A DNA stretch of 64,000 bases from Nepenthes gracilis (lineage: Eukaryota; Streptophyta; Magnoliopsida; Caryophyllales; Nepenthaceae), in the NCBI GenBank assembly GCA_033239525.1, contig BSYO01000022.1:14022923-14086922 (forward strand), in the 5' to 3' direction. The translations under genes and the position numbers were made by a program. The first letter of the stretch is position 1, and each line of letters opens with the position of its first letter. Positions 1-64,000 of this stretch are shown piece after piece. The notes below the pieces were generated by a model. The model did no database searches, was not told the origin of the DNA, and saw only the letters and a list, made by a program, of their open reading frames with translations.

Positions 1-1993
1 ATTTACGCCTTCTACTCGAAGGCACATTTTCAAGGCTCATGGAGACAAGTCCATCCGACTCATGGCCCGGACTCAATGGGTCTAGAGGGCTCTCGAAAGA
101 GGAATGGTCTGAATCCACAACATGGCCATTATTAAACGCCAATCGCGGGATTTCGAGTCTCGGGCCGTGGCCTCTACAGAGGAGCATTTAAATCCATCAC
201 GTGGTCTTTCCGAACCAAGGGACTGGATGACCTAGAATGAGTTACAATCCCCTCATGAGGTCTTTCCTCCTCGGTGCCCAAAGATGGATAGTCGGGTTGG
301 TGTTCGGGGAGATGGAAAGGTCGGGAACACTAAAAGAGTGATCCAATAAAGCCTCGAGGCGATTATTCGGTGGGATGTAGCCATCACTCGCCAAAGGGTC
401 TTCACGGAGGGGCTTCGGAGAACACCGAATGAATTATCCGAAGGGCCTCCATCTCGATTTGAAATTCCTAGGTGTTCGACATCAGTCTTTCTGGGAGAAA
501 CTTTAGAATGGGCTTTAGCGTGGACCACCGTCTTAGGGACCCAGGCTTTTTTTGCAAGGGGGCCCTTTCTCCCAATCTTCACGGGATTCTCCTTATGCAC
601 CGGCTTATCTAAGTAGACAAACTTAATTTCCCTAAGATGGTCATCCGAATGGTCTCCGCAACCATTGGTGCGAATCATCACCAATTCGGTCGGGGGCTTC
701 AGCCCCATTTCGACACATACACGGGGCAAAACCCAACCGCTCTAATTTTTCCGTGACCGGGTCCAGCCGGATAGGTTTCCCAATGGCACTAGCGATCCAA
801 AGATAAACCCGGAGGGGTCCAATATTCAACCGGGATCCCGGACATAGTAATCCATACCGGAAATGATTTATGTTCATCACGGGATAAGACCATTCCCGAC
901 TTCCACTCCTTAAGGAAAATAGTATGGCCAAAGAATAGACCACGGGCCACTATTAAGGCAATTTTCGAGCATTGCTTTCGAGGAGAAACGAAAGAAAAAG
1001 AAACCCGACTCGTTCCCAGCTACATGTTGTAGCTCGAACCGTTCCAAATTTTCCTAGTAATGTTGTTAACCGCATTGAAGTGCAAAGGATTACCATGAAA
1101 GTATCCCACGAGAGTGGAACCCCACAAGTCCACACTCTGTTGGACTACTTACGGAGGGGGACAAAATTAGATTAGCCCTATCGGACGGAGGAGGGGGAAA
1201 GAATTTTATCATAGGCTTACCTCCATTAGCCCGCTTTCCACAATCAAGCCCATGAGACGCCAGGCGTGCTGTGGCCCTTTAACTCGAACAGCCGAAAACC
1301 GTGACAGATTAGCGCCGGGCATCCTTACACGGTGAGGATGCAGCAATCAGCCCTGGAGAGGGAAGCTTAGTACCGAGACTGGGCAATCGGACAACATCCA
1401 GAGCATAAAGGATAGCTATGCTCAACAACCAATGAGGGGTGAGACTCAGGCATTCAGGAAAATCGAGCAACGAGAATTCCCACCGCTTCCATTCGACGAT
1501 ACCGAGCCTTCCATGGAAGATCCATCGGCGAGGAGGAAACAGCCATGGTCGAAGTTTCCCCACGTGCTGCGGTTTAACCGAAGCAAGGAATTCCTTATCG
1601 CTCTTGTGGGACAGCATGGGAAGGCAGAGGATGTAGCCCACCCAAAGCGACAACGGGATTGGGAGAAACGGTTCGACAGAGTCAATGGGGGAAGCGAAAG
1701 GGATCCAAATACGTAAGAAGGGCGGCAGCTTGGGGGCTTTGAAATAAAAGGGGTGGAAGGAGGCCGGGACGAGATTTGAGAAGAGGAGGCCGGGGACGAT
1801 GGTTTCGCAGCCACGGGGTGGACGGACGGTGAAAGGAGGGAGAGGCGGGGCTGATAGACTGTGAGGTTGTTTGAGATTGGGAGGATACGGCATCAAATGG
1901 GAGGCGAGGGTTGCAAGCGGCCATGGGCGCCGGCGATGGTGGAAGATGAGGGCAGAAATTCAAAATCGAAGGGGACGTTGTCAGAGCGGCGTT
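1..1993 (-). mobile_element. L1-like LINE, 5' portion (inserted in element D)
   Basis: A non-LTR retrotransposon read on the minus strand, with its 5' end at about 1993 and the remainder beyond the left edge. The junction is visible because the aspartic-protease frame of element D runs normally to the residues RYD (about 1994) and then switches to unrelated, proline- and serine-rich GC-richer sequence typical of a LINE 5' end. Downstream on the minus strand comes a decayed ORF1. The insertion is therefore younger than D. The far-side target duplication is not in the window, so the exact 5' end is uncertain by a few bases. Confidence 0.75.
253..1135 (-). pseudogene. LINE ORF1 remnant (DUF4283-type nucleic-acid-binding domain)
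   Basis: Plant L1-like ORF1 proteins carry a DUF4283 domain followed by a zinc-knuckle tail and coat the element RNA. Here the domain is recognisable across two minus-strand frames: the segment around 800-740 reads IASAIGKPIRLDP and then VTEKLERLGFA, and the next frame (729 downward) continues RVCVEMGLKPPTELV, the usual end of the domain. At least one frameshift near 730 and more between 950 and 1135 break the frame, so no functional protein can be made. An upstream minus-strand stretch (about 1135-1896) has open frames but no clear family match; it is probably 5' UTR plus the ORF1 N-terminus. Confidence 0.7.
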
Positions 1994-2284
1994 GTCATAC
2001 CTCTTCTCGTATAACAACCCAATAACAGGCATCAATAATTCATTTATTTTTATTGGGCATTCAGAAAATGCTATATTTAATATTACGGACGACCCTGATG
2101 GTGAGGCAACCATTAATGGGTATTCAAGAACTTTGGGAAGGGTCGTCAGATGCTTCGAAAATTCATGGGAAACGAAAGAATGAGTGGATCCAGAATCAAA
2201 GAGTACGTGACAAGAGATGCAACAGATAGAAAGTGTACCTTCTACCACCTCTCCAGACTTTTCACCGCTTTGCGTAAATAGCAA
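1994..2284 (-). pseudogene. Element D aspartic protease, interrupted
   Basis: The retropepsin-like domain of a gypsy polyprotein, which cleaves Gag-Pol. The catalytic motif is intact as LFDSGSTHSFVSHEF, followed by the flap-like region and LMPVIGLLYEKRYD. At that point, where family members continue into the conserved ILGMDWL-type motif, the frame enters the inserted LINE. The rest of the polyprotein would lie left of the window. The catalytic Asp is retained, so loss of function comes from the insertion rather than point decay. Confidence 0.85.
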
Positions 2285-3162
2285 ATACTTTGGTGGAATA
2301 GAGACTTAACTCCAGGGCTTTTTAGCAACCTGGACAATCTCGATCATGAGCCCCGCCGCCTGGGCGCTTATAACAAACTCCCGCCAGTAGCAAGGCTTCC
2401 TCCATGTGATCTCCCGCAATGATCACATACAATATTAGCCGTAGATCGAGAATTCTGCACCGATCGGCTCTATTCCCCGCTGAACCTTGATGGTCTCGCC
2501 TTCTTAGAATGCCCTTCACTAGCACTCGCCTTGGATGCCTTGATCAAAGTTCTTTGTCTGACATTGCTCCTTTCCAATTCTTTCTCATAAATAACCGCCT
2601 TTGCAAGCACCTCTCCATAAGTTGTCAACGTCAGAGTGGAAATGTGTCTCCTAATATCATCTCGTAATCCTTGAAAGAACCGTCTGACCTTCCTCTCCTC
2701 ATCTTCCACCATGAAAGGGGCATAACGAGATAATTCAGTAAATTTCGAATCATACTCTGCTTCAAACATCTCCCAGCTAATCTCCCGATCTGGCATGTTA
2801 AAAACCCTTTTCTGCATCTCCCACCAGTGGTGTGCTTCCCCCACCAGCTTATGAGTGGCATAAAGCACCATATCCCCAACAGGGCATTTGATTACAACAA
2901 ATACCTTCTTCAGTCGCTGAATCCATGTTTCAGCCTTTAACGGATCGGGTTCCCCTAGAAATTCAGGGATCCATTCATTGGTGAACCGATCGTAGACCGA
3001 CCTCTCCTGATGGACAGGAATTGGGGTGGTCACCGGAGTTGGTGGAGTGGTCGGAGTCAAGGCTTCTATGACTTCGGCCATTCTGTCCAGTAGGTTCGCA
3101 TATCTTGCCTCACGATCAAGAGTGTTGTTGGCTTGATCATTTCTCCTTCCTCTGTTAGACAT
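2285..3162 (-). pseudogene. gag: Element D gag
   Basis: Capsid/nucleocapsid precursor of a gypsy element. From the ATG at 3162 (MSNRGRRNDQANN) the frame is open to 2470 and covers the Retrotrans_gag core: EFLGEPDPLKAETWI, the AHHWWEM motif, FEAEYDSKFTELSRYAPFMV and RKVRRFFQGL. A TAG at 2470-2472, in a context that looks like a mutated CAG, stops the frame just before the zinc-knuckle region (CDHCGRSHGG). A second knuckle lies in shifted frames near 2330-2370. An upstream in-frame ATG at 3189 exists, but I prefer 3162: a good splice acceptor (TTGTTCTTTTCAG) ends at 3177 between them, and element C has its gag start in the equivalent place. Confidence 0.85.
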
Positions 3163-3322
3163 GACTGTGGAAACGTCTGAAAAGAACAATTTCGTTAGTT
3201 AAAAAAAATACTATCGTAATAGTCTTTTATCCCAACGCGTAAGTAAGGATGATACTCTTCTTGCCAACACTAAACTTGTCCTAAGTTTCCGTGTTGATTC
3301 AAACTATCCTAAAGCATCTCAG

Positions 3323-3340
3323 TTTTCTTTCTGATACCAA
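3323..3340 (-). other. Element D primer-binding site (initiator Met-tRNA type)
   Basis: On the minus strand the sequence beside the LTR begins TTGGTATCAG, matching the 3' end of plant initiator Met-tRNA (TGGTATCAGAGC) for ten bases and then diverging. One base separates it from the LTR start at 3342. It fixes the LTR boundary and the element's direction. Confidence 0.85.
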
Positions 3341-4324
3341 CTGTGACGACCGGACTTTTATTACCATTAAAAGTCATCGTCAAAACCAAAGTTCTTTCAA
3401 ATATAAGATAAAAAGGTGAACATAAAAATTTTTCTTATCTTTATTCAAACCTGAGATGCATTCTAAAGATTAATAATTTCTTTAATCCCAAAGTTTCACG
3501 GAAACATACTAACATTCATAAACAGCGGTATAAGTTTTACAAGTTTCCTCAATTCAAACAGAACAAAATAAACAAAACTCCAAAAATCTGCTCCAGCCAG
3601 CTTAAACATTCAGCTACACCATATGATTCTACTCAACTTCGTCTTCCATAAGCTTGTCATATGAAAATTTACAAGAGTGAGCTTACAAAGCCCAGCAAGA
3701 TACTCACATGCAGAAAACACAAGCATACATATAATCAAATTATAGATCATAATATAGCATAATAAAATCATCATATCATTTCTTCTTGGTTCATATTCTT
3801 TTCATCTTATCTTTATTAAAATCATTTGGAATTCATATAATCTTTAGGGACCGGACAGGAGCGGACAACATCGAGGATGGGTTGTGTGCTACCCCACAAC
3901 CTAAAGCGGTATCCCCTCATTATGCTCCCCGGGGCGGGAGGTAATGCCTTTAACCCGGCATACAGAGCCATAGTCCAGAGTTCTTATGCCACCAAAAGGT
4001 CCCCTCCCGTGGCCCAGGAGGCATCCTCAAGTGTCACTCCAATATCCTTCATCCATCTTTAACAGCAAGTTTAATAGAAATTCGGTTCTTGGTTCGTGTT
4101 CTTTATTGGCCATATATCATAGATCAAAAGTCGGAGTCATAGAGTTCCACTTGCTGTCCATAATCTATATGTTTTCATATAGTCTTGTTCTTTACTTCAT
4201 TCATTGAAGTTCATATCATCTATCAAAAAGCCGAAGCTCATTTTTCAGAAGAAATCCAAAGTTCTTATCTTGTTAATTTTCGAAGCTCTTTTTAAACGGA
4301 AAGCCGAAGTCCTGAAGCTGAAGT

Positions 4325-5290
4325 TCTTTACAAGGCTCGAGTTCATTTCCTTTAGTCAAAGCCGGAGTTCATTTCCTTTAATCAAAGCCGGAGTTCGTTT
4401 TCTTTCAAAGCCGGAGTTCATTTCCTTTAGTCAAAGCCGGAGTTCATTTTCTTTAATCCAAAACCGGAGTTCCTTTCTTTAATCAAAACCGGACTTATTT
4501 ATTTATGAAGGACGGAGCACATTTACATTATGCTCAAAAGTCGGAAGTTCTTTAAAATGGACGGAGCATCTTTACTTAAAACGAACAGAGTGCTTTTCAT
4601 GGCGGAGTTGTTTTCAGAAAACGGAGTTCTTTTTATTAAGACAGGTTTCAAAGCCCGGAGCTCTTTTGAAGGACGTATTTCAAAATTTGGAGTTCTTTAA
4701 AAACCGGAGTTGTTTTTCTTCAAGACCGGAGTTCTTTTCGAAATAAAACGACGGAGTACTGCAAAGGATGGAGTTCTTTTTCTAAAGAGGACGGAGTGAT
4801 TTTCATAAATTTTCCGGAGTTCTTTCTTTGTAAAATTCGGAGTACTTTTCTTTTCAAAATCCAGAGTTCATTTTCTTTAAACTCTAAAATCCAGAGTGAC
4901 TTTTCTTTCATAAGTCCGGAGCTCAAATGCCGGAGTGGCTTTTCTTTAAAAATCCGGAGCTCAAAGGCCGGAGTGGCTTTTCTTTTAAAATCTGGAGTGC
5001 CTAAAGGGACGGAGTGCTTTATTCGAAATGGACGGAGTGCTTTATTCAAAATGGACGGAGTGTTTTTCTTTCAAAATCCGAAGTTCATAATTCCGGAGTT
5101 TACTTTCTTATAAAATCCGAAGCTCTAAAATACGGAATTCATAACCGGAGTTCAATTCAAAACAAAGGAACGGAGCACTTTTAAAGATGTAAAGGCCGGA
5201 GTTCTCTTTTTCTACAGTAAGCCGGAGTTCTTTTTAAACAGAAGGACGGACTACTTTTCATAATGGGACGGAGTACATAAAAAGACCGAA
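4325..5290. repeat. CCGGAGTTC-type short-motif array in LTR D
   Basis: Dozens of imperfect units built on CCGGAGTTC or GGACGGAGTG followed by a short T-rich spacer such as ATTTTCTTT. Spacing is irregular, mostly about 20-35 bp, so this is a degenerate minisatellite rather than a regular satellite. The ORFs seen through it (for example 4796-5113 plus) are by-products of the repetition. Confidence 0.85.
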
Positions 5291-5687
5291 GTTCCCTAAA
5301 TCATGTTCGGTAAGGATGTCAAGGTCCTTTATTGTTAAATTCGAGATCACTTTGTGCGAAACAAGGATTAATAGCGAAATTCATATTTCATCATAAAGCC
5401 TACAATTTCTTTCTCAAAACATGCATTGGGCAAAATTCATAATCATTGGCAGAAATCATAAAGAAATCCAACATCATGCATAATTTCCTTTAAACATGCC
5501 TTTCAAAGTGTAAACAGTAAAAGCATACTTATACAGAATTTCGTATAATTTTATAGCAACATAAATAAAATATGAATTTTATAAATAGGGGTGAGTATCT
5601 TGCCTGAATTCTTTTCTACTTTGCCTAAGCTTTCGGCCTCCTTCTTTACTAAGATTTTCTAGTGGTGCATTTTTGTGATGTTCTTAG

Positions 5688-5703
5688 TCCCTATTTATAG
5701 CCC
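5688..5703 (-). promoter_or_regulatory. Putative TATA box of LTR D
   Basis: Minus-strand CTATAAATAG is a strong plant TATA match. It lies about 640 bp into the LTR in element direction and about 85 bases upstream of the conserved donor-like motif. The same order (TATA, then donor-like motif) is seen in F1, F2, C and G. Confidence 0.7.
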
Positions 5704-5869
5704 GCGAGAAGGTGGCCATTATTTATGATTTTTCCTATTTTCCAAGGTGATATAAATCGTCCTACATTTCCAAGAGAATTATTTATGGATTTCGTTTTCC
5801 AACGTGTCTCGGGAACCGCTGATATTCATTGCCGCTCCTTCCCAATATTATTCCTTACTGTGACCGGAC

Positions 5870-6260
5870 TCCTTCAAGCCAAAATCCGAACTCGTTTTTA
5901 CTTCGGAAATCCGGAGTGTTTTCATTCAGCAAGTCCAGACTCGTTTTTACACCGGAAATCCGGAGTCCTTTCTTTCAAGTAAATCCGCACGCGTTTTTAC
6001 TCCGAAAATCCGGAGTCCTTCTTTTCAAGGAAATCCGAACTTCCAAGAAAATTAAGGCTTGATTCCTACGGAATCCGGAGTTCTTTTACCAAGGGAAATC
6101 TGGACTTCATTTCTCTAACAAAATCCGGACTTCTGATCACCAAGGGAAATCCGAACTTGTTTCCATCAACGGAAATTCGGACTTCTTTTGTCATGGAAAT
6201 CCGGACTGAATTAAGGAAATCCGAACAGTACTTTCCCCAATGCAAATTTCGGACTTCTTC
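5870..6260. repeat. Second CCGGAGT/CCGGACT motif block in LTR D
   Basis: Units such as AAATCCGGAGTCCTTT and AAATCCGGACTTC recur between 5870 and 6260. This block lies upstream of the TATA box in element direction, that is in U3, whereas the larger array lies downstream of it. Confidence 0.8.
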
Positions 6261-6338
6261 ACATTTCGTTTTCTGGTCAACGTGCGTTGACCGGACATGA
6301 TGATTAAAATTTCCTTATTAAAATTTTTGGTCGTTACA

Positions 6339-7643
6339 GTATACCTATAATCCCGGATATACTAGGCCAATAGTCCATGTTCTTATGCCACCACAGCATA
6401 CTCCATGGCCCAAGATAATTTCTCGATTCACCACTGTAATATCTTAAGGCATGCCAATGAATACTACCCTCTAAAATATAAATCTGTGGTTCAGGTTTTA
6501 TAATTACTTATTCTTTAGAGATGGTCCACCAAATTTAAATACAAATTTCTCACTCCCTGGAGAATGGGTCATCAAATATATCCAATTGTGGAGTCACTTC
6601 ATAAACTTTACATATCTTATAGAATTTTCATATACAAATTTAGATAATCATTTCTCATGATTTAAGTCTTCATATGACTTCAAATATAAGTATACTTTAA
6701 TATGATATTTAGAAGAATCAGAAATTTCTTACCACATCGAGCAAAACATGACTTTAAGGTTTCCGGACAAATAATCATTCACAAATGGTTAATAATAATA
6801 TTTTTTGAAATATATAATTAAGTATATATAATTATACATAATTTAGATGTCAATTAAACAAAACAAAATGATACAATAATATCAAAGTGGCTCGGGTGAA
6901 CAGTGTCAGCATGGGTATTGAGGTCCTGTATAAGCAAAGTCGGACACCCAACTAGTAAATTTCCATAACTAAGTTATCGGTTTTCATAATCTCATACTAA
7001 AATATGTATAAAATTCAAAATAATTGGCCAAATAGGATTTGAGTGCCGGTTAGGGATTCGGGGCACACAAGGACCACGTGAAATCATCAAATCGACCACA
7101 AATAACAAATAAATCACATAAAGGGCATGAGTTCTGTAAAATACAAGTTTTGGGTGGGTACCAGAATGAAAATACCCGAGAGATACAAACAAAAATAAAA
7201 AAGAGAGAACAAAAAGAGTATGAGTGCACTTACCTCGATTCGATCTGTCATTTCTTTAACTAGCTTGAAGTCAAAATCGAATCCGGGGACCTCGGTTTTT
7301 CGCCTTCTCTCTCTACCCTTCACCCTCTCTCTCTTCTCTCTTTCTTCTTCCTCTCTTCTTTGCGAAACCCCTACTTCTTCCGAGTTCAGTTTCCTTAATA
7401 TTAATATTAATATTAATATTAATATTAATATTATTTATTAATAATATATATATATATTATTTTTTTATTCCAAAATCTAAATCAATACTCAGACGACAAT
7501 ACGGACGTATTTTGTGTGCCAGTCCAACTAATCTAAATATTATTCAAAATTCTCTAATATTTAATTATTTTTTATTATATCCAAATTATCCAAAATAAAA
7601 ATAAATTATCTTAAATTAATCAGATGAAAATTTAGGATATTAC
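6339..7643 (-). repeat. LTR E, right-hand part (same family as the LTRs of element C)
   Basis: From 6339 the sequence resembles the LTRs of element C: the block with ATGCCACC and GGCCCA near 6390-6410, the CACTGTAATATCTTAAGG stretch, and the leader-like region at 7114-7323 that aligns with 32395-32643 and 42710-42985. It ends GGATATTACA at 7643, where sequence of array G begins. Its left part is displaced beyond the window by the insertion of D. A donor-like motif GAG followed by GTAAGTGCAC is at 7233 (minus). Whether E is a solo LTR or part of a full element cannot be told. Confidence 0.75.
7396..7441. repeat. (TTAATA)n microsatellite in LTR E
   Basis: An uninterrupted run of TTAATA/TAATAT units followed by an AT dinucleotide stretch to about 7458. 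No function is inferred. Confidence 0.9.
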
Positions 7644-9265
7644 AATGTTGGCAGCAGCCCAGCTTCCCATATATGATATAAGGATACTTAAGTTAGTATG
7701 CTAGCAGCAGTTCAGTCAACGATAAATTCTATATAAGGATACATGAGGTAAGGGAAGAATAAGGGGAAAATAAGAGAGAACAAGAGAGGAAAAACTATGT
7801 GGCTGAAAAAAAGCGAAGGGAAATGGCAGAACTTAGCAAGTCAAGTGACAAAGGGCAAGTGTACCTATACCTTCCTTCATTGTTGTGTTTCTTTGATTAT
7901 TCCTTTAAGTATTGTTGTTTCAATGTTTCAATTTTCTATTTTACTATCTTATAATATCTTGGGAAAATTAATTTTAAAGAAGAAGAAATGCTGCGGTATC
8001 ATTTGGTTTTGATTCTCAAATTTTGAACCTAGTATCTAGTTGGTGACTAAATATCGAATAATAATTAATTCAATAAACACGTCAAGTTCAAACTCTTCTT
8101 TTTCAGTATATAAAAATATTTTTAGATTTGAATATTTTATTACAAGTATGAATATTATTTTCAGAATTAAATATTTTACTGTAAGTACGAATATTGAATG
8201 GGAGCTTTATACTACGTTAAGAAATTTTTCAGAAAGATTATTTTCTTCTAAAATAAAAAAATTTAGTATCAGTATCAGAAATAGACTATAGAGTTTCCAT
8301 AAGAAATTTTAAAGTAAAGTAAGCAAGTAGACCAATGATAGATCAACAGATAATATATTCTAACATGGTTTAATATATTATGGTGGAAGATAGATGTATG
8401 ATAATTTAGTTCAGTATCGTTGAGGCGATTCTGACCCCGTCTATCGGGAGACAATAGGTAGTACCATCCTATCTTCGGGATGTAAATAAGGAAGATAAGG
8501 CATTTGATTTTTGTGGATTGAATACAATCGATTCTATCTTCGAGATGTAAATAAGGAAGAAAGTATTACTGTGTTACGTGATTTTGGCATTTGAATGTGT
8601 GGAGTGACACAATCCAGATATCGATCAATCATTCATTTATTTGGTAAAGCCTATTAGCCTTGACCCCTACAATGGTAAGAAAAGAAAAATTATCTATAAA
8701 GTTTAGAGAAAAATGCAAGAAAAGAATTTTATATTTTTCGTCATTTGTTATGATTCCTATGTATGATATTATATTTTAATTAAGAAAGTTGCATATTCTT
8801 TGTTATATATATTGTACATTGTTGAGCATTTAACTCACTCCTTTACTATTTTACAAACCCTTCAAATGGTTCGAATGAATTTATACCAAACGAGCAGGAG
8901 TGAAGGATAAAGGATATAGCAAATATTTTGAAAATGTTATTTTGTAATATGTACTGGTTTATCTTGTACGTAGCATGCATATAGGAGAAAAAAGAAGAAA
9001 ACAAAAATGTACATGATGTAAACTATCTGGATAAGTTTTGAGATTTGTATTTAATATCAATATATGACAACTTTATTTTGATCGATACTATTGAGTCTTG
9101 TTTCCACAAAATTTTGTATAGAAGGCATCTTTCCTTAGTTGGGTTCAATTATTATATATGCATAAAAAGATACAGGAAAAATTTACGTCCCTTTATGATG
9201 TTGGTTGGTAAAAGATAAATACAGTTAAGAATAAAGCTAATGATGAATTAGTGCATGGAATGTCA
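7644..9265 (+). repeat. LTR G1 (5'-truncated)
   Basis: Corresponds to LTR G4 from about 18808 on. It carries TATATAAGG at about 7729, the donor-like AAGG-GCAAGTGTACC with intron start at 7855, the core motif TTGAGCATTTAACTCACTCC at 8822, and ends GTCA at 9265 just before the PBS. The missing first ~0.8 kb was replaced by LTR E. Confidence 0.8.
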
Positions 9266-9870
9266 TAGGTGGTATCAGAGAATGAATCAGGAAGATACCT
9301 TAGGTTGAAAAAGATGCCTTAGGACTTCAATTGCCTAATTATATTTGAGGATAAGTTTGATCAAGTTGGTTTTGAGGTCAAGATCTTAGTAATTTTGGGC
9401 TACAATTCAAGGTTGATAAATTTCAATTTGAGGTTTAGCTGGTGGATTTTGGCTTGAACTTGGATTTTGGCTTGAACTCGGAATTTGACTTTGGATCGAG
9501 GTTGTTAATGTGATTAATATATATGGATCTAACTTGATTGATATTTTGGGACAGGACTAAGAGATCGTAGAATTTATGAAGCCAAGTGTTGCAGGTGAGA
9601 ATTTTAACTTTCAGTATATCTATTTGTGAAAAACTTGGAGCCTATATTCTCCACTATATTTCTTAAGTTTTATTGTAGATTCAAGGATTGGACCTTGTAA
9701 TAGTTCAATTGATATCCACTAGACTATTTGAAGTTTCCAATGGGTCAAAGAAGCAACATGGAAACGGAAGGATGAGGTTCGAAAACGATACGCCCATCAT
9801 TTCCATCATTAAGGTACATGATACTATTTAAATTTCGAGGCCGAAATTTTATAAAGAAGGTAGAATAGTA
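9266..9870 (+). other. Internal region IN1 of array G
   Basis: Begins TAGG then PBS TGGTATCAGAG (9270-9280), the best preserved of the three. No Gag or Pol motif is visible in any frame. Near the end comes TTTCGAGGCCGAAATTTTATAAAG, shown here only in part: the TTTCGAGG-type end of a gypsy polyprotein followed by a decayed polypurine tract. It is more diverged from IN2 and IN3 than they are from each other. Confidence 0.75.
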
Positions 9871-9949
9871 AGGGCCAAGTTTCAGATTTTTATATGTTTT
9901 CTAAATATGTTAATTATGCTAAGAACTTAGACACTAGAAACTCATACAG

Positions 9950-10480
9950 GCCAAAAGACCCACTCCGGCAATATATCCACTTCGGCAATTGTCATTTCCA
10001 CTTCCACATTTCTTCACTCTTGCAATATATCCACTTCAGCAATATCTATTTCCATTCCAGCAATATATCCACTCTGGTATTTCTTCACTCCGACAATGTA
10101 TCCACTCCGACAATTTACACGCAAGTAACCCATTCTGCTAATTACCATTTCGAAAATCCATACTGACCAGACTATTCCGAAAATCTATACCAGCCAAATC
10201 ATTACGAAAATCCAAACTAGCCAAACCATTCCAAAAATCCATACCAGCCAAATTATTCCAAAAATCTATATTGGTCAAACCATTCCAGAAATCCAAACTG
10301 GCGAAGTAGTTCATTCCAGCATTATGAAATCCAAACTAGTCATTTGCCACTTTTTGAATATTCATCATTCTGATAATTATCATTTTGAAAATCCAAACTG
10401 GTCATTTGCCACTTTTCGAATATCCATTCTGATAATTATCATTCTAGAAATCCAAACTGGCCAAGTAAATCATTCCGACA
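9950..10480 (+). repeat. U3 minisatellite of LTR G2
   Basis: About ten imperfect units of the form CATTCCGAAAATCCA plus AACTGGCCAA, preceded by units ending CAATATATCCACTC. The same array is in G3 (about 15160-15640) and G4 (about 18110-18590), so it is a fixed part of the LTR family. The ORFs found here in several frames are repeat artefacts. Confidence 0.85.
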
Positions 10481-10804
10481 ATTGCAATCACACACACACA
10501 CACACACATATATATTGTAACATGTAAATATATTATAACTTGCAAATCTTATCTATTATAAACTATACTTTTTATCCATTAATTGTAGTTTAGTAGTAAA
10601 TTCGTGGATTGCAATTGTCATGCCACTCGGAACTCGAAGACTAGTGACTAAGTACTATTAGGGGCACCTAAGTTAGTATGCTGGTAGCAATTCAACCAAC
10701 GATAAACTCTATGTAAGGCTACGTGAGGTAAGGAAAGAACAAGAAAAAAATAAGAGGGAACAGGAGAGGAAAAACTGCGTGGCCGAAGGAAAGTGAAGGA
10801 AAAA

Positions 10805-13100
10805 TGTGACGGAACGGAATTTTTTTTTAATCCTCAAAAGCTTCCATCAAACAAATAACACGTTTAACGGTCTAAATATAAGGCAAGACTTCTGCAAAAA
10901 TTTTGACAGAGTCTCCTTTGTATCTGGATGAAAACCCAAAAATACAACCTTGTAATATTCATCCATAACAAGCACACAACTATCCATCATTCACAATCCT
11001 TGCAACAATCATTCACAGGATCACATGTGCCATCCATGGCATACATCCATAAAATATTTACTACCCTAACAATTAATAACGAGATGCCATCTAGGACCTG
11101 CACAATAAACCAAAGTATATAGCGGAAGTAAACTAAGAATCTACAGAAGCATAGCATTTTCTCTTTTACTATCATACACATCATGAGCTTTCTTTACAAA
11201 AATTTATATGTTCCAAGACATCAATAATCACAAGTTCAGTATACAAAAATATCATGTGCAGCTAGGCCTTTACGTCGACAGGCTCCTCCAAAATAGCTCC
11301 AATGTGCTATGGTCCTCAAAAGTCTTCAAAAAGCTTTCCTCTCTGATTACTCTTTTTCTTTAGGTAAAAGCTCTACTGTCTCATTTGGAGGGGGAAAAAA
11401 ATACTAAAACAGTGAGCCGAGGCCCAGCAAGTTACATGCATATGAACTGTAAAACGGTTATGTCACAACGATAATATAACTATAGAAAACCAGAGTGCTT
11501 AATCAAACATCATCTACAAAGTAAGGACATGCTATAATGATATTAAATCTCATGCTTCATAAATCGTTATACTATAGATTGTAAAATAATAATTATAAAC
11601 TTTACTGATTCATGGTAAAACTGAAAACAATACTCTATACTGTTCACTGTCATCTTTTCACTGTATACATTTCATTGCCATCTTTTCATCAAATGATACT
11701 CTATCATCTTTTCACTGTATAATACATTTTCATCTTTTACTGTGACATACTTTAACAATTTCAGACCCTGCCAGTGTACCCTACTAGCGGAAGGGGCGAA
11801 TGATCGAGGATAGATTGTATTCAGTCCACATAATCCAAGGCCTATCATGTCATATATATCCCATTCCGAGGGATATCTGTACTGTGTGCCACCCGAAGGT
11901 CGGCCTATGTTCCTCCTGGCTTAACGCCCTTGCGGACAGGGTGGACCATGAATCGCTCCATGGATAGAGCTATCCTCGATTACCATCGTAAGTTCTAAGG
12001 CCTCACCCAAGAACTTACCTGGATTGTAGTCAGTCTCGGACCCCAAAATAACTGTAACGAGAGTCATTTCTTTATCAAAAATCTCATTTTCAAAATTAAA
12101 CTTTCACAACACGATTACAGCACTCCTTTAAATTTACATGGAAATTTCGTCGGTATACGGTCGTTCATATTTTCAAAAACAAATTATACTGGAAGTTGCA
12201 TATCGATGCCAATTAACTTTCATGTAACCGGAGCTTTGGTTAAATATCATTAAAACCCTTTCATTTTCGTATTTAGTGCTTCGCCAATACTTCTGGACAC
12301 AAATCGGTCTCTAAACAAGTCTTATTTCATGAAATCAAAGCCATAAATCCACATATATATACTCAATCATGCATTTAAACCATAAATCCCCAAAATTTCG
12401 AGCTAGGGTTTGGCCATGTTCTTTAAATGTCAAAATAACCACATAACACATACTCATGCATGAAATCGGAACCAAATACTTCCATAAATATGAACAAACA
12501 TGAAATCTAACCGATTAATTAAAGGAAACGTGCTTCAACATCATTTTTACAACATCTCCATGAACTTTAAAGCAAGAAAAACGGTAAAAACGTAAAACGA
12601 CGTCCGAGGTACACTTGCCTTGTCGCGGGCTTTCACCTTTATAACTGGCTCGAGGATGGATTCGGGCTCCCGGGCCTCGTTCTCCCTTCTTCTCTCTCTA
12701 AAGTCGGCGCTATCTCTCTCTCCTCAAACCCTAAAATCGTGCGAAATGAAAAGGAGAGAAGCAGATCGCGTTTTTATACTGCGCCTGCCGCTCGACTTTC
12801 GGCACCCAGCCGCTCGAGCGGCCAGCGAGCGGTCAGGATTCGAAAACGCCACTGGTTTTTCCGCCCGATATGAGGGCTCGATTGGCCAGCGGGCGGAGGG
12901 ATTCGTGAACGCCACTGGTTTTTCCGCCCGATATGATGGCTCGAGCCCACAGCAAGTGCCACTCGGTTGCTTGCTGAATTTGGACATTTTCTAACTTTTC
13001 ACTTTTAACTACCACTTTTTCACTACATGCATAGTCTCTTATTGATATTAATCACCTTAATCATATCTAGTTATTACGTTTTTGGTTTTGGGTCCTCACA
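10805..13100 (-). repeat. Solo LTR F1 (2.3 kb)
   Basis: Starts TGTGACGGAACGG and ends GGGTCCTCACA. The interrupted host sequence of array G (GAAAA next to GGCAGAACTTAGC in the other copies) lies on both sides, and GAAAA is present at both ends with a one-base offset, consistent with a 5 bp target duplication. No internal element sequence follows, so it is a solo LTR. Read on the minus strand it holds a TATA-like AGTATAAAAACG (12768-12780), donor-like AAG-GCAAGTGTACC with intron start 12618, and the core block AGTGAGCCGAGGCCCAGCAA (11411-11430). It has one copy of the 63 bp unit that is expanded in F2. Confidence 0.85.
12836..12970. repeat. GC-rich tandem duplication in F1
   Basis: Two adjacent copies of about 69 bp sharing AACGCCACTGGTTTTTCCGC and the following CCGATATGA, each near GGCCAGCG-type GC-rich sequence. 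It lies just upstream of the F1 TATA box in element direction, so it belongs to U3. Confidence 0.75.
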
Positions 13101-14543
13101 GAAAATGCAGAACTTAGCAAGTCAAGTGACGAAAGGCTAAGTATACCTATACCATCTTTGTTGTGTTTCTTTGATTATTCCTTTAAATGTTGTTGTTCTA
13201 ATACTTCAATTTTTTTATTTTACTATCTCATAATATCTTGAGAAAATTAAGTTTAAAGAAGGAGAAATGCCGCTGAATCATTTGGTGCTGATTTTGAAAT
13301 TTTGAATCGAGTATCCGGCCAATGACTAAATATCAAATAATAATTAATTCAATAAATACATCAAGTTTAAACTCTTCTTTTTCAGTATATAAAAATATTT
13401 TTAGACGTGAATATTTTACTACAAGTATGAATATTATTTTTAGAATTGAATATTTTACTGTAAGTATGAATATTGAATGGGAGCTCTACACTGTATTAAG
13501 AAATTTATTAGAAAGATTATTTTCTCCTAGAATAACAAGAAAATTCAGTATCAATATCAGAAACAGACTGTCAAGTATCCATAAAAAATTTTAAAGTAAA
13601 GTAAGCAAGTGGACCAAGGATATATTAACGGACAGTATACTCTAGCATGCCTTAGTATATTATGATGAAAGATTGATATCTGATAATTCAGTTCAGTATT
13701 GTTGAGGCGATTTCGGCCTCATCTATCTGGAGAAATTAGGTAGTATCGTCCTATTTTCTGGATGTAAATAAGGAAGATATGACCTTTGATTTGTATGGAT
13801 TGAATATAATCCATCCTATCTACGGAATGCAAATAATGAAGAAAGTATCGCTGTGTTATGCGATTTTGGCCTTTGATTGTATGGAGTAACACAATCCAAA
13901 TATTGATCAACCACTCATTTAGTTGGTAATGCCTAATGGCCCTACTCCCAACAAAGGTAAGAAAACAAAAATTATTTGCAAATCTTGGAGAAAAGTATAA
14001 GAAAAGAATTTCATGTTTTTTGTCATTTGTAATGATTCCTATGTATATTATTCTATTTTAATTAAGAAAGTTGCATGATCTTTGTTATATATATTGTATA
14101 TTACTGAGCATTTGGCTCACTTCCTTACTATTTTACTAACCCTTCAGATGGTTCGAATGAGTTCATACCAGACGAGCAGGATATAGCAGATATTTTGGGA
14201 ACGTTATTTTGTAATATGTACTGGTTTATCGTGTACATAACATGTATGTAGAAAAGAAAAGAAGAAAACAAAAATGTACCTGATGTAAACTATCTAGATA
14301 AATTTTGAGATTTGTACTTAATATCAATATATGACAACTTTATTTTGATCGACACTATTGAGTCTTGCTTCCGCACAATTTTGTATTGAAGGTATCTTTC
14401 CTTATTTGGGTCCTATGTATGATGAGAATATTATATATGCATAAAAGGATGCAGCAAAATTTACATCCCTTTATAATATTAGTTGGTAAAAGATAAGTAC
14501 GGTTAAGAATAAAACTAATGATGAATTAGTACGTGGGACGTCA

Positions 14544-15076
14544 TTGGTGGTATTAGAGAATGAATTAGGAAGATGCCTTAGGACTTGGATTGCCTGATTT
14601 TGTTTGAAGATAAGTTTGATCAAGTTGGTTTTGAGGTCAAGATCTTAGTAATTTTGGGCTACAATTCAAGGTTTATAAATTTCAATTTGAGGTCTAGCTT
14701 GTGGATTTTGGCTTGAACTTTGAATTTGATTTTGGATCGAGGTTGTTAACGTGATTAATATATATTGATCTAACTTGATTGACATTTTGGGACAGGACTA
14801 CGAGATCGTGAAATTTAGGAAGCCAAGTGTTGCAGGTGAGGATTTTGACTTTCAAGTACCTTTTTGGAAAAATTTGGATCCTATACTCTCCTCTATATTT
14901 CTTAAGTTTAATTGTAGATTCGAGGATTAGAACTTGTAATAGTTCTATTGATATCTATTAAGACTATTCGAGGTTTCCAATAGGCTGAAGAAGCTACATG
15001 GGAATGGAAGGACGAGGTTATGTGATGCTGTTCAAATTTTGAGGATGAAATTTTATAAGGAGGGTAGAATTAGAAG
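14544..15076 (+). other. Internal region IN2 of array G
   Basis: PBS TGGTATTAGAG at 14548-14558 (one C-to-T change from the usual site), about 500 bp without coding motifs, then GAGGATGAAATTTTATAAGG and the polypurine tract AAGGAGGGTAGAAT ending near 15070. It is near-identical to IN3, including surrounding LTR sequence, which points to a recent tandem duplication of a ~2.95 kb unit. Confidence 0.8.
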
Positions 15077-17492
15077 TGTCAAGTTTCAAATTTTATAAGT
15101 TCGCTAAATATGTTAATTATGTTAAGAACTTAGACACTAGAAATTCACACTGGCCAAAAGACCCACTCTGGCAATATATCCACTTTAGCAATTGTCATTT
15201 CCACTCCGCCATTTCTTCACTCCAAAGAATATATCTACTTCCCGCAATTTCTATTTCCTTGCCAACAATATATCCACTCAGGCATATCTTCACTTCGACA
15301 ATATATCCACTCCGGCAATTTATACTCAAGTACCTATTCCGAAAATCCATACCAGCCAAACCATTTCGAAAATCTCTACTGGTCAAACCATTGCGAAAAT
15401 TCAAACTGGCTAAACCATTTCTGAAATTCATATCGGCCAAATCATTTCGAAAATCCAAACCGGCCAAGTGGTTCTTTTTGTCATTATGAAATCCAAACCA
15501 GTCATTTGCCACTTTCCGAATATTCATCATTGCGATAATTATTATTCTGAAAATCCAAACCGGTTATTTGCCACTTTTCGAATATCCATTCTGGTAATTA
15601 TCATTTGAAAAATTCAAACTGGCCAAGTAAATCATTCTGGCAATTACAATCACACACACACACACACATTGTAACATGTAAATATATTAAAACTTGCAAA
15701 TGTTATCTATTACAAGCTACAATTTTTATCCATTAACTGTAGTTCAGCAGTAAATTCGTGGATAGCAATTGTTATGCTAGTTGAAACTCTAAAGACTTAG
15801 CTTGATGGCTCAACCAAATTACAATAGTGACTAGACACTATTAGGGACACCTAAGTTAACATGCTGGTAGCACCTCAGCTTCCCATATACGATATAAGGA
15901 CACCTAAGTTAATATGCTAGCAGTAACTTAGCTAATGATAAATTCTATTTAAGGCTACGTGAGACAATGGAAGAATAAGGAAAAAATAAGAGGGAATAAG
16001 AGAAGAAAAACTGTGTGGCCAAAGGAAAGTAAAGGGAAAAGGCAGAACTTAGCAAATCAAGTGACCAAAGGGCAAGTATACCTATGCTTTCTTTGTTGTG
16101 TTTCTTTGATTATTCCTTTAAGTATTATTGTTCCAATACTTTAATTTTCTATTTTACTATCTCATAACATCTTGAGAAAATTAAGTTTAAAGAATGAGAA
16201 ATGCTGTTGAATCATTTGGTTTTGATTATGAAATTTTGAATCAAGTATCCAACCAATGACTAAATATCAAACAATAATTAATTCAATAAATACATCAAGT
16301 TTAAACTCTTCTTTTTAGTATACAAAAATTATTTTCAGACGTGAATATTTTATTACAAGTATGAATATTATTTTTATAATTGAATATTTTACCTGTAAGT
16401 ATGAATATTGAATGGGAGCTCTACACTGTGTTAAGAAATTTATTAGAAAGATTATTTTCTTCTAGAATAAAAAGAAAACTAAGTATTAGTATCAAAAATG
16501 ATTGTAGATTATCCATAAGAAATTTTAAAGTAAAGTAAGTAAGTGGACCAATGATAGATCAATGGATAGTATATTTTAGCATGCCTTAGTATATTATGAT
16601 GAAAGATTGATGTCTAATAATTCGATTCAATATCATTGAGGCGATTCCAACCCCATCTATCGGAGATAATAGGTAGTACAATTTTTTCTTTAGAATGTAA
16701 ATAAGGAAGATAAGATCTTTGATTTGTATGGATTGAACACAATCCATCCTATCTTCGGAATGTAAATAACTAAGAAAGTATCATTGTGTTATATGATTTT
16801 GGCCTTTAATTGTATGGAGTAACACAATCTAAATATTGATCAACCACTCATTTAGTTGGTAATGCCTAATGGCCCTACTTCTGAAAAAGGTAAGAAAAGA
16901 AAAATTATTTACAAAGCTTGGAGAAAAGTATAACAAAAGAATTTCATATTTTTGTCATTTGTAATGATTCCTATGTATGTTATTATATCTTAATTAAGAA
17001 GGTTGTATGATCTTTGTTATATATATTTTATATTGTTGAGTATTTGGCTCACTTTCTTACTATTTTACTAACCTTTCGGATGGTTTGAATGAGTTTATAC
17101 CTGCATAAATAGGAGTGAAGGATAAAGATATCGTAGATATTTTAGGAATGTTATTTTGTAATATGTACTTGGTTTATCGTGTACTTAGCATGTATGTTGA
17201 AAAGAAAAGAAGAAAATAAAAATGTATCCGATGTAAACTATCTAGATAAATTTTGAGATTTGTACTAAATATCAATAAATGACAACTTTATTTTGATCGA
17301 CACTATTGAGTCTTTGCTTCCGCAAAATTTTGTATTGAAGGTATCTTTCCTTATTTGGGTCCTATGTATGATGAGAATATTATATATGCATAAAAGGATG
17401 CAGCAAAATTTACATCCCTTTATAATATTAGTTGGTAAAAGATAAGTACGGTTAAGAATAAAACTAATGATGAATTAGTACGTGGGACGTCA
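15077..17492 (+). repeat. LTR G3
   Basis: Starts TGTCAAGTTTC after the polypurine tract and ends GTCA before the PBS at 17497. Contains the U3 minisatellite, a CA run at 15651-15668, a TATA-like CTATTTAAGG near 15950, the donor-like AAAGG-GCAAGTATACC (intron start 16072) and the core motif TTGAGTATTTGGCTCACTTTC at 17036. Its 3' part is closest to LTR G2 and its 5' part to LTR G4. Confidence 0.85.
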
Positions 17493-18025
17493 TTGGTGGT
17501 ATTAGAGAATGAATTAGGAAGATGCCTTAGGACTTGGATTGCCTGATTTTGTTTGAAGATAAGTTTGATCAAGTTGGTTTTGAGGTCAAGATCTTAGTAA
17601 TTTTGGGCTACAATTCAAGGTTTATAAATTTCAATTTGAGGTCTAGCTTGTGGATTTTGGCTTGAACTTTGAATTTGATTTTGGATCGAGGTTGTTAACG
17701 TGATTAATATATATTGATCTAACTTGATTGACATTTTGGGACAGGACTACGAGATCGTGAAATTTAGGAAGCCAAGTGTTGCAGGTGAGGATTTTGACTT
17801 TCAGTACCTTTTTGGGAAAAATTTGGATCCTATACTCTCCTCTATATTTCTTAAGTTTAATTGTAGATTCGAGGATTAGAACTTGTAATAGTTCTATTGA
17901 TATCTATTAAGACTATTCGAGGTTTCCAATAGGCTGAAGAAGCTACATGGGAATGGAAGGACGAGGTTATGTGATGCTGTTCAAATTTTGAGGATGAAAT
18001 TTTATAAGGAGGGTAGAATTAGAAG
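17493..18025 (+). other. Internal region IN3 of array G
   Basis: Same content as IN2: PBS TGGTATTAGAG at 17497-17507, no coding sequence, polypurine tract AAGGAGGGTAGAAT near 18006-18019. Only occasional differences from IN2 were noticed in a by-eye comparison. Confidence 0.8.
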
Positions 18026-20436
18026 TGTCAAGTTTCAAATTTTATAAGTTCGCTAAATATGTTAATTATGTTAAGAACTTAGACACTAGAAATTCACACT
18101 GGCCAAAAGACCCACTCTGGCAATATATCCACTTTAGCAATTGTCATTTCCACTCCGCCATTTCTTCACTCCAGCAATATATCTACTCTGGCAATTTCTA
18201 TTTCCTTGCCAACAATATATCCACTCAGGCATATCTTCACTTCGACAATATATCCACTCCGGCAATTTATACTCAAGTACCTATTCCGAAAATCCATACC
18301 AGCCAAACCATTTCGAAAATCTCTACTGGTCAAACCATTGCGAAAATTCAAACTGGCTAAACCATTTCTGAAATTCATATCGGCCAAATCATTTCGAAAA
18401 TCCAAACCGGCCAAGTGGTTCTTTTTGTCATTATGAAATCCAAACCAAATATTTGCCACTTTCCAATATTCATCATTGCGATAATTATTATTATGAAAAT
18501 CCAAACCGGTTATTTGCCACTTTTCGAATATCCATTCTGGTAATTATCATTTGAAAAATTCAAACTGGCCAAGTAAATCATTCTGGCAATTACAATCACA
18601 CACACACACACACATTGTAACATGTAAATATATTAAAACTTGCAAATGTTATCTATTACAAGCTACAATTTTTATCCATTAACTGTAGTTCAGAGGTAAA
18701 TTCGTGGATAGCAATTGTTATGCTAGTTGAAACTCTAAAGACTTAGCTTGATGGCTCAACCAAATTACAATAGTGACTAGACACTATTAGGGACACCTAA
18801 GTTAACATGCTGGTAGCACCTCAGCTTCCCATATACGATATAAGGACACCTAAGTTAATATGCTAGCAGTAACTTAGCTAATGATAAATTCTATTTAAGG
18901 CTACGTGAGACAATGGAAGAATAAGGAAAAATAAGAGGAATAAGAGAAGAAAACCTGTGTGGCCAAAGGAAAGTAAAGGGAAAAGGCAGAACTTAGCAAA
19001 TCAAGTGACCAAAGGGCAAGTATACCTATGCTTTCTTTGTTGTGTTTCTTTGATTATTCCTTTAAGTATTATTGTTCCAATACTTTAATTTTCTATTTTA
19101 CTATCTCATAACATCTTGAGAAAATTAAGTTTAAAGAATGAGAAATGCTGTTGAATCATTTGGTTTTGATTATGAAATTCTGAATCAAGTATCCAACCGG
19201 TGACTAAATATCCAACAATAATTAATTCAATAAATACGTCAAGTTTAAACTCTTCTTTTTTAGTATACAAAATTATTTTCAGACGTGAATATTTTATTAC
19301 AAGTATGAATATTATTTTCATAATTGAATATTTTACTGTAAGTACGAATATTGAATGGGAGCTCTACACTGTGTTAAGAAATTTATTAGAAAGATTATTT
19401 TCTTCTAGCATAAAAAGAAAACTAAGTATTAGTATCAAAAACAGATTGTAGATTATCCATAAGAAATTTTAAAGTAAAGTAAGTAAGTGGACCAATGATA
19501 GATCAATGGATAGTATATTTTAGCATGCCTTAGTATATTATGGTGGAAAATCGATGTCTAATAATTCAGTTCAATATCATTGAGGCGATTCCAACCCCAT
19601 CTATCGGGAGATAATAGGTAGTACAATTTTGTCTTTAGAATGTAAATAAGGAAGATAAGATCTTTGATTTGTATGGATTGAACACAATCCATCCTGTCTT
19701 CGGAATGTAAATAACTAAGAAAGTATCGCTGTGTTATATGATTTTGGCCTTTAATTGTATGGAGTAACACAATCTAGATATCGATCAACCACTCATTTAG
19801 TTGGTAAGGCATAATGGCCCTGCTTCTTAAAAAGGTAAGAAAAGAAAAATTATCTACAAAGCTTGGAGAAAAGTACAACAAAAGAATTTCATATTTTTCG
19901 TCATTTGTAATGATTCCTATGTATGTTATTATATCTTAATTAAGAAGGTTGTATGATCTTTGTTATATATATTTTACAGTGTTGAGTATTTGGCTCACTT
20001 TCTTTCTGTTTTACTAACCTTTCAGATGGTTTGAACGAATTTATACCAGACAAATAGGAGTGAAGGATAAAGATATCGTAGATATTTTAGGAATGTTATT
20101 TTGTAATATGTACTGGTTTATCGTGTACTTAGCATGTATGTTGGAAAGAAAAGAAGAAAATAAAAATGTATCTGATGTAAACTATCTGGATAAATTTTGA
20201 GATTTGTACTAAATATCAATAAATGACAACTTTATTTTGATAGACACTATTGAGTCTTTGCTTCCGCAAAATTTTGTGTAGAAGGCATCTTTTCTTATTT
20301 GGGTACTGTGTATGATGAGACTATTTTATATGTATAAAAGTATATAGGAAAGGTTTACGTCTCTTTATGATATTGGTTGGTAAAAGATAAGTACGGTTAA
20401 GAATAAAGCTAACGATGAATTAGTACGTGGACGTCA
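18026..20436 (+). repeat. LTR G4 (right end of array)
   Basis: A full-length LTR of about 2.4 kb, starting TGTCAAGTTTC and ending GGACGTCA at 20436, after which unrelated sequence (CAAAAGGCCTC) begins instead of a PBS. Carries the U3 minisatellite, a TATA-like CTATTTAAGG near 18892, the donor-like AAAGG-GCAAGTATACC (intron start 19016) and the core motif at 19981. This defines the right edge of the array. Confidence 0.85.
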
Positions 20437-20689
20437 CAAAAGGCCTCTAAGCTTATCACAAATCTAGAATCACCCTCCTAGTTTTCAAAACCATGGTTCA
20501 ACCCATGTTCTTGTGACGGAACAGATTTTTTTTTTATTCCGTCATTCATAACACAATTGAAAACCCAACTAAACCAATTGGGTGCAACACAGGATCACAG
20601 GTGCCATCTAGGACCCATATACTTTTAACCATAATAAGTATAGCGGAAGTTATTCTAACACTTGCGGAAGTAGCGCTTCACCCCCAATT

Positions 20690-23570
20690 CCTCCCCATCG
20701 TACGCCTCTGCTGGAGTAGCGCTATTCAGGGTGTCCCCATGTTCCAGATTGTCTCTAAGCTCCGCCTTATTAAGAATGAGCTGAAGGATTTAAATCGTAA
20801 TATGGGCAATGTTTTTGAGGAAGTCGCTCATTCCAGGAAGTCCCTTGAGGACTTCCAAAGGATAGGCCCCCTCACTGCCTTGCAGTTGGTGGCTTCGGAA
20901 GAAGAAGTCCTTAAAGACAACTATCGTAAAGCTTTGAGAAATGAACTTGACTTCCTCCATCAAAAGGCGAAAATTAAGTGGATCAAAGATGGCGATCAAT
21001 GCTCCAAATTTTTCTTCCGCTCCATCGCTGGGAATCTCAACAAAAATAAAATCCCCTCCCTGTCCAAAGAGGATGGATCCCCAACGAGCTCCTTGGAGGA
21101 GGTGAAGCATTGCTTTATTAATCATTTTTCTCTTCTTCTAGGAACTGGCAGATCGGATGGAACGGTTTCTAAGGAGTGTCTTCGGCCTTTTATTCTCAAT
21201 ACTCTGCCAGTTGCCCATAGATTTGACCTCTATAGGCCTGTCTCTGCTGAGGAAGTTCATCGAGCTCTGTTCTCAATCGATGACAATAAAGCCCCGGCCG
21301 GATGGTTTCTCTTCCAAATTTTTCAAAGCGAAGATGGAATGATATAGGTTTGTCCATTACTGTGATTTATCCGTGTTTCTTCATCCATGGGAAGTCATTG
21401 AAACAGATCAATGCGACCTTGTTATGCTTAATTCGGAAGATCAAATCGCCCACCAAGGTCTCGACTTCCGTCCCATTGCTGTTGCAATGTCTTATATAAG
21501 ATCATTTCCAAAATCATCGCCAATCGCCTTCAACCTACACTTCCCCTCCTTGTCGGCAAATGCCAAACTGCCTTAAATCAGCGGGGAGGGACAATGGAGA
21601 TAACATCTTACTTGCCCGTGATTTACTTCATAAGTATCATCTTAATAAAGGGCCCCCAGTTGTGCCAAAGTTGACTCGATGAAGGCTTTGATTCCATCCA
21701 CCGGGACTTCATTCGGCTGTCCTTGAGTTGATGAATTTTCCCCGATGATGATCCATTGGATCTCCTAGTGCATCACAACTACCTCATTCTCTATCAATCT
21801 AAATGGGGAGTCCGTGGGTTTCTTTCGTGGTGCCAAGGGTCTCGAGCAAAGGGGACCCTCTCTCCCCATATCTCTTCGTGCTTGGAATGGAAGTCCCGAA
21901 TCGGCATTCTTGTTAGAAAGACAAGGTCCAATCCGGATTTTCAATATCATTGGAAATGCGATAGATCTCGAATTATGATGCTTGGTTTCGCCGATGATCT
22001 CCTTCTGTTTGCCGGAGCGGATCGCAAATCCATCCTGGCTATTCATGACAGCCTCTCTATTTTCAGTCACTTGTCTGGACTCATTCCAAATCCAGATAAG
22101 AGTGACGTCTTCTGTTGTGATGCTAACAATGACACCCTTCAGGATATCCTTGACATTCTTGGCTTCAAAAGAGGTTCTCTCCCTGTAAAGTATCTTGGCA
22201 TCCCTCTTCTCTCCTCGAAACTATCTATCTCGGACTGCAAACCCCTCCTAGATCGTGTTAACCACAAGATCTCATCTCGGAAGAATCGCTGGCTTTCTTT
22301 TGCGGGAAGGCTGCAATTGATCTCCTCCATTCTCTCGAGCATCCACTTATACTGGGCTTCCAAGTTTATTCTCCCTAAATCCATTTTGAACAGCATAGAT
22401 AGGTCCCTCCACACCTTTCTATGGCATGGTTCTTATGGAGGTAGATACTCTGCAAAAGTTGCATGGTCTGATATTTACACCCCAAAAGAATCTGGTGGAT
22501 TAGGCCTCAAGAATCTAGCTGCATCTAACAAAGCTCTTTTGAGTCGTCATCTTTGGAGGATCATTAATAAAGACTTGAACTCCATTTGGGTGGCATGGTG
22601 TTATGACCATCGTATCAAAGACAAATGCATTTGGACCCTCAAAGTCCCTGTCTCTGCCTCTTGGAGTTGGAAGAAGCTGATGAAGCTTCGGACTACCCTT
22701 CGCCCCCAGATTCGGTACCATGTTGGTAATGGTGCTGACACGTTCCTTTGGCATGATAATTGGCACCCGCTTGGTCCTCTCTGTGACCTTTATAATGATA
22801 GGATAAGATGCATTTATGGATTGCCTCTTGATGCAAAAGTTAAAGATATCATCATGAATGGCAACTGGAGGTGGCCCAATCCATATGATATGGAGGTTAC
22901 TAGCATTGTAGAATGCATGCCCCCATACCATCCCGACCCCTCTCGCCGTGATGTGGTCCTCTGGACTGCCGATCGCTCAGGGGCTTTCTCCTCTAAATCT
23001 GCGTATGGGATCTTCCGGGAGCCTAAAGCTGCGGTGGCATGGGCTGGCCTTGTATGGGGGCATAAATGCATTCCGGCCCATGCTTTCATCCTCTGGTTAG
23101 CTATCCATCTCAAACTCAATACCCTGGACCGAGTTGAAAATTTCCTCCACATCCCGACATCCTGTGCCCTCTGCTCTAATGGTAGGGAAAGTCACAACCA
23201 TCTCTTCTTTGACTGCCCGTTCTCCACGGCTGTCTGGCGGCTCTCGCGCCTTAAAGCAGGTCTTGTCTGGCCTCACCCTAACTGGCCCTCCAATGTCCTG
23301 TGGGCTGCCAGTCGTTGGAAAGGTCGAAACCTCAAAGCTTGCTCCTTCCGCCTCACCCTCGCGGCTACAGTCTACTTCATTTGGAGGGAGAGAACCAGCG
23401 TATTTTTAAGAATACTGCACGTTTAGAATTTCAATTGGCAGCTCAGATCTCAACTGCTGTTCGGGATAAATTAGGGAACTCCCTGATTTCTGTGGCGCTT
23501 ACTGATAGACCAGTTTTGACTAGATGGAGTATTCCCCTTTCCGCTCTGAGACCGGACGCTGATCAGTGAT
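20690..23570 (+). pseudogene. LINE ORF2 remnant (reverse transcriptase + zf-RVT)
   Basis: ORF2 encodes the reverse transcriptase used in target-primed insertion. The frame shifts several times between 21300 and 21760, where conserved RT blocks (SSKFFK, a DFRPIA-type block) appear in different frames. From 21756 to 23426 one frame of 556 codons stays open: the catalytic FADDLLLF is at about 21984-22007, SVKYLGIPL-type thumb sequence follows (here PVKYLGIPL), and a zf-RVT region (HAFILWLAIHLKL, then CALC and FFDCPFS) lies at about 23075-23240. A final shift near 23400 precedes the end. No functional protein is expected. Confidence 0.9.
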
Positions 23571-23769
23571 TATATCTGGGGTCTGGAGCCTGAGGTGCCG
23601 CTCGCTGTCTATGGTTGCTCCTTGGCCGGTATGACCTTGCGTAGTTTGTTTCCGATGTCCCTGTTGCTGGAGTGAAACATTCGTCATTCGGGATGCTTTA
23701 TTGCATAATTCTTGTTGGCGGAGCTGTGTAGCTTTAAGCCGTTGAGCCTCCTCCGAAAAAAAAAAAAAA

Positions 23770-24269
23770 CATTCCTGTTGCTGGTTTTCATGACTCCGGT
23801 TTCCGAAGTTACGCTTGAGGACTCCGGACCCGGAGTGTTTCCTTTCGATGAGTCCCGCCCAGGTTTTCATGACTCCGATTTCCGGAGTTGCACTTGAGGA
23901 CTCCGGATTCGGAGTGTCCCTTTCTGCGATCTTTTTCTTCTGTAAAAAAAAAAAAAAAACCTTTGCCTCTATGGAACCCGTTTTCCGGAGTCTCTGGTGA
24001 ACTTCGGTTTCCAGTGTACTTGATTCTTTTATTTTGCATCTTTTCCACTGCTTTTCAGATTGCCGGTGTTTGGTTTCTCCTCCTTCAAAAAAAAAAAAAA
24101 AAATTTTGCACTCCGGTTTCCGGAGTGGGAAAGCCCCGGATTCTAGAGAAACTCCGGAATCCGGAGTGGTTTCCTTAAAAAAAAAAGGGGGGGTTTTGAA
24201 CTTCGGTATCTGGGTTGGGAGAGCTCTGATTCAGTGTGTTTACTCCGAATCTGAGTGGATCCTAAAAAA

Positions 24270-24300
<31 letters not shown>

Positions 24301-24660
24301 GTGATTTTTTGGTCGATGTGTCTCTGCTGAAGATTCCGGAATGAATCTTAAACGGAGTGCTACTTTAAGTTTCCTTGATTGGAGTGCTAGGTTCTCACAC
24401 GGACGTTGTGATGTTTTCACCTTGGGCGGAGTGGTCTTGTATTGCTTCCGGAGTGCTTGGGGTTCCTTTAGCTGGAATGCTCTTTGTCTCCTTGGATGGA
24501 ATGGCGCAGCCGGAATGAATTTCTGCGTTTTGGACGGTGTGACTCGAAGCGTGGGTCTTCTTTTTCCGGAGTGCATTCTTGCCTCCTTGGACGGAATGGA
24601 TAGGCAGCCCCGGAGTAAATTCTCTGCCTAACTGGTCAGAGTGTGCTGGATCGACTTGCT
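23770..24660 (+). repeat. LINE 3' tail with A-tracts and CCGGAGT motifs
   Basis: After the ORF2 remnant comes ~1.1 kb in which segments with paired ACTCCGG...CCGGAGT motifs alternate with homopolymer A runs (23757-23769, 23945-23959, 24087-24102, 24177-24186) and an AT/T run at 24268-24300. From 24355 the units change to CGGAGTG/CGGAATG followed by CTTGG. The motif is the one found in LTRs D and F2. Whether this is the native LINE 3' UTR or a separate insertion is unresolved. Confidence 0.6.
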
Positions 24661-25498
24661 ATTCCTAGCATGACTTGAAGACTCCGTGACGGAGGGATTT
24701 TGGCTTTTTCATTCATAGTAATTGCATATGTTTGGTAATCTTTCTCAATGACCTATGTCATGTGTTTAGGGGTTTCCCTCATTCCTATGTGTTTTATTTT
24801 CCAAGTCGGCAAAATACTTGGTAAAAACACAGTCTTTGTACATCTAAATTTTATTTAATACAATTAATTACTTACCAAAAAAAAAAAGCATTCATGTTCA
24901 TTCCAAGATATTCTTTTCCGAGTAATAGCCAAAATGTCTAACCATAGAAGTCCATCAAGTCATTACAATAATATTTCTCCAAAATAAGCTTCCGATGTCT
25001 TTAATAATCCTTCAGACAAGTTCTAATCACCGTAACTTGTCAGGCACAAGCTCTAAAGCTTCATCTGTGGGGAAAAAACATAAAACAGTGAGCCGAGGCC
25101 CAACAAGCTACATACATATGAAATGTAAAACGGTTATGCCAAAACGATCATATAATCATGCAGAACTAGAACGTTTAAAACATCATCTGGAAAAACAGTA
25201 AAGTCATACTATAACGATATTAAATCTTATACTTCATAAATCGTACTATAGACAATAACTTTACTGATGCATGGTAAAACTGAAAATAATACTCTATACT
25301 GTTCACTGACATCTTTTCACTGTATGCGATTCATTATCATCTTTTCATCAGATGATACTCTATCATCTTTTCATTGTACAATACATTTTCATCTTTTACT
25401 ATGACATATCTTAACAATTTCAGACCCTGCCAGTGTACCCTACTAGCGGAAGGGGCGAATGATCGAGGATAGATTGTGTTCAGTCCACACAATTCAAG

Positions 25499-26068
25499 GC
25501 CTATCATGTCATATATATCCCATCTCGAGGGATATCTGTACTGTGTACCACCCAAAGGTCAGCCTATCATGTCATATATATCCCATCTCAAGGGATATCT
25601 GTACTATGTGCCACCCGAAGGTCGGCCTATCATGTCATATATATCCCATCTCAAGGGATATCTGTACTGTGTGCCACCCGAAGGTCGGTCTATCATGTCA
25701 TATATATCCCATCCCGAGGGATGTCTGTACTGTGTGCCACCCGAAGGTCAGCCTATCATGTCATATATATCCCATCTCGAGGGATATCTGTATTGTGTGC
25801 CACCCGAAGATCGGCCTATCATGTCATATATATCCCATCCCGAGGGATGTCTGTACTGTGTGCCATCCGAAGGTCAGCCTATCATGTCATATATATCCCA
25901 TCTCAAGGGATATTCATGACATGTGCCACCCGAAGGTCGGCCTATCATGTCATATATATCCCATCTCGAGGGATATTCATCTTCGTGTGCCACCCGAGAG
26001 TCGGCCTATCATGTCATATATATCCCATCCCGAGGATGTATCATGTGTGTGCCACCCACAGTCGGCCT
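25499..26068. repeat. Nine-copy 63 bp tandem repeat in F2
   Basis: Nine units starting CCTATCATGTCATATATATC and continuing through CCCATCTCGAGGGATATCTG to CACCCGAAGGTCGG, each close to 63 bp. The first eight keep the 63 bp register (25499, 25562, 25625 and so on); the last two are slightly altered. LTR F1 has a single copy at about 11847-11908. Because 63 is divisible by three, all frames stay open and give long artefactual ORFs (25459-26157 and others). Confidence 0.95.
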
Positions 26069-26234
26069 ATGCTCCTCTGCCTAATGCCCTTGAGGACGGG
26101 GCGGACCATGAATCGCTCCATAGACGAGCTATCCTCGATTACCACCGTAAGTTCTAAGACCTCACCCAGAACTTACCCGGATCAGAAGTCGATCTCGGAT
26201 CCCAAAATAACATACTTCCTTCTTAAAAGCCATT

Positions 26235-27230
26235 TTCAGTAAGCCGGAGTTCATTTTCAGTTCGGGGTCAGAATTCATTTTCAATACAATCCGGAGTTCA
26301 TTTTCAGTTTGGGGTCAGAATTCATTTTCAGTGCAAAAGCAGGAGTTCCGGAGTGCTCAAAGCCGGAGGTCGTTTTACCAAAAGCCGGAGATCTTGGTTT
26401 CAAAAGGGCGGAGCTCTTTTTGGACGGCGTATTTTCAAAAAGGACGAAACTCTTTTGGACGGAGTACTTTTCTTAAAAGGGACGGAGCTCTTTTTGGACG
26501 GAGTGGTTTTTGGACGGAGTGCCTTTTTGGGCGGAGTGCTTTTCAGACGGAGTGCTTTTCACTTGGAGTACTTTTAAAAGCCGGAGTTTTATTTTCCTCA
26601 AGGAGTACTTTTACCCTTACTTTTTACCTTTTTACACAAAAGGCCAGTGCTTTTCACTACGGGATGGAGTTCTTTTTACACAAAGGACGGAGTGCTTTTC
26701 ATTAACAGGACGGACTTCTTTTTACACAAAGGACGGAGTGCTTTTCATTAACAGGATGGAATGCTTATTACTCAAAGGACGGAGCTTATTTTCTCAAAGC
26801 CGGAGTTCATTTTAAAGCCAGAGTTCTTTTTCCAACAAAAAGGACGGAGTTCTTTTTGACAGAAAGCAGAGTTCAAAAGCCGGAGTTCTTTTTAAAAGAG
26901 CCGGAGTTCTTTTTACTAATGGGACAGAGTCTTTTTACTGAAAGCCAGAGTACATTTAAAAGCCAAAATTCATTTTCCTTAAGGGACAGAGTTCATTAAA
27001 AGCCGGAGTTCATTTCACATTAAAGCCGGAGTTCATTTCACTTTAAGGCCGGAGTTCATTTTAACAGCCGGATTTCATTTCACATTAAAGCCGGAGTTCA
27101 TTTCACTTTAAGGCCGGAGTTCATTTTAACAGCCAGAGTTCATTTCACATTAAAGCCGGAGTTCATTTCACTTTAAGGCCGGAGTTCATTTTAACAGCCG
27201 GAGTTCATTAAAGCCGGAGTTCAGAAGGCT
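26235..27230. repeat. CCGGAGTTC-type array in F2
   Basis: Units such as AAGCCGGAGTTCATTTTC and GGACGGAGTGCTTTT recur throughout. Near 27000-27220 a larger period is visible (AGCCGGAGTTCATTTCAC then ATTAAAG or TTTAAGG, about 28-30 bp). It is the same motif and same grammar as in LTR D, but absent from F1, the sister LTR. A separate repeat, AAATGCCGGTTTC-type, follows at 27245-27375. Confidence 0.85.
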
Positions 27231-27682
27231 GTGTTCAATTTCAAGCAAATGCCGTTTTCATGCCAAATGCCGGTATCATTTCACATGCCAAATGCCGGTT
27301 TCGTTTCATATGTCAAATGCTGGTTTCATATTACATGCCAAATGCCGGTTTCGTTTTACATGTCAAATGCCGGTTGTAACCTTTGGTCCGGATTTCATAT
27401 AAGTTCAGAAAGTAGGAAAACAGGCGTCATGAACTTCAGAACAGATTCAAACGAAAACTAAAAACGTGTTAACGTCCGATTACTCACAGCAAAACAGAGT
27501 GCAATATATTTTCAAATGAACTAAAAACTGAACTTAAAAACAGCGTCCAAGGTACACTTGCCTGACGGGCTGACTCAAAATTCTTCCCTCCTTGCCTGAC
27601 AGTCGGTTTTCACCGTCTTGGAGCTCTCTCCTTCACTCCCTTCTCTCGGCTTCTATTTTTGCCCCCGCTTCAACACTCGTTG

Positions 27683-27698
27683 CCAGTATTTATAGAGG
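27683..27698 (-). promoter_or_regulatory. Putative TATA box of LTR F2
   Basis: Minus-strand CCTCTATAAATACTGG. The donor-like CAG-GCAAGTGTACC follows about 125 bases downstream (intron start 27561). Confidence 0.7.
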
Positions 27699-28308
27699 AC
27701 GGGTTAGGTGGAGTAAGTGGGGCAGGTAACTTACTTTCGTACTTCTCTTCAGAGGGTAGGTGGAGTAACTAGATTAGTTTGTCTACTCCATTCGGTCGCC
27801 ATCTAGTTGAATCTAACTAAATCCTAAAGTCTTAATTTATTCCGGCCAACCGCTCCTTATTTATTGCCAATGCTGCCGGTTGACTCTTCAATTCCGGTCA
27901 ACATCTTCTTATTATTCACTCCGTCCATCACCTTTTTATAAACTTCGGATTTTATTCTCCTTGCACCCATAATTCTACTCTAGTTTTATCAACACACCAG
28001 GCCGGACTTGATTTCTGCTTAAGTGAAAGGCCGGACTGCTTTTACACTAAGGGAGGACGGGCTTCTTTTACGCTAAGAGAAGACGTACTTCTTTTTCCTC
28101 ACACAAAGGCCACTCCGGTCACCAGGCCACTTCGGCCTCACTTCACATAATGCACTTCAGCCTTAATACTCTAAGGCCGGTTTGGAACTTATTATTATAT
28201 TTTTTGGTCAACGCAGTTGACCGGATAACCTTTAGTTTTTCCTCAATCCGTTGATTATTTTGACTCGATGATTGGGACTTTCTATGTTTAAGAATCTGGG
28301 TCGTCACA

Positions 28309-29131
28309 GTTCTTGAATTTATCTCTCTAATGTTCGAATGGTACTCAAATGCCAAACACCACTCCTCATGAACACAATAGTAGGTTTATCAAAATTGCTA
28401 TTTTTGCCACTGAAGCCTTACAATTATATAATACAAGGCCACTTATCCTTAAACATGTCGGAATACTCATTATTCCTAAAACCCTAAAAAACTAGGTGGG
28501 CAGTTGAATATTGCCTTCAACTCCAAATACTAAACTTTATAGGCATGAAACTTAATCTCACATAAATTGTTAATCACCCTACTCAAGCCTCCTAACACTA
28601 TAATACCATGGCATGCATCAATTAAACACCTTAGAATCCAACAAATTAATGAATCTCCTAAAAGATTACTCTGGCATTCGAACGCAACACTCAGATGCCA
28701 GGCTCCAGGCCTCTACTTTAAGCATAAAATGTGCATAAATAATAGGATAACGCACATATTTCTATACTACCAATTATTAGACTTATTACACAACATAGCA
28801 TCCAAGTATTGTTGTTGTATTTTATATAAAGCATGTAATACGAATATCTACATGAATACTTGAGGATTTAGGAATCAATGATATTCGAAGAATAATAGAT
28901 GATTTGCTAAGTATTTCAGAGTTAGGATATTCAAATATTCTAGATTCAGGCTATGTGGGTAAGCGTGAGATTTAGAATAAGTAGGAATTCTAAGTCCATT
29001 TGTTTTGTAGATATGCTTAAGTAGCAAAGCATCAACATAGGTGGATGTTTTGGCGCATTTGATGGCTTGAGAAAGGATAATTTGGTAGGAGTATATGGGG
29101 TGTTGTGGCGGATGGTGCTACTATTCAATCA
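28309..29131 (+). repeat. Probable 5' LTR (3' part) of element H
   Basis: Sequence between the F2 target duplication and a Met-tRNA-type PBS (TGGTATCAG at 29132-29140). It ends CA right before the PBS, as an LTR should, and gag of element H follows. Its other part is probably 20437-20511, left of F2, with array G inserted further upstream. I found no homologous copy in the window, so the LTR call rests on the PBS position only. No ORF in it looks real. Confidence 0.5.
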
Positions 29132-29140
29132 TGGTATCAG
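29132..29140 (+). other. Element H primer-binding site
   Basis: TGGTATCAG right after a CA-ending sequence (LTR end at 29131) matches the initiator Met-tRNA site; the following bases diverge (TACATAT rather than AGC). Confidence 0.65.
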
Positions 29141-29189
29141 TACATATATAACTGGCACTCATTTAAGAGGGTAGGTTCTGGGTTGTAGC

Positions 29190-29496
29190 CTTTTCTATAA
29201 ATTCATGGACCAGTGCATACTTAAGTTTATCGGAGAGTTTGATCCACTCAAGGCTAAGGAAAAGCTAGCATAGTTTGAAGAGGCATTCACTATAATAGAG
29301 TACAAGGCAAAGGATAAGGCCTGCCTTTCCCTTCACAGACTCATTAGAGAGGCAAACTACTAGTAGAATATGACAAAGTGAGAGCTCGACACGATGGCTG
29401 ATCTACCTTGTGTGAGGATTTCCTACTCAATTTTAATGATAAGTACTTTCCATCCTACGTTTGGGCCAAAAAGGAGGTTTTGTTCTTGATGTTGAA
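29190..29496 (+). pseudogene. gag: Element H gag, first part
   Basis: A gypsy Gag core in broken frames: KFIGEFDPLKAKEKLA, a stop, FEEAFTIIE and later FLLNFNDKYFPSYVWAKKEV, ending at LMLN where element B is inserted (target TTGAA). The reading frame resumes at 60773 with the next part of the same Gag core, which confirms the join. The start is only about 60 bp after the PBS, so the N-terminus and leader are probably deleted. Confidence 0.85.
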
Positions 29497-30027
29497 TGTT
29501 ACGGGCATCATCGAGACATCCTCGGAAGCATCGCCACCACGTCAGCCAACTACTACCAGAAGGAGAAGTGCTCCAGCAACCCAATTACCCCTCATATTTG
29601 GAGATTACATTTAATTTAGAGATTACATCTAAATTCTGTTATACTTTCCCTACACATGCTTCCCTTTATTTTCTATTCATTCTATTTTCCCCGTTTTTCG
29701 TTTTGTTTTCCCCATTCTTGTCTGTTATGCATGTTTTTTGTTGCATGTGCATAGTGCTACTAGGCCACGAGTGGTTGCCCGACACTGTATATGTAGTCGT
29801 TCTTGGGTATTGAGAATGGGAGAGGTATTTTGTCTTTCTCGCGTCTTCTTTTCCTTCCCTGCTTTTTCTATCTCTATTTGTCCTTCTGCAACTCTGCTTC
29901 TTTGCCCCCGTCTCTCTCCCTTGATTTTCCCAGTTTCCCTTTGTTGAACTCCCCCTCTCCTGCCGTTTTCACTGTTTTTGTCTTCTTCCTTCACTTGCCG
30001 GTGCCATGCCAAACTGTGCTCGTAACA
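29497..30027 (+). repeat. 5' LTR of element B
   Basis: Starts TGTTACGGGCATCATCGAGA and ends GCTCGTAACA, giving TGTTACG/CGTAACA terminal inverted repeats. It matches 48709-48737 plus 60276-60772 along its whole length with scattered differences, so the two are an LTR pair. The T-rich second half (29820-30000) gives spurious ORFs. Confidence 0.9.
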
Positions 30028-30058
30028 TAAGTGCCTTTATTGAGACATAGCGGACGAG

Positions 30059-30892
30059 ATGGCGATTGAAGAACAAGCATTGATGGCACTCAAAGATTCC
30101 ATTGCAAGGCATGCGATGGAGGTGAAAGATGTCACCAGGAGTGCCCGACAAAATGCAAAATCCATCGCCACCATTTCATCCACCTTCGCACAATACACCT
30201 TCATCGAAATTCAACAATTCTTCGCTTGACTTGAACGACAACGTCTGTCATCCTCACATCCCCCTTTGTTACCCACACTTACATCGTTCGCAGCTCCACC
30301 AACAGTTATTTCTCAACTAGATACCCAACTTGTTCTTGATCTTCATTTACTCCAACTTGAACATCTTACCTTTGCGATGATCGTGCAACCACATGCAGCT
30401 CAAATCGCCACCATTGCTTCCACTAAGGAACACATCCAACCACCACTCAATGACATATCGTGCCGTCTGCAAATGCCCCTATTCTTCCACCTCCGTCATT
30501 GTTCACGACTCCCACCTCCAATATTTTACCCCAAACTGCTCAAACCCTATCCTTACTGTCCCATGCCTTAACTGATGATGCTGGATGCTCACATCTCCAC
30601 CGCCTACTGCCCTCTAAGTAGCCAGTACACACCCTGGCAGGACCACCGAGCCGTGAGCTTCTATTGTTGAAGCCTGTGGTGATATTGAAAGCCTTTTCAA
30701 TGGCAAAGTTGGTGGAGGAAAAGGTGGATGCCAATCGAGTAAGTTCTCATCACCTATTACTCACCACACTCTTTGATAATCATGTTTTAACATTTGCCAA
30801 ATGCCCTTCCTCAAAATTGCCAATAAAGAAAATCACACATGCTGAAATAGCCTCTCATTCAGAATGAGGCTTGTGCCTTAAGTGGGATGAAT
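30059..30892 (+). pseudogene. gag: Element B gag, first part
   Basis: A start codon at 30059 opens MAIEEQALMALKDSIARHAM, a typical N-terminus of Reina/Galadriel-like Gag, but the frame shifts within about 170 bp and again near 30600. The capsid core seems largely deleted: soon after the proline-rich stretch comes LEAFSMAKL-like sequence (here LKAFSMAKLVEEKV), then KLPIKKITHAEIASHSE, a stop, and GLCLKWDE, the first half of a CCHC knuckle, where element C is inserted. The knuckle's second half is at 43299. Confidence 0.8.
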
Positions 30893-32993
30893 TGTGACGA
30901 ACCACATTTTTCAACCGAAATTTGTTAGAGTTTCGGCTGTAAAATGACCATCAAACTAATACAAATCTGTACAAAATTCCTGTGTAACACAAATATACAT
31001 CCACAAATCATAACACAGGATCCAAAAGCCACAACATAACACATGACACAATCGTCGTAACACTGGTTACGATATCAGCTCAGATAATATGCCACTAGGT
31101 GCCTATACAAACTATAAAAACCTGCGGAAACATATTTATATCCATCAAATATAGCAAAAATTAGCTACATGTATATCATCACATACAACTACATCAATAT
31201 ATAATCCATCTCAAAATATACAAAATGCCCCACAAAAGGGTATGAAATCTCAACAACTAAGTCCTCAAAAGTATCATCCTAGTCTTCAGCCTAGCCAACT
31301 TCTAATCTTTACTCCACCTCATTAGGTATGAGAGCATGCTCATCTGAAGGAAGAAAAAATAGTAAGGAGTGAGCCAAATACTCAGTAAGGCACACTATAA
31401 ATGAGGACAATAAACAATATATTCAAAATAAAGGGAGGGAATAAGAGCAGATTATGAATGCATAAATATGAAATATGAATAAATACATTTTTAGAACACA
31501 TTTATCTTTCTCATTTTATTTTTGATCTTTTTAGGTTCTAAAATATGTAAAAATTTTATTATTTTTGCGGACCAGGGCCAGTAGGCCTTTCCAACTAACG
31601 GTGCAGTTGAACAAAGAAAGGAATGTATTTACTTCCACACATTCTAAGGCACAAACCCACACAATTCAAAAACTCCGTGGTGAGTGGTATACCTTTAGCT
31701 CGATATACTGGACTATAACACATGTGCCACCATATCCCCCTGTGGCCCACAGGCAATCCTTGTACTTTCACAGTAATATCTTAAGGTGTGTCAGAAAATA
31801 CTACCATCTGAAATACAAATATTTAGTCTAATTTCATATTTACTTATCCTTAAGGAAATTCCATATTCATTCTTAACACTTTGTTCTCACTCTAGGTGAA
31901 CAATTCATCAAGTATAACATATCATGAAATTTCCTCCTTATACTCTTCATAATTGTATAATTCTTATGAGTTTAAATCTCCACATGAGTTAAATTCCATG
32001 CATAATGGACAAAAAGTACGAAAAAAAATAGAAATCCGTACCACCATGAGCTAAGCATAACTTTAGAGCTTTCGGAAAATAAATTCTTTCACAAATGCAT
32101 ATAATGTAATTTTCAAAGTATATACAAGATAACATAAATAATATACTTGTGAATAAATATCCCGATTCATGTCCAATAATATTTTTGATTTACATAAAAT
32201 TAACATATATAAACTATATGTGAATAAATACTAAATAATCAAATACCGACGTCCATAAAGCTAGGGTTTTAAATTCCTGGCCAAATCATATATAAATTAC
32301 AAATAAAATGGATAAAATTGAAGGGGCACGGGCTAGGGTTTCGTGAGATAAAATACCACATAAATTTTATATATCGAATATAAAATCAAAATATTTACAT
32401 GCTCAATGCATGGATATTATAACGATAAAAGTATGGATGGGTATCGGAACAAAAAAACTTAAAAAGATTGGGATAAAAAGTGAAAAGAGATGAAGAAAAG
32501 TATATAAGTGCACTTGTTTCGACCCGATCTATAACTTCTCTAACTAGATCTAAGCTGGATTTGAATTCGGAAGCCTTGATTTCCTCCTTCTTTTTCTTCT
32601 CCTTCGTGTTCTCTCTCTCTCCTCTTTCTCTGGACCGTTGCAAAATAATGTGTGAAAAATCCTGATGTATTTTTACAATTACACTGGAGCTTGAGTGCCA
32701 GTTAAGCGCTGGTCGAGTGCCAAGGCTACCAAAGGGCTGCGCTTACGCGCTCACTGATCACTCATCGAGAGAACGGTTTTGCTAAATGCGCATCGGGCAT
32801 GCTCAAGCGTGCCTCAGGCACGGCTATTCTGCCAAATGCGCCCTGGGCACACCTCAGGCACCACTCAGGCTCCGGGCCTCCCGACTCCTCTTTTTACTTC
32901 CAATGTTAATTTACCGCATACACTTACCCTAATCTTGATTATATTAATTTAATTACTTCCTAATTAATATGCTTTTAGACCCGGAACCTCACA
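30893..32993 (-). repeat. 3' LTR of element C
   Basis: Starts TGTGACGAACC and ends GAACCTCACA. It matches 41219-43298 in length (2101 versus 2080 bp) and content, including the core block GAGTGAGCCAAATACTC (31368), the GGCCAGTAGGCC block (31569) and CCATATATTT-type AT-rich stretches. The donor site of this copy is decayed (AACAAGTGCAC near 32505). A C-rich block with GCTCG- and GGGCAC-type motifs lies at 32690-32880, upstream of the TATA position. Confidence 0.9.
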
Positions 32994-33009
32994 ACTCTCC
33001 CCCACTTAG
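32994..33009 (-). other. Polypurine tract of element C
   Basis: Minus-strand AAGTGGGGGAGAGT abuts the LTR end at 32993. It is the plus-strand DNA primer of reverse transcription and follows the NFREEIF-type polyprotein end, as in related gypsy elements. Confidence 0.85.
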
Positions 33010-33019
33010 AAAATTTCCT

Positions 33020-33810
33020 CCCTAAAATTAACAAATCCTAGAATCGAACGAATATGCATACCTTGAAATAAATGAGAATACTTGTCCTAAATCTCAACCT
33101 CTTTCTCCCACTTTGCCTTCTCGCGGGAGTGATTCTTCCACAAGATCTTCACGAGAGGGATGGTCTTCAAACGCAAAATCTGATCCTTCCAATCCAGAAT
33201 CTGAACTGGCTCCTTCGAATACGATAGATCTTCTTGGATAACCAAGGGGCCGTAATTGATGATGGATCATGGGCGTACTTCCTCAACATCAAGACGTGGA
33301 AAATATTATGCACATCGACCAAACTCGGTGGCAATACTAACCGCTAGGCCACTTTTCCAACTCTTTCCAAAATTTTGAAGGGTCCTATAAATTGCGGCTT
33401 CAATTTCTCTTTAATACCGAACCTGGAGACTCCCTTCCACGGTGATACCTTTAGGAAAACAAAGTCACTGACCTCGAATTTGAGCTCGGACCTCCTCCGG
33501 TCAGTATAACTTTTCTGCCAATTCTGAGCCATCTTTAACTTATTAAAAATCATAGTGATCTTCTCCGACGTCTCCCGAATCACATCTGGACCAAAAAGAT
33601 ATCTATCTCTTGTCTCTTCCCAATGGATCAGAGATCTGCACTTCCTACCATATAAAGTCTCAAAGGGAGCCATGCCGATACTCGCCTGAAAACTATTATT
33701 GTATGCAAATTCAGCCAATACCCGGTGATCATCCCAATTTTCCTTTAACTCCATCATAGAGGCTCTAAGCATATCTTCTAATATCTGGATAGTCCGCTCA
33801 GACTAGCTAT
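33020..33810 (-). pseudogene. Element C integrase, C-terminal part
   Basis: Continuation of the integrase after solo LTR S1. The frame 33772-33344 reads WDDHRVLAEFAYNNSFQAS, then FETLYGRKCRS, KSYTDRRRSELKFEVSDFVF and VSRFGIKEKLKPQFIGPF, the standard end of the integrase core and its C-terminal domain. Further on, in broken frames, come PPSLVDVHNIFHV and LRKY, a region typical of chromovirus integrase ends, and NFREEIF just before the polypurine tract. Several stops are present. Confidence 0.85.
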
Positions 33811-34439
33811 CCGTCTATGATGACCTGAGCTCGAATTTTCGAAACCGACCCGGACCGTCATGATGAAAATCTCGAATCATCTAAAATCATCAATTATACA
33901 TCATCAATGAACCCAACATCATTAAAAATATCATCAATAAACCTCATAAATACACAATTAATTAAATATCCATAATAGTAATAATAAATAACTTCAATAA
34001 ATGACATCAATGTCTAAAATATCAATCCTCATAAAAAATCTAATAAAAGTCAAATTGTAACTGAAGTAATAAAAATCTTAACTTTTTATCCTAGAAGCCT
34101 CGATCCCCGAGATTACCTCTGCCTGGAGTCTACGCAGCGATCTCTTCTATCCTGATATCAACCTGTCTACTTTGGAGCTAATAAAATATAAGAGTGAGCC
34201 GAATGCCCAACAAATAAATATAATCAACAATAGAGGATATAATTAAGCATCCCGGACAATAACATAATGAATAATATCAATAATAGCAGGTAATATATCA
34301 ACCAATGTCTGAGACTCATTAATATGTTGTGTCCACGACCCAAAGGCCACGTGAACGGCTAAGTATCAAGGAAGCAACATAGATTCCGTCGAACCCGGTC
34401 ATCAGTTCCATACGAGGTCACAACTGGATGAATGACAGG

Positions 34440-35075
34440 AGTCTCCATGGACCTTATTCTACTATAGTGAACCAAAGGCCGCGTATTTATGCCCTCGACG
34501 GCTGGGTGAGTCTCACGAGGTTACCTGGTGTCCATGGTATCCCCACTACCCCTACAGTCCTCCCAGAGGCTGTATCCGTAGTATGCTCATACCATCTCCG
34601 ATACCCCTCACAAATGATATCCCAGATATCATTCTCTACGATGGTCACTAGGTTATAATCATCCCTCTCGACTAACTGTACGAGATAACAAGAATCTGAT
34701 TATCAGCTCAATCTGGGGTCACTATTGTACGAGATAACAAGAATCTCCTTGGACCTTATTCTACCATAGTGAACCAAAGGCCGCGTATTTATGCCCTGAT
34801 GGCTGGGTGAGTACCACGAGGTTACCTGGTATCCATGGTATCCCCACTACCCCTACAGTTTTTCCGAAGGCTGTACCTGTAGCATACCATGGTATCCCCA
34901 CTACCCCTACAGTTTTTCCAGAGACTGTACCTGTAGCATACAATGGTATCCCCACTACCCCTACAGTTTTTTCGGAGGCTGTACCTGTAGCATGCTCATA
35001 CCATCTCTGATACCCCTCGCCGAATGATATCCCAGATATCATTTTCTACGATGGTTACTAGGTTATAAGTATCCC
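34440..35075. repeat. Tandem repeats in S1
   Basis: A ~300 bp unit beginning near GGACCTTATTCTACTATAGT occurs twice (about 34450 and 34755). Inside the second copy a ~58 bp subunit with CATGGTATCCCCACTACCCC, TACAGT and GAGGCTGTACCTGTAGCAT repeats three times (34834-35000). ORFs here (34761-35042 minus) are repeat artefacts. Confidence 0.85.
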
Positions 35076-35459
35076 TCCGTAATATGAGCGACCTCAACCT
35101 CCGGAATGGAATCAGTATTGGAAAATTATAGACTACTCTATGATCCTATGAACTCCTATATGCCCGGTTACTGTAGAGTCTTCGTACATTCTCCTTTACT
35201 TATCCATAATGAAATCAGTATCAGAAAGGTGTAGACCACACTAAGGTTCTGTAGCCTTCTATTTGACTCGATACCTTAGTGTTTTTATATGCCATCCTCA
35301 ACTTAGCCATAGAGTGACAATAAATGTACCCATACCACCAAAGTTAATGTAAAGAATAATTTATCGGAATTTATCAATGAGATACAGGAATAATCAGTTA
35401 ACAGACTATTATTATTCTTACCCATGCACACAATATAAACATATACAGCAAACACATAA

Positions 35460-36190
35460 ATAATTTATGTATATATATACATATTCTAGCTATGTATATA
35501 AATATATTTATATTTATATCAACATAAACACACACCACACGCACACACACTGCCCCACACTCACCGTGCACAGTGCACACACTCACCGCGCACAGTGTAC
35601 ACAGCAACACGTATACATACATAAATATTTACATGTACTTCCACATATATGTGTATATATATATATATATATATACCAACTTATATGCATATATATATTT
35701 ATTTACATATATATGTTTATTTATTCATTTATTTGCACACGTATACGTATACACCTCCAACACTCCATTCACTGCGCACCCACATACACAGCAGCTCACA
35801 CTGCTTCCCTCACGCACGCACATGGCGCACACTCAGTGCCCGTCAAGGCCACACAGCCTAGTAGCATGCCCACTACCACTAAGCCCACGCACAACACTAC
35901 CCACGACTGCACACCCTGTCCACAAGCAGCACACACGCTGCAGTCTACACACACACAGCATGCATACTCACAACACATAGCAGCCCATGCTGCTCATGCT
36001 TAATCCCACACACGACGCATGCACACACAGAGCACTATACACACATCCAGTAGCACACTGCACCCTTATACTCACAGCAACACGCAGCTGCCCACAAGCC
36101 ACATGTATAAATATATGTATAAATACATACATAAATGTTCACATATACATCCACATATCAAATACATATGCACATGTACACGCATAGTGC
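35460..36190. repeat. Microsatellite-rich zone in S1 (CA and TA/ATAC runs)
   Basis: Repeated short runs of TATATA, CACACA, ATACAT and CAGCACAC fill about 700 bp, including (TA)n near 35653-35673. Low-complexity ORFs on both strands follow from this and are not genes. Confidence 0.85.
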
Positions 36191-37143
36191 CAATATCCCA
36201 ATATCAGCACTTACAACCGAGCCCCTATTTTCCTCCAAATTTCTCACTTTACCACAAAATTGGGGCCGGTAGGCACAAAATTACTACATGAAGGAATATA
36301 ATCAACATCTAAGAATGAGGAGGAAATAATTTACTTGCAAAACAATTGGGCTAAGTTCTCCTTCCACCCTAGGTCATTTAACTTGGTTGGAATATGCAAA
36401 ATAGTGCATCGTGCTCTGTTTTACCACGGTTATGTCGACTCCCATAAATCAGTGTATACCACATGCAAGATGGATACTACATAACTCCATTGCACAAATG
36501 ACACAACCCTATGCCGGTCAATTCCTCACCGAGCCTGAGCTCTTGATTCGGTTTCCCCAAAATTGTAACCCTCGACTTTCAACAGTTTCCCACCAAATCA
36601 GGGCACAAAATCAGAGTATTTGCATTAACAAGAATAAAAGGAGAATTAATTTTGTGATGGAGAAACCTTACTGGCAAAATGGAGGATTACTTGCCTTGAT
36701 TTGGAGATCGGCGGTGACGGCTTCGGCTTCGTGCTCCACTTACGATGGTGGCGGTATGAATCGACGATGGCGGCAACACCAATCTACGACAGCGACTTTG
36801 ACTGCATATACGTCGGCATCATCCCAACACACGATGGCAATTAGCAGCGGCAACGACGAGGAACAAGGACGACGGCATCAGCTCACGGCTAGTGTAACGA
36901 TGGCGCCCTTCTCCTTCCCCCACCATCTCCTTAAATAATGAAGGGGTCGATTTAGGTTTCCATTTGGGATGCCAATTTCCTTCCTCCTTCGTCAGCAATC
37001 TGCCACCGCGCCTCCCTCTCTCTCTCTTCTTTCCTTCTTCTTCTCTTCCTTCCTTTCTTCTTTCTTTCCTTTCTTTCTTCTTTCTTTCTTTTTCTTTTCC
37101 TTCTATTCCTTTTTCTTTTCTTTCTCTAGTTATTTGTTTCTCT

Positions 37144-37144
37144 C

Positions 37145-37217
<73 letters not shown>
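37144..37217. repeat. (TTA)n microsatellite in S1
   Basis: An uninterrupted run of about 24 TTA/ATT units, preceded by a long TTC/TTTC-rich stretch (37010-37135). The poly-isoleucine and poly-tyrosine ORFs across it are not coding. Confidence 0.95.
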
Positions 37218-37602
37218 TTTAATTAATTAATTATCTAATTATAATAACACTTAAAATTTTAATATTAATTTTTAATATTTTAACCTGTGAAATTTAATTT
37301 CATAATTATCTTTTAAAAATTTCTAAAATACTAATATTCATATAATTTAAATATATAATAGTTTACTTGATTAATTAAACCTATAATTCAATCAAGTACA
37401 CTAATTATTATGACTAAATTTAAGGGTTGAAACATCTAAGCTCAAATTATTAATTCAAATTAATAGTTTGAACATTTAAACCTAATCACAAGATTTAATA
37501 CTTAAGATATTTACTAAAATAGTCGAATGATTATTAAAATTAATTAAATAATGTATTTTTATAAAATTAAAAATTTAAAAATATTCAAGATATTACACCG
37601 TC

Positions 37603-39530
37603 TGAGGGTGATATGCCGTGTTAAACTTCAAATTCGTCCTTAATTCTCTGTGCAAATGTTTCCAAAACTTAGAGACGAAATGTGGATCACGATCGAACAC
37701 AGTAGATGCTGGAACTCCATGCAATCTAACAATCTTATTGATGTACAACTGTGCCAGATGATCACAAGAATAAGTCATTTAATTGGCTAAGAAATGAGCT
37801 GATTTTGTTAGCTGATCTATAATGACCTAAATTGTATCGTGATTCCTCGGGGTCCTAGGCAAACCTGAGACAAAATCCAAAGATATGTCTTCCCATTTTC
37901 AACTCGGAATGGGTAAGGGCTGCAACAATCTCAAGGGCTTCCTCCTCTCAGCCTTCAGCTACTAACAAACAAGATATTAGCTAACAAAAATAACTATCTC
38001 CCTTCAAATGTTCCTCCACCAGAATATCTTCTTCAGGTCTTGTTACATCTTATTAATCCCAGGGTGGATAGTGTATTTGATCCGATAAGCCTCCTTCGTG
38101 ATTTCCTCTTTCGGATCCTTATCATCAAGTATGCACAAGCGCTCCCGGAATCTCAAGCCTCCACCAGCACGGACACTGAAATCTAACCCAGAATCTTGAC
38201 TAAGATCTCCAATAATAATCCTTAAGAAACTCGATCCACTTTCGCTACCTCATATTTAGCTATTTTTGCAAAAATAAATACTTGAGGCTATTGTGATTAG
38301 AATACACTAAAAATTTCTCGTCGTACAAATAATGCCTCCAAATTTTCAACGCGAACACAACGGCGGCTAGCTCCAAATTATGGGTTGGATAGTTCTTCTC
38401 ATGAACTTTTAGCTGTCGAGACCCATAAGCGATCACTTTACCATTCTACATCAAAACACATCCGAGGCCAACCTTAGAAGTATCACAATTCACCTTGAAA
38501 TCACCAGGACCATCGGGAATAGTCAAGATAGGTGCCAAAGTCAAACGATCATTCAACTCTTGGAAACTTTGGTCACATTCCGCTGTCCATTCAAACTTCA
38601 CTTCCTTCTCCACAATGTGGCGATAATATCTAGCCATACCCCAAAAACTACGAACCTTCATCATGGTCGTTGGTCGAATCCAACCGATAATAGCTTTAAT
38701 CTTCTTTGGGTCTACCGAGACACCAATACTAGAAATGACGTGGCCTAAGAACACCACCTCATCGAGCCAAAACTTGCACTTCTTCAACTTCGCATACAAC
38801 TTATGCTCGCTAAGGGTTTGAAGAATGACCCCACAGATGCTCCTTATGATCAATACTGCTCTTCGAATAAATTAGGATGTCATTAATAAAAATCACAACA
38901 AATTTATCCAAATAGGCTTGAAAAACCAAATTCATTAAGTCTATAAAAACCACAGGAGTATTCGTCAATCCGAATGGCATTACAAGAAACTCATAATGAC
39001 CATACCTCTTCTGGAAAGCCGTTTTTGCCACATCCTCCAGCCTAATCCGAAGCTGATGATATCCCGACTGAAGATCAATCTTATAGAACACGCGGGTCCC
39101 TTGCAATTGATCGAAAAGATCATCAATTCTCAGCAACGGATACTTATTTTTGATCATGATCTTATTTAATTCATGATAGACTACACACAACCTCAAAGTC
39201 CAATCCTTCTTCTTCATGAATAGGACCGGAGCTCCCCATGGTGAAATACTTGGTCTAATAAAACCTAAATCTAGAATGTCCTGCAATTGCTACATCAATT
39301 CTTTCAACTCAACAGAAGCCATATGATAGGATGCCTTTGAGATAGGTGCCGATCTCGACATGAGATCAATCCCAAACTTGATCTCCTGGTGTGGCGGCAA
39401 AGTAGATAATTTATTCAAAAATACATCCGCAAACTCGCATACCATCGAAATTGTCTTCGCTGATAGCTCTCGGCTCTGCACCACACTGGTAAATGCCAAA
39501 TAAGGTTCACATCCACTGTTTAACAAATGA
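37603..39530 (-). pseudogene. pol: Element C pol: RT, RNase H and first part of integrase
   Basis: Minus-strand remnants in order: a PHQEIKFGIDLMSR-like pre-RT segment (39400), RT ([55 protein letters not shown]), the palm motif at about 38870, RNase H (VNCDTSKVGLGCVLM to about 38280) and the integrase core (TVFDRDPHFVSKFWK, FNTAYHPQT). The palm motif reads FINDILIYS where the family has a catalytic aspartate pair, so one Asp is Asn. Stops and frameshifts are frequent, especially at 37780-38440. Not functional. Confidence 0.9.
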
Positions 39531-39825
39531 CGAGCTTACAGTGCCAAAAATAAAGTTGACAACTCAACCCGTCGAATTCCTTGAATGTAAAAGGGTTCAC
39601 ATTCCGAAATTGCAAAATTAACTCTCTTATGAAAACAATCAATAGTTACATGATTCTTTGCCAATCAATCCATACCCAGAATAACATTAGAATCATACAT
39701 CTCTAGAAGAATCAAATCAACAACTTAGGACAACCCATTCACCTAAATCAAACATCCAAGGTACGAGACATCAATAACAACAGAAGATCTCATGGACATC
39801 GATACAATCAAAGAATAATCAAGGG

Positions 39826-40113
39826 TCACAGGAATGATGCAAAATGAGAAGCAAATTGAGGTGAAATGATAGAATGGGTGGATCTAGAATTAAAAAGTAG
39901 TGTACTAGAGGTGCCACAGATAGAAAGAATATCTTCCTCCACATCATTAGATGCCTTTGCTTTACTAGCGGACACCGGAAAAGCCTTTTCTTGAACAATG
40001 GGCTTAGGGGTATGAGCCTTCATCAGATGAGGACACTCCTTGATTTTGTGCCCCACTTGGCCGCAATTAAAACACATGCCCATCATGTTATAACAGGGCT
40101 TACTTCTATGCAT
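39826..40113 (-). pseudogene. Element C zinc knuckle and protease
   Basis: One minus-strand frame holds a CCHC knuckle (CFNCGQVGHKIKEC), a linker, and the protease active-site region LLFNSRSTHSIISPQFA. The family's catalytic DSG reads NSR here: the Asp is Asn and Gly is Arg, both explained by G-to-A changes on the coding strand. The domain ends at a stop at 39826 and continues degraded to about 39530. Confidence 0.85.
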
Positions 40114-40975
40114 CTTCCCATAGTGCTAGCATGAACTGACTGAAGCTTGTGAGGATGGTGTGGTCTGGCTACCCATCTTCTCTGAATTTGGCTGCCTTAT
40201 CCTCTTCGGCGCACTCCCAAAACTCGCACTAGAGCTGGGACCAATACCACTCTTACTCAGTGTCCTCTTCTTGAAGAATTCTTCCTTTGCAAGCTCTTTC
40301 TCGTTGATCAAAATACGATCCAATACATCCGCATAAGTTGCCAACTTCAAGGTCGCCAACTAATTGCGGATATCATCCCGAGAACCTTGAAGAAACTTTC
40401 TCGTCTTTCTCTCCTTATTTTCTACCATGTACGGAGCATACCACGACAACTCTGCAAACTTCGCATCATACTTGACAACTGACTGATTTCCTTACTTCAA
40501 GAGAATAAACTCTTCCTCCTTCTGCTCACAGAGGATGGACGGAAAATATTTCCCCATAAATGTTTCCTCAAATATAGGTCACGTAATCTCATTCTTTGGT
40601 ACACCCATGGCCCTTTTCTTCATCTCCCACCAATAATGGGCCTCACTCTCCAACCGATAAGAGACAAACAATACTCGATCCTTCTCTGGACAATGAATAA
40701 CAGTGAACATCTTTTTCAATCTCTAAGACCACGTGTCCGCTTTAAGTTGGTCCAGCTCCTCAGAAATTTAGGAACTCTTTCTTGGACAAATCGATCATAA
40801 GCAAACTTCCTGGATTAGCAGGAGCTTGAACTGGAGTTGGAACAAACACTGGAGCAAGATTCCTCTGCCTCATGTTCTCTATGATGTCGGCTATTCAACC
40901 CAACAGATTCAAATACTCGGCCTCTTTATCACGCGGTTGACCACCTCCTAGCATAGTCCCTCGTCTCAGTGGCAT
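40114..40975 (-). pseudogene. gag: Element C gag
   Basis: Start codon at 40975 (MPLRRGTMLGGGQPRDKEAE), equivalent in position and style to the gag start of element D. The capsid core is recognisable but broken by many stops. The end of the core (MATLKLATYADVLDRILINE, 40359) is open. An acceptor-like GTTCTTATTTTAG ends at 40997, 22 bases before the ATG. Confidence 0.8.
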
Positions 40976-40996
40976 TATTGGCTACAAATGTCTATT

Positions 40997-42832
40997 CTAA
41001 AATAAGAACTATATAGGTTAGATTATGGGTCGGACACTAAGAAATTACAATTCTACACAACTTAAACACAACTAACAGTCTACGTTGGACAACTAAAACT
41101 ACCAAACCTAGCTTAACCATCCTATGCCTATATCTACTTATTTTATTTAGCCTATACTATCTTAGGCTTTCGCATAAGATTCAGATCAAACCTAAGGGAT
41201 CTCATCTCTGATACTAACTATGACAGACCATATTTTTCAACCGAAATTTGATAGAGTTCTAGTGGTAAAACGACTATCAAACCAATACAAACCTGTACAA
41301 AATCCCTATACAGCACAAATATACATCCACAAATCATAACAAAGGATCCAAAAGCCACAACATAACACATGGCACCAACATCATAACACAAGTTACGACA
41401 TTGACTTAGATAAGATGCTACTAGGTGCCTATACAAACCATAAAAATTTACGGAAGCATATATATCCATCAAATATAGTAGAAACTAACTACATATACAT
41501 CAACACATACAACTACATTAATATACAATCCATCTCAAAATATACAAATGCCCCACGTAAGGGTACAAAATCTCAACAACTAAGTCCTCAAAAGTATCCT
41601 CCAAGTCTTCAGCTTAGCCGGCTTCTAATCTTCACTCCACCTCATCAGGTATACGTGCATGCTCATCTAAAGGAAGAAAAAAATAGTAAGAAGTGAGCCA
41701 AATATTCAATAAGATATAATATAAACAATGATAATAAATAATATATTCAAAATAAAGCCAAGAGAGGGAATAATAGCAGAATATGAATGTATAAATATGA
41801 AACATAAACAAATATCTTTTCGGAAGACATTTATCTTTCTCATTTTATTTTTGATCCTTTTAGGTTTTAAAATATGTAGAAATTTTATTGTCTTTGTGGA
41901 TCAGGGCAGTAGGCCTTATCAGCTAATGGTGCGGTCGAATGAGAAAAGGAATATATTTGCTTCCAAACATTCTAAGGTACAAACACCCCGTGATGAGCGG
42001 TATACCTTTAGCCCAATATACAGGGCCATAACACATATGCCACAATGTCCCCCGTGGCCCAGAGGCAATTCTCGTGCTTTCACAATAATATCCTAAGATA
42101 CGTTAGGGAATACTATACTCTGAAATACAAATTTTCGGTCCAATTTCATATTTACTTATTCTTAAGGAAATTTCATGTCCATTCTTAACACTTTATTCTC
42201 ACTCCAGGAGAACAATTCATCAAACATAACATATCTTAGAATTTTTTTCTTATGCTCTTTATAATTGCATAATTCTTATGAATTCATGTCTTCACATGAC
42301 TTAAATTATATGTATAATGGACATAAAGTATGAAAAAAATTAAAAATCCTTACCACCATGAGCTAGACATAACTTTAGAGCTTCTGAACAATAAATTTCT
42401 TTACAAATGCATATAACGTAATTTTCAGAGCATATACAAGAAAATATAAATAATATATATGTGAATAATGTTTTTGATTTATGTTTGATAATATTTCTGG
42501 TTTACATCAAATTAACATATATAAAATGTATCTGAATAAATACCAAATAATTGAAGTATTCACGTATATAAAGCTAGAGTTTCAAATTCTTAAGGCCATA
42601 TCATGCATAAATTACAAATAAAATGGGTAAAATCAAAGGGGCATGGGTTGGGATTTCGTGCGACAAAATACCACACAAATCTCACATATCGGATATGAAA
42701 TTAAAATATTTATATGCTCAATATATGGGTATCATAACAATAAAAGTATAGATGGGTATCAGAAGAAAAATATCCAAAGAAATAGGGATAAAAAGTGAAA
42801 AGAGAGGAAGAAAAGTATATAAGTGTACTTGC
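40997..42832 (-). other. Putative leader intron of element C
   Basis: The donor-like AAG-GCAAGT in the 5' LTR (42832) and the acceptor-like TTCTTATTTTAG before the gag ATG (40997) would define a 1.84 kb intron removing most of the LTR leader and the PBS. It mirrors the arrangement in element D. Inference from motifs only. Confidence 0.45.
41201..41218 (-). other. Element C primer-binding site
   Basis: Minus-strand TTAGTATCAGAG beside the LTR start matches the initiator Met-tRNA site TTGGTATCAGAG with one G-to-A change. Confidence 0.85.
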
Positions 42833-43298
42833 CTTGACCCGAACTACAGCTTCTTTAACTTGCTCTAAGCTAGATTTAAACTCGGGAGCCTTGATTTCCT
42901 CCTTCTCTCTCTTCTCCTTCACATTCTCTCTCTCTCCTCTTTCTCTGGACCGTTGCAAAATAATGCGTGAAAAACCCTGACGCATTTTTATAATCCGATT
43001 GGCGCTCGAGCATTAGTCGAGCACTGGTCGAGCACCAAAGCTACCGAAGGGCAGCGCATAAGCTCCCACCGAGCGGACGGTTTTGCTAAATGAGCCTCGG
43101 GTGTGCTCGAGCATGCCTCGGGTGTGGCTATTCTGCCAAACACACCCTGGGCGCTCCTCGGGCGCCACTCGGGTGCCGGGACTGTCGACTCCTCTTTTTA
43201 CTTCTGATACTAATTTTTCGCATATATTTAAACCTAATCTTGATTATATTAACTTAATTAATTTCTAATTACTATGTTTTCAAATCCGAAACCTCACA
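41219..43298 (-). repeat. 5' LTR of element C
   Basis: Starts TATGACAGACC (TG mutated to TA) and ends AAACCTCACA. In element direction it has TTATAAAAATGCG (TATA at 42984-42993), donor-like AAG-GCAAGTACAC (intron start 42832), the GGCAGTAGGCC block (41903) and AAGTGAGCCAAATATTC (41691). It is the promoter LTR of this element. Confidence 0.9.
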
Positions 43299-43345
43299 TG
43301 AACGATTCACACCTGGTTATCAATGCAAGGTCCCACAAATTTTTT
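43299..43345 (+). pseudogene. gag: Element B gag, second half of the zinc knuckle
   Basis: Directly after element C the plus strand reads ERFTPGYQCKVPQIFYMM, the second half of the knuckle whose first half (GLCLKWDE) ends at 30892. This is the continuation of a chromovirus-type knuckle and proves that C interrupted B. Homology to retroviral Gag fades soon after, around 43350-43400. Confidence 0.85.
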
Positions 43346-43429
43346 ATATGATGGGTGAGGAACACGACTCTGTTCCGGTTGTATCCCTAAACTCAGGGCC
43401 CCAAATTTAAGTGCAATTGGAGTTTGTAT

Positions 43430-43545
43430 CACTAAAATCCAACTCCTAGAAGAGATATCAATTCCTCCATTGCAGGGCAAATTTGGTTGGTGTACTTGGA
43501 TTGCATTGTACTTGACTCTTGATCCTAATGGTGTGTGGTATGGAG
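43430..43545 (+). pseudogene. Captured raffinose-synthase-like fragment
   Basis: One frame reads QLLEEISIPPLQGKFGWCTW and goes on IALYLTLDPNGVWYGG. The block KFGWCTWDAFYLT(V)xPxGVW is a signature of raffinose synthase / alkaline alpha-galactosidase family proteins (GH36, plastid or cytosolic galactosyl transfer to sucrose); here the catalytic-region WDA reads WIA. It is about 38 codons with no intron, in the sense orientation relative to B, between the B gag and S2. Both ends fade into unidentified sequence. It is a captured exon piece, not a gene. Confidence 0.75.
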
Positions 43546-43703
43546 GATTCTGGTTGCTTAAAATTTGAATGTATGGGATGTTTCCTTATTCAACATATGT
43601 CATGGTGATCCACCTTCTCGGCCTGTTGCTTTGCTCATCAAATCTTGGGGGTCATAGCTATTCTTATTTTTTCATCAGCTATTTGGGTTTCGGAAAGCAC
43701 TAC
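43546..43703 (+). other. Unidentified internal segment of element B
   Basis: The frame starting near 43573 reads VWDVSLFNICHGDPPSRPVA then LLIKSWGS and a stop. It is not gypsy pol and I do not recognise it. Given its neighbours it is probably another captured transcript piece. The segment continues across S2 at 47135. Confidence 0.4.
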
Positions 43704-46700
43704 TGTCACATCCCCTGTTCTTAAATCCATTATTAACTTCATTCATATGTATTATCCTTTTTGCTCAACAATATTGCTTGTTATAATTAAAGGACATGTG
43801 CTTACATTTTAATCATCTATACATCACAACAACCATAATACATAGGATCCAAAATAATGCCATATCATCATTGGATTTGATATCTGTTCAACAATAATAT
43901 GATGTCAACTTGTGATAAGGAAAGATGCCAGTTAAAATCCCAAACTGACCTTATAAAATTCTGCTGAAACTTACAAGACAATCATATGAAATTGCCAAAC
44001 ACTTCTAAACTATTATTACTAAAAATTTACAAGCCTGAGATGCTTATAAAATTATAAGTTCTTATATCATTACTTAAACTAAACTAGTTACATTATTAGC
44101 ACTTACAGCACAACTAATATTTCTTCTTTACTTTTGTTCACCAAGTATGAACTCCTGCGAAGTATTTGAAGGGAAAGAAAATAGTAGGAGTGAGCCAAAT
44201 ACTTAATAAAAATATAATAGTTAAGGACATACATATTTTACTGAAAAATATCATAGAGAGAAATAAGAGTCATAATGCATGTAAAAATATATATATACTT
44301 TTAGATCAAATTTATGATGCAATTAACTTTTTCTTTTCTTATACATAGTTCTTTTTACTTGTCAGCACATTCTTACTATGCATATCTTAAGGAACCTGGA
44401 CTAGTAGACCTTACCAGCTAACGGAGCGTTTGATCGATATCTAGATTGTATTCAATTTATACAATCAAAGACCTTATGCATTCGCTTTATTTACATCCTG
44501 AGAATAGAATAGTACTGTCAATTGTCTCTCAGACAGGGCCTAAATCGCTCAGCAATACTTATTTAGATAATGATTTAAACTATAATATTCTAAATCATAC
44601 CAGAGGATACTACCATCTGATAAAAAATCTTTGATTTGGTTTTCTTACTTCTTTAAAATTTCTTAGTGGAAGCTCTTATATATAATCTTACTTTTTCTTC
44701 TTAATTTTCTCATCTTAAAGAAAATTTATATTTTCATGATATCATATTATCTTTCACCCATGCATAAACATATCATATATATTCGTAACAAACTCATGAT
44801 AGAGCATATCAATAAAATAAGTTCACATAAACTTTTACTTGTGCTGGACTTATTTTAAAACAACATATTATTCGACTTTCGGTCCATAATTTTCATAATT
44901 TTACTAGTTCACTAACCGGTTTATTAGAAATTGGTTTATTTCTAATCTTTAACCACAGGTTCTTATAATTGCAAACCAATTAACATGATGTATAGTTTGT
45001 ATACTCATTTAACATACCATATATGGTTGGTTTATTATTAATTTCCTAGTTGGTTCATACTAAATTAGCAAAATAGGCGATTAAGTCTGAATCGGCTGGT
45101 TTAGTGTCAATTTTCAGTTCTGGGGTTGGTTTAGTGATCAAATCAAGGTATTTTTAAAAATAGTTTTATATAGTGATAGTCAAGCCTTAGTACTAGAAGA
45201 TTTGGCCGAGTCGACTGTTGGTTCAACCGGTTCATAGTCGGTTTAGTCTATTTTTCATGAACTACCAGCTTTAGCATCACTATGAGTGTAGGGGATGGTT
45301 CAGTTGTTATTTTGGGGTCTGGTTCAGTGGTTAATTTATGCCAAGTTGATAATTTAACATCATCTTAACATACTTAAACTACTTTGGCTACCGGTTCAAC
45401 CGATTTGGAGCTGAAATACTAGATATCAGCAAAACTATTAAGTTTAGTCTAGTTGCTAATGTGAGGTCTGGTTCAATGACTAATTTAGCTCAATTTCACG
45501 AGCCGTATTGTCACAACATTAATAAGAGATTAAGCTTGTTGGTCACAACATTTGAGTTGGTTTGGAAATCATTTGGTCATCGGTTAAGCCAGGTAACAGT
45601 AACTAATTCTGCTGCTCACTATGGTTTTAGGATTTCAGCTAGTATGTTATTAAACTTAAGTCTAGTTCAGTAGTCAAATCACCATGAAAATTTATTCTAC
45701 TTACATTTATATTATTAGCACATAATTTTTGACCGGTTCATATAAATTTTTAAATTTTATTCTTACCTTGTTCGAAGTTATACATTAATCATGGTGCTGA
45801 AATTTGCATCATGATAAAATCCGGCTGGTATAGTGGCAGTTATCTTTCCATGGGCTGAACCGGTTTAGCAGCTATTCTATTTCCAAATATCTTAAAGTAT
45901 TTACACTATAAATTTTATGGGATGAATCAATCAAATATAGTATGTAAAAATTAAAATATCAGCTAAGTTCAGTAACAAATTCTATTTATGACATGTTTAT
46001 GACTTTTTCCTAATCTGTCATAGTTATGACATGAATTTTGATTATTAGAATGACAATACTCAAAGATAATATCAAAAATTTAACAACAAATCAAAGAGGT
46101 AGGAGTGTTTTTTTCCTGATTTAATGTAGAATAATTTTTGGAACTCCTTCACCAAATTGCCGAGCCACTTCTCTCGATTTAGTTTCTCCACCCAGTTGGC
46201 CTCTCTTTTCTCCCTTTTCTCTCTCCAATTTTTCCCGACTCTTATTATGGAATTTTTACTTTATTAGTCCCCTAAAATGTTGAGTCATGGTTGAAATTTT
46301 TTGGTATTGTTACCTACCCCATAAGGTGGCAAATTCTTAACTGCTAGGAGTGACTCAGCACATGCAAAATGCTTTTGTGTTTCTCCCTCTTTAAGCCACT
46401 TGTTGAAATTTTATTGGTGGTTAATTTTAGCTATAATAATAGGTTTTAATCCTCAAAGTGCCATGTGTGTGTTGAATTTATTGATAAATTATTTGAGTGG
46501 AAATTTGTCTAAGTGTTGAGTGCATCATGTCGCCGTGCACCCCTTGCTACTGCTCAGCTACTGATGCAGCTGCATTGTGTAGCTTAACATTATTTTATTT
46601 TGGAAAATTTAATTAAATTAGGAAACTATCAAGTGTGTATTAATGTCTTGTATTAAGTGTGGGTTGTATTCTTATTTAATTGTTGGAAAATTTGGCTGAA

Positions 46701-47129
46701 TTTTAATGTTGTTGCTGCTTGGTTCCCTTGCTGAATTTCTTGAAATTCAGCTCAATTTATGAGCTGCCATATGTGTTTTAGGTGTTGTAATATATTAAAT
46801 TTTACTTAATTAGTTTAATTTATACTATATTTAATCAATCGGGCTAAATTTGATTATTAATCGGGTACAAACTCGGTGGCCGGGTTATCTTGTCGTCAAC
46901 CGAAATTAATTTGATTACTAATCGATTGAGAATTCGTTAATCGAATTACTTTTCTATCATTGCTTCTATCTTTTATTAACCGAAATTGAAGTCGATTTCA
47001 TCAAATAAATGTTTATTGCATTTCGGGTTGAGTTCCTGACTTCTGGGTTTTCATCGTTCATTGATGTTAATTTTTACATATATTAGTTTAACTTATCAAA
47101 TTATAATTTATAAAATCTCGATCCTTACA
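43704..47129 (-). repeat. Solo LTR S2 (3.4 kb) in element B
   Basis: Starts TGTCACATCCC, ends TCGATCCTTACA, with a perfect 5 bp target duplication ACTAC (43699-43703 and 47130-47134) and no internal sequence. It belongs to the Tekay-like LTR group (core block GAGTGAGCCAAATACTTAAT at 44189; GTAGACCTTACCAGCTAACG at 44406) and resembles array G's LTR in reverse orientation (TTTACATCC and GTCTCTCAG blocks near 44490). Between 44900 and 45900 short CCGGTTTAGT / GGTTCAGTG motifs repeat many times, the counterpart of the CCGGAGTTC arrays of D and F2. Confidence 0.9.
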
Positions 47130-47134
47130 ACTAC

Positions 47135-47260
47135 TCAACGGAAGGATAACTTTCTAAATATTCCTTTCGTGGTAGTCTCATTCTGCGGAGGAAGTTACAT
47201 GAGAGTCCATAGTTGAAATCCACTGGGATTTCCTCTCCTTCAACCTTGAGGACCAAATCA
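47135..47260 (+). other. Unidentified internal segment of element B after S2
   Basis: Continues the internal region of B. Stops are frequent in all frames (for example ESIVEIHWDFLSFNLEDQII between stops). No family recognised. It separates the raffinose-synthase-like and transporter-like pieces and may be a further captured fragment or a decayed linker. Confidence 0.4.
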
Positions 47261-47822
47261 TCATGTTCCTATTCGATGTGCACATGGTTGTGGCAATTGG
47301 GCTCATGGGTTTTTTAATACTCAAGGGAATTCAAGGGGTACTTGTGTAAAAAAACGTTGAAAGGAAGGAGAAAAAAGTTTTGAAGTACAAACTGCCACAA
47401 CTTGAGGCCGCTGCTTTACTGAGCATTGCACTTGTCTTTCCATGGCAGAAAACTGTAAGATTAAGGCGTAGATTTATGGTTCATTTTATAATTTGGAGTA
47501 GGTTTGCTATAGCAGCCGAGATTCTCCTGATTTGCTTCTAGAAGCCGGCCACCAACGGAGTCGACGCTTGAATCATTCTATTTACTATTGGAAATGGCTT
47601 GTATACTTGCTGAGTTGCTCAAAGAATTGGATTTTGCTCCAAGATATTGATCAAATCCCTTGAGCCGGTATCAAAATTCCATGACCTAAATCGACCCAAT
47701 TATTTAATATTTGGGGCAGGATTCATTTGGATGTCTCTATGGATTTTGGCTGTGATTGGAGCATTGAATTTTTATTTTCCACCATTAATCACAATTACAT
47801 TAGTGTTGAGCTTAGACTAGAC
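47261..47822 (+). pseudogene. Captured choline-transporter-like (PNS1/CTL) fragment
   Basis: In one frame with a few stops: MFLFDVHMVVAIGLMGF, LKYKLPQLEAAALLSIAL, KTVRLRRRFMVHFIIWSRFA, GNGLYTC, VAQRIGFCSKILIKSLEPVS and IWMSLWILAVIGALNFYFPP. This hydrophobic, multi-helix pattern, and in particular the SLEPVS...WILAVIGALNFYFPPL block, matches plant CTL/PNS1 (DUF580) membrane proteins as I know them. About 185 codons run without introns, as in a processed transcript. At LVLSLD the similarity stops and the KMS-like piece begins, so the two are fused in the same frame. Confidence 0.7.
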
Positions 47823-48042
47823 TGTCCTAGGTGTTGCTTCTTCTATTGGTCTTGGATTAGGTTTGCACACTTTTGTTCTGTATCTGGGTCCTTATATTGC
47901 CCAATTTACCATAAAGGCAATGCAATGTGGCCGAAGTAGTTTGAAAATTGCTCCATATGATACCATACAATTGAAACAAGGTTCTTCATGGCTTGATGAG
48001 GATTGCTCTGAATTTGGATCTCCATTGTTTAAATCTCTTCTT
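47823..48042 (+). pseudogene. Captured KMS1/VMP1-like fragment
   Basis: The frame continues LGVASSIGLGLG, HTFVLYLGPYIAQFTIKAMQ, CGRSSLKIAPYDTIQL and SSWLDEDCSEFGSPLF. This is the N-terminal membrane region of plant vacuole membrane protein KMS1/KMS2, homologues of VMP1, which act in the early secretory pathway and ER-related membranes. About 73 codons without intron, all in the sense direction of B, joined in frame to the transporter-like piece before it and to ankyrin sequence after it. A real KMS gene has several exons, so the absence of introns points to capture from RNA. Confidence 0.85.
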
Positions 48043-48690
48043 GGGATGACATTAGAGGCAAGCTATCACAGATGTGCAGGAATTGTGGAATTGCTTTCGG
48101 GTTCTAATTCAATTTGGCCCCATGTGTCGATGCATGCTGTTCTCATAGTATGGTACAGAGGATTCAAAGATGTGGTTGATGTGTTATTGGGGTATGGCTT
48201 GGAGGCAAACTCTGTTGAATGTGTGCTACTGCAATCATCTAAGCCTTCTCTTCATATAAATGTGGACTGCACTGCACTTGTGGTAGTTGTTGATGTCGTG
48301 ATGCTCGAGTTGGCCCAAGAGATGGACAGCCACAATATGGAAGGGTTTTGTGCCCTACATGGTGCAGCATGATGCGGAAACTTGGAAGTGGTGAGGTTGT
48401 TTGAGTAAGGACGATGAGGTCTACATCCCTCTTAGGGATGGCAATACACCGCTCACACTGGCAGCAAGAGGTGGCCATAGGTGGGTGTGTGAACTCTTAA
48501 TTTTGAGCAGGGCTCGATGCGATATTGAGAACTCAAAGGGGGAAACTGCTTCTCTGATTACAAGGAGATCTGGTTGGTGGAGAAGCTACGTCGAAGGCAT
48601 GATTGTAGATGAGTTTTCGCTGAAGCTAGTGTTTAGCAGTGGCAACACTTCATCAAACCTTCCTCTCGTTCAACATTCAGGGTAAGGATT
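48043..48690 (+). pseudogene. Captured ankyrin-repeat protein fragment(s)
   Basis: Same frame, next family: LEASYHRCAGIVELLSGSNS, HAVLIVWYRGFKDVVDVLLG, LLQSSKPSLHINVDCTALV, then LHGAA and a TGA near 48370. A second stretch in a shifted frame (48401-48685) reads DGNTPLTLAARGGHRWVCEL, RARCDIENSKGETASLITRR and IVDEFSLKLVFSSG, the end of an ankyrin domain plus a C-terminal tail. The two halves match different plant ankyrin proteins as far as I can judge, so this may be two captured pieces. It ends about 20 bp before B's 3' LTR. Stops and frameshifts rule out a functional protein. Confidence 0.8.
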
Positions 48691-48737
48691 TTTTGATGGA
48701 GATGGTAATATTACCAGCATCATCGAGACATCCTCGG

Positions 48738-50010
48738 TGATGCGTACCTGGATCCGACTTCGAACGAATTTGGATTCTTTGAGGAGCTGATCCGGCTTCG
48801 TTCACCGAGTGCGAACCCTGCACACCACTAAAGCAAACAAGAGGTCAGCGTTCACGGCGGGAATTAATCCCACCGAAAACACTCCGACGCTCAAGTTAGT
48901 AAACAGCCTTCAATGGAAGGAACTGAAAGATAGAAAGAGCAATGAGAGAAGAGTGAAGAGTGAAGAGTGTGTAGTTCCAGGTGTCAGTAAGGAGCAGGTC
49001 CTTCCTCGTATCTGGATGGTGGGAAGGCAGAGAACGCGTGTATTAACCCGTTCGTTGCCTTGAAGTTCGATCGTGCTTGGGAATTTGGCTGCTGGGGACC
49101 AGAGCTCTTGCAGTTCTGGGAGTTTACTCAAAGGGAAGCAGACCAATGCAGTTTGTCTTTTTAGTTCTTGAAAGAGAAGTGAAGAGTGTAAGATGCTTGG
49201 GAAGATCTCAGAAAGCTCTCCTTTCTCTGTGGGGCGTGAGGGTTCTTATACACCTCACCATGCTGGATCCTTGGGCACCAAGGTGGTCGTTGTTTGGGCC
49301 ACTGCACCGCTGGTCACTATCGTGGACTGCTGGTCACGCCAGCTGCCCAGTTGCCGTGACTGGCACGTTTCTGGGTGTCGCTTGCCATGCTTGGCTCCTC
49401 CCTCTGCGGGGAGTGGGTGGCCACTTGCAGACGGAAGCAGGTGGCGTTGGTGTTGTGCCAGCCATGCCCCTGGTGGCTAGCCTTTCCGCCTCTATTGCGT
49501 GTCTCCGGCAACCGCATTAAATGCGTTGCAGGTTCCCGTTGCCCTTCTCCATCGTGGGTCTGTGCCCTAGAACTCTTGGGCTGGGCTGAGCGTGCGCATT
49601 GGTAGCCTTCATTTGGACTATGGGCCTCAAGCGAGTCAGGCCCATTTCTGTAGAAGGGCCAATTTTAGGGCCCAGTACGTAAGAAGCGGACGGTCAACGT
49701 CTGAGTTGACCGTCAGGGTGTCGGCCGCCCTCGTGGAGAGCGACGGGCGACCATCTGATGGGCCGTGGGCCATAATGGAACAGGCCCATCACTGTTGCAA
49801 AACCTCTGGAGGCCCAACAAACCGGTCAACGCCGAGTTGACCGTTTTTGAGCTAGTTGGCCGCCTGGACGGTCAATGCCAACGTTGACCGTCCTTGGGCC
49901 TTTCAGATTTCTGGGCCTATCTCCTTAGTGGGCCGTCAGGAACGTTGACTGGCCTTCCTGGGCTTCCGTTGACTTCTCCTTGGGCCAGCCCATTTTTGGT
50001 GTACCCATCA
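48738..50010 (-). repeat. 3' LTR of element T
   Basis: Starts TGATGCGTACC and ends GTGTACCCATCA. It is highly similar to 59013-60270, with small indels (for example in the GACTTCGAACGAATTTGG region) and substitutions. The right third is rich in GTTGACCGTC-type motifs. Long ORFs in it (49077-49520 and others) recur at 59248-59853 and are LTR sequence, not genes. Confidence 0.95.
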
Positions 50011-50565
50011 CTAGCCCCCCATGCTGGTGGTCAGATTTCTGACCTCCAGTATGTTCATGATGGGACGCCTTCCCTTGCTTTGAGAATCCTATGGAAACTC
50101 ACAAGAGCGTTGAGGAAGGCTTGACCGGAATTGTTGACCGTTCTTGCCTATTCCGGAGTACCAGAATTGTTGACCGTCCTGGTCAATTCCGTAGTTCCAG
50201 AATTGTTGACCGTCCTGGTCAGTTCCGGAGTTCCAGAATTGTTGACCGTCCTGGTCAATTCTGGGAATGACTTCTGCCAGGCAGAAAGTGGCACGTGTCC
50301 CCTTTTGGTTGGAAGGAGATCCGGGTAATTAATACGCCAGAGATCCGTCCTTTGGCAGGGCCGAGTGGGGTGGCGACGCGTGGTAATTCTGACGGAGCCA
50401 TTAATGAGGGGTTACGCGCGGGAGTCCCGTCGTTTGGCTGGATCGAATGAGGAGTTGACACGTGGCAATTCTGACGGAGCCATTAATGAGGGGTTACGCG
50501 CGGGAGTCCCGTCGTTTGGCTGGATCGAATGAGGAGTTGACACGTGGCAATTCTGACGGCGTCCT
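50011..50565. repeat. Polypurine tract and tandem repeats of element T
   Basis: Minus-strand AGCATGGGGGGCTAG (50011-50025) abuts the LTR and is the polypurine tract. A ~36 bp unit with CCAGAATTGTTGACCGTCCT repeats about four times (50125-50270). An 82 bp unit starting ATTCTGACGGAGCCATTAAT is duplicated perfectly or almost so (about 50387-50468 and 50469-50550), with a diverged third relative just upstream. The repeats lie upstream of the antisense ORF start and could contain its promoter, but no clear TATA was identified. Confidence 0.85.
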
Positions 50566-50688
50566 TTGCAAGCTTGGCGCCTAAATTTTCCTTCCGTTTT
50601 TCGTTTCAAATCAGTTACGACTCCTTCGTCTTCCTCATTCTCGTTTCGCAGACAAACCTCTGAGGAAAACCCTAGAACCTTTCCGATC

Positions 50689-52475
50689 ATGGCTTCCGTC
50701 GCGGAAATCTCATCTGTCTTGAGGGAGAGTGATATTAAGGCCTTGTGCGTCGAATTCAACATTCCGAAGGAGATGGCCTGGAGGGTTCCGGGAGCAGATG
50801 AAGTAGCCCCTCACCCACCGAAAGGCTACATCACCGTCTATGAGGCCCACCTGAGGAGCGGGCTCCGGCTGCCCTTTCCGGAGGAGCTGGAGTCGATCGT
50901 AGTGGCCCTAGGGGTTCCCATCGCCCAGCTTCATGCCAACGCGGTGAGGTATATTTGTACTTTATGCATTTTTGCCCGGAAGCTTGAACAGAGGTTTAGG
51001 ATGTCCGGCCTTAAGGTCATATTTAAGGTGACCCAGGGGGCAGAGTGGATCTCACTCAGCCCCCGTGCGGGGATCAAGATAAGCAAAGCTATTTACGACT
51101 CCTTGAAGAACTGGAAGGACCGGTTCTTCTTCGTGAAGGTGGGAGAGGAATGCCCCATCGCGAAAGACCGGGGCGAGGTCCCAGAAGTGCACCTTGGCGT
51201 GCCGACTGCGGCGGAGACAGCCGCGTATGCATGGCTGACCGCGGCCATACAGAAGAATCCCGATGAATTTAGAAGGGACTTCTTGGTTTCCCGGGAGGAA
51301 ACCGAGAAGTTTGAATGGGGCCCACCACCACCGTGCGAAGCCACACCCGCGATTCTGCAATGCCTAAGCCTCGACGACTCGAGGAAGTTGCTCATCCGCC
51401 CGATGTCTTCGGAGGAAGCCGCTGCGAGGGCGACCATGCCCTCATCTTCCTCCTCTCGATTGACCTTGTGGCTGCGGGATTTTTGCGGGGTCCTGGCAAC
51501 ACTTCCGAGCGGAGAAATCCGTTGAGGACAGGCCGGCGGAGGCCGGCGGAGTTATTTTGGCCCAACTGCTGCGAAGGTGGTTCGTGCACCGCCGGGATGG
51601 GATCGTGGAGGAGCCAGCTCGCGACGCGCCTGAGGGCTCGCGGGTTTATACTGTGGAGCCGCCGATGAGGGCTGATCCTCCAGCAGCTGCCCCAAGGGCA
51701 GCCAGGAAGAAGACACCCGCCGCGAGTACTCCAGTGACTGCAGTGGAGGAGCCCGCCGCTGCCGTTGAGGACGATGAGTCTTTCGATCGTATTTTGGATG
51801 AGGTAGCGGTATGTTCAGCGCGAGGGGATGTTCCTGGCTCGCCACCTCCGGTTCCGCCGTTGGCTGGTCCTGGCCTGGAGTCCAGGCCTGCGAGGTCCTA
51901 TTGGAAGACCTACGAGGTATAACTTCTGCAGCTGCTTCCTTATATTTTTTCCTTATGTTTATAAGCTCACGCTTTGCTCTGGTCCTGTGCAGCCAAGAAG
52001 AGTGGCCTCAGTTGTCTCCCGGGAAATAGAACAGCGCGATCGCATTATCGCGGAGCGGGAGGCTGAGATAGCCTAGCTAGATGCCAAGCTGGCCGCCTCA
52101 GGAGGAGAGCTACGCGAGCAGACAGCCGCTCTTGAGGCTGTCGTGGTGGACTTAGAGGCAGAGATCGCTGCACTGAAGGCGGAGGTCGCCCGATCAAAGG
52201 AAGAGGAAGATCGGCTTAAGACGAACAACAAACGCCTTTCGGATAGAGTCGCCGTCGTAGAGAGCGAGTTGGACACTCGGATGAGCCTCCACGAGGTCGG
52301 GGGCGCACTGCACGCCCGGCTGTTGGAGGGGCTCAATATTGGACGTCGCGTCGCGCGGTTGGTTGTTCCTGACTTCCCTGTGGAGCTTATAAATCAAAGG
52401 AACCGCGCGGCGCTGCGCAAGGAAGACTTGCAGGGAGAGCCCCGAGACAGCCAGGGTGGTCCGCCAGCCTCGTAG
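50689..52475 (+). pseudogene. Antisense ORF of element T (gypsy-type transposon-protein domain + coiled coil)
   Basis: Opposite in strand to T's gag-pol. From the ATG at 50689 (MASVAEISSVLRESDIKALC) the frame is open to 51525 and contains GYITVYEAHLRSGLRLPFPE, IAQLHANAVRYICTLC and SPRAGIKISKAIYDSLKNWK, like the plant domain called putative gypsy-type transposon (PF04195). An upstream in-frame Met at 50566 seems less likely. A frameshift near 51460-51525 moves to the frame 51557-51922, then a 76 bp intron (51917-51992, GT...TGTGCAG) joins it in frame to a long coiled coil (REIEQRDRIIAEREAEIA to about 52360), interrupted by one TAG at 52073. Such antisense ORFs are known in Tat elements (Retand, RIRE2, Grande); function unknown. 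Confidence 0.75.
51917..51992 (+). other. Probable intron in the antisense ORF of T
   Basis: GAG-GTATAACTTC at the start, a T-rich middle (TTATATTTTTTCC) and CTCTGGTCCTGTGCAG at the end. Removing 76 bases joins ...YWKTYE to PRRVASVVSREIEQ in the same frame, and without splicing the frame stops at once. Length and base composition fit plant introns. Confidence 0.75.
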
Positions 52476-53472
52476 CCTTTGGACTCTCTTTTATTTATTT
52501 TTTTTTATTTTTATTTTTTTTTTGACCGTATGTAAATTGCACCATACTTTGTGAGAATAAAATGGATGATCTTTTAGTTTGGTGCCCATTGCCTTTTACC
52601 GCTTTGTGTTTATTGCTTGCGTGAGTTGCTGTTTTGGGCGGCCAAGTTGGTTGGTCAGCACTTGTTGCCTGGTTGCCTGAGGAGCTTAGCCCCCAGGCTT
52701 GGCAGGTGGTCGCATTAACCACCCCCGCGATGCTGCCCAAGCGGGAACTTGGGCGGTTAGTGTTAGAGAAGGAGCGCTTCCCGTTATTGTTTGATTACGC
52801 CATCCCTTCATAGAGAAAGTTGGTGCGTGGGGTAGCCAACATGGTTGGCTAGCTGCTTAAGGAGTGAGATCCTCAAGTCAGGCAGGCGGTTGTAAGAACC
52901 AGCCTGGTGGCGCCGTTCAAGTGAAGACTTGGGCTGCCAATGTTGGAGAAGAAATGCTTCTCCCTTCGACCGTCGTTGGTAGACGTTCTTTGCTCCCGAA
53001 AGAGGTCGTCGCGTGTGCCATTCTTGCCCCCTAAGGTTTTTAGACCGCTATGGGCCACTTGGATGACCAAGGTTTAGTACGACCGCTATTGGGCCGCTCG
53101 GATGACCGAGGTTTCGGACCGCTCATGGGCCACTTGGATGACCAAGGTTTAAGACCGCTCATGGGCCACCTGGATGACCAGGGTTTCAGACCGCTCGTGG
53201 GCCACCTAGATGACTAGGGTTTAAGACCGCTATGGGCCACCTGGATGACCAGGGTTTCAGACCACTTTTTGGGCCACCTAGATGACTAGGGTTTAACGAG
53301 AGGGTGAAGACCCTCCCGACTTAGGGGCAGTCTAGGTCGGATGGATACCTGGAAGGCAAACACAATTCATAGGCCCTAAAATTCTACATGCTAAGTAAAC
53401 TCTCCTTTTTCCGAAGTAAAGACAAGCACACGAATGAATGCACAGGATCGAGTTAGGGCGTACCTGGGTTCC
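52476..53472. repeat. T spacer between antisense ORF and integrase, with ~37 bp tandem repeats
   Basis: After the antisense ORF's stop comes a T-rich run (52490-52522), then a region with no credible gene. At about 53041-53300 seven imperfect units of the form GACCGCTATGGGCCACCTGG followed by ATGACCAGGGTTT repeat. In T's own direction this is the 3' untranslated part just after the integrase stop at 53473. Confidence 0.85.
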
Positions 53473-54760
53473 CTATTGGAAGTAGCGCTTCAGGTGGGTT
53501 GCGTTCCACGTTCGTGGGACCAACTTCCCGTCCTGGTTCCGGAGCTTGTACGCCCCATTGCGCAGGACAGCGGAGACAAGAAAAGGTCCCTCCCAGTTGG
53601 GAGAGAGCTTGTTCCGGCCGGCCAGCTTGCCTGTGGCTTCGATGCTTCGCAGGACCAAGTCCCCAACGTTAAACTGCCGGGCCTTCACTTTCTTATTGTA
53701 GTACCGGGCAACTCGGTGTTGGTATGCTGCTGTCCGTACTCTAGCCGCGTCACGGGCTTCCTCCAACAAGTCCAAGTGCTCCCTGATTTTCTGGGAGTTT
53801 GTCTGTGGGTCGAAGGACTCCACCCTGAGACTTGGGAGCCCGATTTCGACCGGGATTATCGCTTCAGTCCCGTAACAGAGGCTGAAGGGTGTCTCGCGTG
53901 TTGATTCTTTCGGGGTTGTGCGATAAGACCATAGGACGGCTGGGAGCTCGTCAGCCCAGGAGCCCCCGGCGTCCTCCAATCTAGTTTTTAACCCATGGAG
54001 CAGCGTACGGTTTGTGACCTCCACCTGCCCGTTGGCCTGGGGGTATGCCACCGAATTGTGGACCAGCTTGATTCCAAGGCTGGTACAATACTTGGTGAAG
54101 CGTTTCCCCGAAAACTGGGTCCCGTTGTCGGTCACCACGACCTCAGGGACGCCGTATCTGCAGACAATGCCCTGGCGAAGGAATTCCAGAGCATTGTGTT
54201 CTGTGATTTTTGCGAGCGGGGCAGCCTCGACCCATTTAGTGAAGTAGTCGATGCCCGCTATGATGAATTTCCTTTGTCCCGCGGTAACGGGAAACGGGCC
54301 GAGAATGTCAAGCCCCCATTGCATGAAGGGCCACGGGGCCTGAAGGGACTTCAGGTCCGCGGACGGCTGGTGGTGGAGGTTGCCATGAAGCTGGCAGCTT
54401 TCACATTTCTTTACAAACTCAAGCGCGTCCTTTTTCATTGAGGGCCGAGTAGCCCCGCCGCATGACTTTGAAGGCCGGGTTCTTCCCGCCTCGTGCGATC
54501 CACGGATCCCAAGGTGAACTTCGCCCGGTAGCGTGTCCCGCCTCCTCGGGAGATAGACAGCGGAGATACGGAGTTGAGTATCCGCGGCGATATAGCCGCC
54601 CATCAACTACCGTGTACCAGCCGGCTGTCTTTTTAATCCGCTTGGCCTTTTCAGCGTCCTCCGGGAGTGATCCGTCGGCCAGGTATCTAAGGTAAGGAGT
54701 CATCCAGTTTTTCGTCTCTGAAATCTGCATGGCCTCCTGTTTCTCTATGCTAGGAGTGTT
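53473..54760 (-). pseudogene. Element T integrase
   Basis: Catalyses insertion of the element cDNA. From 54606 to 53473 a 377-codon frame stays open. The zinc-binding part is shifted or damaged (HLGIRGSHEAG, then KKCESCQLHG). The catalytic core is intact to the eye: GLDILGPFPV (first Asp), VVTDNGTQFSGK (second Asp) and ANGQVEVTNRTL (Glu). The C-terminal domain follows (VGDLVLRSIEATGKLAGRNK, WEGPFLVSAVL) and ends at THLKRYFQ. The N-terminal part between 54607 and 54760 lies in two frames, so a compensating pair of indels is likely. Confidence 0.9.
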
Positions 54761-55797
54761 CAGGACCTCCTGCATGTCCCTCGAATATTGTTCTCGGTTA
54801 CGGGCAAATTCTTTGCTCTAGCCACCCGGCTCTGCCTTCCAATTTTACTCGAGAACGTGAACCGTGTCAGCTTGTCGAAGCCCTGGATAGCCTCCTTTGC
54901 CTTTGCCAGGTACCTGGCCAAGGAAGGGTTGTTTGCCTCGAAGCCCCTATTGACCTGGTTGACGATTAACTCGGAGTCGCTGTGGACCGCCAACCTCTTG
55001 GCGGAGCACTCCTTTGCCAATCGCAAGCCAGTTAGTAGGGCTTCGTACTCAGCGACGTTGTTGGTCGCTGGGAAATCAAGTTTTAGGGAGTACTTGATCT
55101 CGTAACCATCAGGGGTCGTCAGGACCACTCCTGCCCCATTGCCACTGTCCGTGGACGATCCGTCCACGTGGAGCGCCCATTCTGGGGCCCCACCGGGCTG
55201 TTCTTTGTTTTCGTTGGGCTGTTCTTCTTGGATTGGGGTCGTGGTCTCGACGATGAAGTCAGCCAGAGCCTGTGCCTTTATGGCGGGTCTGGGCCTGAAC
55301 TCGATGTCGAACTCGCCCAATTCAATCGCCCATTTTACCAATCGCCCCGAAACGTCGGGCTTTTGGAGTATGCCTTTCAGTGGCTGGTCCGTAAGGACCA
55401 CTATGCGATGCGCCTGAAAGTATGGCCTCAATTTTCGCGCTGCGAAGATAAGGGCCAGCGCCATTTTTTCAGCGCGCGGGTAGCGAGTTTCCGGGCCGGT
55501 CAGTGTTTTGCTCACGTAGTAGACCGGTTGTTGAATATCGGACTCCTGGCGCACGAGGACGGAGCTGAGGGATGCCTCCGATACCGCCAAGTAAAGGTAC
55601 AGCTCCTCTCCGTCTTTGGGTGACGCCAACAACGGTGGGCTGGCCAGATACCGCTTCAACTCATCGAAGGCGGTCTGGCAGTCGACCGTCCATTGGAATC
55701 TGTTAGACTTCGTTCCTCTCAAGGCTTTAAAGAAGGGCTGGTATTTGTCTCCAGACTTCGCGAGGAAGCGGGACAAAGCAGCCAGCCGCCCAGTCAA
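54761..55797 (-). pseudogene. Element T RNase H and second, archaeal-type RNase H
   Basis: Degrades the RNA strand during reverse transcription. The first half reads LYLYLAVSEASLSSVLVRQE, VYYVSKTLTGPETRYP and VVLTDQPLKGIL, the gypsy RNase H, in which the first Asp position is Val (LAV). The second half reads WALHVDGSSTDSGNGAGVVL, NNVAEYEALLTGLRLA and AVHSDSELIVNQV, an additional RNase H with its D, E and D residues present. Dual RNase H domains are characteristic of the Tat lineage. A TAA at 55798-55800, in place of a probable CAA, separates this part from the RT. Confidence 0.9.
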
Positions 55798-56606
55798 TCG
55801 TTAGACGTCTTTTACGTTTCTCGGGGGTGCCATGTCAGCCAGGGCCTTAATCTTTTCTGGGTTTGCCTCGATCCCTCGCTGAGAGACGATGAAACCCAAG
55901 AACTTCCCTGAGGTTACCCCGAAGACACACTTGGCTGGATTTAACTTCATTTGGTGCTGGCGGAGTACCCCAAATGACTCCTCCAGGTCACGTACGTGGT
56001 CGCCCGTGACTCTGCTCTTGACAAGCATGTCGTCGACGTAGACCTCCATGTTGCGACCGATTTGCTTTTCGAACATCTTGTTCACTAGGCGCCCGATAAG
56101 TGGCTCCAACGTTCTTTAACCCGAAGGGCATGACCTACTATAGCAATAGGTGCCTGTCCGTCATGAACGAGGTATGCTCCTCGTCTTGGACTCATTCTCG
56201 ATCTGGTTGTAGCCGAATAAGCGTCCATGAAGCTTAGCGGCTCGTGCCTGTGTGGAGTCAACCAGGTCAATCCGTGGCAAGGAAAGCTGTCTTTTGGACA
56301 AGCCTTGTTGACGTCGGTAAAATCGACGCACATTCGCCATTTTCCGTTGCTCTTTTTAACCAGGACGACGTTCGAGAGCCAGTCCGGGTACTGGACGTCC
56401 CTAATGAAGCCTGCGTCCAGCAACTTCTTCACCTCCTCTCGGATGGCGATTAGTTTTTCGACGGAGTGGTTCCTCCGTTTCTGCCTGACCGGCTTGCGGT
56501 CTGGATCAAGGCCAAGTTTGTGGACCATCACTTCAGTTGAAATCCCAGGCATGTCCGCGGGAGTCCAGGCAAAAAGGTCTGCGTTTCTTCGTAAAGATGC
56601 GATCGG
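55798..56606 (-). pseudogene. pol: Element T reverse transcriptase
   Basis: The frame 56552 downward gives MPGISTEVMVHKLGLDPDRK, LLDAGFIRDVQYPDWLSNVV, LVKKSNGKWRMCVDFTDVNK and ACPKDSFP, the fingers and palm of a Tat-type RT. The frame breaks in the region 56290-56110. It resumes with MEPLIGRLVNKMFEKQIGRN, the intact catalytic YVDDMLVKS at about 56042-56016 and LNPAKCVFGVTSGKFLGF. TAA at 56604-56606 and TAA at 55798-55800 are in-frame stops at either end. The frameshifts make it non-functional. Confidence 0.9.
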
Positions 56607-57587
56607 TTAAATCAGCGCAGTGGGCACAGTGAGTGAGCCGCCAACTGACGCACTTGTCCGGTTCCCCAGGTCGAGTGGGACCAGATCCGTGGCTTTACCG
56701 GGCTGCGCTTGTTGCAAGGTGGACTCGTCTCGGTGATCGAGTTCTCCCGCCATGTCAGTTCTGCCGCCAGGGGCAATCTGGGCCATGTAGCAGGTACGCC
56801 CAATGACCTGATCTCCCAGAACTTCTCCGACGCCGTAGGGCGTTGGGAATTTCATTTTAAGATGTGGAATTGACGTGATTGCCCCAAACGCTGTTAGGCA
56901 CGGCCTGCCTAGTATGGCGTTGTAAACAGAGGGCAGGTCAACCACTAGGAAGGTTAGCATGCGACTTGCTGTTTTTGGGTAAGTGCCCAGGGCGACCTCC
57001 AGTTGGATTGTCCCTTGAACGGGCACTGGTTCATTGTCAAGGCCGTATAAAGGTCCTTCAGCAGGTTTTAGTTGATTTTTTCTTAGGCCTAGTCTAAAGA
57101 ACGCGTCCAAGTAAAGCAAATCTTTAGAGCTTCCATTATCGACAAAGACTCGCTTCAGCTGGTAGTCCGACGTACCATCCGAAACGAGTGCCGAGATTAC
57201 AAGGGGGTCAACATGGGGGGAGATTACATGGTTCGAGTCACAATCACTAAAGCTAATGATGTTGTCTTCTGTGCGTTGCTTCTTCCTCCCAGTTTGCTGC
57301 CCCTTGTTGTCATCCGGGCTCCTGGCAGGTCGGGTGTTGATCATGTTGACTACCCCTGCCGCAATCCTGTTTCGGGGAGGTGCTTGCTCCTGCCTTTCTT
57401 CGTCGGCCGCCCCTGAGTTCTGTCCAGGCCCCTTGACAAACCGGGTGAGGTGTCCTCTGTGGATCAAGTCCTCAATTTCCTTTTGCAGCGCTTTACAGTC
57501 TTCAGTTGAATGGCCGGCAGAGCGGTGGAAGTCACAGTACTTAGACTGATTTCCGGAGTCCTTCTTCAGCGTCTTTGGCCACTTCAA
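56607..57587 (-). pseudogene. Element T gag end (zinc knuckle-like) and protease
   Basis: A 326-codon open frame. Near its start is CDFHRSAGHSTEDC with EIEDLIHRGHLTRFV, the Tat-type CxxHxxxGHxxxxC knuckle. In the middle the protease: VFVDNGSSKDLLYLDAF (catalytic Asp present, DNGSS rather than DSG), GTIQLEVALGTYP, LTFLVVDLPSVYNAILGRP. The stop at 56604 interrupts the same frame that continues into the RT, and a frameshift separates it from the gag frame upstream at 57588-57691. Confidence 0.9.
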
Positions 57588-57691
57588 AAATTTTTCTCTC
57601 GCGGATCTGCATTAGAACATTGGAGTGCGTGTGCATCGAGGTGTGAAGGTGGTGGGCCCGTAGTCTCGTTCGGGGCCCGGTCAGTGGTTAT

Positions 57692-58933
57692 TCAGCGGGA
57701 GTGTTCCCCGCCGCTGTATTTTCTTTTCCCATCACCAGGGAACGGCCGAGGCTGATCCGCCCTCTCAGGACGTTTTGCCTCATTGGCTTCCTCCGCTGCT
57801 GCGTAGGCCCTGGTGATGGATTCCGCCTCGCGGAAAGTCTGAGGATTTTTGTGGGCAAGGTGCTTGAAAAAGTCACCGTAAGTCAGCGTTGAGATGAAGC
57901 TGCCCAACTTCATCTCCTCAGTGATCCTGGGAATCCTTCTAGCCTCAGCCACGAAGCGATCCAGGAAGCGCCGTGGGTTCTCTCCCGGTTTCTATTTTAT
58001 GTGGGAGAGGTGCCACGGCTGTTTTTCTTCCCGCCGGCTTGATGCATACTGGGCCAGGAAGAGGTCCGTGAGTTCACGGAAGCTGCTGATCGTGCCTGAA
58101 GGGAGATGGTGAAACCAGATTCTGACATCTCCCTTCAGGGTGAGTGGAAAGCAACGGCACATTGCCGAGTCCTCTAGCCCTTGTAGACTTAGATGGGTGC
58201 GAAAGTGGTCCAGGTGGTCAACCGGATCACTGCCCCCATCGTATAAGTCAAGGGACGGCATTTTGAACTTGGACGGTAGAGGACGGCTTAAGATTTCTGC
58301 AGTGAAAGGCGACCTGTCCAAGTCGATGGTGCCCTCGTCGTTCTGGAACACGCGGTTCCAGATTTGATCCACTCGTGGGTCGGCACGAGTGGCGTTGGCT
58401 GATCTCTTGGAGTTGAGGAAATTCCTCAACTCCGTCTTGTCCCCGGCGGGTTTAGCAGTCGGCCGACTGCTGCCGCCAGTGGATCTGGCAGTCCCGGAGG
58501 CTCGCTCCTGGGCCGCGTGATGGTCCTTTCCCCGAGAATATCGAGGATTTCTCCTTTCTGGGCTCTCTGTAGGAGACGTACTCCCGGAGCGTTCCGTTGG
58601 CCTGTTCTGGCCAGGAGCGCGGGAGGACGCCGGAGCTGGATCGTCCCCGGCTTTCGTAGGCCTTTTGGCCAGCTTCTTCTTCCTTTGGCCACCTTTTTTG
58701 GTGGCAGGAGCGGGAATGACGGCTGGTGGAGCCACCGGCAGTTGTTGCTCCTTCTGTGCACAGAGCAGTTGGAGCAGGCGACTGTTAGCCTGCATCTGCA
58801 CCACCAGTTGTCGAAAATAAGGCGGGGGACTCCCACCTGTGGCCCCGTTGACCAGGACATTAGCAGCATGGTCCTGGTCGGGGTTAACGATTTCTCTAGC
58901 TGGATCGCTAGCCTGTGCTCTCGTGTTCACCAT
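57692..58933 (-). pseudogene. gag: Element T gag
   Basis: Start at 58933 (MVNTRAQASDPAREIVNPDQ), a basic, low-complexity N-terminal half, then the capsid core: SKFKMPSLDLYDGGSDPVDH, FRTHLSLQGLEDSAMCRCF, LTLKGDVRIWFHHLPSGTIS and FLAQYASSRR. A single TAG at 57989-57991, in a context expecting CAG, stops the frame; the same frame continues KPGENPRRFLDRFVAEAR to 57692. Apart from this change and the later stop the gag is open. Only 80 bp separate the ATG from the LTR. Confidence 0.9.
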
Positions 58934-58993
58934 TGTAGAAGCGGGTGTGACAGAGAGTTAGTGCGGGTTTTTGTGGTAGGCTTTTTGTAAGCG

Positions 58994-59012
58994 TTTCCCA
59001 TGACGGCGCCAA
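58994..59012 (-). other. Element T primer-binding site
   Basis: Minus-strand TTGGCGCCGTCATGGGAAA directly beside the LTR start at 59013. TGGCGCCGT is the usual PBS start of Tat-lineage elements and differs from the initiator Met-tRNA site used by C, D, G and H. Confidence 0.9.
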
Positions 59013-60270
59013 TGATGCGTGCACGGATCCGACTTGACGAATTCGATTCTTCGAGGAGCCGATCCGGCCGTTCACCGAGTGCGAACCCCGCACACCACTA
59101 AAGCAAACAAGAGGTCGGCGTTCACGGCGGGAATTAATCCCACCGAAAACACTCCGACTCGAGTTAGTAAACGACCTTGATGGAAGGAACTGAAAGATAG
59201 AAAGAGCAATGAGAGAAGAGAGAAGAGTGAAGAGTGTGTAGTTCCAGGTGTCAGTAAGGAGCAGGTCCTTCCTCGTATCTGGATGGTGGGAAGGCAGAGA
59301 ACGCGTGTATCAACCCGTTCGTTGCCTTGAAGTTCGATCGTGCTTGGGAATTTGGCTGCTGGGGACCAGAGCTCGTGCAGTTCTGGGAGTTTACTCAAAG
59401 GGAAGCAGACCAATGCAGTTTGTCTTTTTAGTTCTTGAAAGAGAAGTGAAGAGTGTAAGATGCTTGGGAAGATCTCAGAAAGCTCTCCTTTCTCTGTGGG
59501 GCGTGAAGGTTCTTATACACCTCACCATGCTAGATCCTTGGGCACCAAGGTGGTCGTTGTTTGGGCCACTGCACCGCTGGTCACTATCGTGGACTGCTGG
59601 TCACGCCGGCTGCCCAGTTGCCGTGACCGGCACGTTTTTGGGTGTCGCTTGCCATGCTTGGCTCCTCCCTCTGCGGGGAGTGGGTGGCCACCTGCAGACG
59701 GAAGCAGGTGGCGTTGGTGTTGTGCCAGCCATGCCCCTGGTGGCTAGCCTTTCCGCCTCTATTGCGTGTCTCCGTGAACGCATTAAATGCGTTGCGGTTC
59801 CCGTGCCCTTCTCCATCGTGGGTCTGTTGCCTAGAACTCTTGGGCTGGGCTGAACGTGCGCATTGGTAGCCTTCATTTGGACTATGGGCCTGAAGCGAGT
59901 CAGGCCCATTTCTGTAGAAGGGCCAATTTTAGGGCCCAGTACGTAAGAAGCGGACGGTCAACGTCTGAGTTGACCCTCAGGGTGTCGGCCGCCCTCGTGG
60001 AGAGCGGCGGGCGACCATCTGATGGGCCGTGGGCCATAATGGAACAGGCCCATCACTGTTGCAAACCTCTGGAGGCCAAACAAACCGTCAACCCCGAGTT
60101 GACCGTTTTTGAGCTGGTTAGCCGCTGGGCGGTCAATGCCAACGTTGACCGTCGCCCTCCCGCCTTTCGGTTTCGCCTATCTCCTTAGTGGGCCGTCAGG
60201 AACGTTGACTGGCCTTCCTGGGCTTCCGTTGACTTCTCCTTGGGCCAGCCCATTTTTGGTGTACCCATCA
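59013..60270 (-). repeat. 5' LTR of element T
   Basis: Starts TGATGCGTGCACGG and ends GTGTACCCATCA. It is 1258 bp versus 1273 bp for the other copy. It is the promoter LTR of T. No unique ORF is credible. Confidence 0.95.
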
Positions 60271-60772
60271 CTCGGAAACATCGCCGCTGCATTAACTGAC
60301 AACTACCATAAGGAGAAGTGCTCAGGCAACCCAGTCACCCATTATATTTGGAGATTATATTTAATTTAGAGATTGCACTTGAATTCTGTTATACTTTCCT
60401 ATACATGCTTCCCTTTATTTTCTATTGGTTCTATTTTCCTTGTATTCTGTTTTGTTTTCCCCCTTCCCGTCTGTTATGCTTGTTTTCTGTTGCATGTGCA
60501 TAGTGCAACTGGGCCATGGGTGGCTGTCCAACACTGTATTTGTAGCTATTCTTGGGTATTGAGAATGGGACAGATATTTTGTCCTTCTCACATCTTATTT
60601 TTCTTCCCTGCTTTTTTCTCTCTTTGTTTTGTCCTTCTGCAACTCTGCCTCTCAGTCTCTCTCTCTCTCTATTTTTCCTTTTTCCTTTGCTGAACTCCCC
60701 CTCCCTTGTCATCTTCTCAGTTTTCATCTTCTTCTTTTGCTTGCTGGTCCGTTGCTGACAGTGCTCGTAACA

Positions 60773-61360
60773 TTGAAGCATGTGAATCTCTTGGTAGCCC
60801 ATTTTGAGGTTAAGGTTATGAAGCTATTGCTCTTCGCTCTATACCTGATTTTTGAGGAGGAGGGGAAGGCTGGGCGGTTCCTGCAATGCTTGGATTGTGT
60901 GATCCAAGGACAGTTGATTCCGTTCAACCTTGGTGAGCATGTCATGGGTTTTAGTGTGCATTGACGATAGAGGAAGGGCTCAAGAGAAATCCCTAGCCAG
61001 TGCCAAATGCTATGAGTTCCAGAGGCAAGTCTTCGTGTTTCATTCCAAATAAGATGAGGAAAATCTGTATGTCTAGTGACCTGATGATGTGTAATAAGTT
61101 TTGGAAGATTGTCCATATGGTTAGAGACTGTCGTGCTTTGACAGTGGCAGTGCCTTGTGGCGGTCAAGTGGACCTGATGCTATGCTATAATTGCAGCATT
61201 TTGCCTAGAATTATCGTCTCTAAAGAAATTTATGCCCTCACAGCTAGGACAACAGAGGCCAAAGATTGCAAGAAAGGTGTCTGAGGTGATAAAGCAAGAG
61301 ACGCAGGCTTCACAAATAGTGGTAAAATGTATTGTATGTGATCAAACTTCAATAGGTATG
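60773..61360 (+). pseudogene. gag: Element H gag (second part) and start of protease
   Basis: After the TTGAA duplication, Gag of H resumes: LKHVNLLVAHFEVKVMKL, FEEEGKAGRFLQCLDCVIQG and QLIPFNL, the second half of the capsid core whose first half ends at 29496. Then a decayed zinc knuckle (CNKFWKIVHMVRDC near 61085-61130, and CYNC near 61184) and the lead-in to the protease (VKCIVCDQTSI, about 61320-61352). The frame changes several times. Sequence J begins near 61360. Confidence 0.8.
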
Positions 61361-62770
61361 ATTCTTTTTTAACCTTGTAAGTATATGAGGATTTGGTATA
61401 ATATTTTCGCTGAGTTGGTATTGTACTAACAGGGAGTTGATTTTTTACGTAAAATTAATTTTGTAACTGTTTTATATTTTAAAAATATTAACAAAAAATT
61501 AACACATTAAGTTGGTGATAATCGGAGTGTCCGTAACAGTTATAGTACGGTTATATAATTAACTAAAAAATATAAAATATTAAATAATGAAATTTTAAAT
61601 TGCTAAAAAATAGAACACTTGTGGCAGTTATACAATCCGGTAGTAATAGAAAATTAAAGTATAAAAATATAAAATTAAAAAAGTAGCGGCAGCTTTATTA
61701 TCCAAGGTTTAAAATAAAAAAAAAAGATAGTAAATAAATAAAAGGAGTGGCAGTGACCTAACCATTCAAAATTTAGAAAATAAAAAAAATAAAAGCACTG
61801 TATTTAAAGTGCATGAACTAAATAATAGAAATATAAATTTGTAAGAGTGGCGGTGGATTAATCATTCAAGACTCAAAAAATAAAAAGATAATAAATAAAA
61901 TGTAGAAAATTAAACAATAGAAATATAAAATTGTTAAATGATTTCGATGGTTAGTTATAACATGTTGATTTTCGTAACACAATGTAACGTAAAATTACAA
62001 TGCACTGATATCAATTTAAAATTAAATCAATCGTGAAAATAATAAGTGAGTGATATAAAATTGATAGAGCCTAGTTGATTTGAAAATAAACTTTATATTA
62101 TGCCGAGATTTGTAGGTATAAAATGATAAAACTTACTACAGCCTGTTATACTAAAATATTAAATTTGTGGAACAAAAACTAGCACACTAAACATCCACCA
62201 AACTTTTCCCTTCTCTGTTTTTTTCTTTCCTCCCATTCGTCTATCCGTGCACTCTCTCTTCTCTATTTTTTTCTACTTCATTTCCTTCTTCTACTTCACG
62301 CTGCTCTGCCTCTCTTTCTTTCCTTCTCTCTCCCTCTTTTTTTTCTCTCTCTCTTTCTCCTTCCTCCCTTGTGCCTCTCAGTACTCACTCTGCCCTAGTT
62401 AGCCTCATTATCCTCTATTTATAGAGGAGAGTGAGACAGTGAGAGACTCCAAATTTTTTCTTTCTTTTTTTAAAATTTTTTTAATATATATGTATATATA
62501 TTATATTTTTAAACAAATATATATATATATTTCAATCATTCAAAAATTTGACTTTACTCTTCTTTTCCGTGTTTCTTCAATTAGTTAATTGGGTTGACAA
62601 AATAAAGGCTCCAAACGATCCATTTGATTTCTTTTATTTCAAAAATTTTTCAGTGAAATAAAATCTATATAATTAAAATATATAATTTAATTACATAATT
62701 TAAATATAAATTACTAGAAAATAACAAGAAATAAATATGGATAAAAATATAAAAATCAGTGTTCATCACT
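61361..62770 (-). repeat. Sequence J: unclassified insertion, probably a solo LTR, in element H protease
   Basis: About 1.4 kb of AT-rich sequence separates the protease lead-in from its continuation (near 62780), so it is an insertion. Imperfect ~80 bp repeats with GAGTGGCAGTG / GAGTGGCGGTGG occur at 61620-61880, a long pyrimidine tract at 62200-62370, and a minus-strand TATA box (CTATAAATAGAGG) at 62411-62426. This resembles a minus-orientated LTR, but clear TG...CA ends and a target duplication were not found. No coding sequence. Confidence 0.5.
62411..62426 (-). promoter_or_regulatory. Putative TATA box in sequence J
   Basis: Minus-strand CCTCTATAAATAGAGG followed by a purine-rich leader. 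Unlike the other LTRs, I see no donor-like motif downstream. Confidence 0.5.
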
Positions 62771-63400
62771 ACACATTTTAGATTATCCTATGTATTATTT
62801 AACTTGGGATGGATACACTCATTTGTGTTTTCATATTTTATCCAACACTTGGAGGTGGGTCCGAGACTCTCAATCTCCACTTTGGTGGTAACCACACTAG
62901 TTAAGGATATTGTCATGTTAGAATTGGTATTCCCGGATGCATTGTGTTATAGGAGATCATAAATTTCTTGGAGATTTGATCCCGTTGAACATGCTAGAGT
63001 TTGACATTATCCTTGGCATCGATGAGTGGCACATGAGCGTCACATTGGGCGTCCATCAAGCATTGGTATTTTGCCTCAATGTGCTCGAGTATTACAGTAA
63101 TCTATGCACAATCGCATAAACCTATCTTTCTTTTTTTTTGAACAATATCTGGGCACCCCATTAGCAAACAATATTCTTAATTAATAAAGGACGTGACTTT
63201 CATGTCGATATCACAATGAGAGCTCATATTTTACAGATTGGCTAGCTGCTTACCATGTAAGTATCGATTGTGTCAAAAAGATTACGAGGTTCTTTATTTC
63301 TAACATTCCACCCTTCAAGTAAGCGGGTTGCGAGTAAGAGTTTGTTAATGATGTTAGCATTGCATACTTGACGCTTGTTATGAAATGACTGCAAAGGATT
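62771..63400 (+). pseudogene. Element H protease and pre-RT linker
   Basis: The frame reads VLFNLGWIHSFVFSYFIQHL, the protease active-site region with DSG replaced by NLG, then VGPRLSISTLVVTTLVKDIV, LVFPDALCY, and, in another frame, NMLEFDIILGIDE. The conserved D-W-L block is split: GID at 63018-63023 and DWLAAYHVSIDC at 63236 are separated by ~212 bp of unrelated sequence. The remainder (VSIDCVKKITRF onward) is the linker to the RT. Confidence 0.8.
63024..63235. other. 212 bp unclassified insertion in element H
   Basis: It lies between the two halves of the GID/WLA block. It starts GAGTGGCACATGAG, ends ATATTTTACA, and the triplet GAT is found on both sides (63021-63023, 63236-63238). No coding or repeat similarity elsewhere in the window was noticed. 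Confidence 0.55.
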
Positions 63401-63410
63401 CTTAGACTTT

Positions 63411-64000
63411 ATGTCTATTGTAGTGTTGATAGAGATGAAGATTGAGGACATTCTAGTTGTTCTCCCATTCCTGGATGCTTTTCTAGTAGAGCTTCTAAGG
63501 CTAGCACCCAAAGGAGAGATTAAATTCACCATTGGGCTAATTTTGAGGACTACATTGATTCTTAAGGCCTTCTACCAAAAGGCATTAGTGGAGCAAAAAT
63601 AATTGAAGTTGTAGCAGCGAGAGTTGCTCAACATGGATTTTATGAAACCTAGCACATCACTATAGGTAGCTCTAGTGATATTTGTAAAGAAGAAGGATGA
63701 TTAAAAACAACTTTTTATTGACTACCAAAAATTAAATAAGGTAATCATAAAAAAGTACCAATTCTAAAAGATTAATGAATTGTTTGATCAGTTGTAAGGA
63801 GCCTAGGTGTATTTGAAGATAAACTTTAGGTTAGGCTACTATTAGTTGTAGATCAAAGACACTGAAACAACATTTAGATCGAGATATGAGAATTATAAAC
63901 TTGTAATTGTACCTTTCGAATTGACTAATGCCGTAACTAATCATGGTTGGACATGATGAACCGGGTGTTCTCTCTATTATTAGATTGATTTATAGTGGCA
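63411..64000 (+). pseudogene. pol: Element H reverse transcriptase, N-terminal part
   Basis: Pre-RT and RT blocks in broken frames: EIKFTIGLILRTTLILKAFY, LNMDFMKPSTSL, LVIFVKKKDD, IDYQKLNKVIIKKYQ, INELFDQL and TTFRSRYENYKLVIVPFELT, matching fingers and palm of a gypsy RT. Many stops. The catalytic YVDD-type block would lie beyond the right edge. It confirms that H runs left to right from the PBS at 29132. Confidence 0.85.

What the first reader, a model, noticed from the sequence alone, without database searches (positions are those of the whole stretch)
29497..60772. Small gypsy element B has captured pieces of at least four host genes in one internal region
Seen: an element with paired LTRs, perfect TTGAA duplication and a gag remnant, but no pol; between gag and 3' LTR are intronless, same-strand pieces resembling raffinose synthase (43430-43545), a CTL/PNS1 transporter (47261-47822), KMS1/VMP1 (47823-48042) and ankyrin protein(s) (48043-48690). 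Three of them run on in one frame. Known: plant retrotransposons rarely transduce host transcripts (maize Bs1 is the classic case, with pieces of several genes). Inference: template switching during reverse transcription built a chimeric gag-host protein gene, which may once have been translated as a fusion. A gypsy/chromovirus carrier with this gene set is not one I know of.
Basis: partly seen in the sequence, partly recalled or inferred. Interest (0 to 1): 0.92.

Follow-up and report, generated by a model that had tools for sequence, protein, structure and literature searches.

The report
Retrotransposon carrying four host gene pieces
An old, broken plant jumping gene carries pieces of four unrelated host genes, and predicted proteins from a pitcher-plant genome share its fusions, so part of the array was probably built once and then spread.

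Summary
The capture claim holds. Element B (29497-60772) has 531-bp LTRs (TGTTAC..GTAACA, 83% identical), a perfect TTGAA duplication and pieces of four host genes: raffinose synthase (Pfam E 2.8e-7), a CTL/PNS1 choline-transporter-like protein, KMS1/VMP1, and one ankyrin protein in two non-adjacent pieces. CTL, KMS1 and the first ankyrin piece are contiguous and share a frame. The best database hit is a predicted Nepenthes gracilis protein, Nepgr_008945, with the same CTL-KMS1-ANK order and seams (E 3e-147). Three more N. gracilis predicted proteins share KMS1-ANK. Residues not seen in any compared natural homologue, and a tree (98.9/100), indicate one origin of KMS1-ANK in the Nepenthes lineage. 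CTL was probably added later, at a shared Trp-Thr-Ala, so this looks like layered capture followed by amplification. Corrections: insert C ends at 43298; about 100 bp may be a pol (chromodomain) tail; a gag-host fusion protein is not supported. Not shown: LTRs around the other copies, parental introns, expression. It resembles maize Bs1, with more genes and a partly readable history.

The parts
29492..29496 (+). left target-site duplication TTGAA of B
   Evidence: sequence
29497..30027 (+). 5' LTR of B, TGTTAC..GTAACA
   Evidence: 83.1% identity to the 3' LTR over 504 aligned bases, K2P 0.196
30028..30892 (+). gag remnant up to the first half of a degenerate zinc knuckle (GLCLKWDE)
   Evidence: translation; motif recalled, no gag-family Pfam match
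30893..43298 (-). nested LTR element C (coded on - strand), not part of B
   Evidence: LTR pair (K2P about 0.19); ends TGTGA..TCACA and TGAAT/TGAAC by eye; RT, RNase H and Tf2-1 SH3 Pfam hits on - strand
43304..43421 (+). rest of gag zinc knuckle (FTPGYQCK) and following residues
   Evidence: translation; motif recalled
43422..43565 (+). raffinose synthase piece (Pfam core 43434-43544)
   Evidence: PF05691 E 2.8e-7, 29.2 bits against cut-off 20
43704..47129 (+). nested insert S2, 3.4 kb, TGTCAC..CTTACA, read as a solo LTR; not part of B
   Evidence: ACTAC duplication 43699-43703 / 47130-47134; solo-LTR reading is by eye
47135..47240 (+). possible tail of pol (chromodomain end, ..FNLEDQII)
   Evidence: by eye against a recalled motif; no Pfam match
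47236..47826 (+). CTL/PNS1 piece, residues 108-302 (to 306 at the seam) of Nepgr_020851
47821..48045 (+). KMS1/VMP1 piece, about residues 139-213 of Nepgr_021845
48052..48291 (+). ankyrin piece 1, residues 155-234 of Nepgr_008670
48298..48631 (+). ankyrin piece 2, residues 539-650 of the same protein, with a one-base shift near 48400
48685..48708 (+). stretch before the 3' LTR with a purine-rich part (possible polypurine tract)
   Evidence: by eye
48709..60772 (+). 3' LTR of B, interrupted by T
48738..60270 (-). nested gypsy element T, not part of B
   Evidence: CTCGG duplications, LTR K2P 0.032; gag, RNase H, integrase Pfam hits on - strand
60773..60777 (+). right target-site duplication TTGAA of B
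   Evidence: sequence

Best explanation
B is an old, nearly pol-less, non-autonomous LTR retrotransposon, probably of the gypsy/chromovirus kind, in a Nepenthes or close-relative genome. An ancestor picked up pieces of host messenger RNAs. A KMS1-ANK fusion, with an internal ankyrin deletion, arose once in the Nepenthes lineage and was copied to several places. In the branch leading to this copy and Nepgr_008945 a CTL piece was joined upstream at a shared Trp-Thr-Ala, and B also gained a raffinose-synthase piece between gag and the possible pol remnant. The likely mechanism (inferred) is packaging of host mRNA into virus-like particles made by an autonomous relative, followed by template switching of reverse transcriptase at short matches. 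After insertion B decayed and was hit by C, S2 and T. Shown: LTRs, duplication, four gene pieces, shared seams and shared changed residues. Inferred: RNA intermediate, order of capture, and that the other copies lie in B-type elements.
For: LTRs and duplication. Gene pieces. Nepgr_008945 matches the window across CTL, KMS1 and ankyrin in one alignment, 334 residues at 75%. Nepgr_001617, Nepgr_029664 and Nepgr_031549 share KMS1-ANK. Changed residues: KMS1 K to E in 5 of 5 copies and L to Q in 4 of 4 readable, absent from 114 natural KMS1 compared; ankyrin A to V in 5 of 5, absent from 6 compared; CTL 5 sites shared by window and Nepgr_008945, absent from 119 compared. Tree: chimeras together 98.9/100, with the N. 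gracilis parent 96.7/94; CTL 92.4/97 and 90.6/94. Seams: WTA in both parents at CTL/KMS1; window, Nepgr_001617 and Nepgr_029664 share the seam of the ankyrin 235-538 deletion. Stops: 6 seen, 4.0 +/- 1.9 expected from decay since insertion, so the frame could have been open when B inserted.
Against: No flanking DNA of the other copies was available, so their LTRs are unseen. Branching among chimeras is unresolved: the window groups with Nepgr_008945 by CTL (92.4/97) and weakly by KMS1 (75.2/74) but not by ankyrin or the combined data. Exclusive ankyrin residues: window with Nepgr_008945 two, window with Nepgr_031549 two, Nepgr_008945 with Nepgr_031549 one. Identity of the window copy to the parents (CTL 144/176, KMS1 57/68, ankyrin 53/75) is as high as to Nepgr_008945 (140/176, 54/68, 51/75). 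In the ankyrin-only search Nepgr_031549 was the only chimera among the 7 hits; the other three were not listed. gag and pol-tail readings have no database support. Removal of introns is unproven.
Confidence: 0.78

Rival explanations
1. All four pieces were captured in one reverse-transcription event that built a gag-host fusion gene.
For: All pieces are on the same strand inside one element, and three share a frame.
Against: Nepgr_001617 and Nepgr_029664 carry KMS1-ANK with KMS1 residues that lie upstream of the CTL seam, so the fusion without CTL looks older; gag and raffinose-synthase frames differ now.
Confidence: 0.1
2. The chimera was made by something else (LINE-type chimeric retrocopy, Helitron or Pack-MULE) and then became part of B by insertion.
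For: LINE template jumps are proposed to have made tripartite chimeric pseudogenes in a fungus (PMC2104539, listing and start of abstract only); Helitrons and other DNA transposons capture gene fragments more often in maize (PMC2774510, passages).
Against: No poly-A run or second duplication was seen by eye around the pieces; they sit between gag/pol remnants and the 3' LTR, in element orientation.
Confidence: 0.1
3. The chimeras are a working host gene family, and B is only one carrier of it.
For: Nepgr_008945 is annotated as a 336-residue protein.
Against: The window copy has 6 stops and a frame shift; the annotated copies differ greatly outside the core; annotation is not evidence of expression.
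Confidence: 0.05
4. Artefact: assembly error in the window or gene models that join unrelated exons.
For: Parts of Nepgr_031549 and Nepgr_029664 may be joined by gene prediction.
Against: The window seams are contiguous DNA, and a second predicted protein has the same two seams.
Confidence: 0.02

Closest known systems
Bs1 of maize
   Same: LTR element that carries pieces of several host genes (three: proton ATPase, xylan endohydrolase, beta-1,3-glucanase; PMC13317346 section 4); that it lacks a working pol is recalled
   Different: four different genes here; predicted proteins of other loci share part of the array, so an order of capture can be proposed; gypsy/chromovirus-like gag (motif level)
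Single-gene captures by plant LTR retrotransposons (maize, rice, sorghum)
   Same: host gene fragments inside LTR elements (PMC2774510 passages; PMC3726574 passages)
   Different: in maize no case was found, under the conditions used, among 425 gene-bearing intact elements of one holding more than one standard nuclear gene
LINE-made tripartite chimeric pseudogenes of Magnaporthe
   Same: different transcripts fused by proposed template jumps (PMC2104539, listing and start of abstract)
   Different: made during LINE reverse transcription, not inside an LTR element

Membership tests
LTR retrotransposon | paired direct terminal repeats with TG..CA ends | tested here: met
   the 3' copy's first bases read TATTACC, not TGTTACG
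LTR retrotransposon | short duplication of the target site | tested here: met
   TTGAA on both sides
LTR retrotransposon | primer binding site after the 5' LTR and polypurine tract before the 3' LTR | tested here: inconclusive
   by eye only: no clear tRNA match after 30027; partly purine-rich stretch before 48709
Ty3/gypsy chromovirus | gag zinc knuckle | tested here: inconclusive
   degenerate motif on the two sides of C; no gag-family Pfam match
Ty3/gypsy chromovirus | integrase chromodomain | tested here: inconclusive
   47135-47240 by recalled motif; no Pfam match
Ty3/gypsy chromovirus | RT before integrase, RT phylogeny | not testable with these tools
   no RT or integrase match in the + strand frames of the B pieces scanned
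Bs1-type transducing element | pieces of two or more host genes between the LTRs | tested here: met
Bs1-type transducing element | pieces are cDNA copies without introns | tested here: inconclusive
   contiguous alignments; protein isoforms hint at a KMS1 intron only upstream of the captured part
Bs1-type transducing element | chimeric gene transcribed and translated | not testable with these tools
   no expression data

The most novel reading that the evidence does not exclude
A serial gene-collecting retrotransposon lineage in pitcher plants: an ancestral KMS1-ANK module has been carried through repeated retrotransposition and has gained different upstream partners in different branches (CTL plus raffinose synthase here, possibly an alkaline/neutral invertase in Nepgr_031549), with copies recombining, and at least one copy (Nepgr_008945) still able to encode a membrane-ankyrin fusion protein.
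Probability: 0.35. Interest if true: 0.8.

Novelty: new variant of a known kind. Interest (0 to 1): 0.6.

Why it matters
Capture of several genes by one plant LTR element is known to me mainly from Bs1, and a maize survey found no such case among 425 gene-bearing elements. Here five copies share seams and changed residues, so the steps by which such an element grew, and whether fused genes stay open or are used, can be tested directly in two published Nepenthes genomes.

Tried and rejected
Considered and dropped: a fifth gene at 43557-43703 (weak by-eye likeness to another part of raffinose synthase; no Pfam match up to E 10); C running to 43414 with AATTG duplications (replaced by 43298 after the LTR alignment); intron positions from protein isoforms (output cut: only a KMS1 intron upstream of the captured part is hinted at); chromodomain or gag motif words in print (no paper found); B-derived sequence in the unexplained ends of the other chimeras (nothing convincing; one 43-residue match of Nepgr_001617 to the antisense of the B LTR, E 2.6e-4 in a tiny search without composition correction, is unexplained and I read it as chance); PDB (60 of 181 matches shown, ankyrin-repeat proteins, mostly designed; two chains of a raffinose synthase family protein, E 0.23, not significant). 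Copies of the B gag and host pieces elsewhere in the window: no match below E 0.1 besides themselves. Paper searches: the rows shown list no report of gene capture by a Nepenthes retrotransposon (6 of 6 shown; 24: 7 of 7; 40: 15 of 15; 43: 15 of 82; 46: 4 of 4; 50: 5 of 22; 61: 5 of 5; 62: 10 of 93; 65: 10 of 18), so absence in print is not proven. The Bs1 paper itself was not held.
Full report
Anatomy. B has LTRs at 29497-30027 and 48709-60772 and the duplication TTGAA on both sides. The LTRs are 83.1% identical over 504 aligned bases, K2P 0.196, so the insertion is old. Three later insertions split it. C (30893-43298, K2P about 0.19, coded on the minus strand) lies inside the gag zinc knuckle. 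S2 (43704-47129) has ACTAC duplications. T (48738-60270, K2P 0.032) lies in the 3' LTR and has CTCGG duplications. C's ends and duplications are my reading of the printed sequence.

What the interior holds. Before C there is a degenerate gag ending GLCLKWDE; after C it goes on FTPGYQCK. This is a chromovirus-type knuckle by recalled motif; Pfam gave no gag family. Next comes a raffinose-synthase piece, PF05691 positions 185-221, E 2.8e-7. After S2 about 100 bases read like the end of a chromodomain (recalled motif, no Pfam match). Then follow CTL, KMS1 and ankyrin pieces up to a partly purine-rich stretch and the 3' LTR.

Parents. A search of a database of 5.8 billion proteins with the read-through frame scored 7,995 candidates and gave 822 hits at E <= 0.01, 120 of them listed. 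The second best is the N. gracilis CTL protein Nepgr_020851. Searches with the later parts gave, among others, the N. gracilis KMS1 protein Nepgr_021845 (741 hits, 120 listed) and, as best hit, the N. gracilis ankyrin protein Nepgr_008670 (7 hits). Window alignments: CTL residues 108-302 with one two-codon gap, KMS1 from residue 139, ankyrin 155-234 and 539-650. The three parents are on contigs of different lengths, so they are probably unlinked. No Nepenthes raffinose synthase was looked up.

Other copies. The best hit, Nepgr_008945 (336 residues), aligns with the window from 47284 to 48279 in one piece at 75% and has the same CTL/KMS1 and KMS1/ankyrin seams. Nepgr_001617, Nepgr_029664 and Nepgr_031549 share KMS1-ANK; in Nepgr_031549 the KMS1 part is short (39 residues at 72%). 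The first two share with the window the seam left by loss of ankyrin residues 235-538. Nepgr_029664 and Nepgr_031549 keep an ankyrin stretch (around FRGFATT..) that the window and Nepgr_008945 have lost between two LEA words; Nepgr_001617 lacks it too, with another border. Nepgr_031549 begins with an alkaline/neutral invertase piece (PF12899, E 3.4e-39), though gene prediction may have joined it. In the ankyrin-only search only Nepgr_031549 of the four was among the 7 hits.

One origin. Compared with 114 natural KMS1 proteins, 6 ankyrin proteins and 119 CTL proteins, there are 12, 22 and 5 sites at which two or more chimeras share a residue that no natural protein compared has (113 of 115 KMS1 proteins taken from the list could be placed, plus the parent). 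Three of the 22 ankyrin sites lie at the deletion seam and are not ordinary substitutions, and many of the others join only Nepgr_001617 and Nepgr_029664. Five KMS1 and six ankyrin sites join three or more copies; two are shared by all five (KMS1 K to E, ankyrin A to V). In the KMS1-ANK tree the chimeras form one group (98.9/100), and the N. gracilis parent is their sister (96.7/94), with Ancistrocladus, Drosera, Dionaea and Rhamnella outside; several chimera rows have long gaps. CTL gives 92.4/97 for window with Nepgr_008945 and 90.6/94 for these with the parent. The capture thus falls after the split from the relatives sampled, and the window most likely comes from Nepenthes (inference). Within the chimeras the trees disagree. 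The window is nearest Nepgr_008945 by CTL; by ankyrin it shares two exclusive residues with Nepgr_008945 and two with Nepgr_031549. Recombination between copies is one explanation, noise another.

Order. Nepgr_001617 and Nepgr_029664 read VLWWTAL, as the KMS1 parent does; the CTL-bearing copies have the CTL reading up to the shared WTA and KMS1 after it. A copy with CTL could not easily regain VLWW, so the fusion without CTL looks older. This rests on four residues in two gene models; Nepgr_031549 lacks this part and says nothing. The place of raffinose synthase in the order is unknown.

Frame and decay. CTL, KMS1, ankyrin 1 and the start of ankyrin 2 share a frame. Six stops in 461 codons compare with 4.0 +/- 1.9 expected if an open frame decayed at the LTR-derived rate (P of six or more 0.19). 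KMS1 and ankyrin 1 have none where 1.5 are expected (P 0.22). So the frame may have been open at insertion, and there is no sign of selection since. A gag-host fusion is not supported.

Literature. A 2026 review (PMC13317346, outline and section 4) gives Bs1 with three genes; in that section it is the only plant retrotransposon given with more than one. The maize survey (PMC2774510, passages) found no case, under its conditions, among 425 gene-bearing intact LTR elements of one holding more than one standard nuclear gene. [quoted passage not shown] the passages shown do not speak of several genes in one element. [quoted passage not shown] The N. mirabilis genome is about 65% transposable elements, 35.5% gypsy (PMC12244726, passages).

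Limits. The window's own genome could not be searched. No Nepenthes DNA outside the window was available, so LTRs of other copies, introns, dN/dS and expression remain open.

Noticed in passing
7600-20400: Related stretches repeated three to four times with spacings of about 2.9 and 5.2 kb.
   Followed up: no
25373-26037: Repeat with 63-bp spacing, 8 registers, overlapping three open frames.
   Followed up: no
21735-23426: LINE-type reverse transcriptase remnant with zf-RVT domain, E 2.7e-20.
   Followed up: partly
28800-29491 and 60778-61300: B seems to have inserted into the gag of another gypsy element, by eye; Pfam gave no match at E 0.01 on the pieces tried, 29208-29496 and 60774-61345.
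   Followed up: partly
N. gracilis Nepgr_031549 (P0122): Predicted protein joins an alkaline/neutral invertase piece to the KMS1-ANK core; possibly another captured gene or a gene-model fusion.
   Followed up: partly
N. gracilis Nepgr_001617 and Nepgr_029664 (P0121, P0133): Both have an unexplained insertion beginning GHQ after KMS1 residues FTIK, and N-terminal parts of unknown source.
   Followed up: partly
43566-43703: About 140 bases of B between the raffinose-synthase piece and S2 have no identified source.
   Followed up: partly
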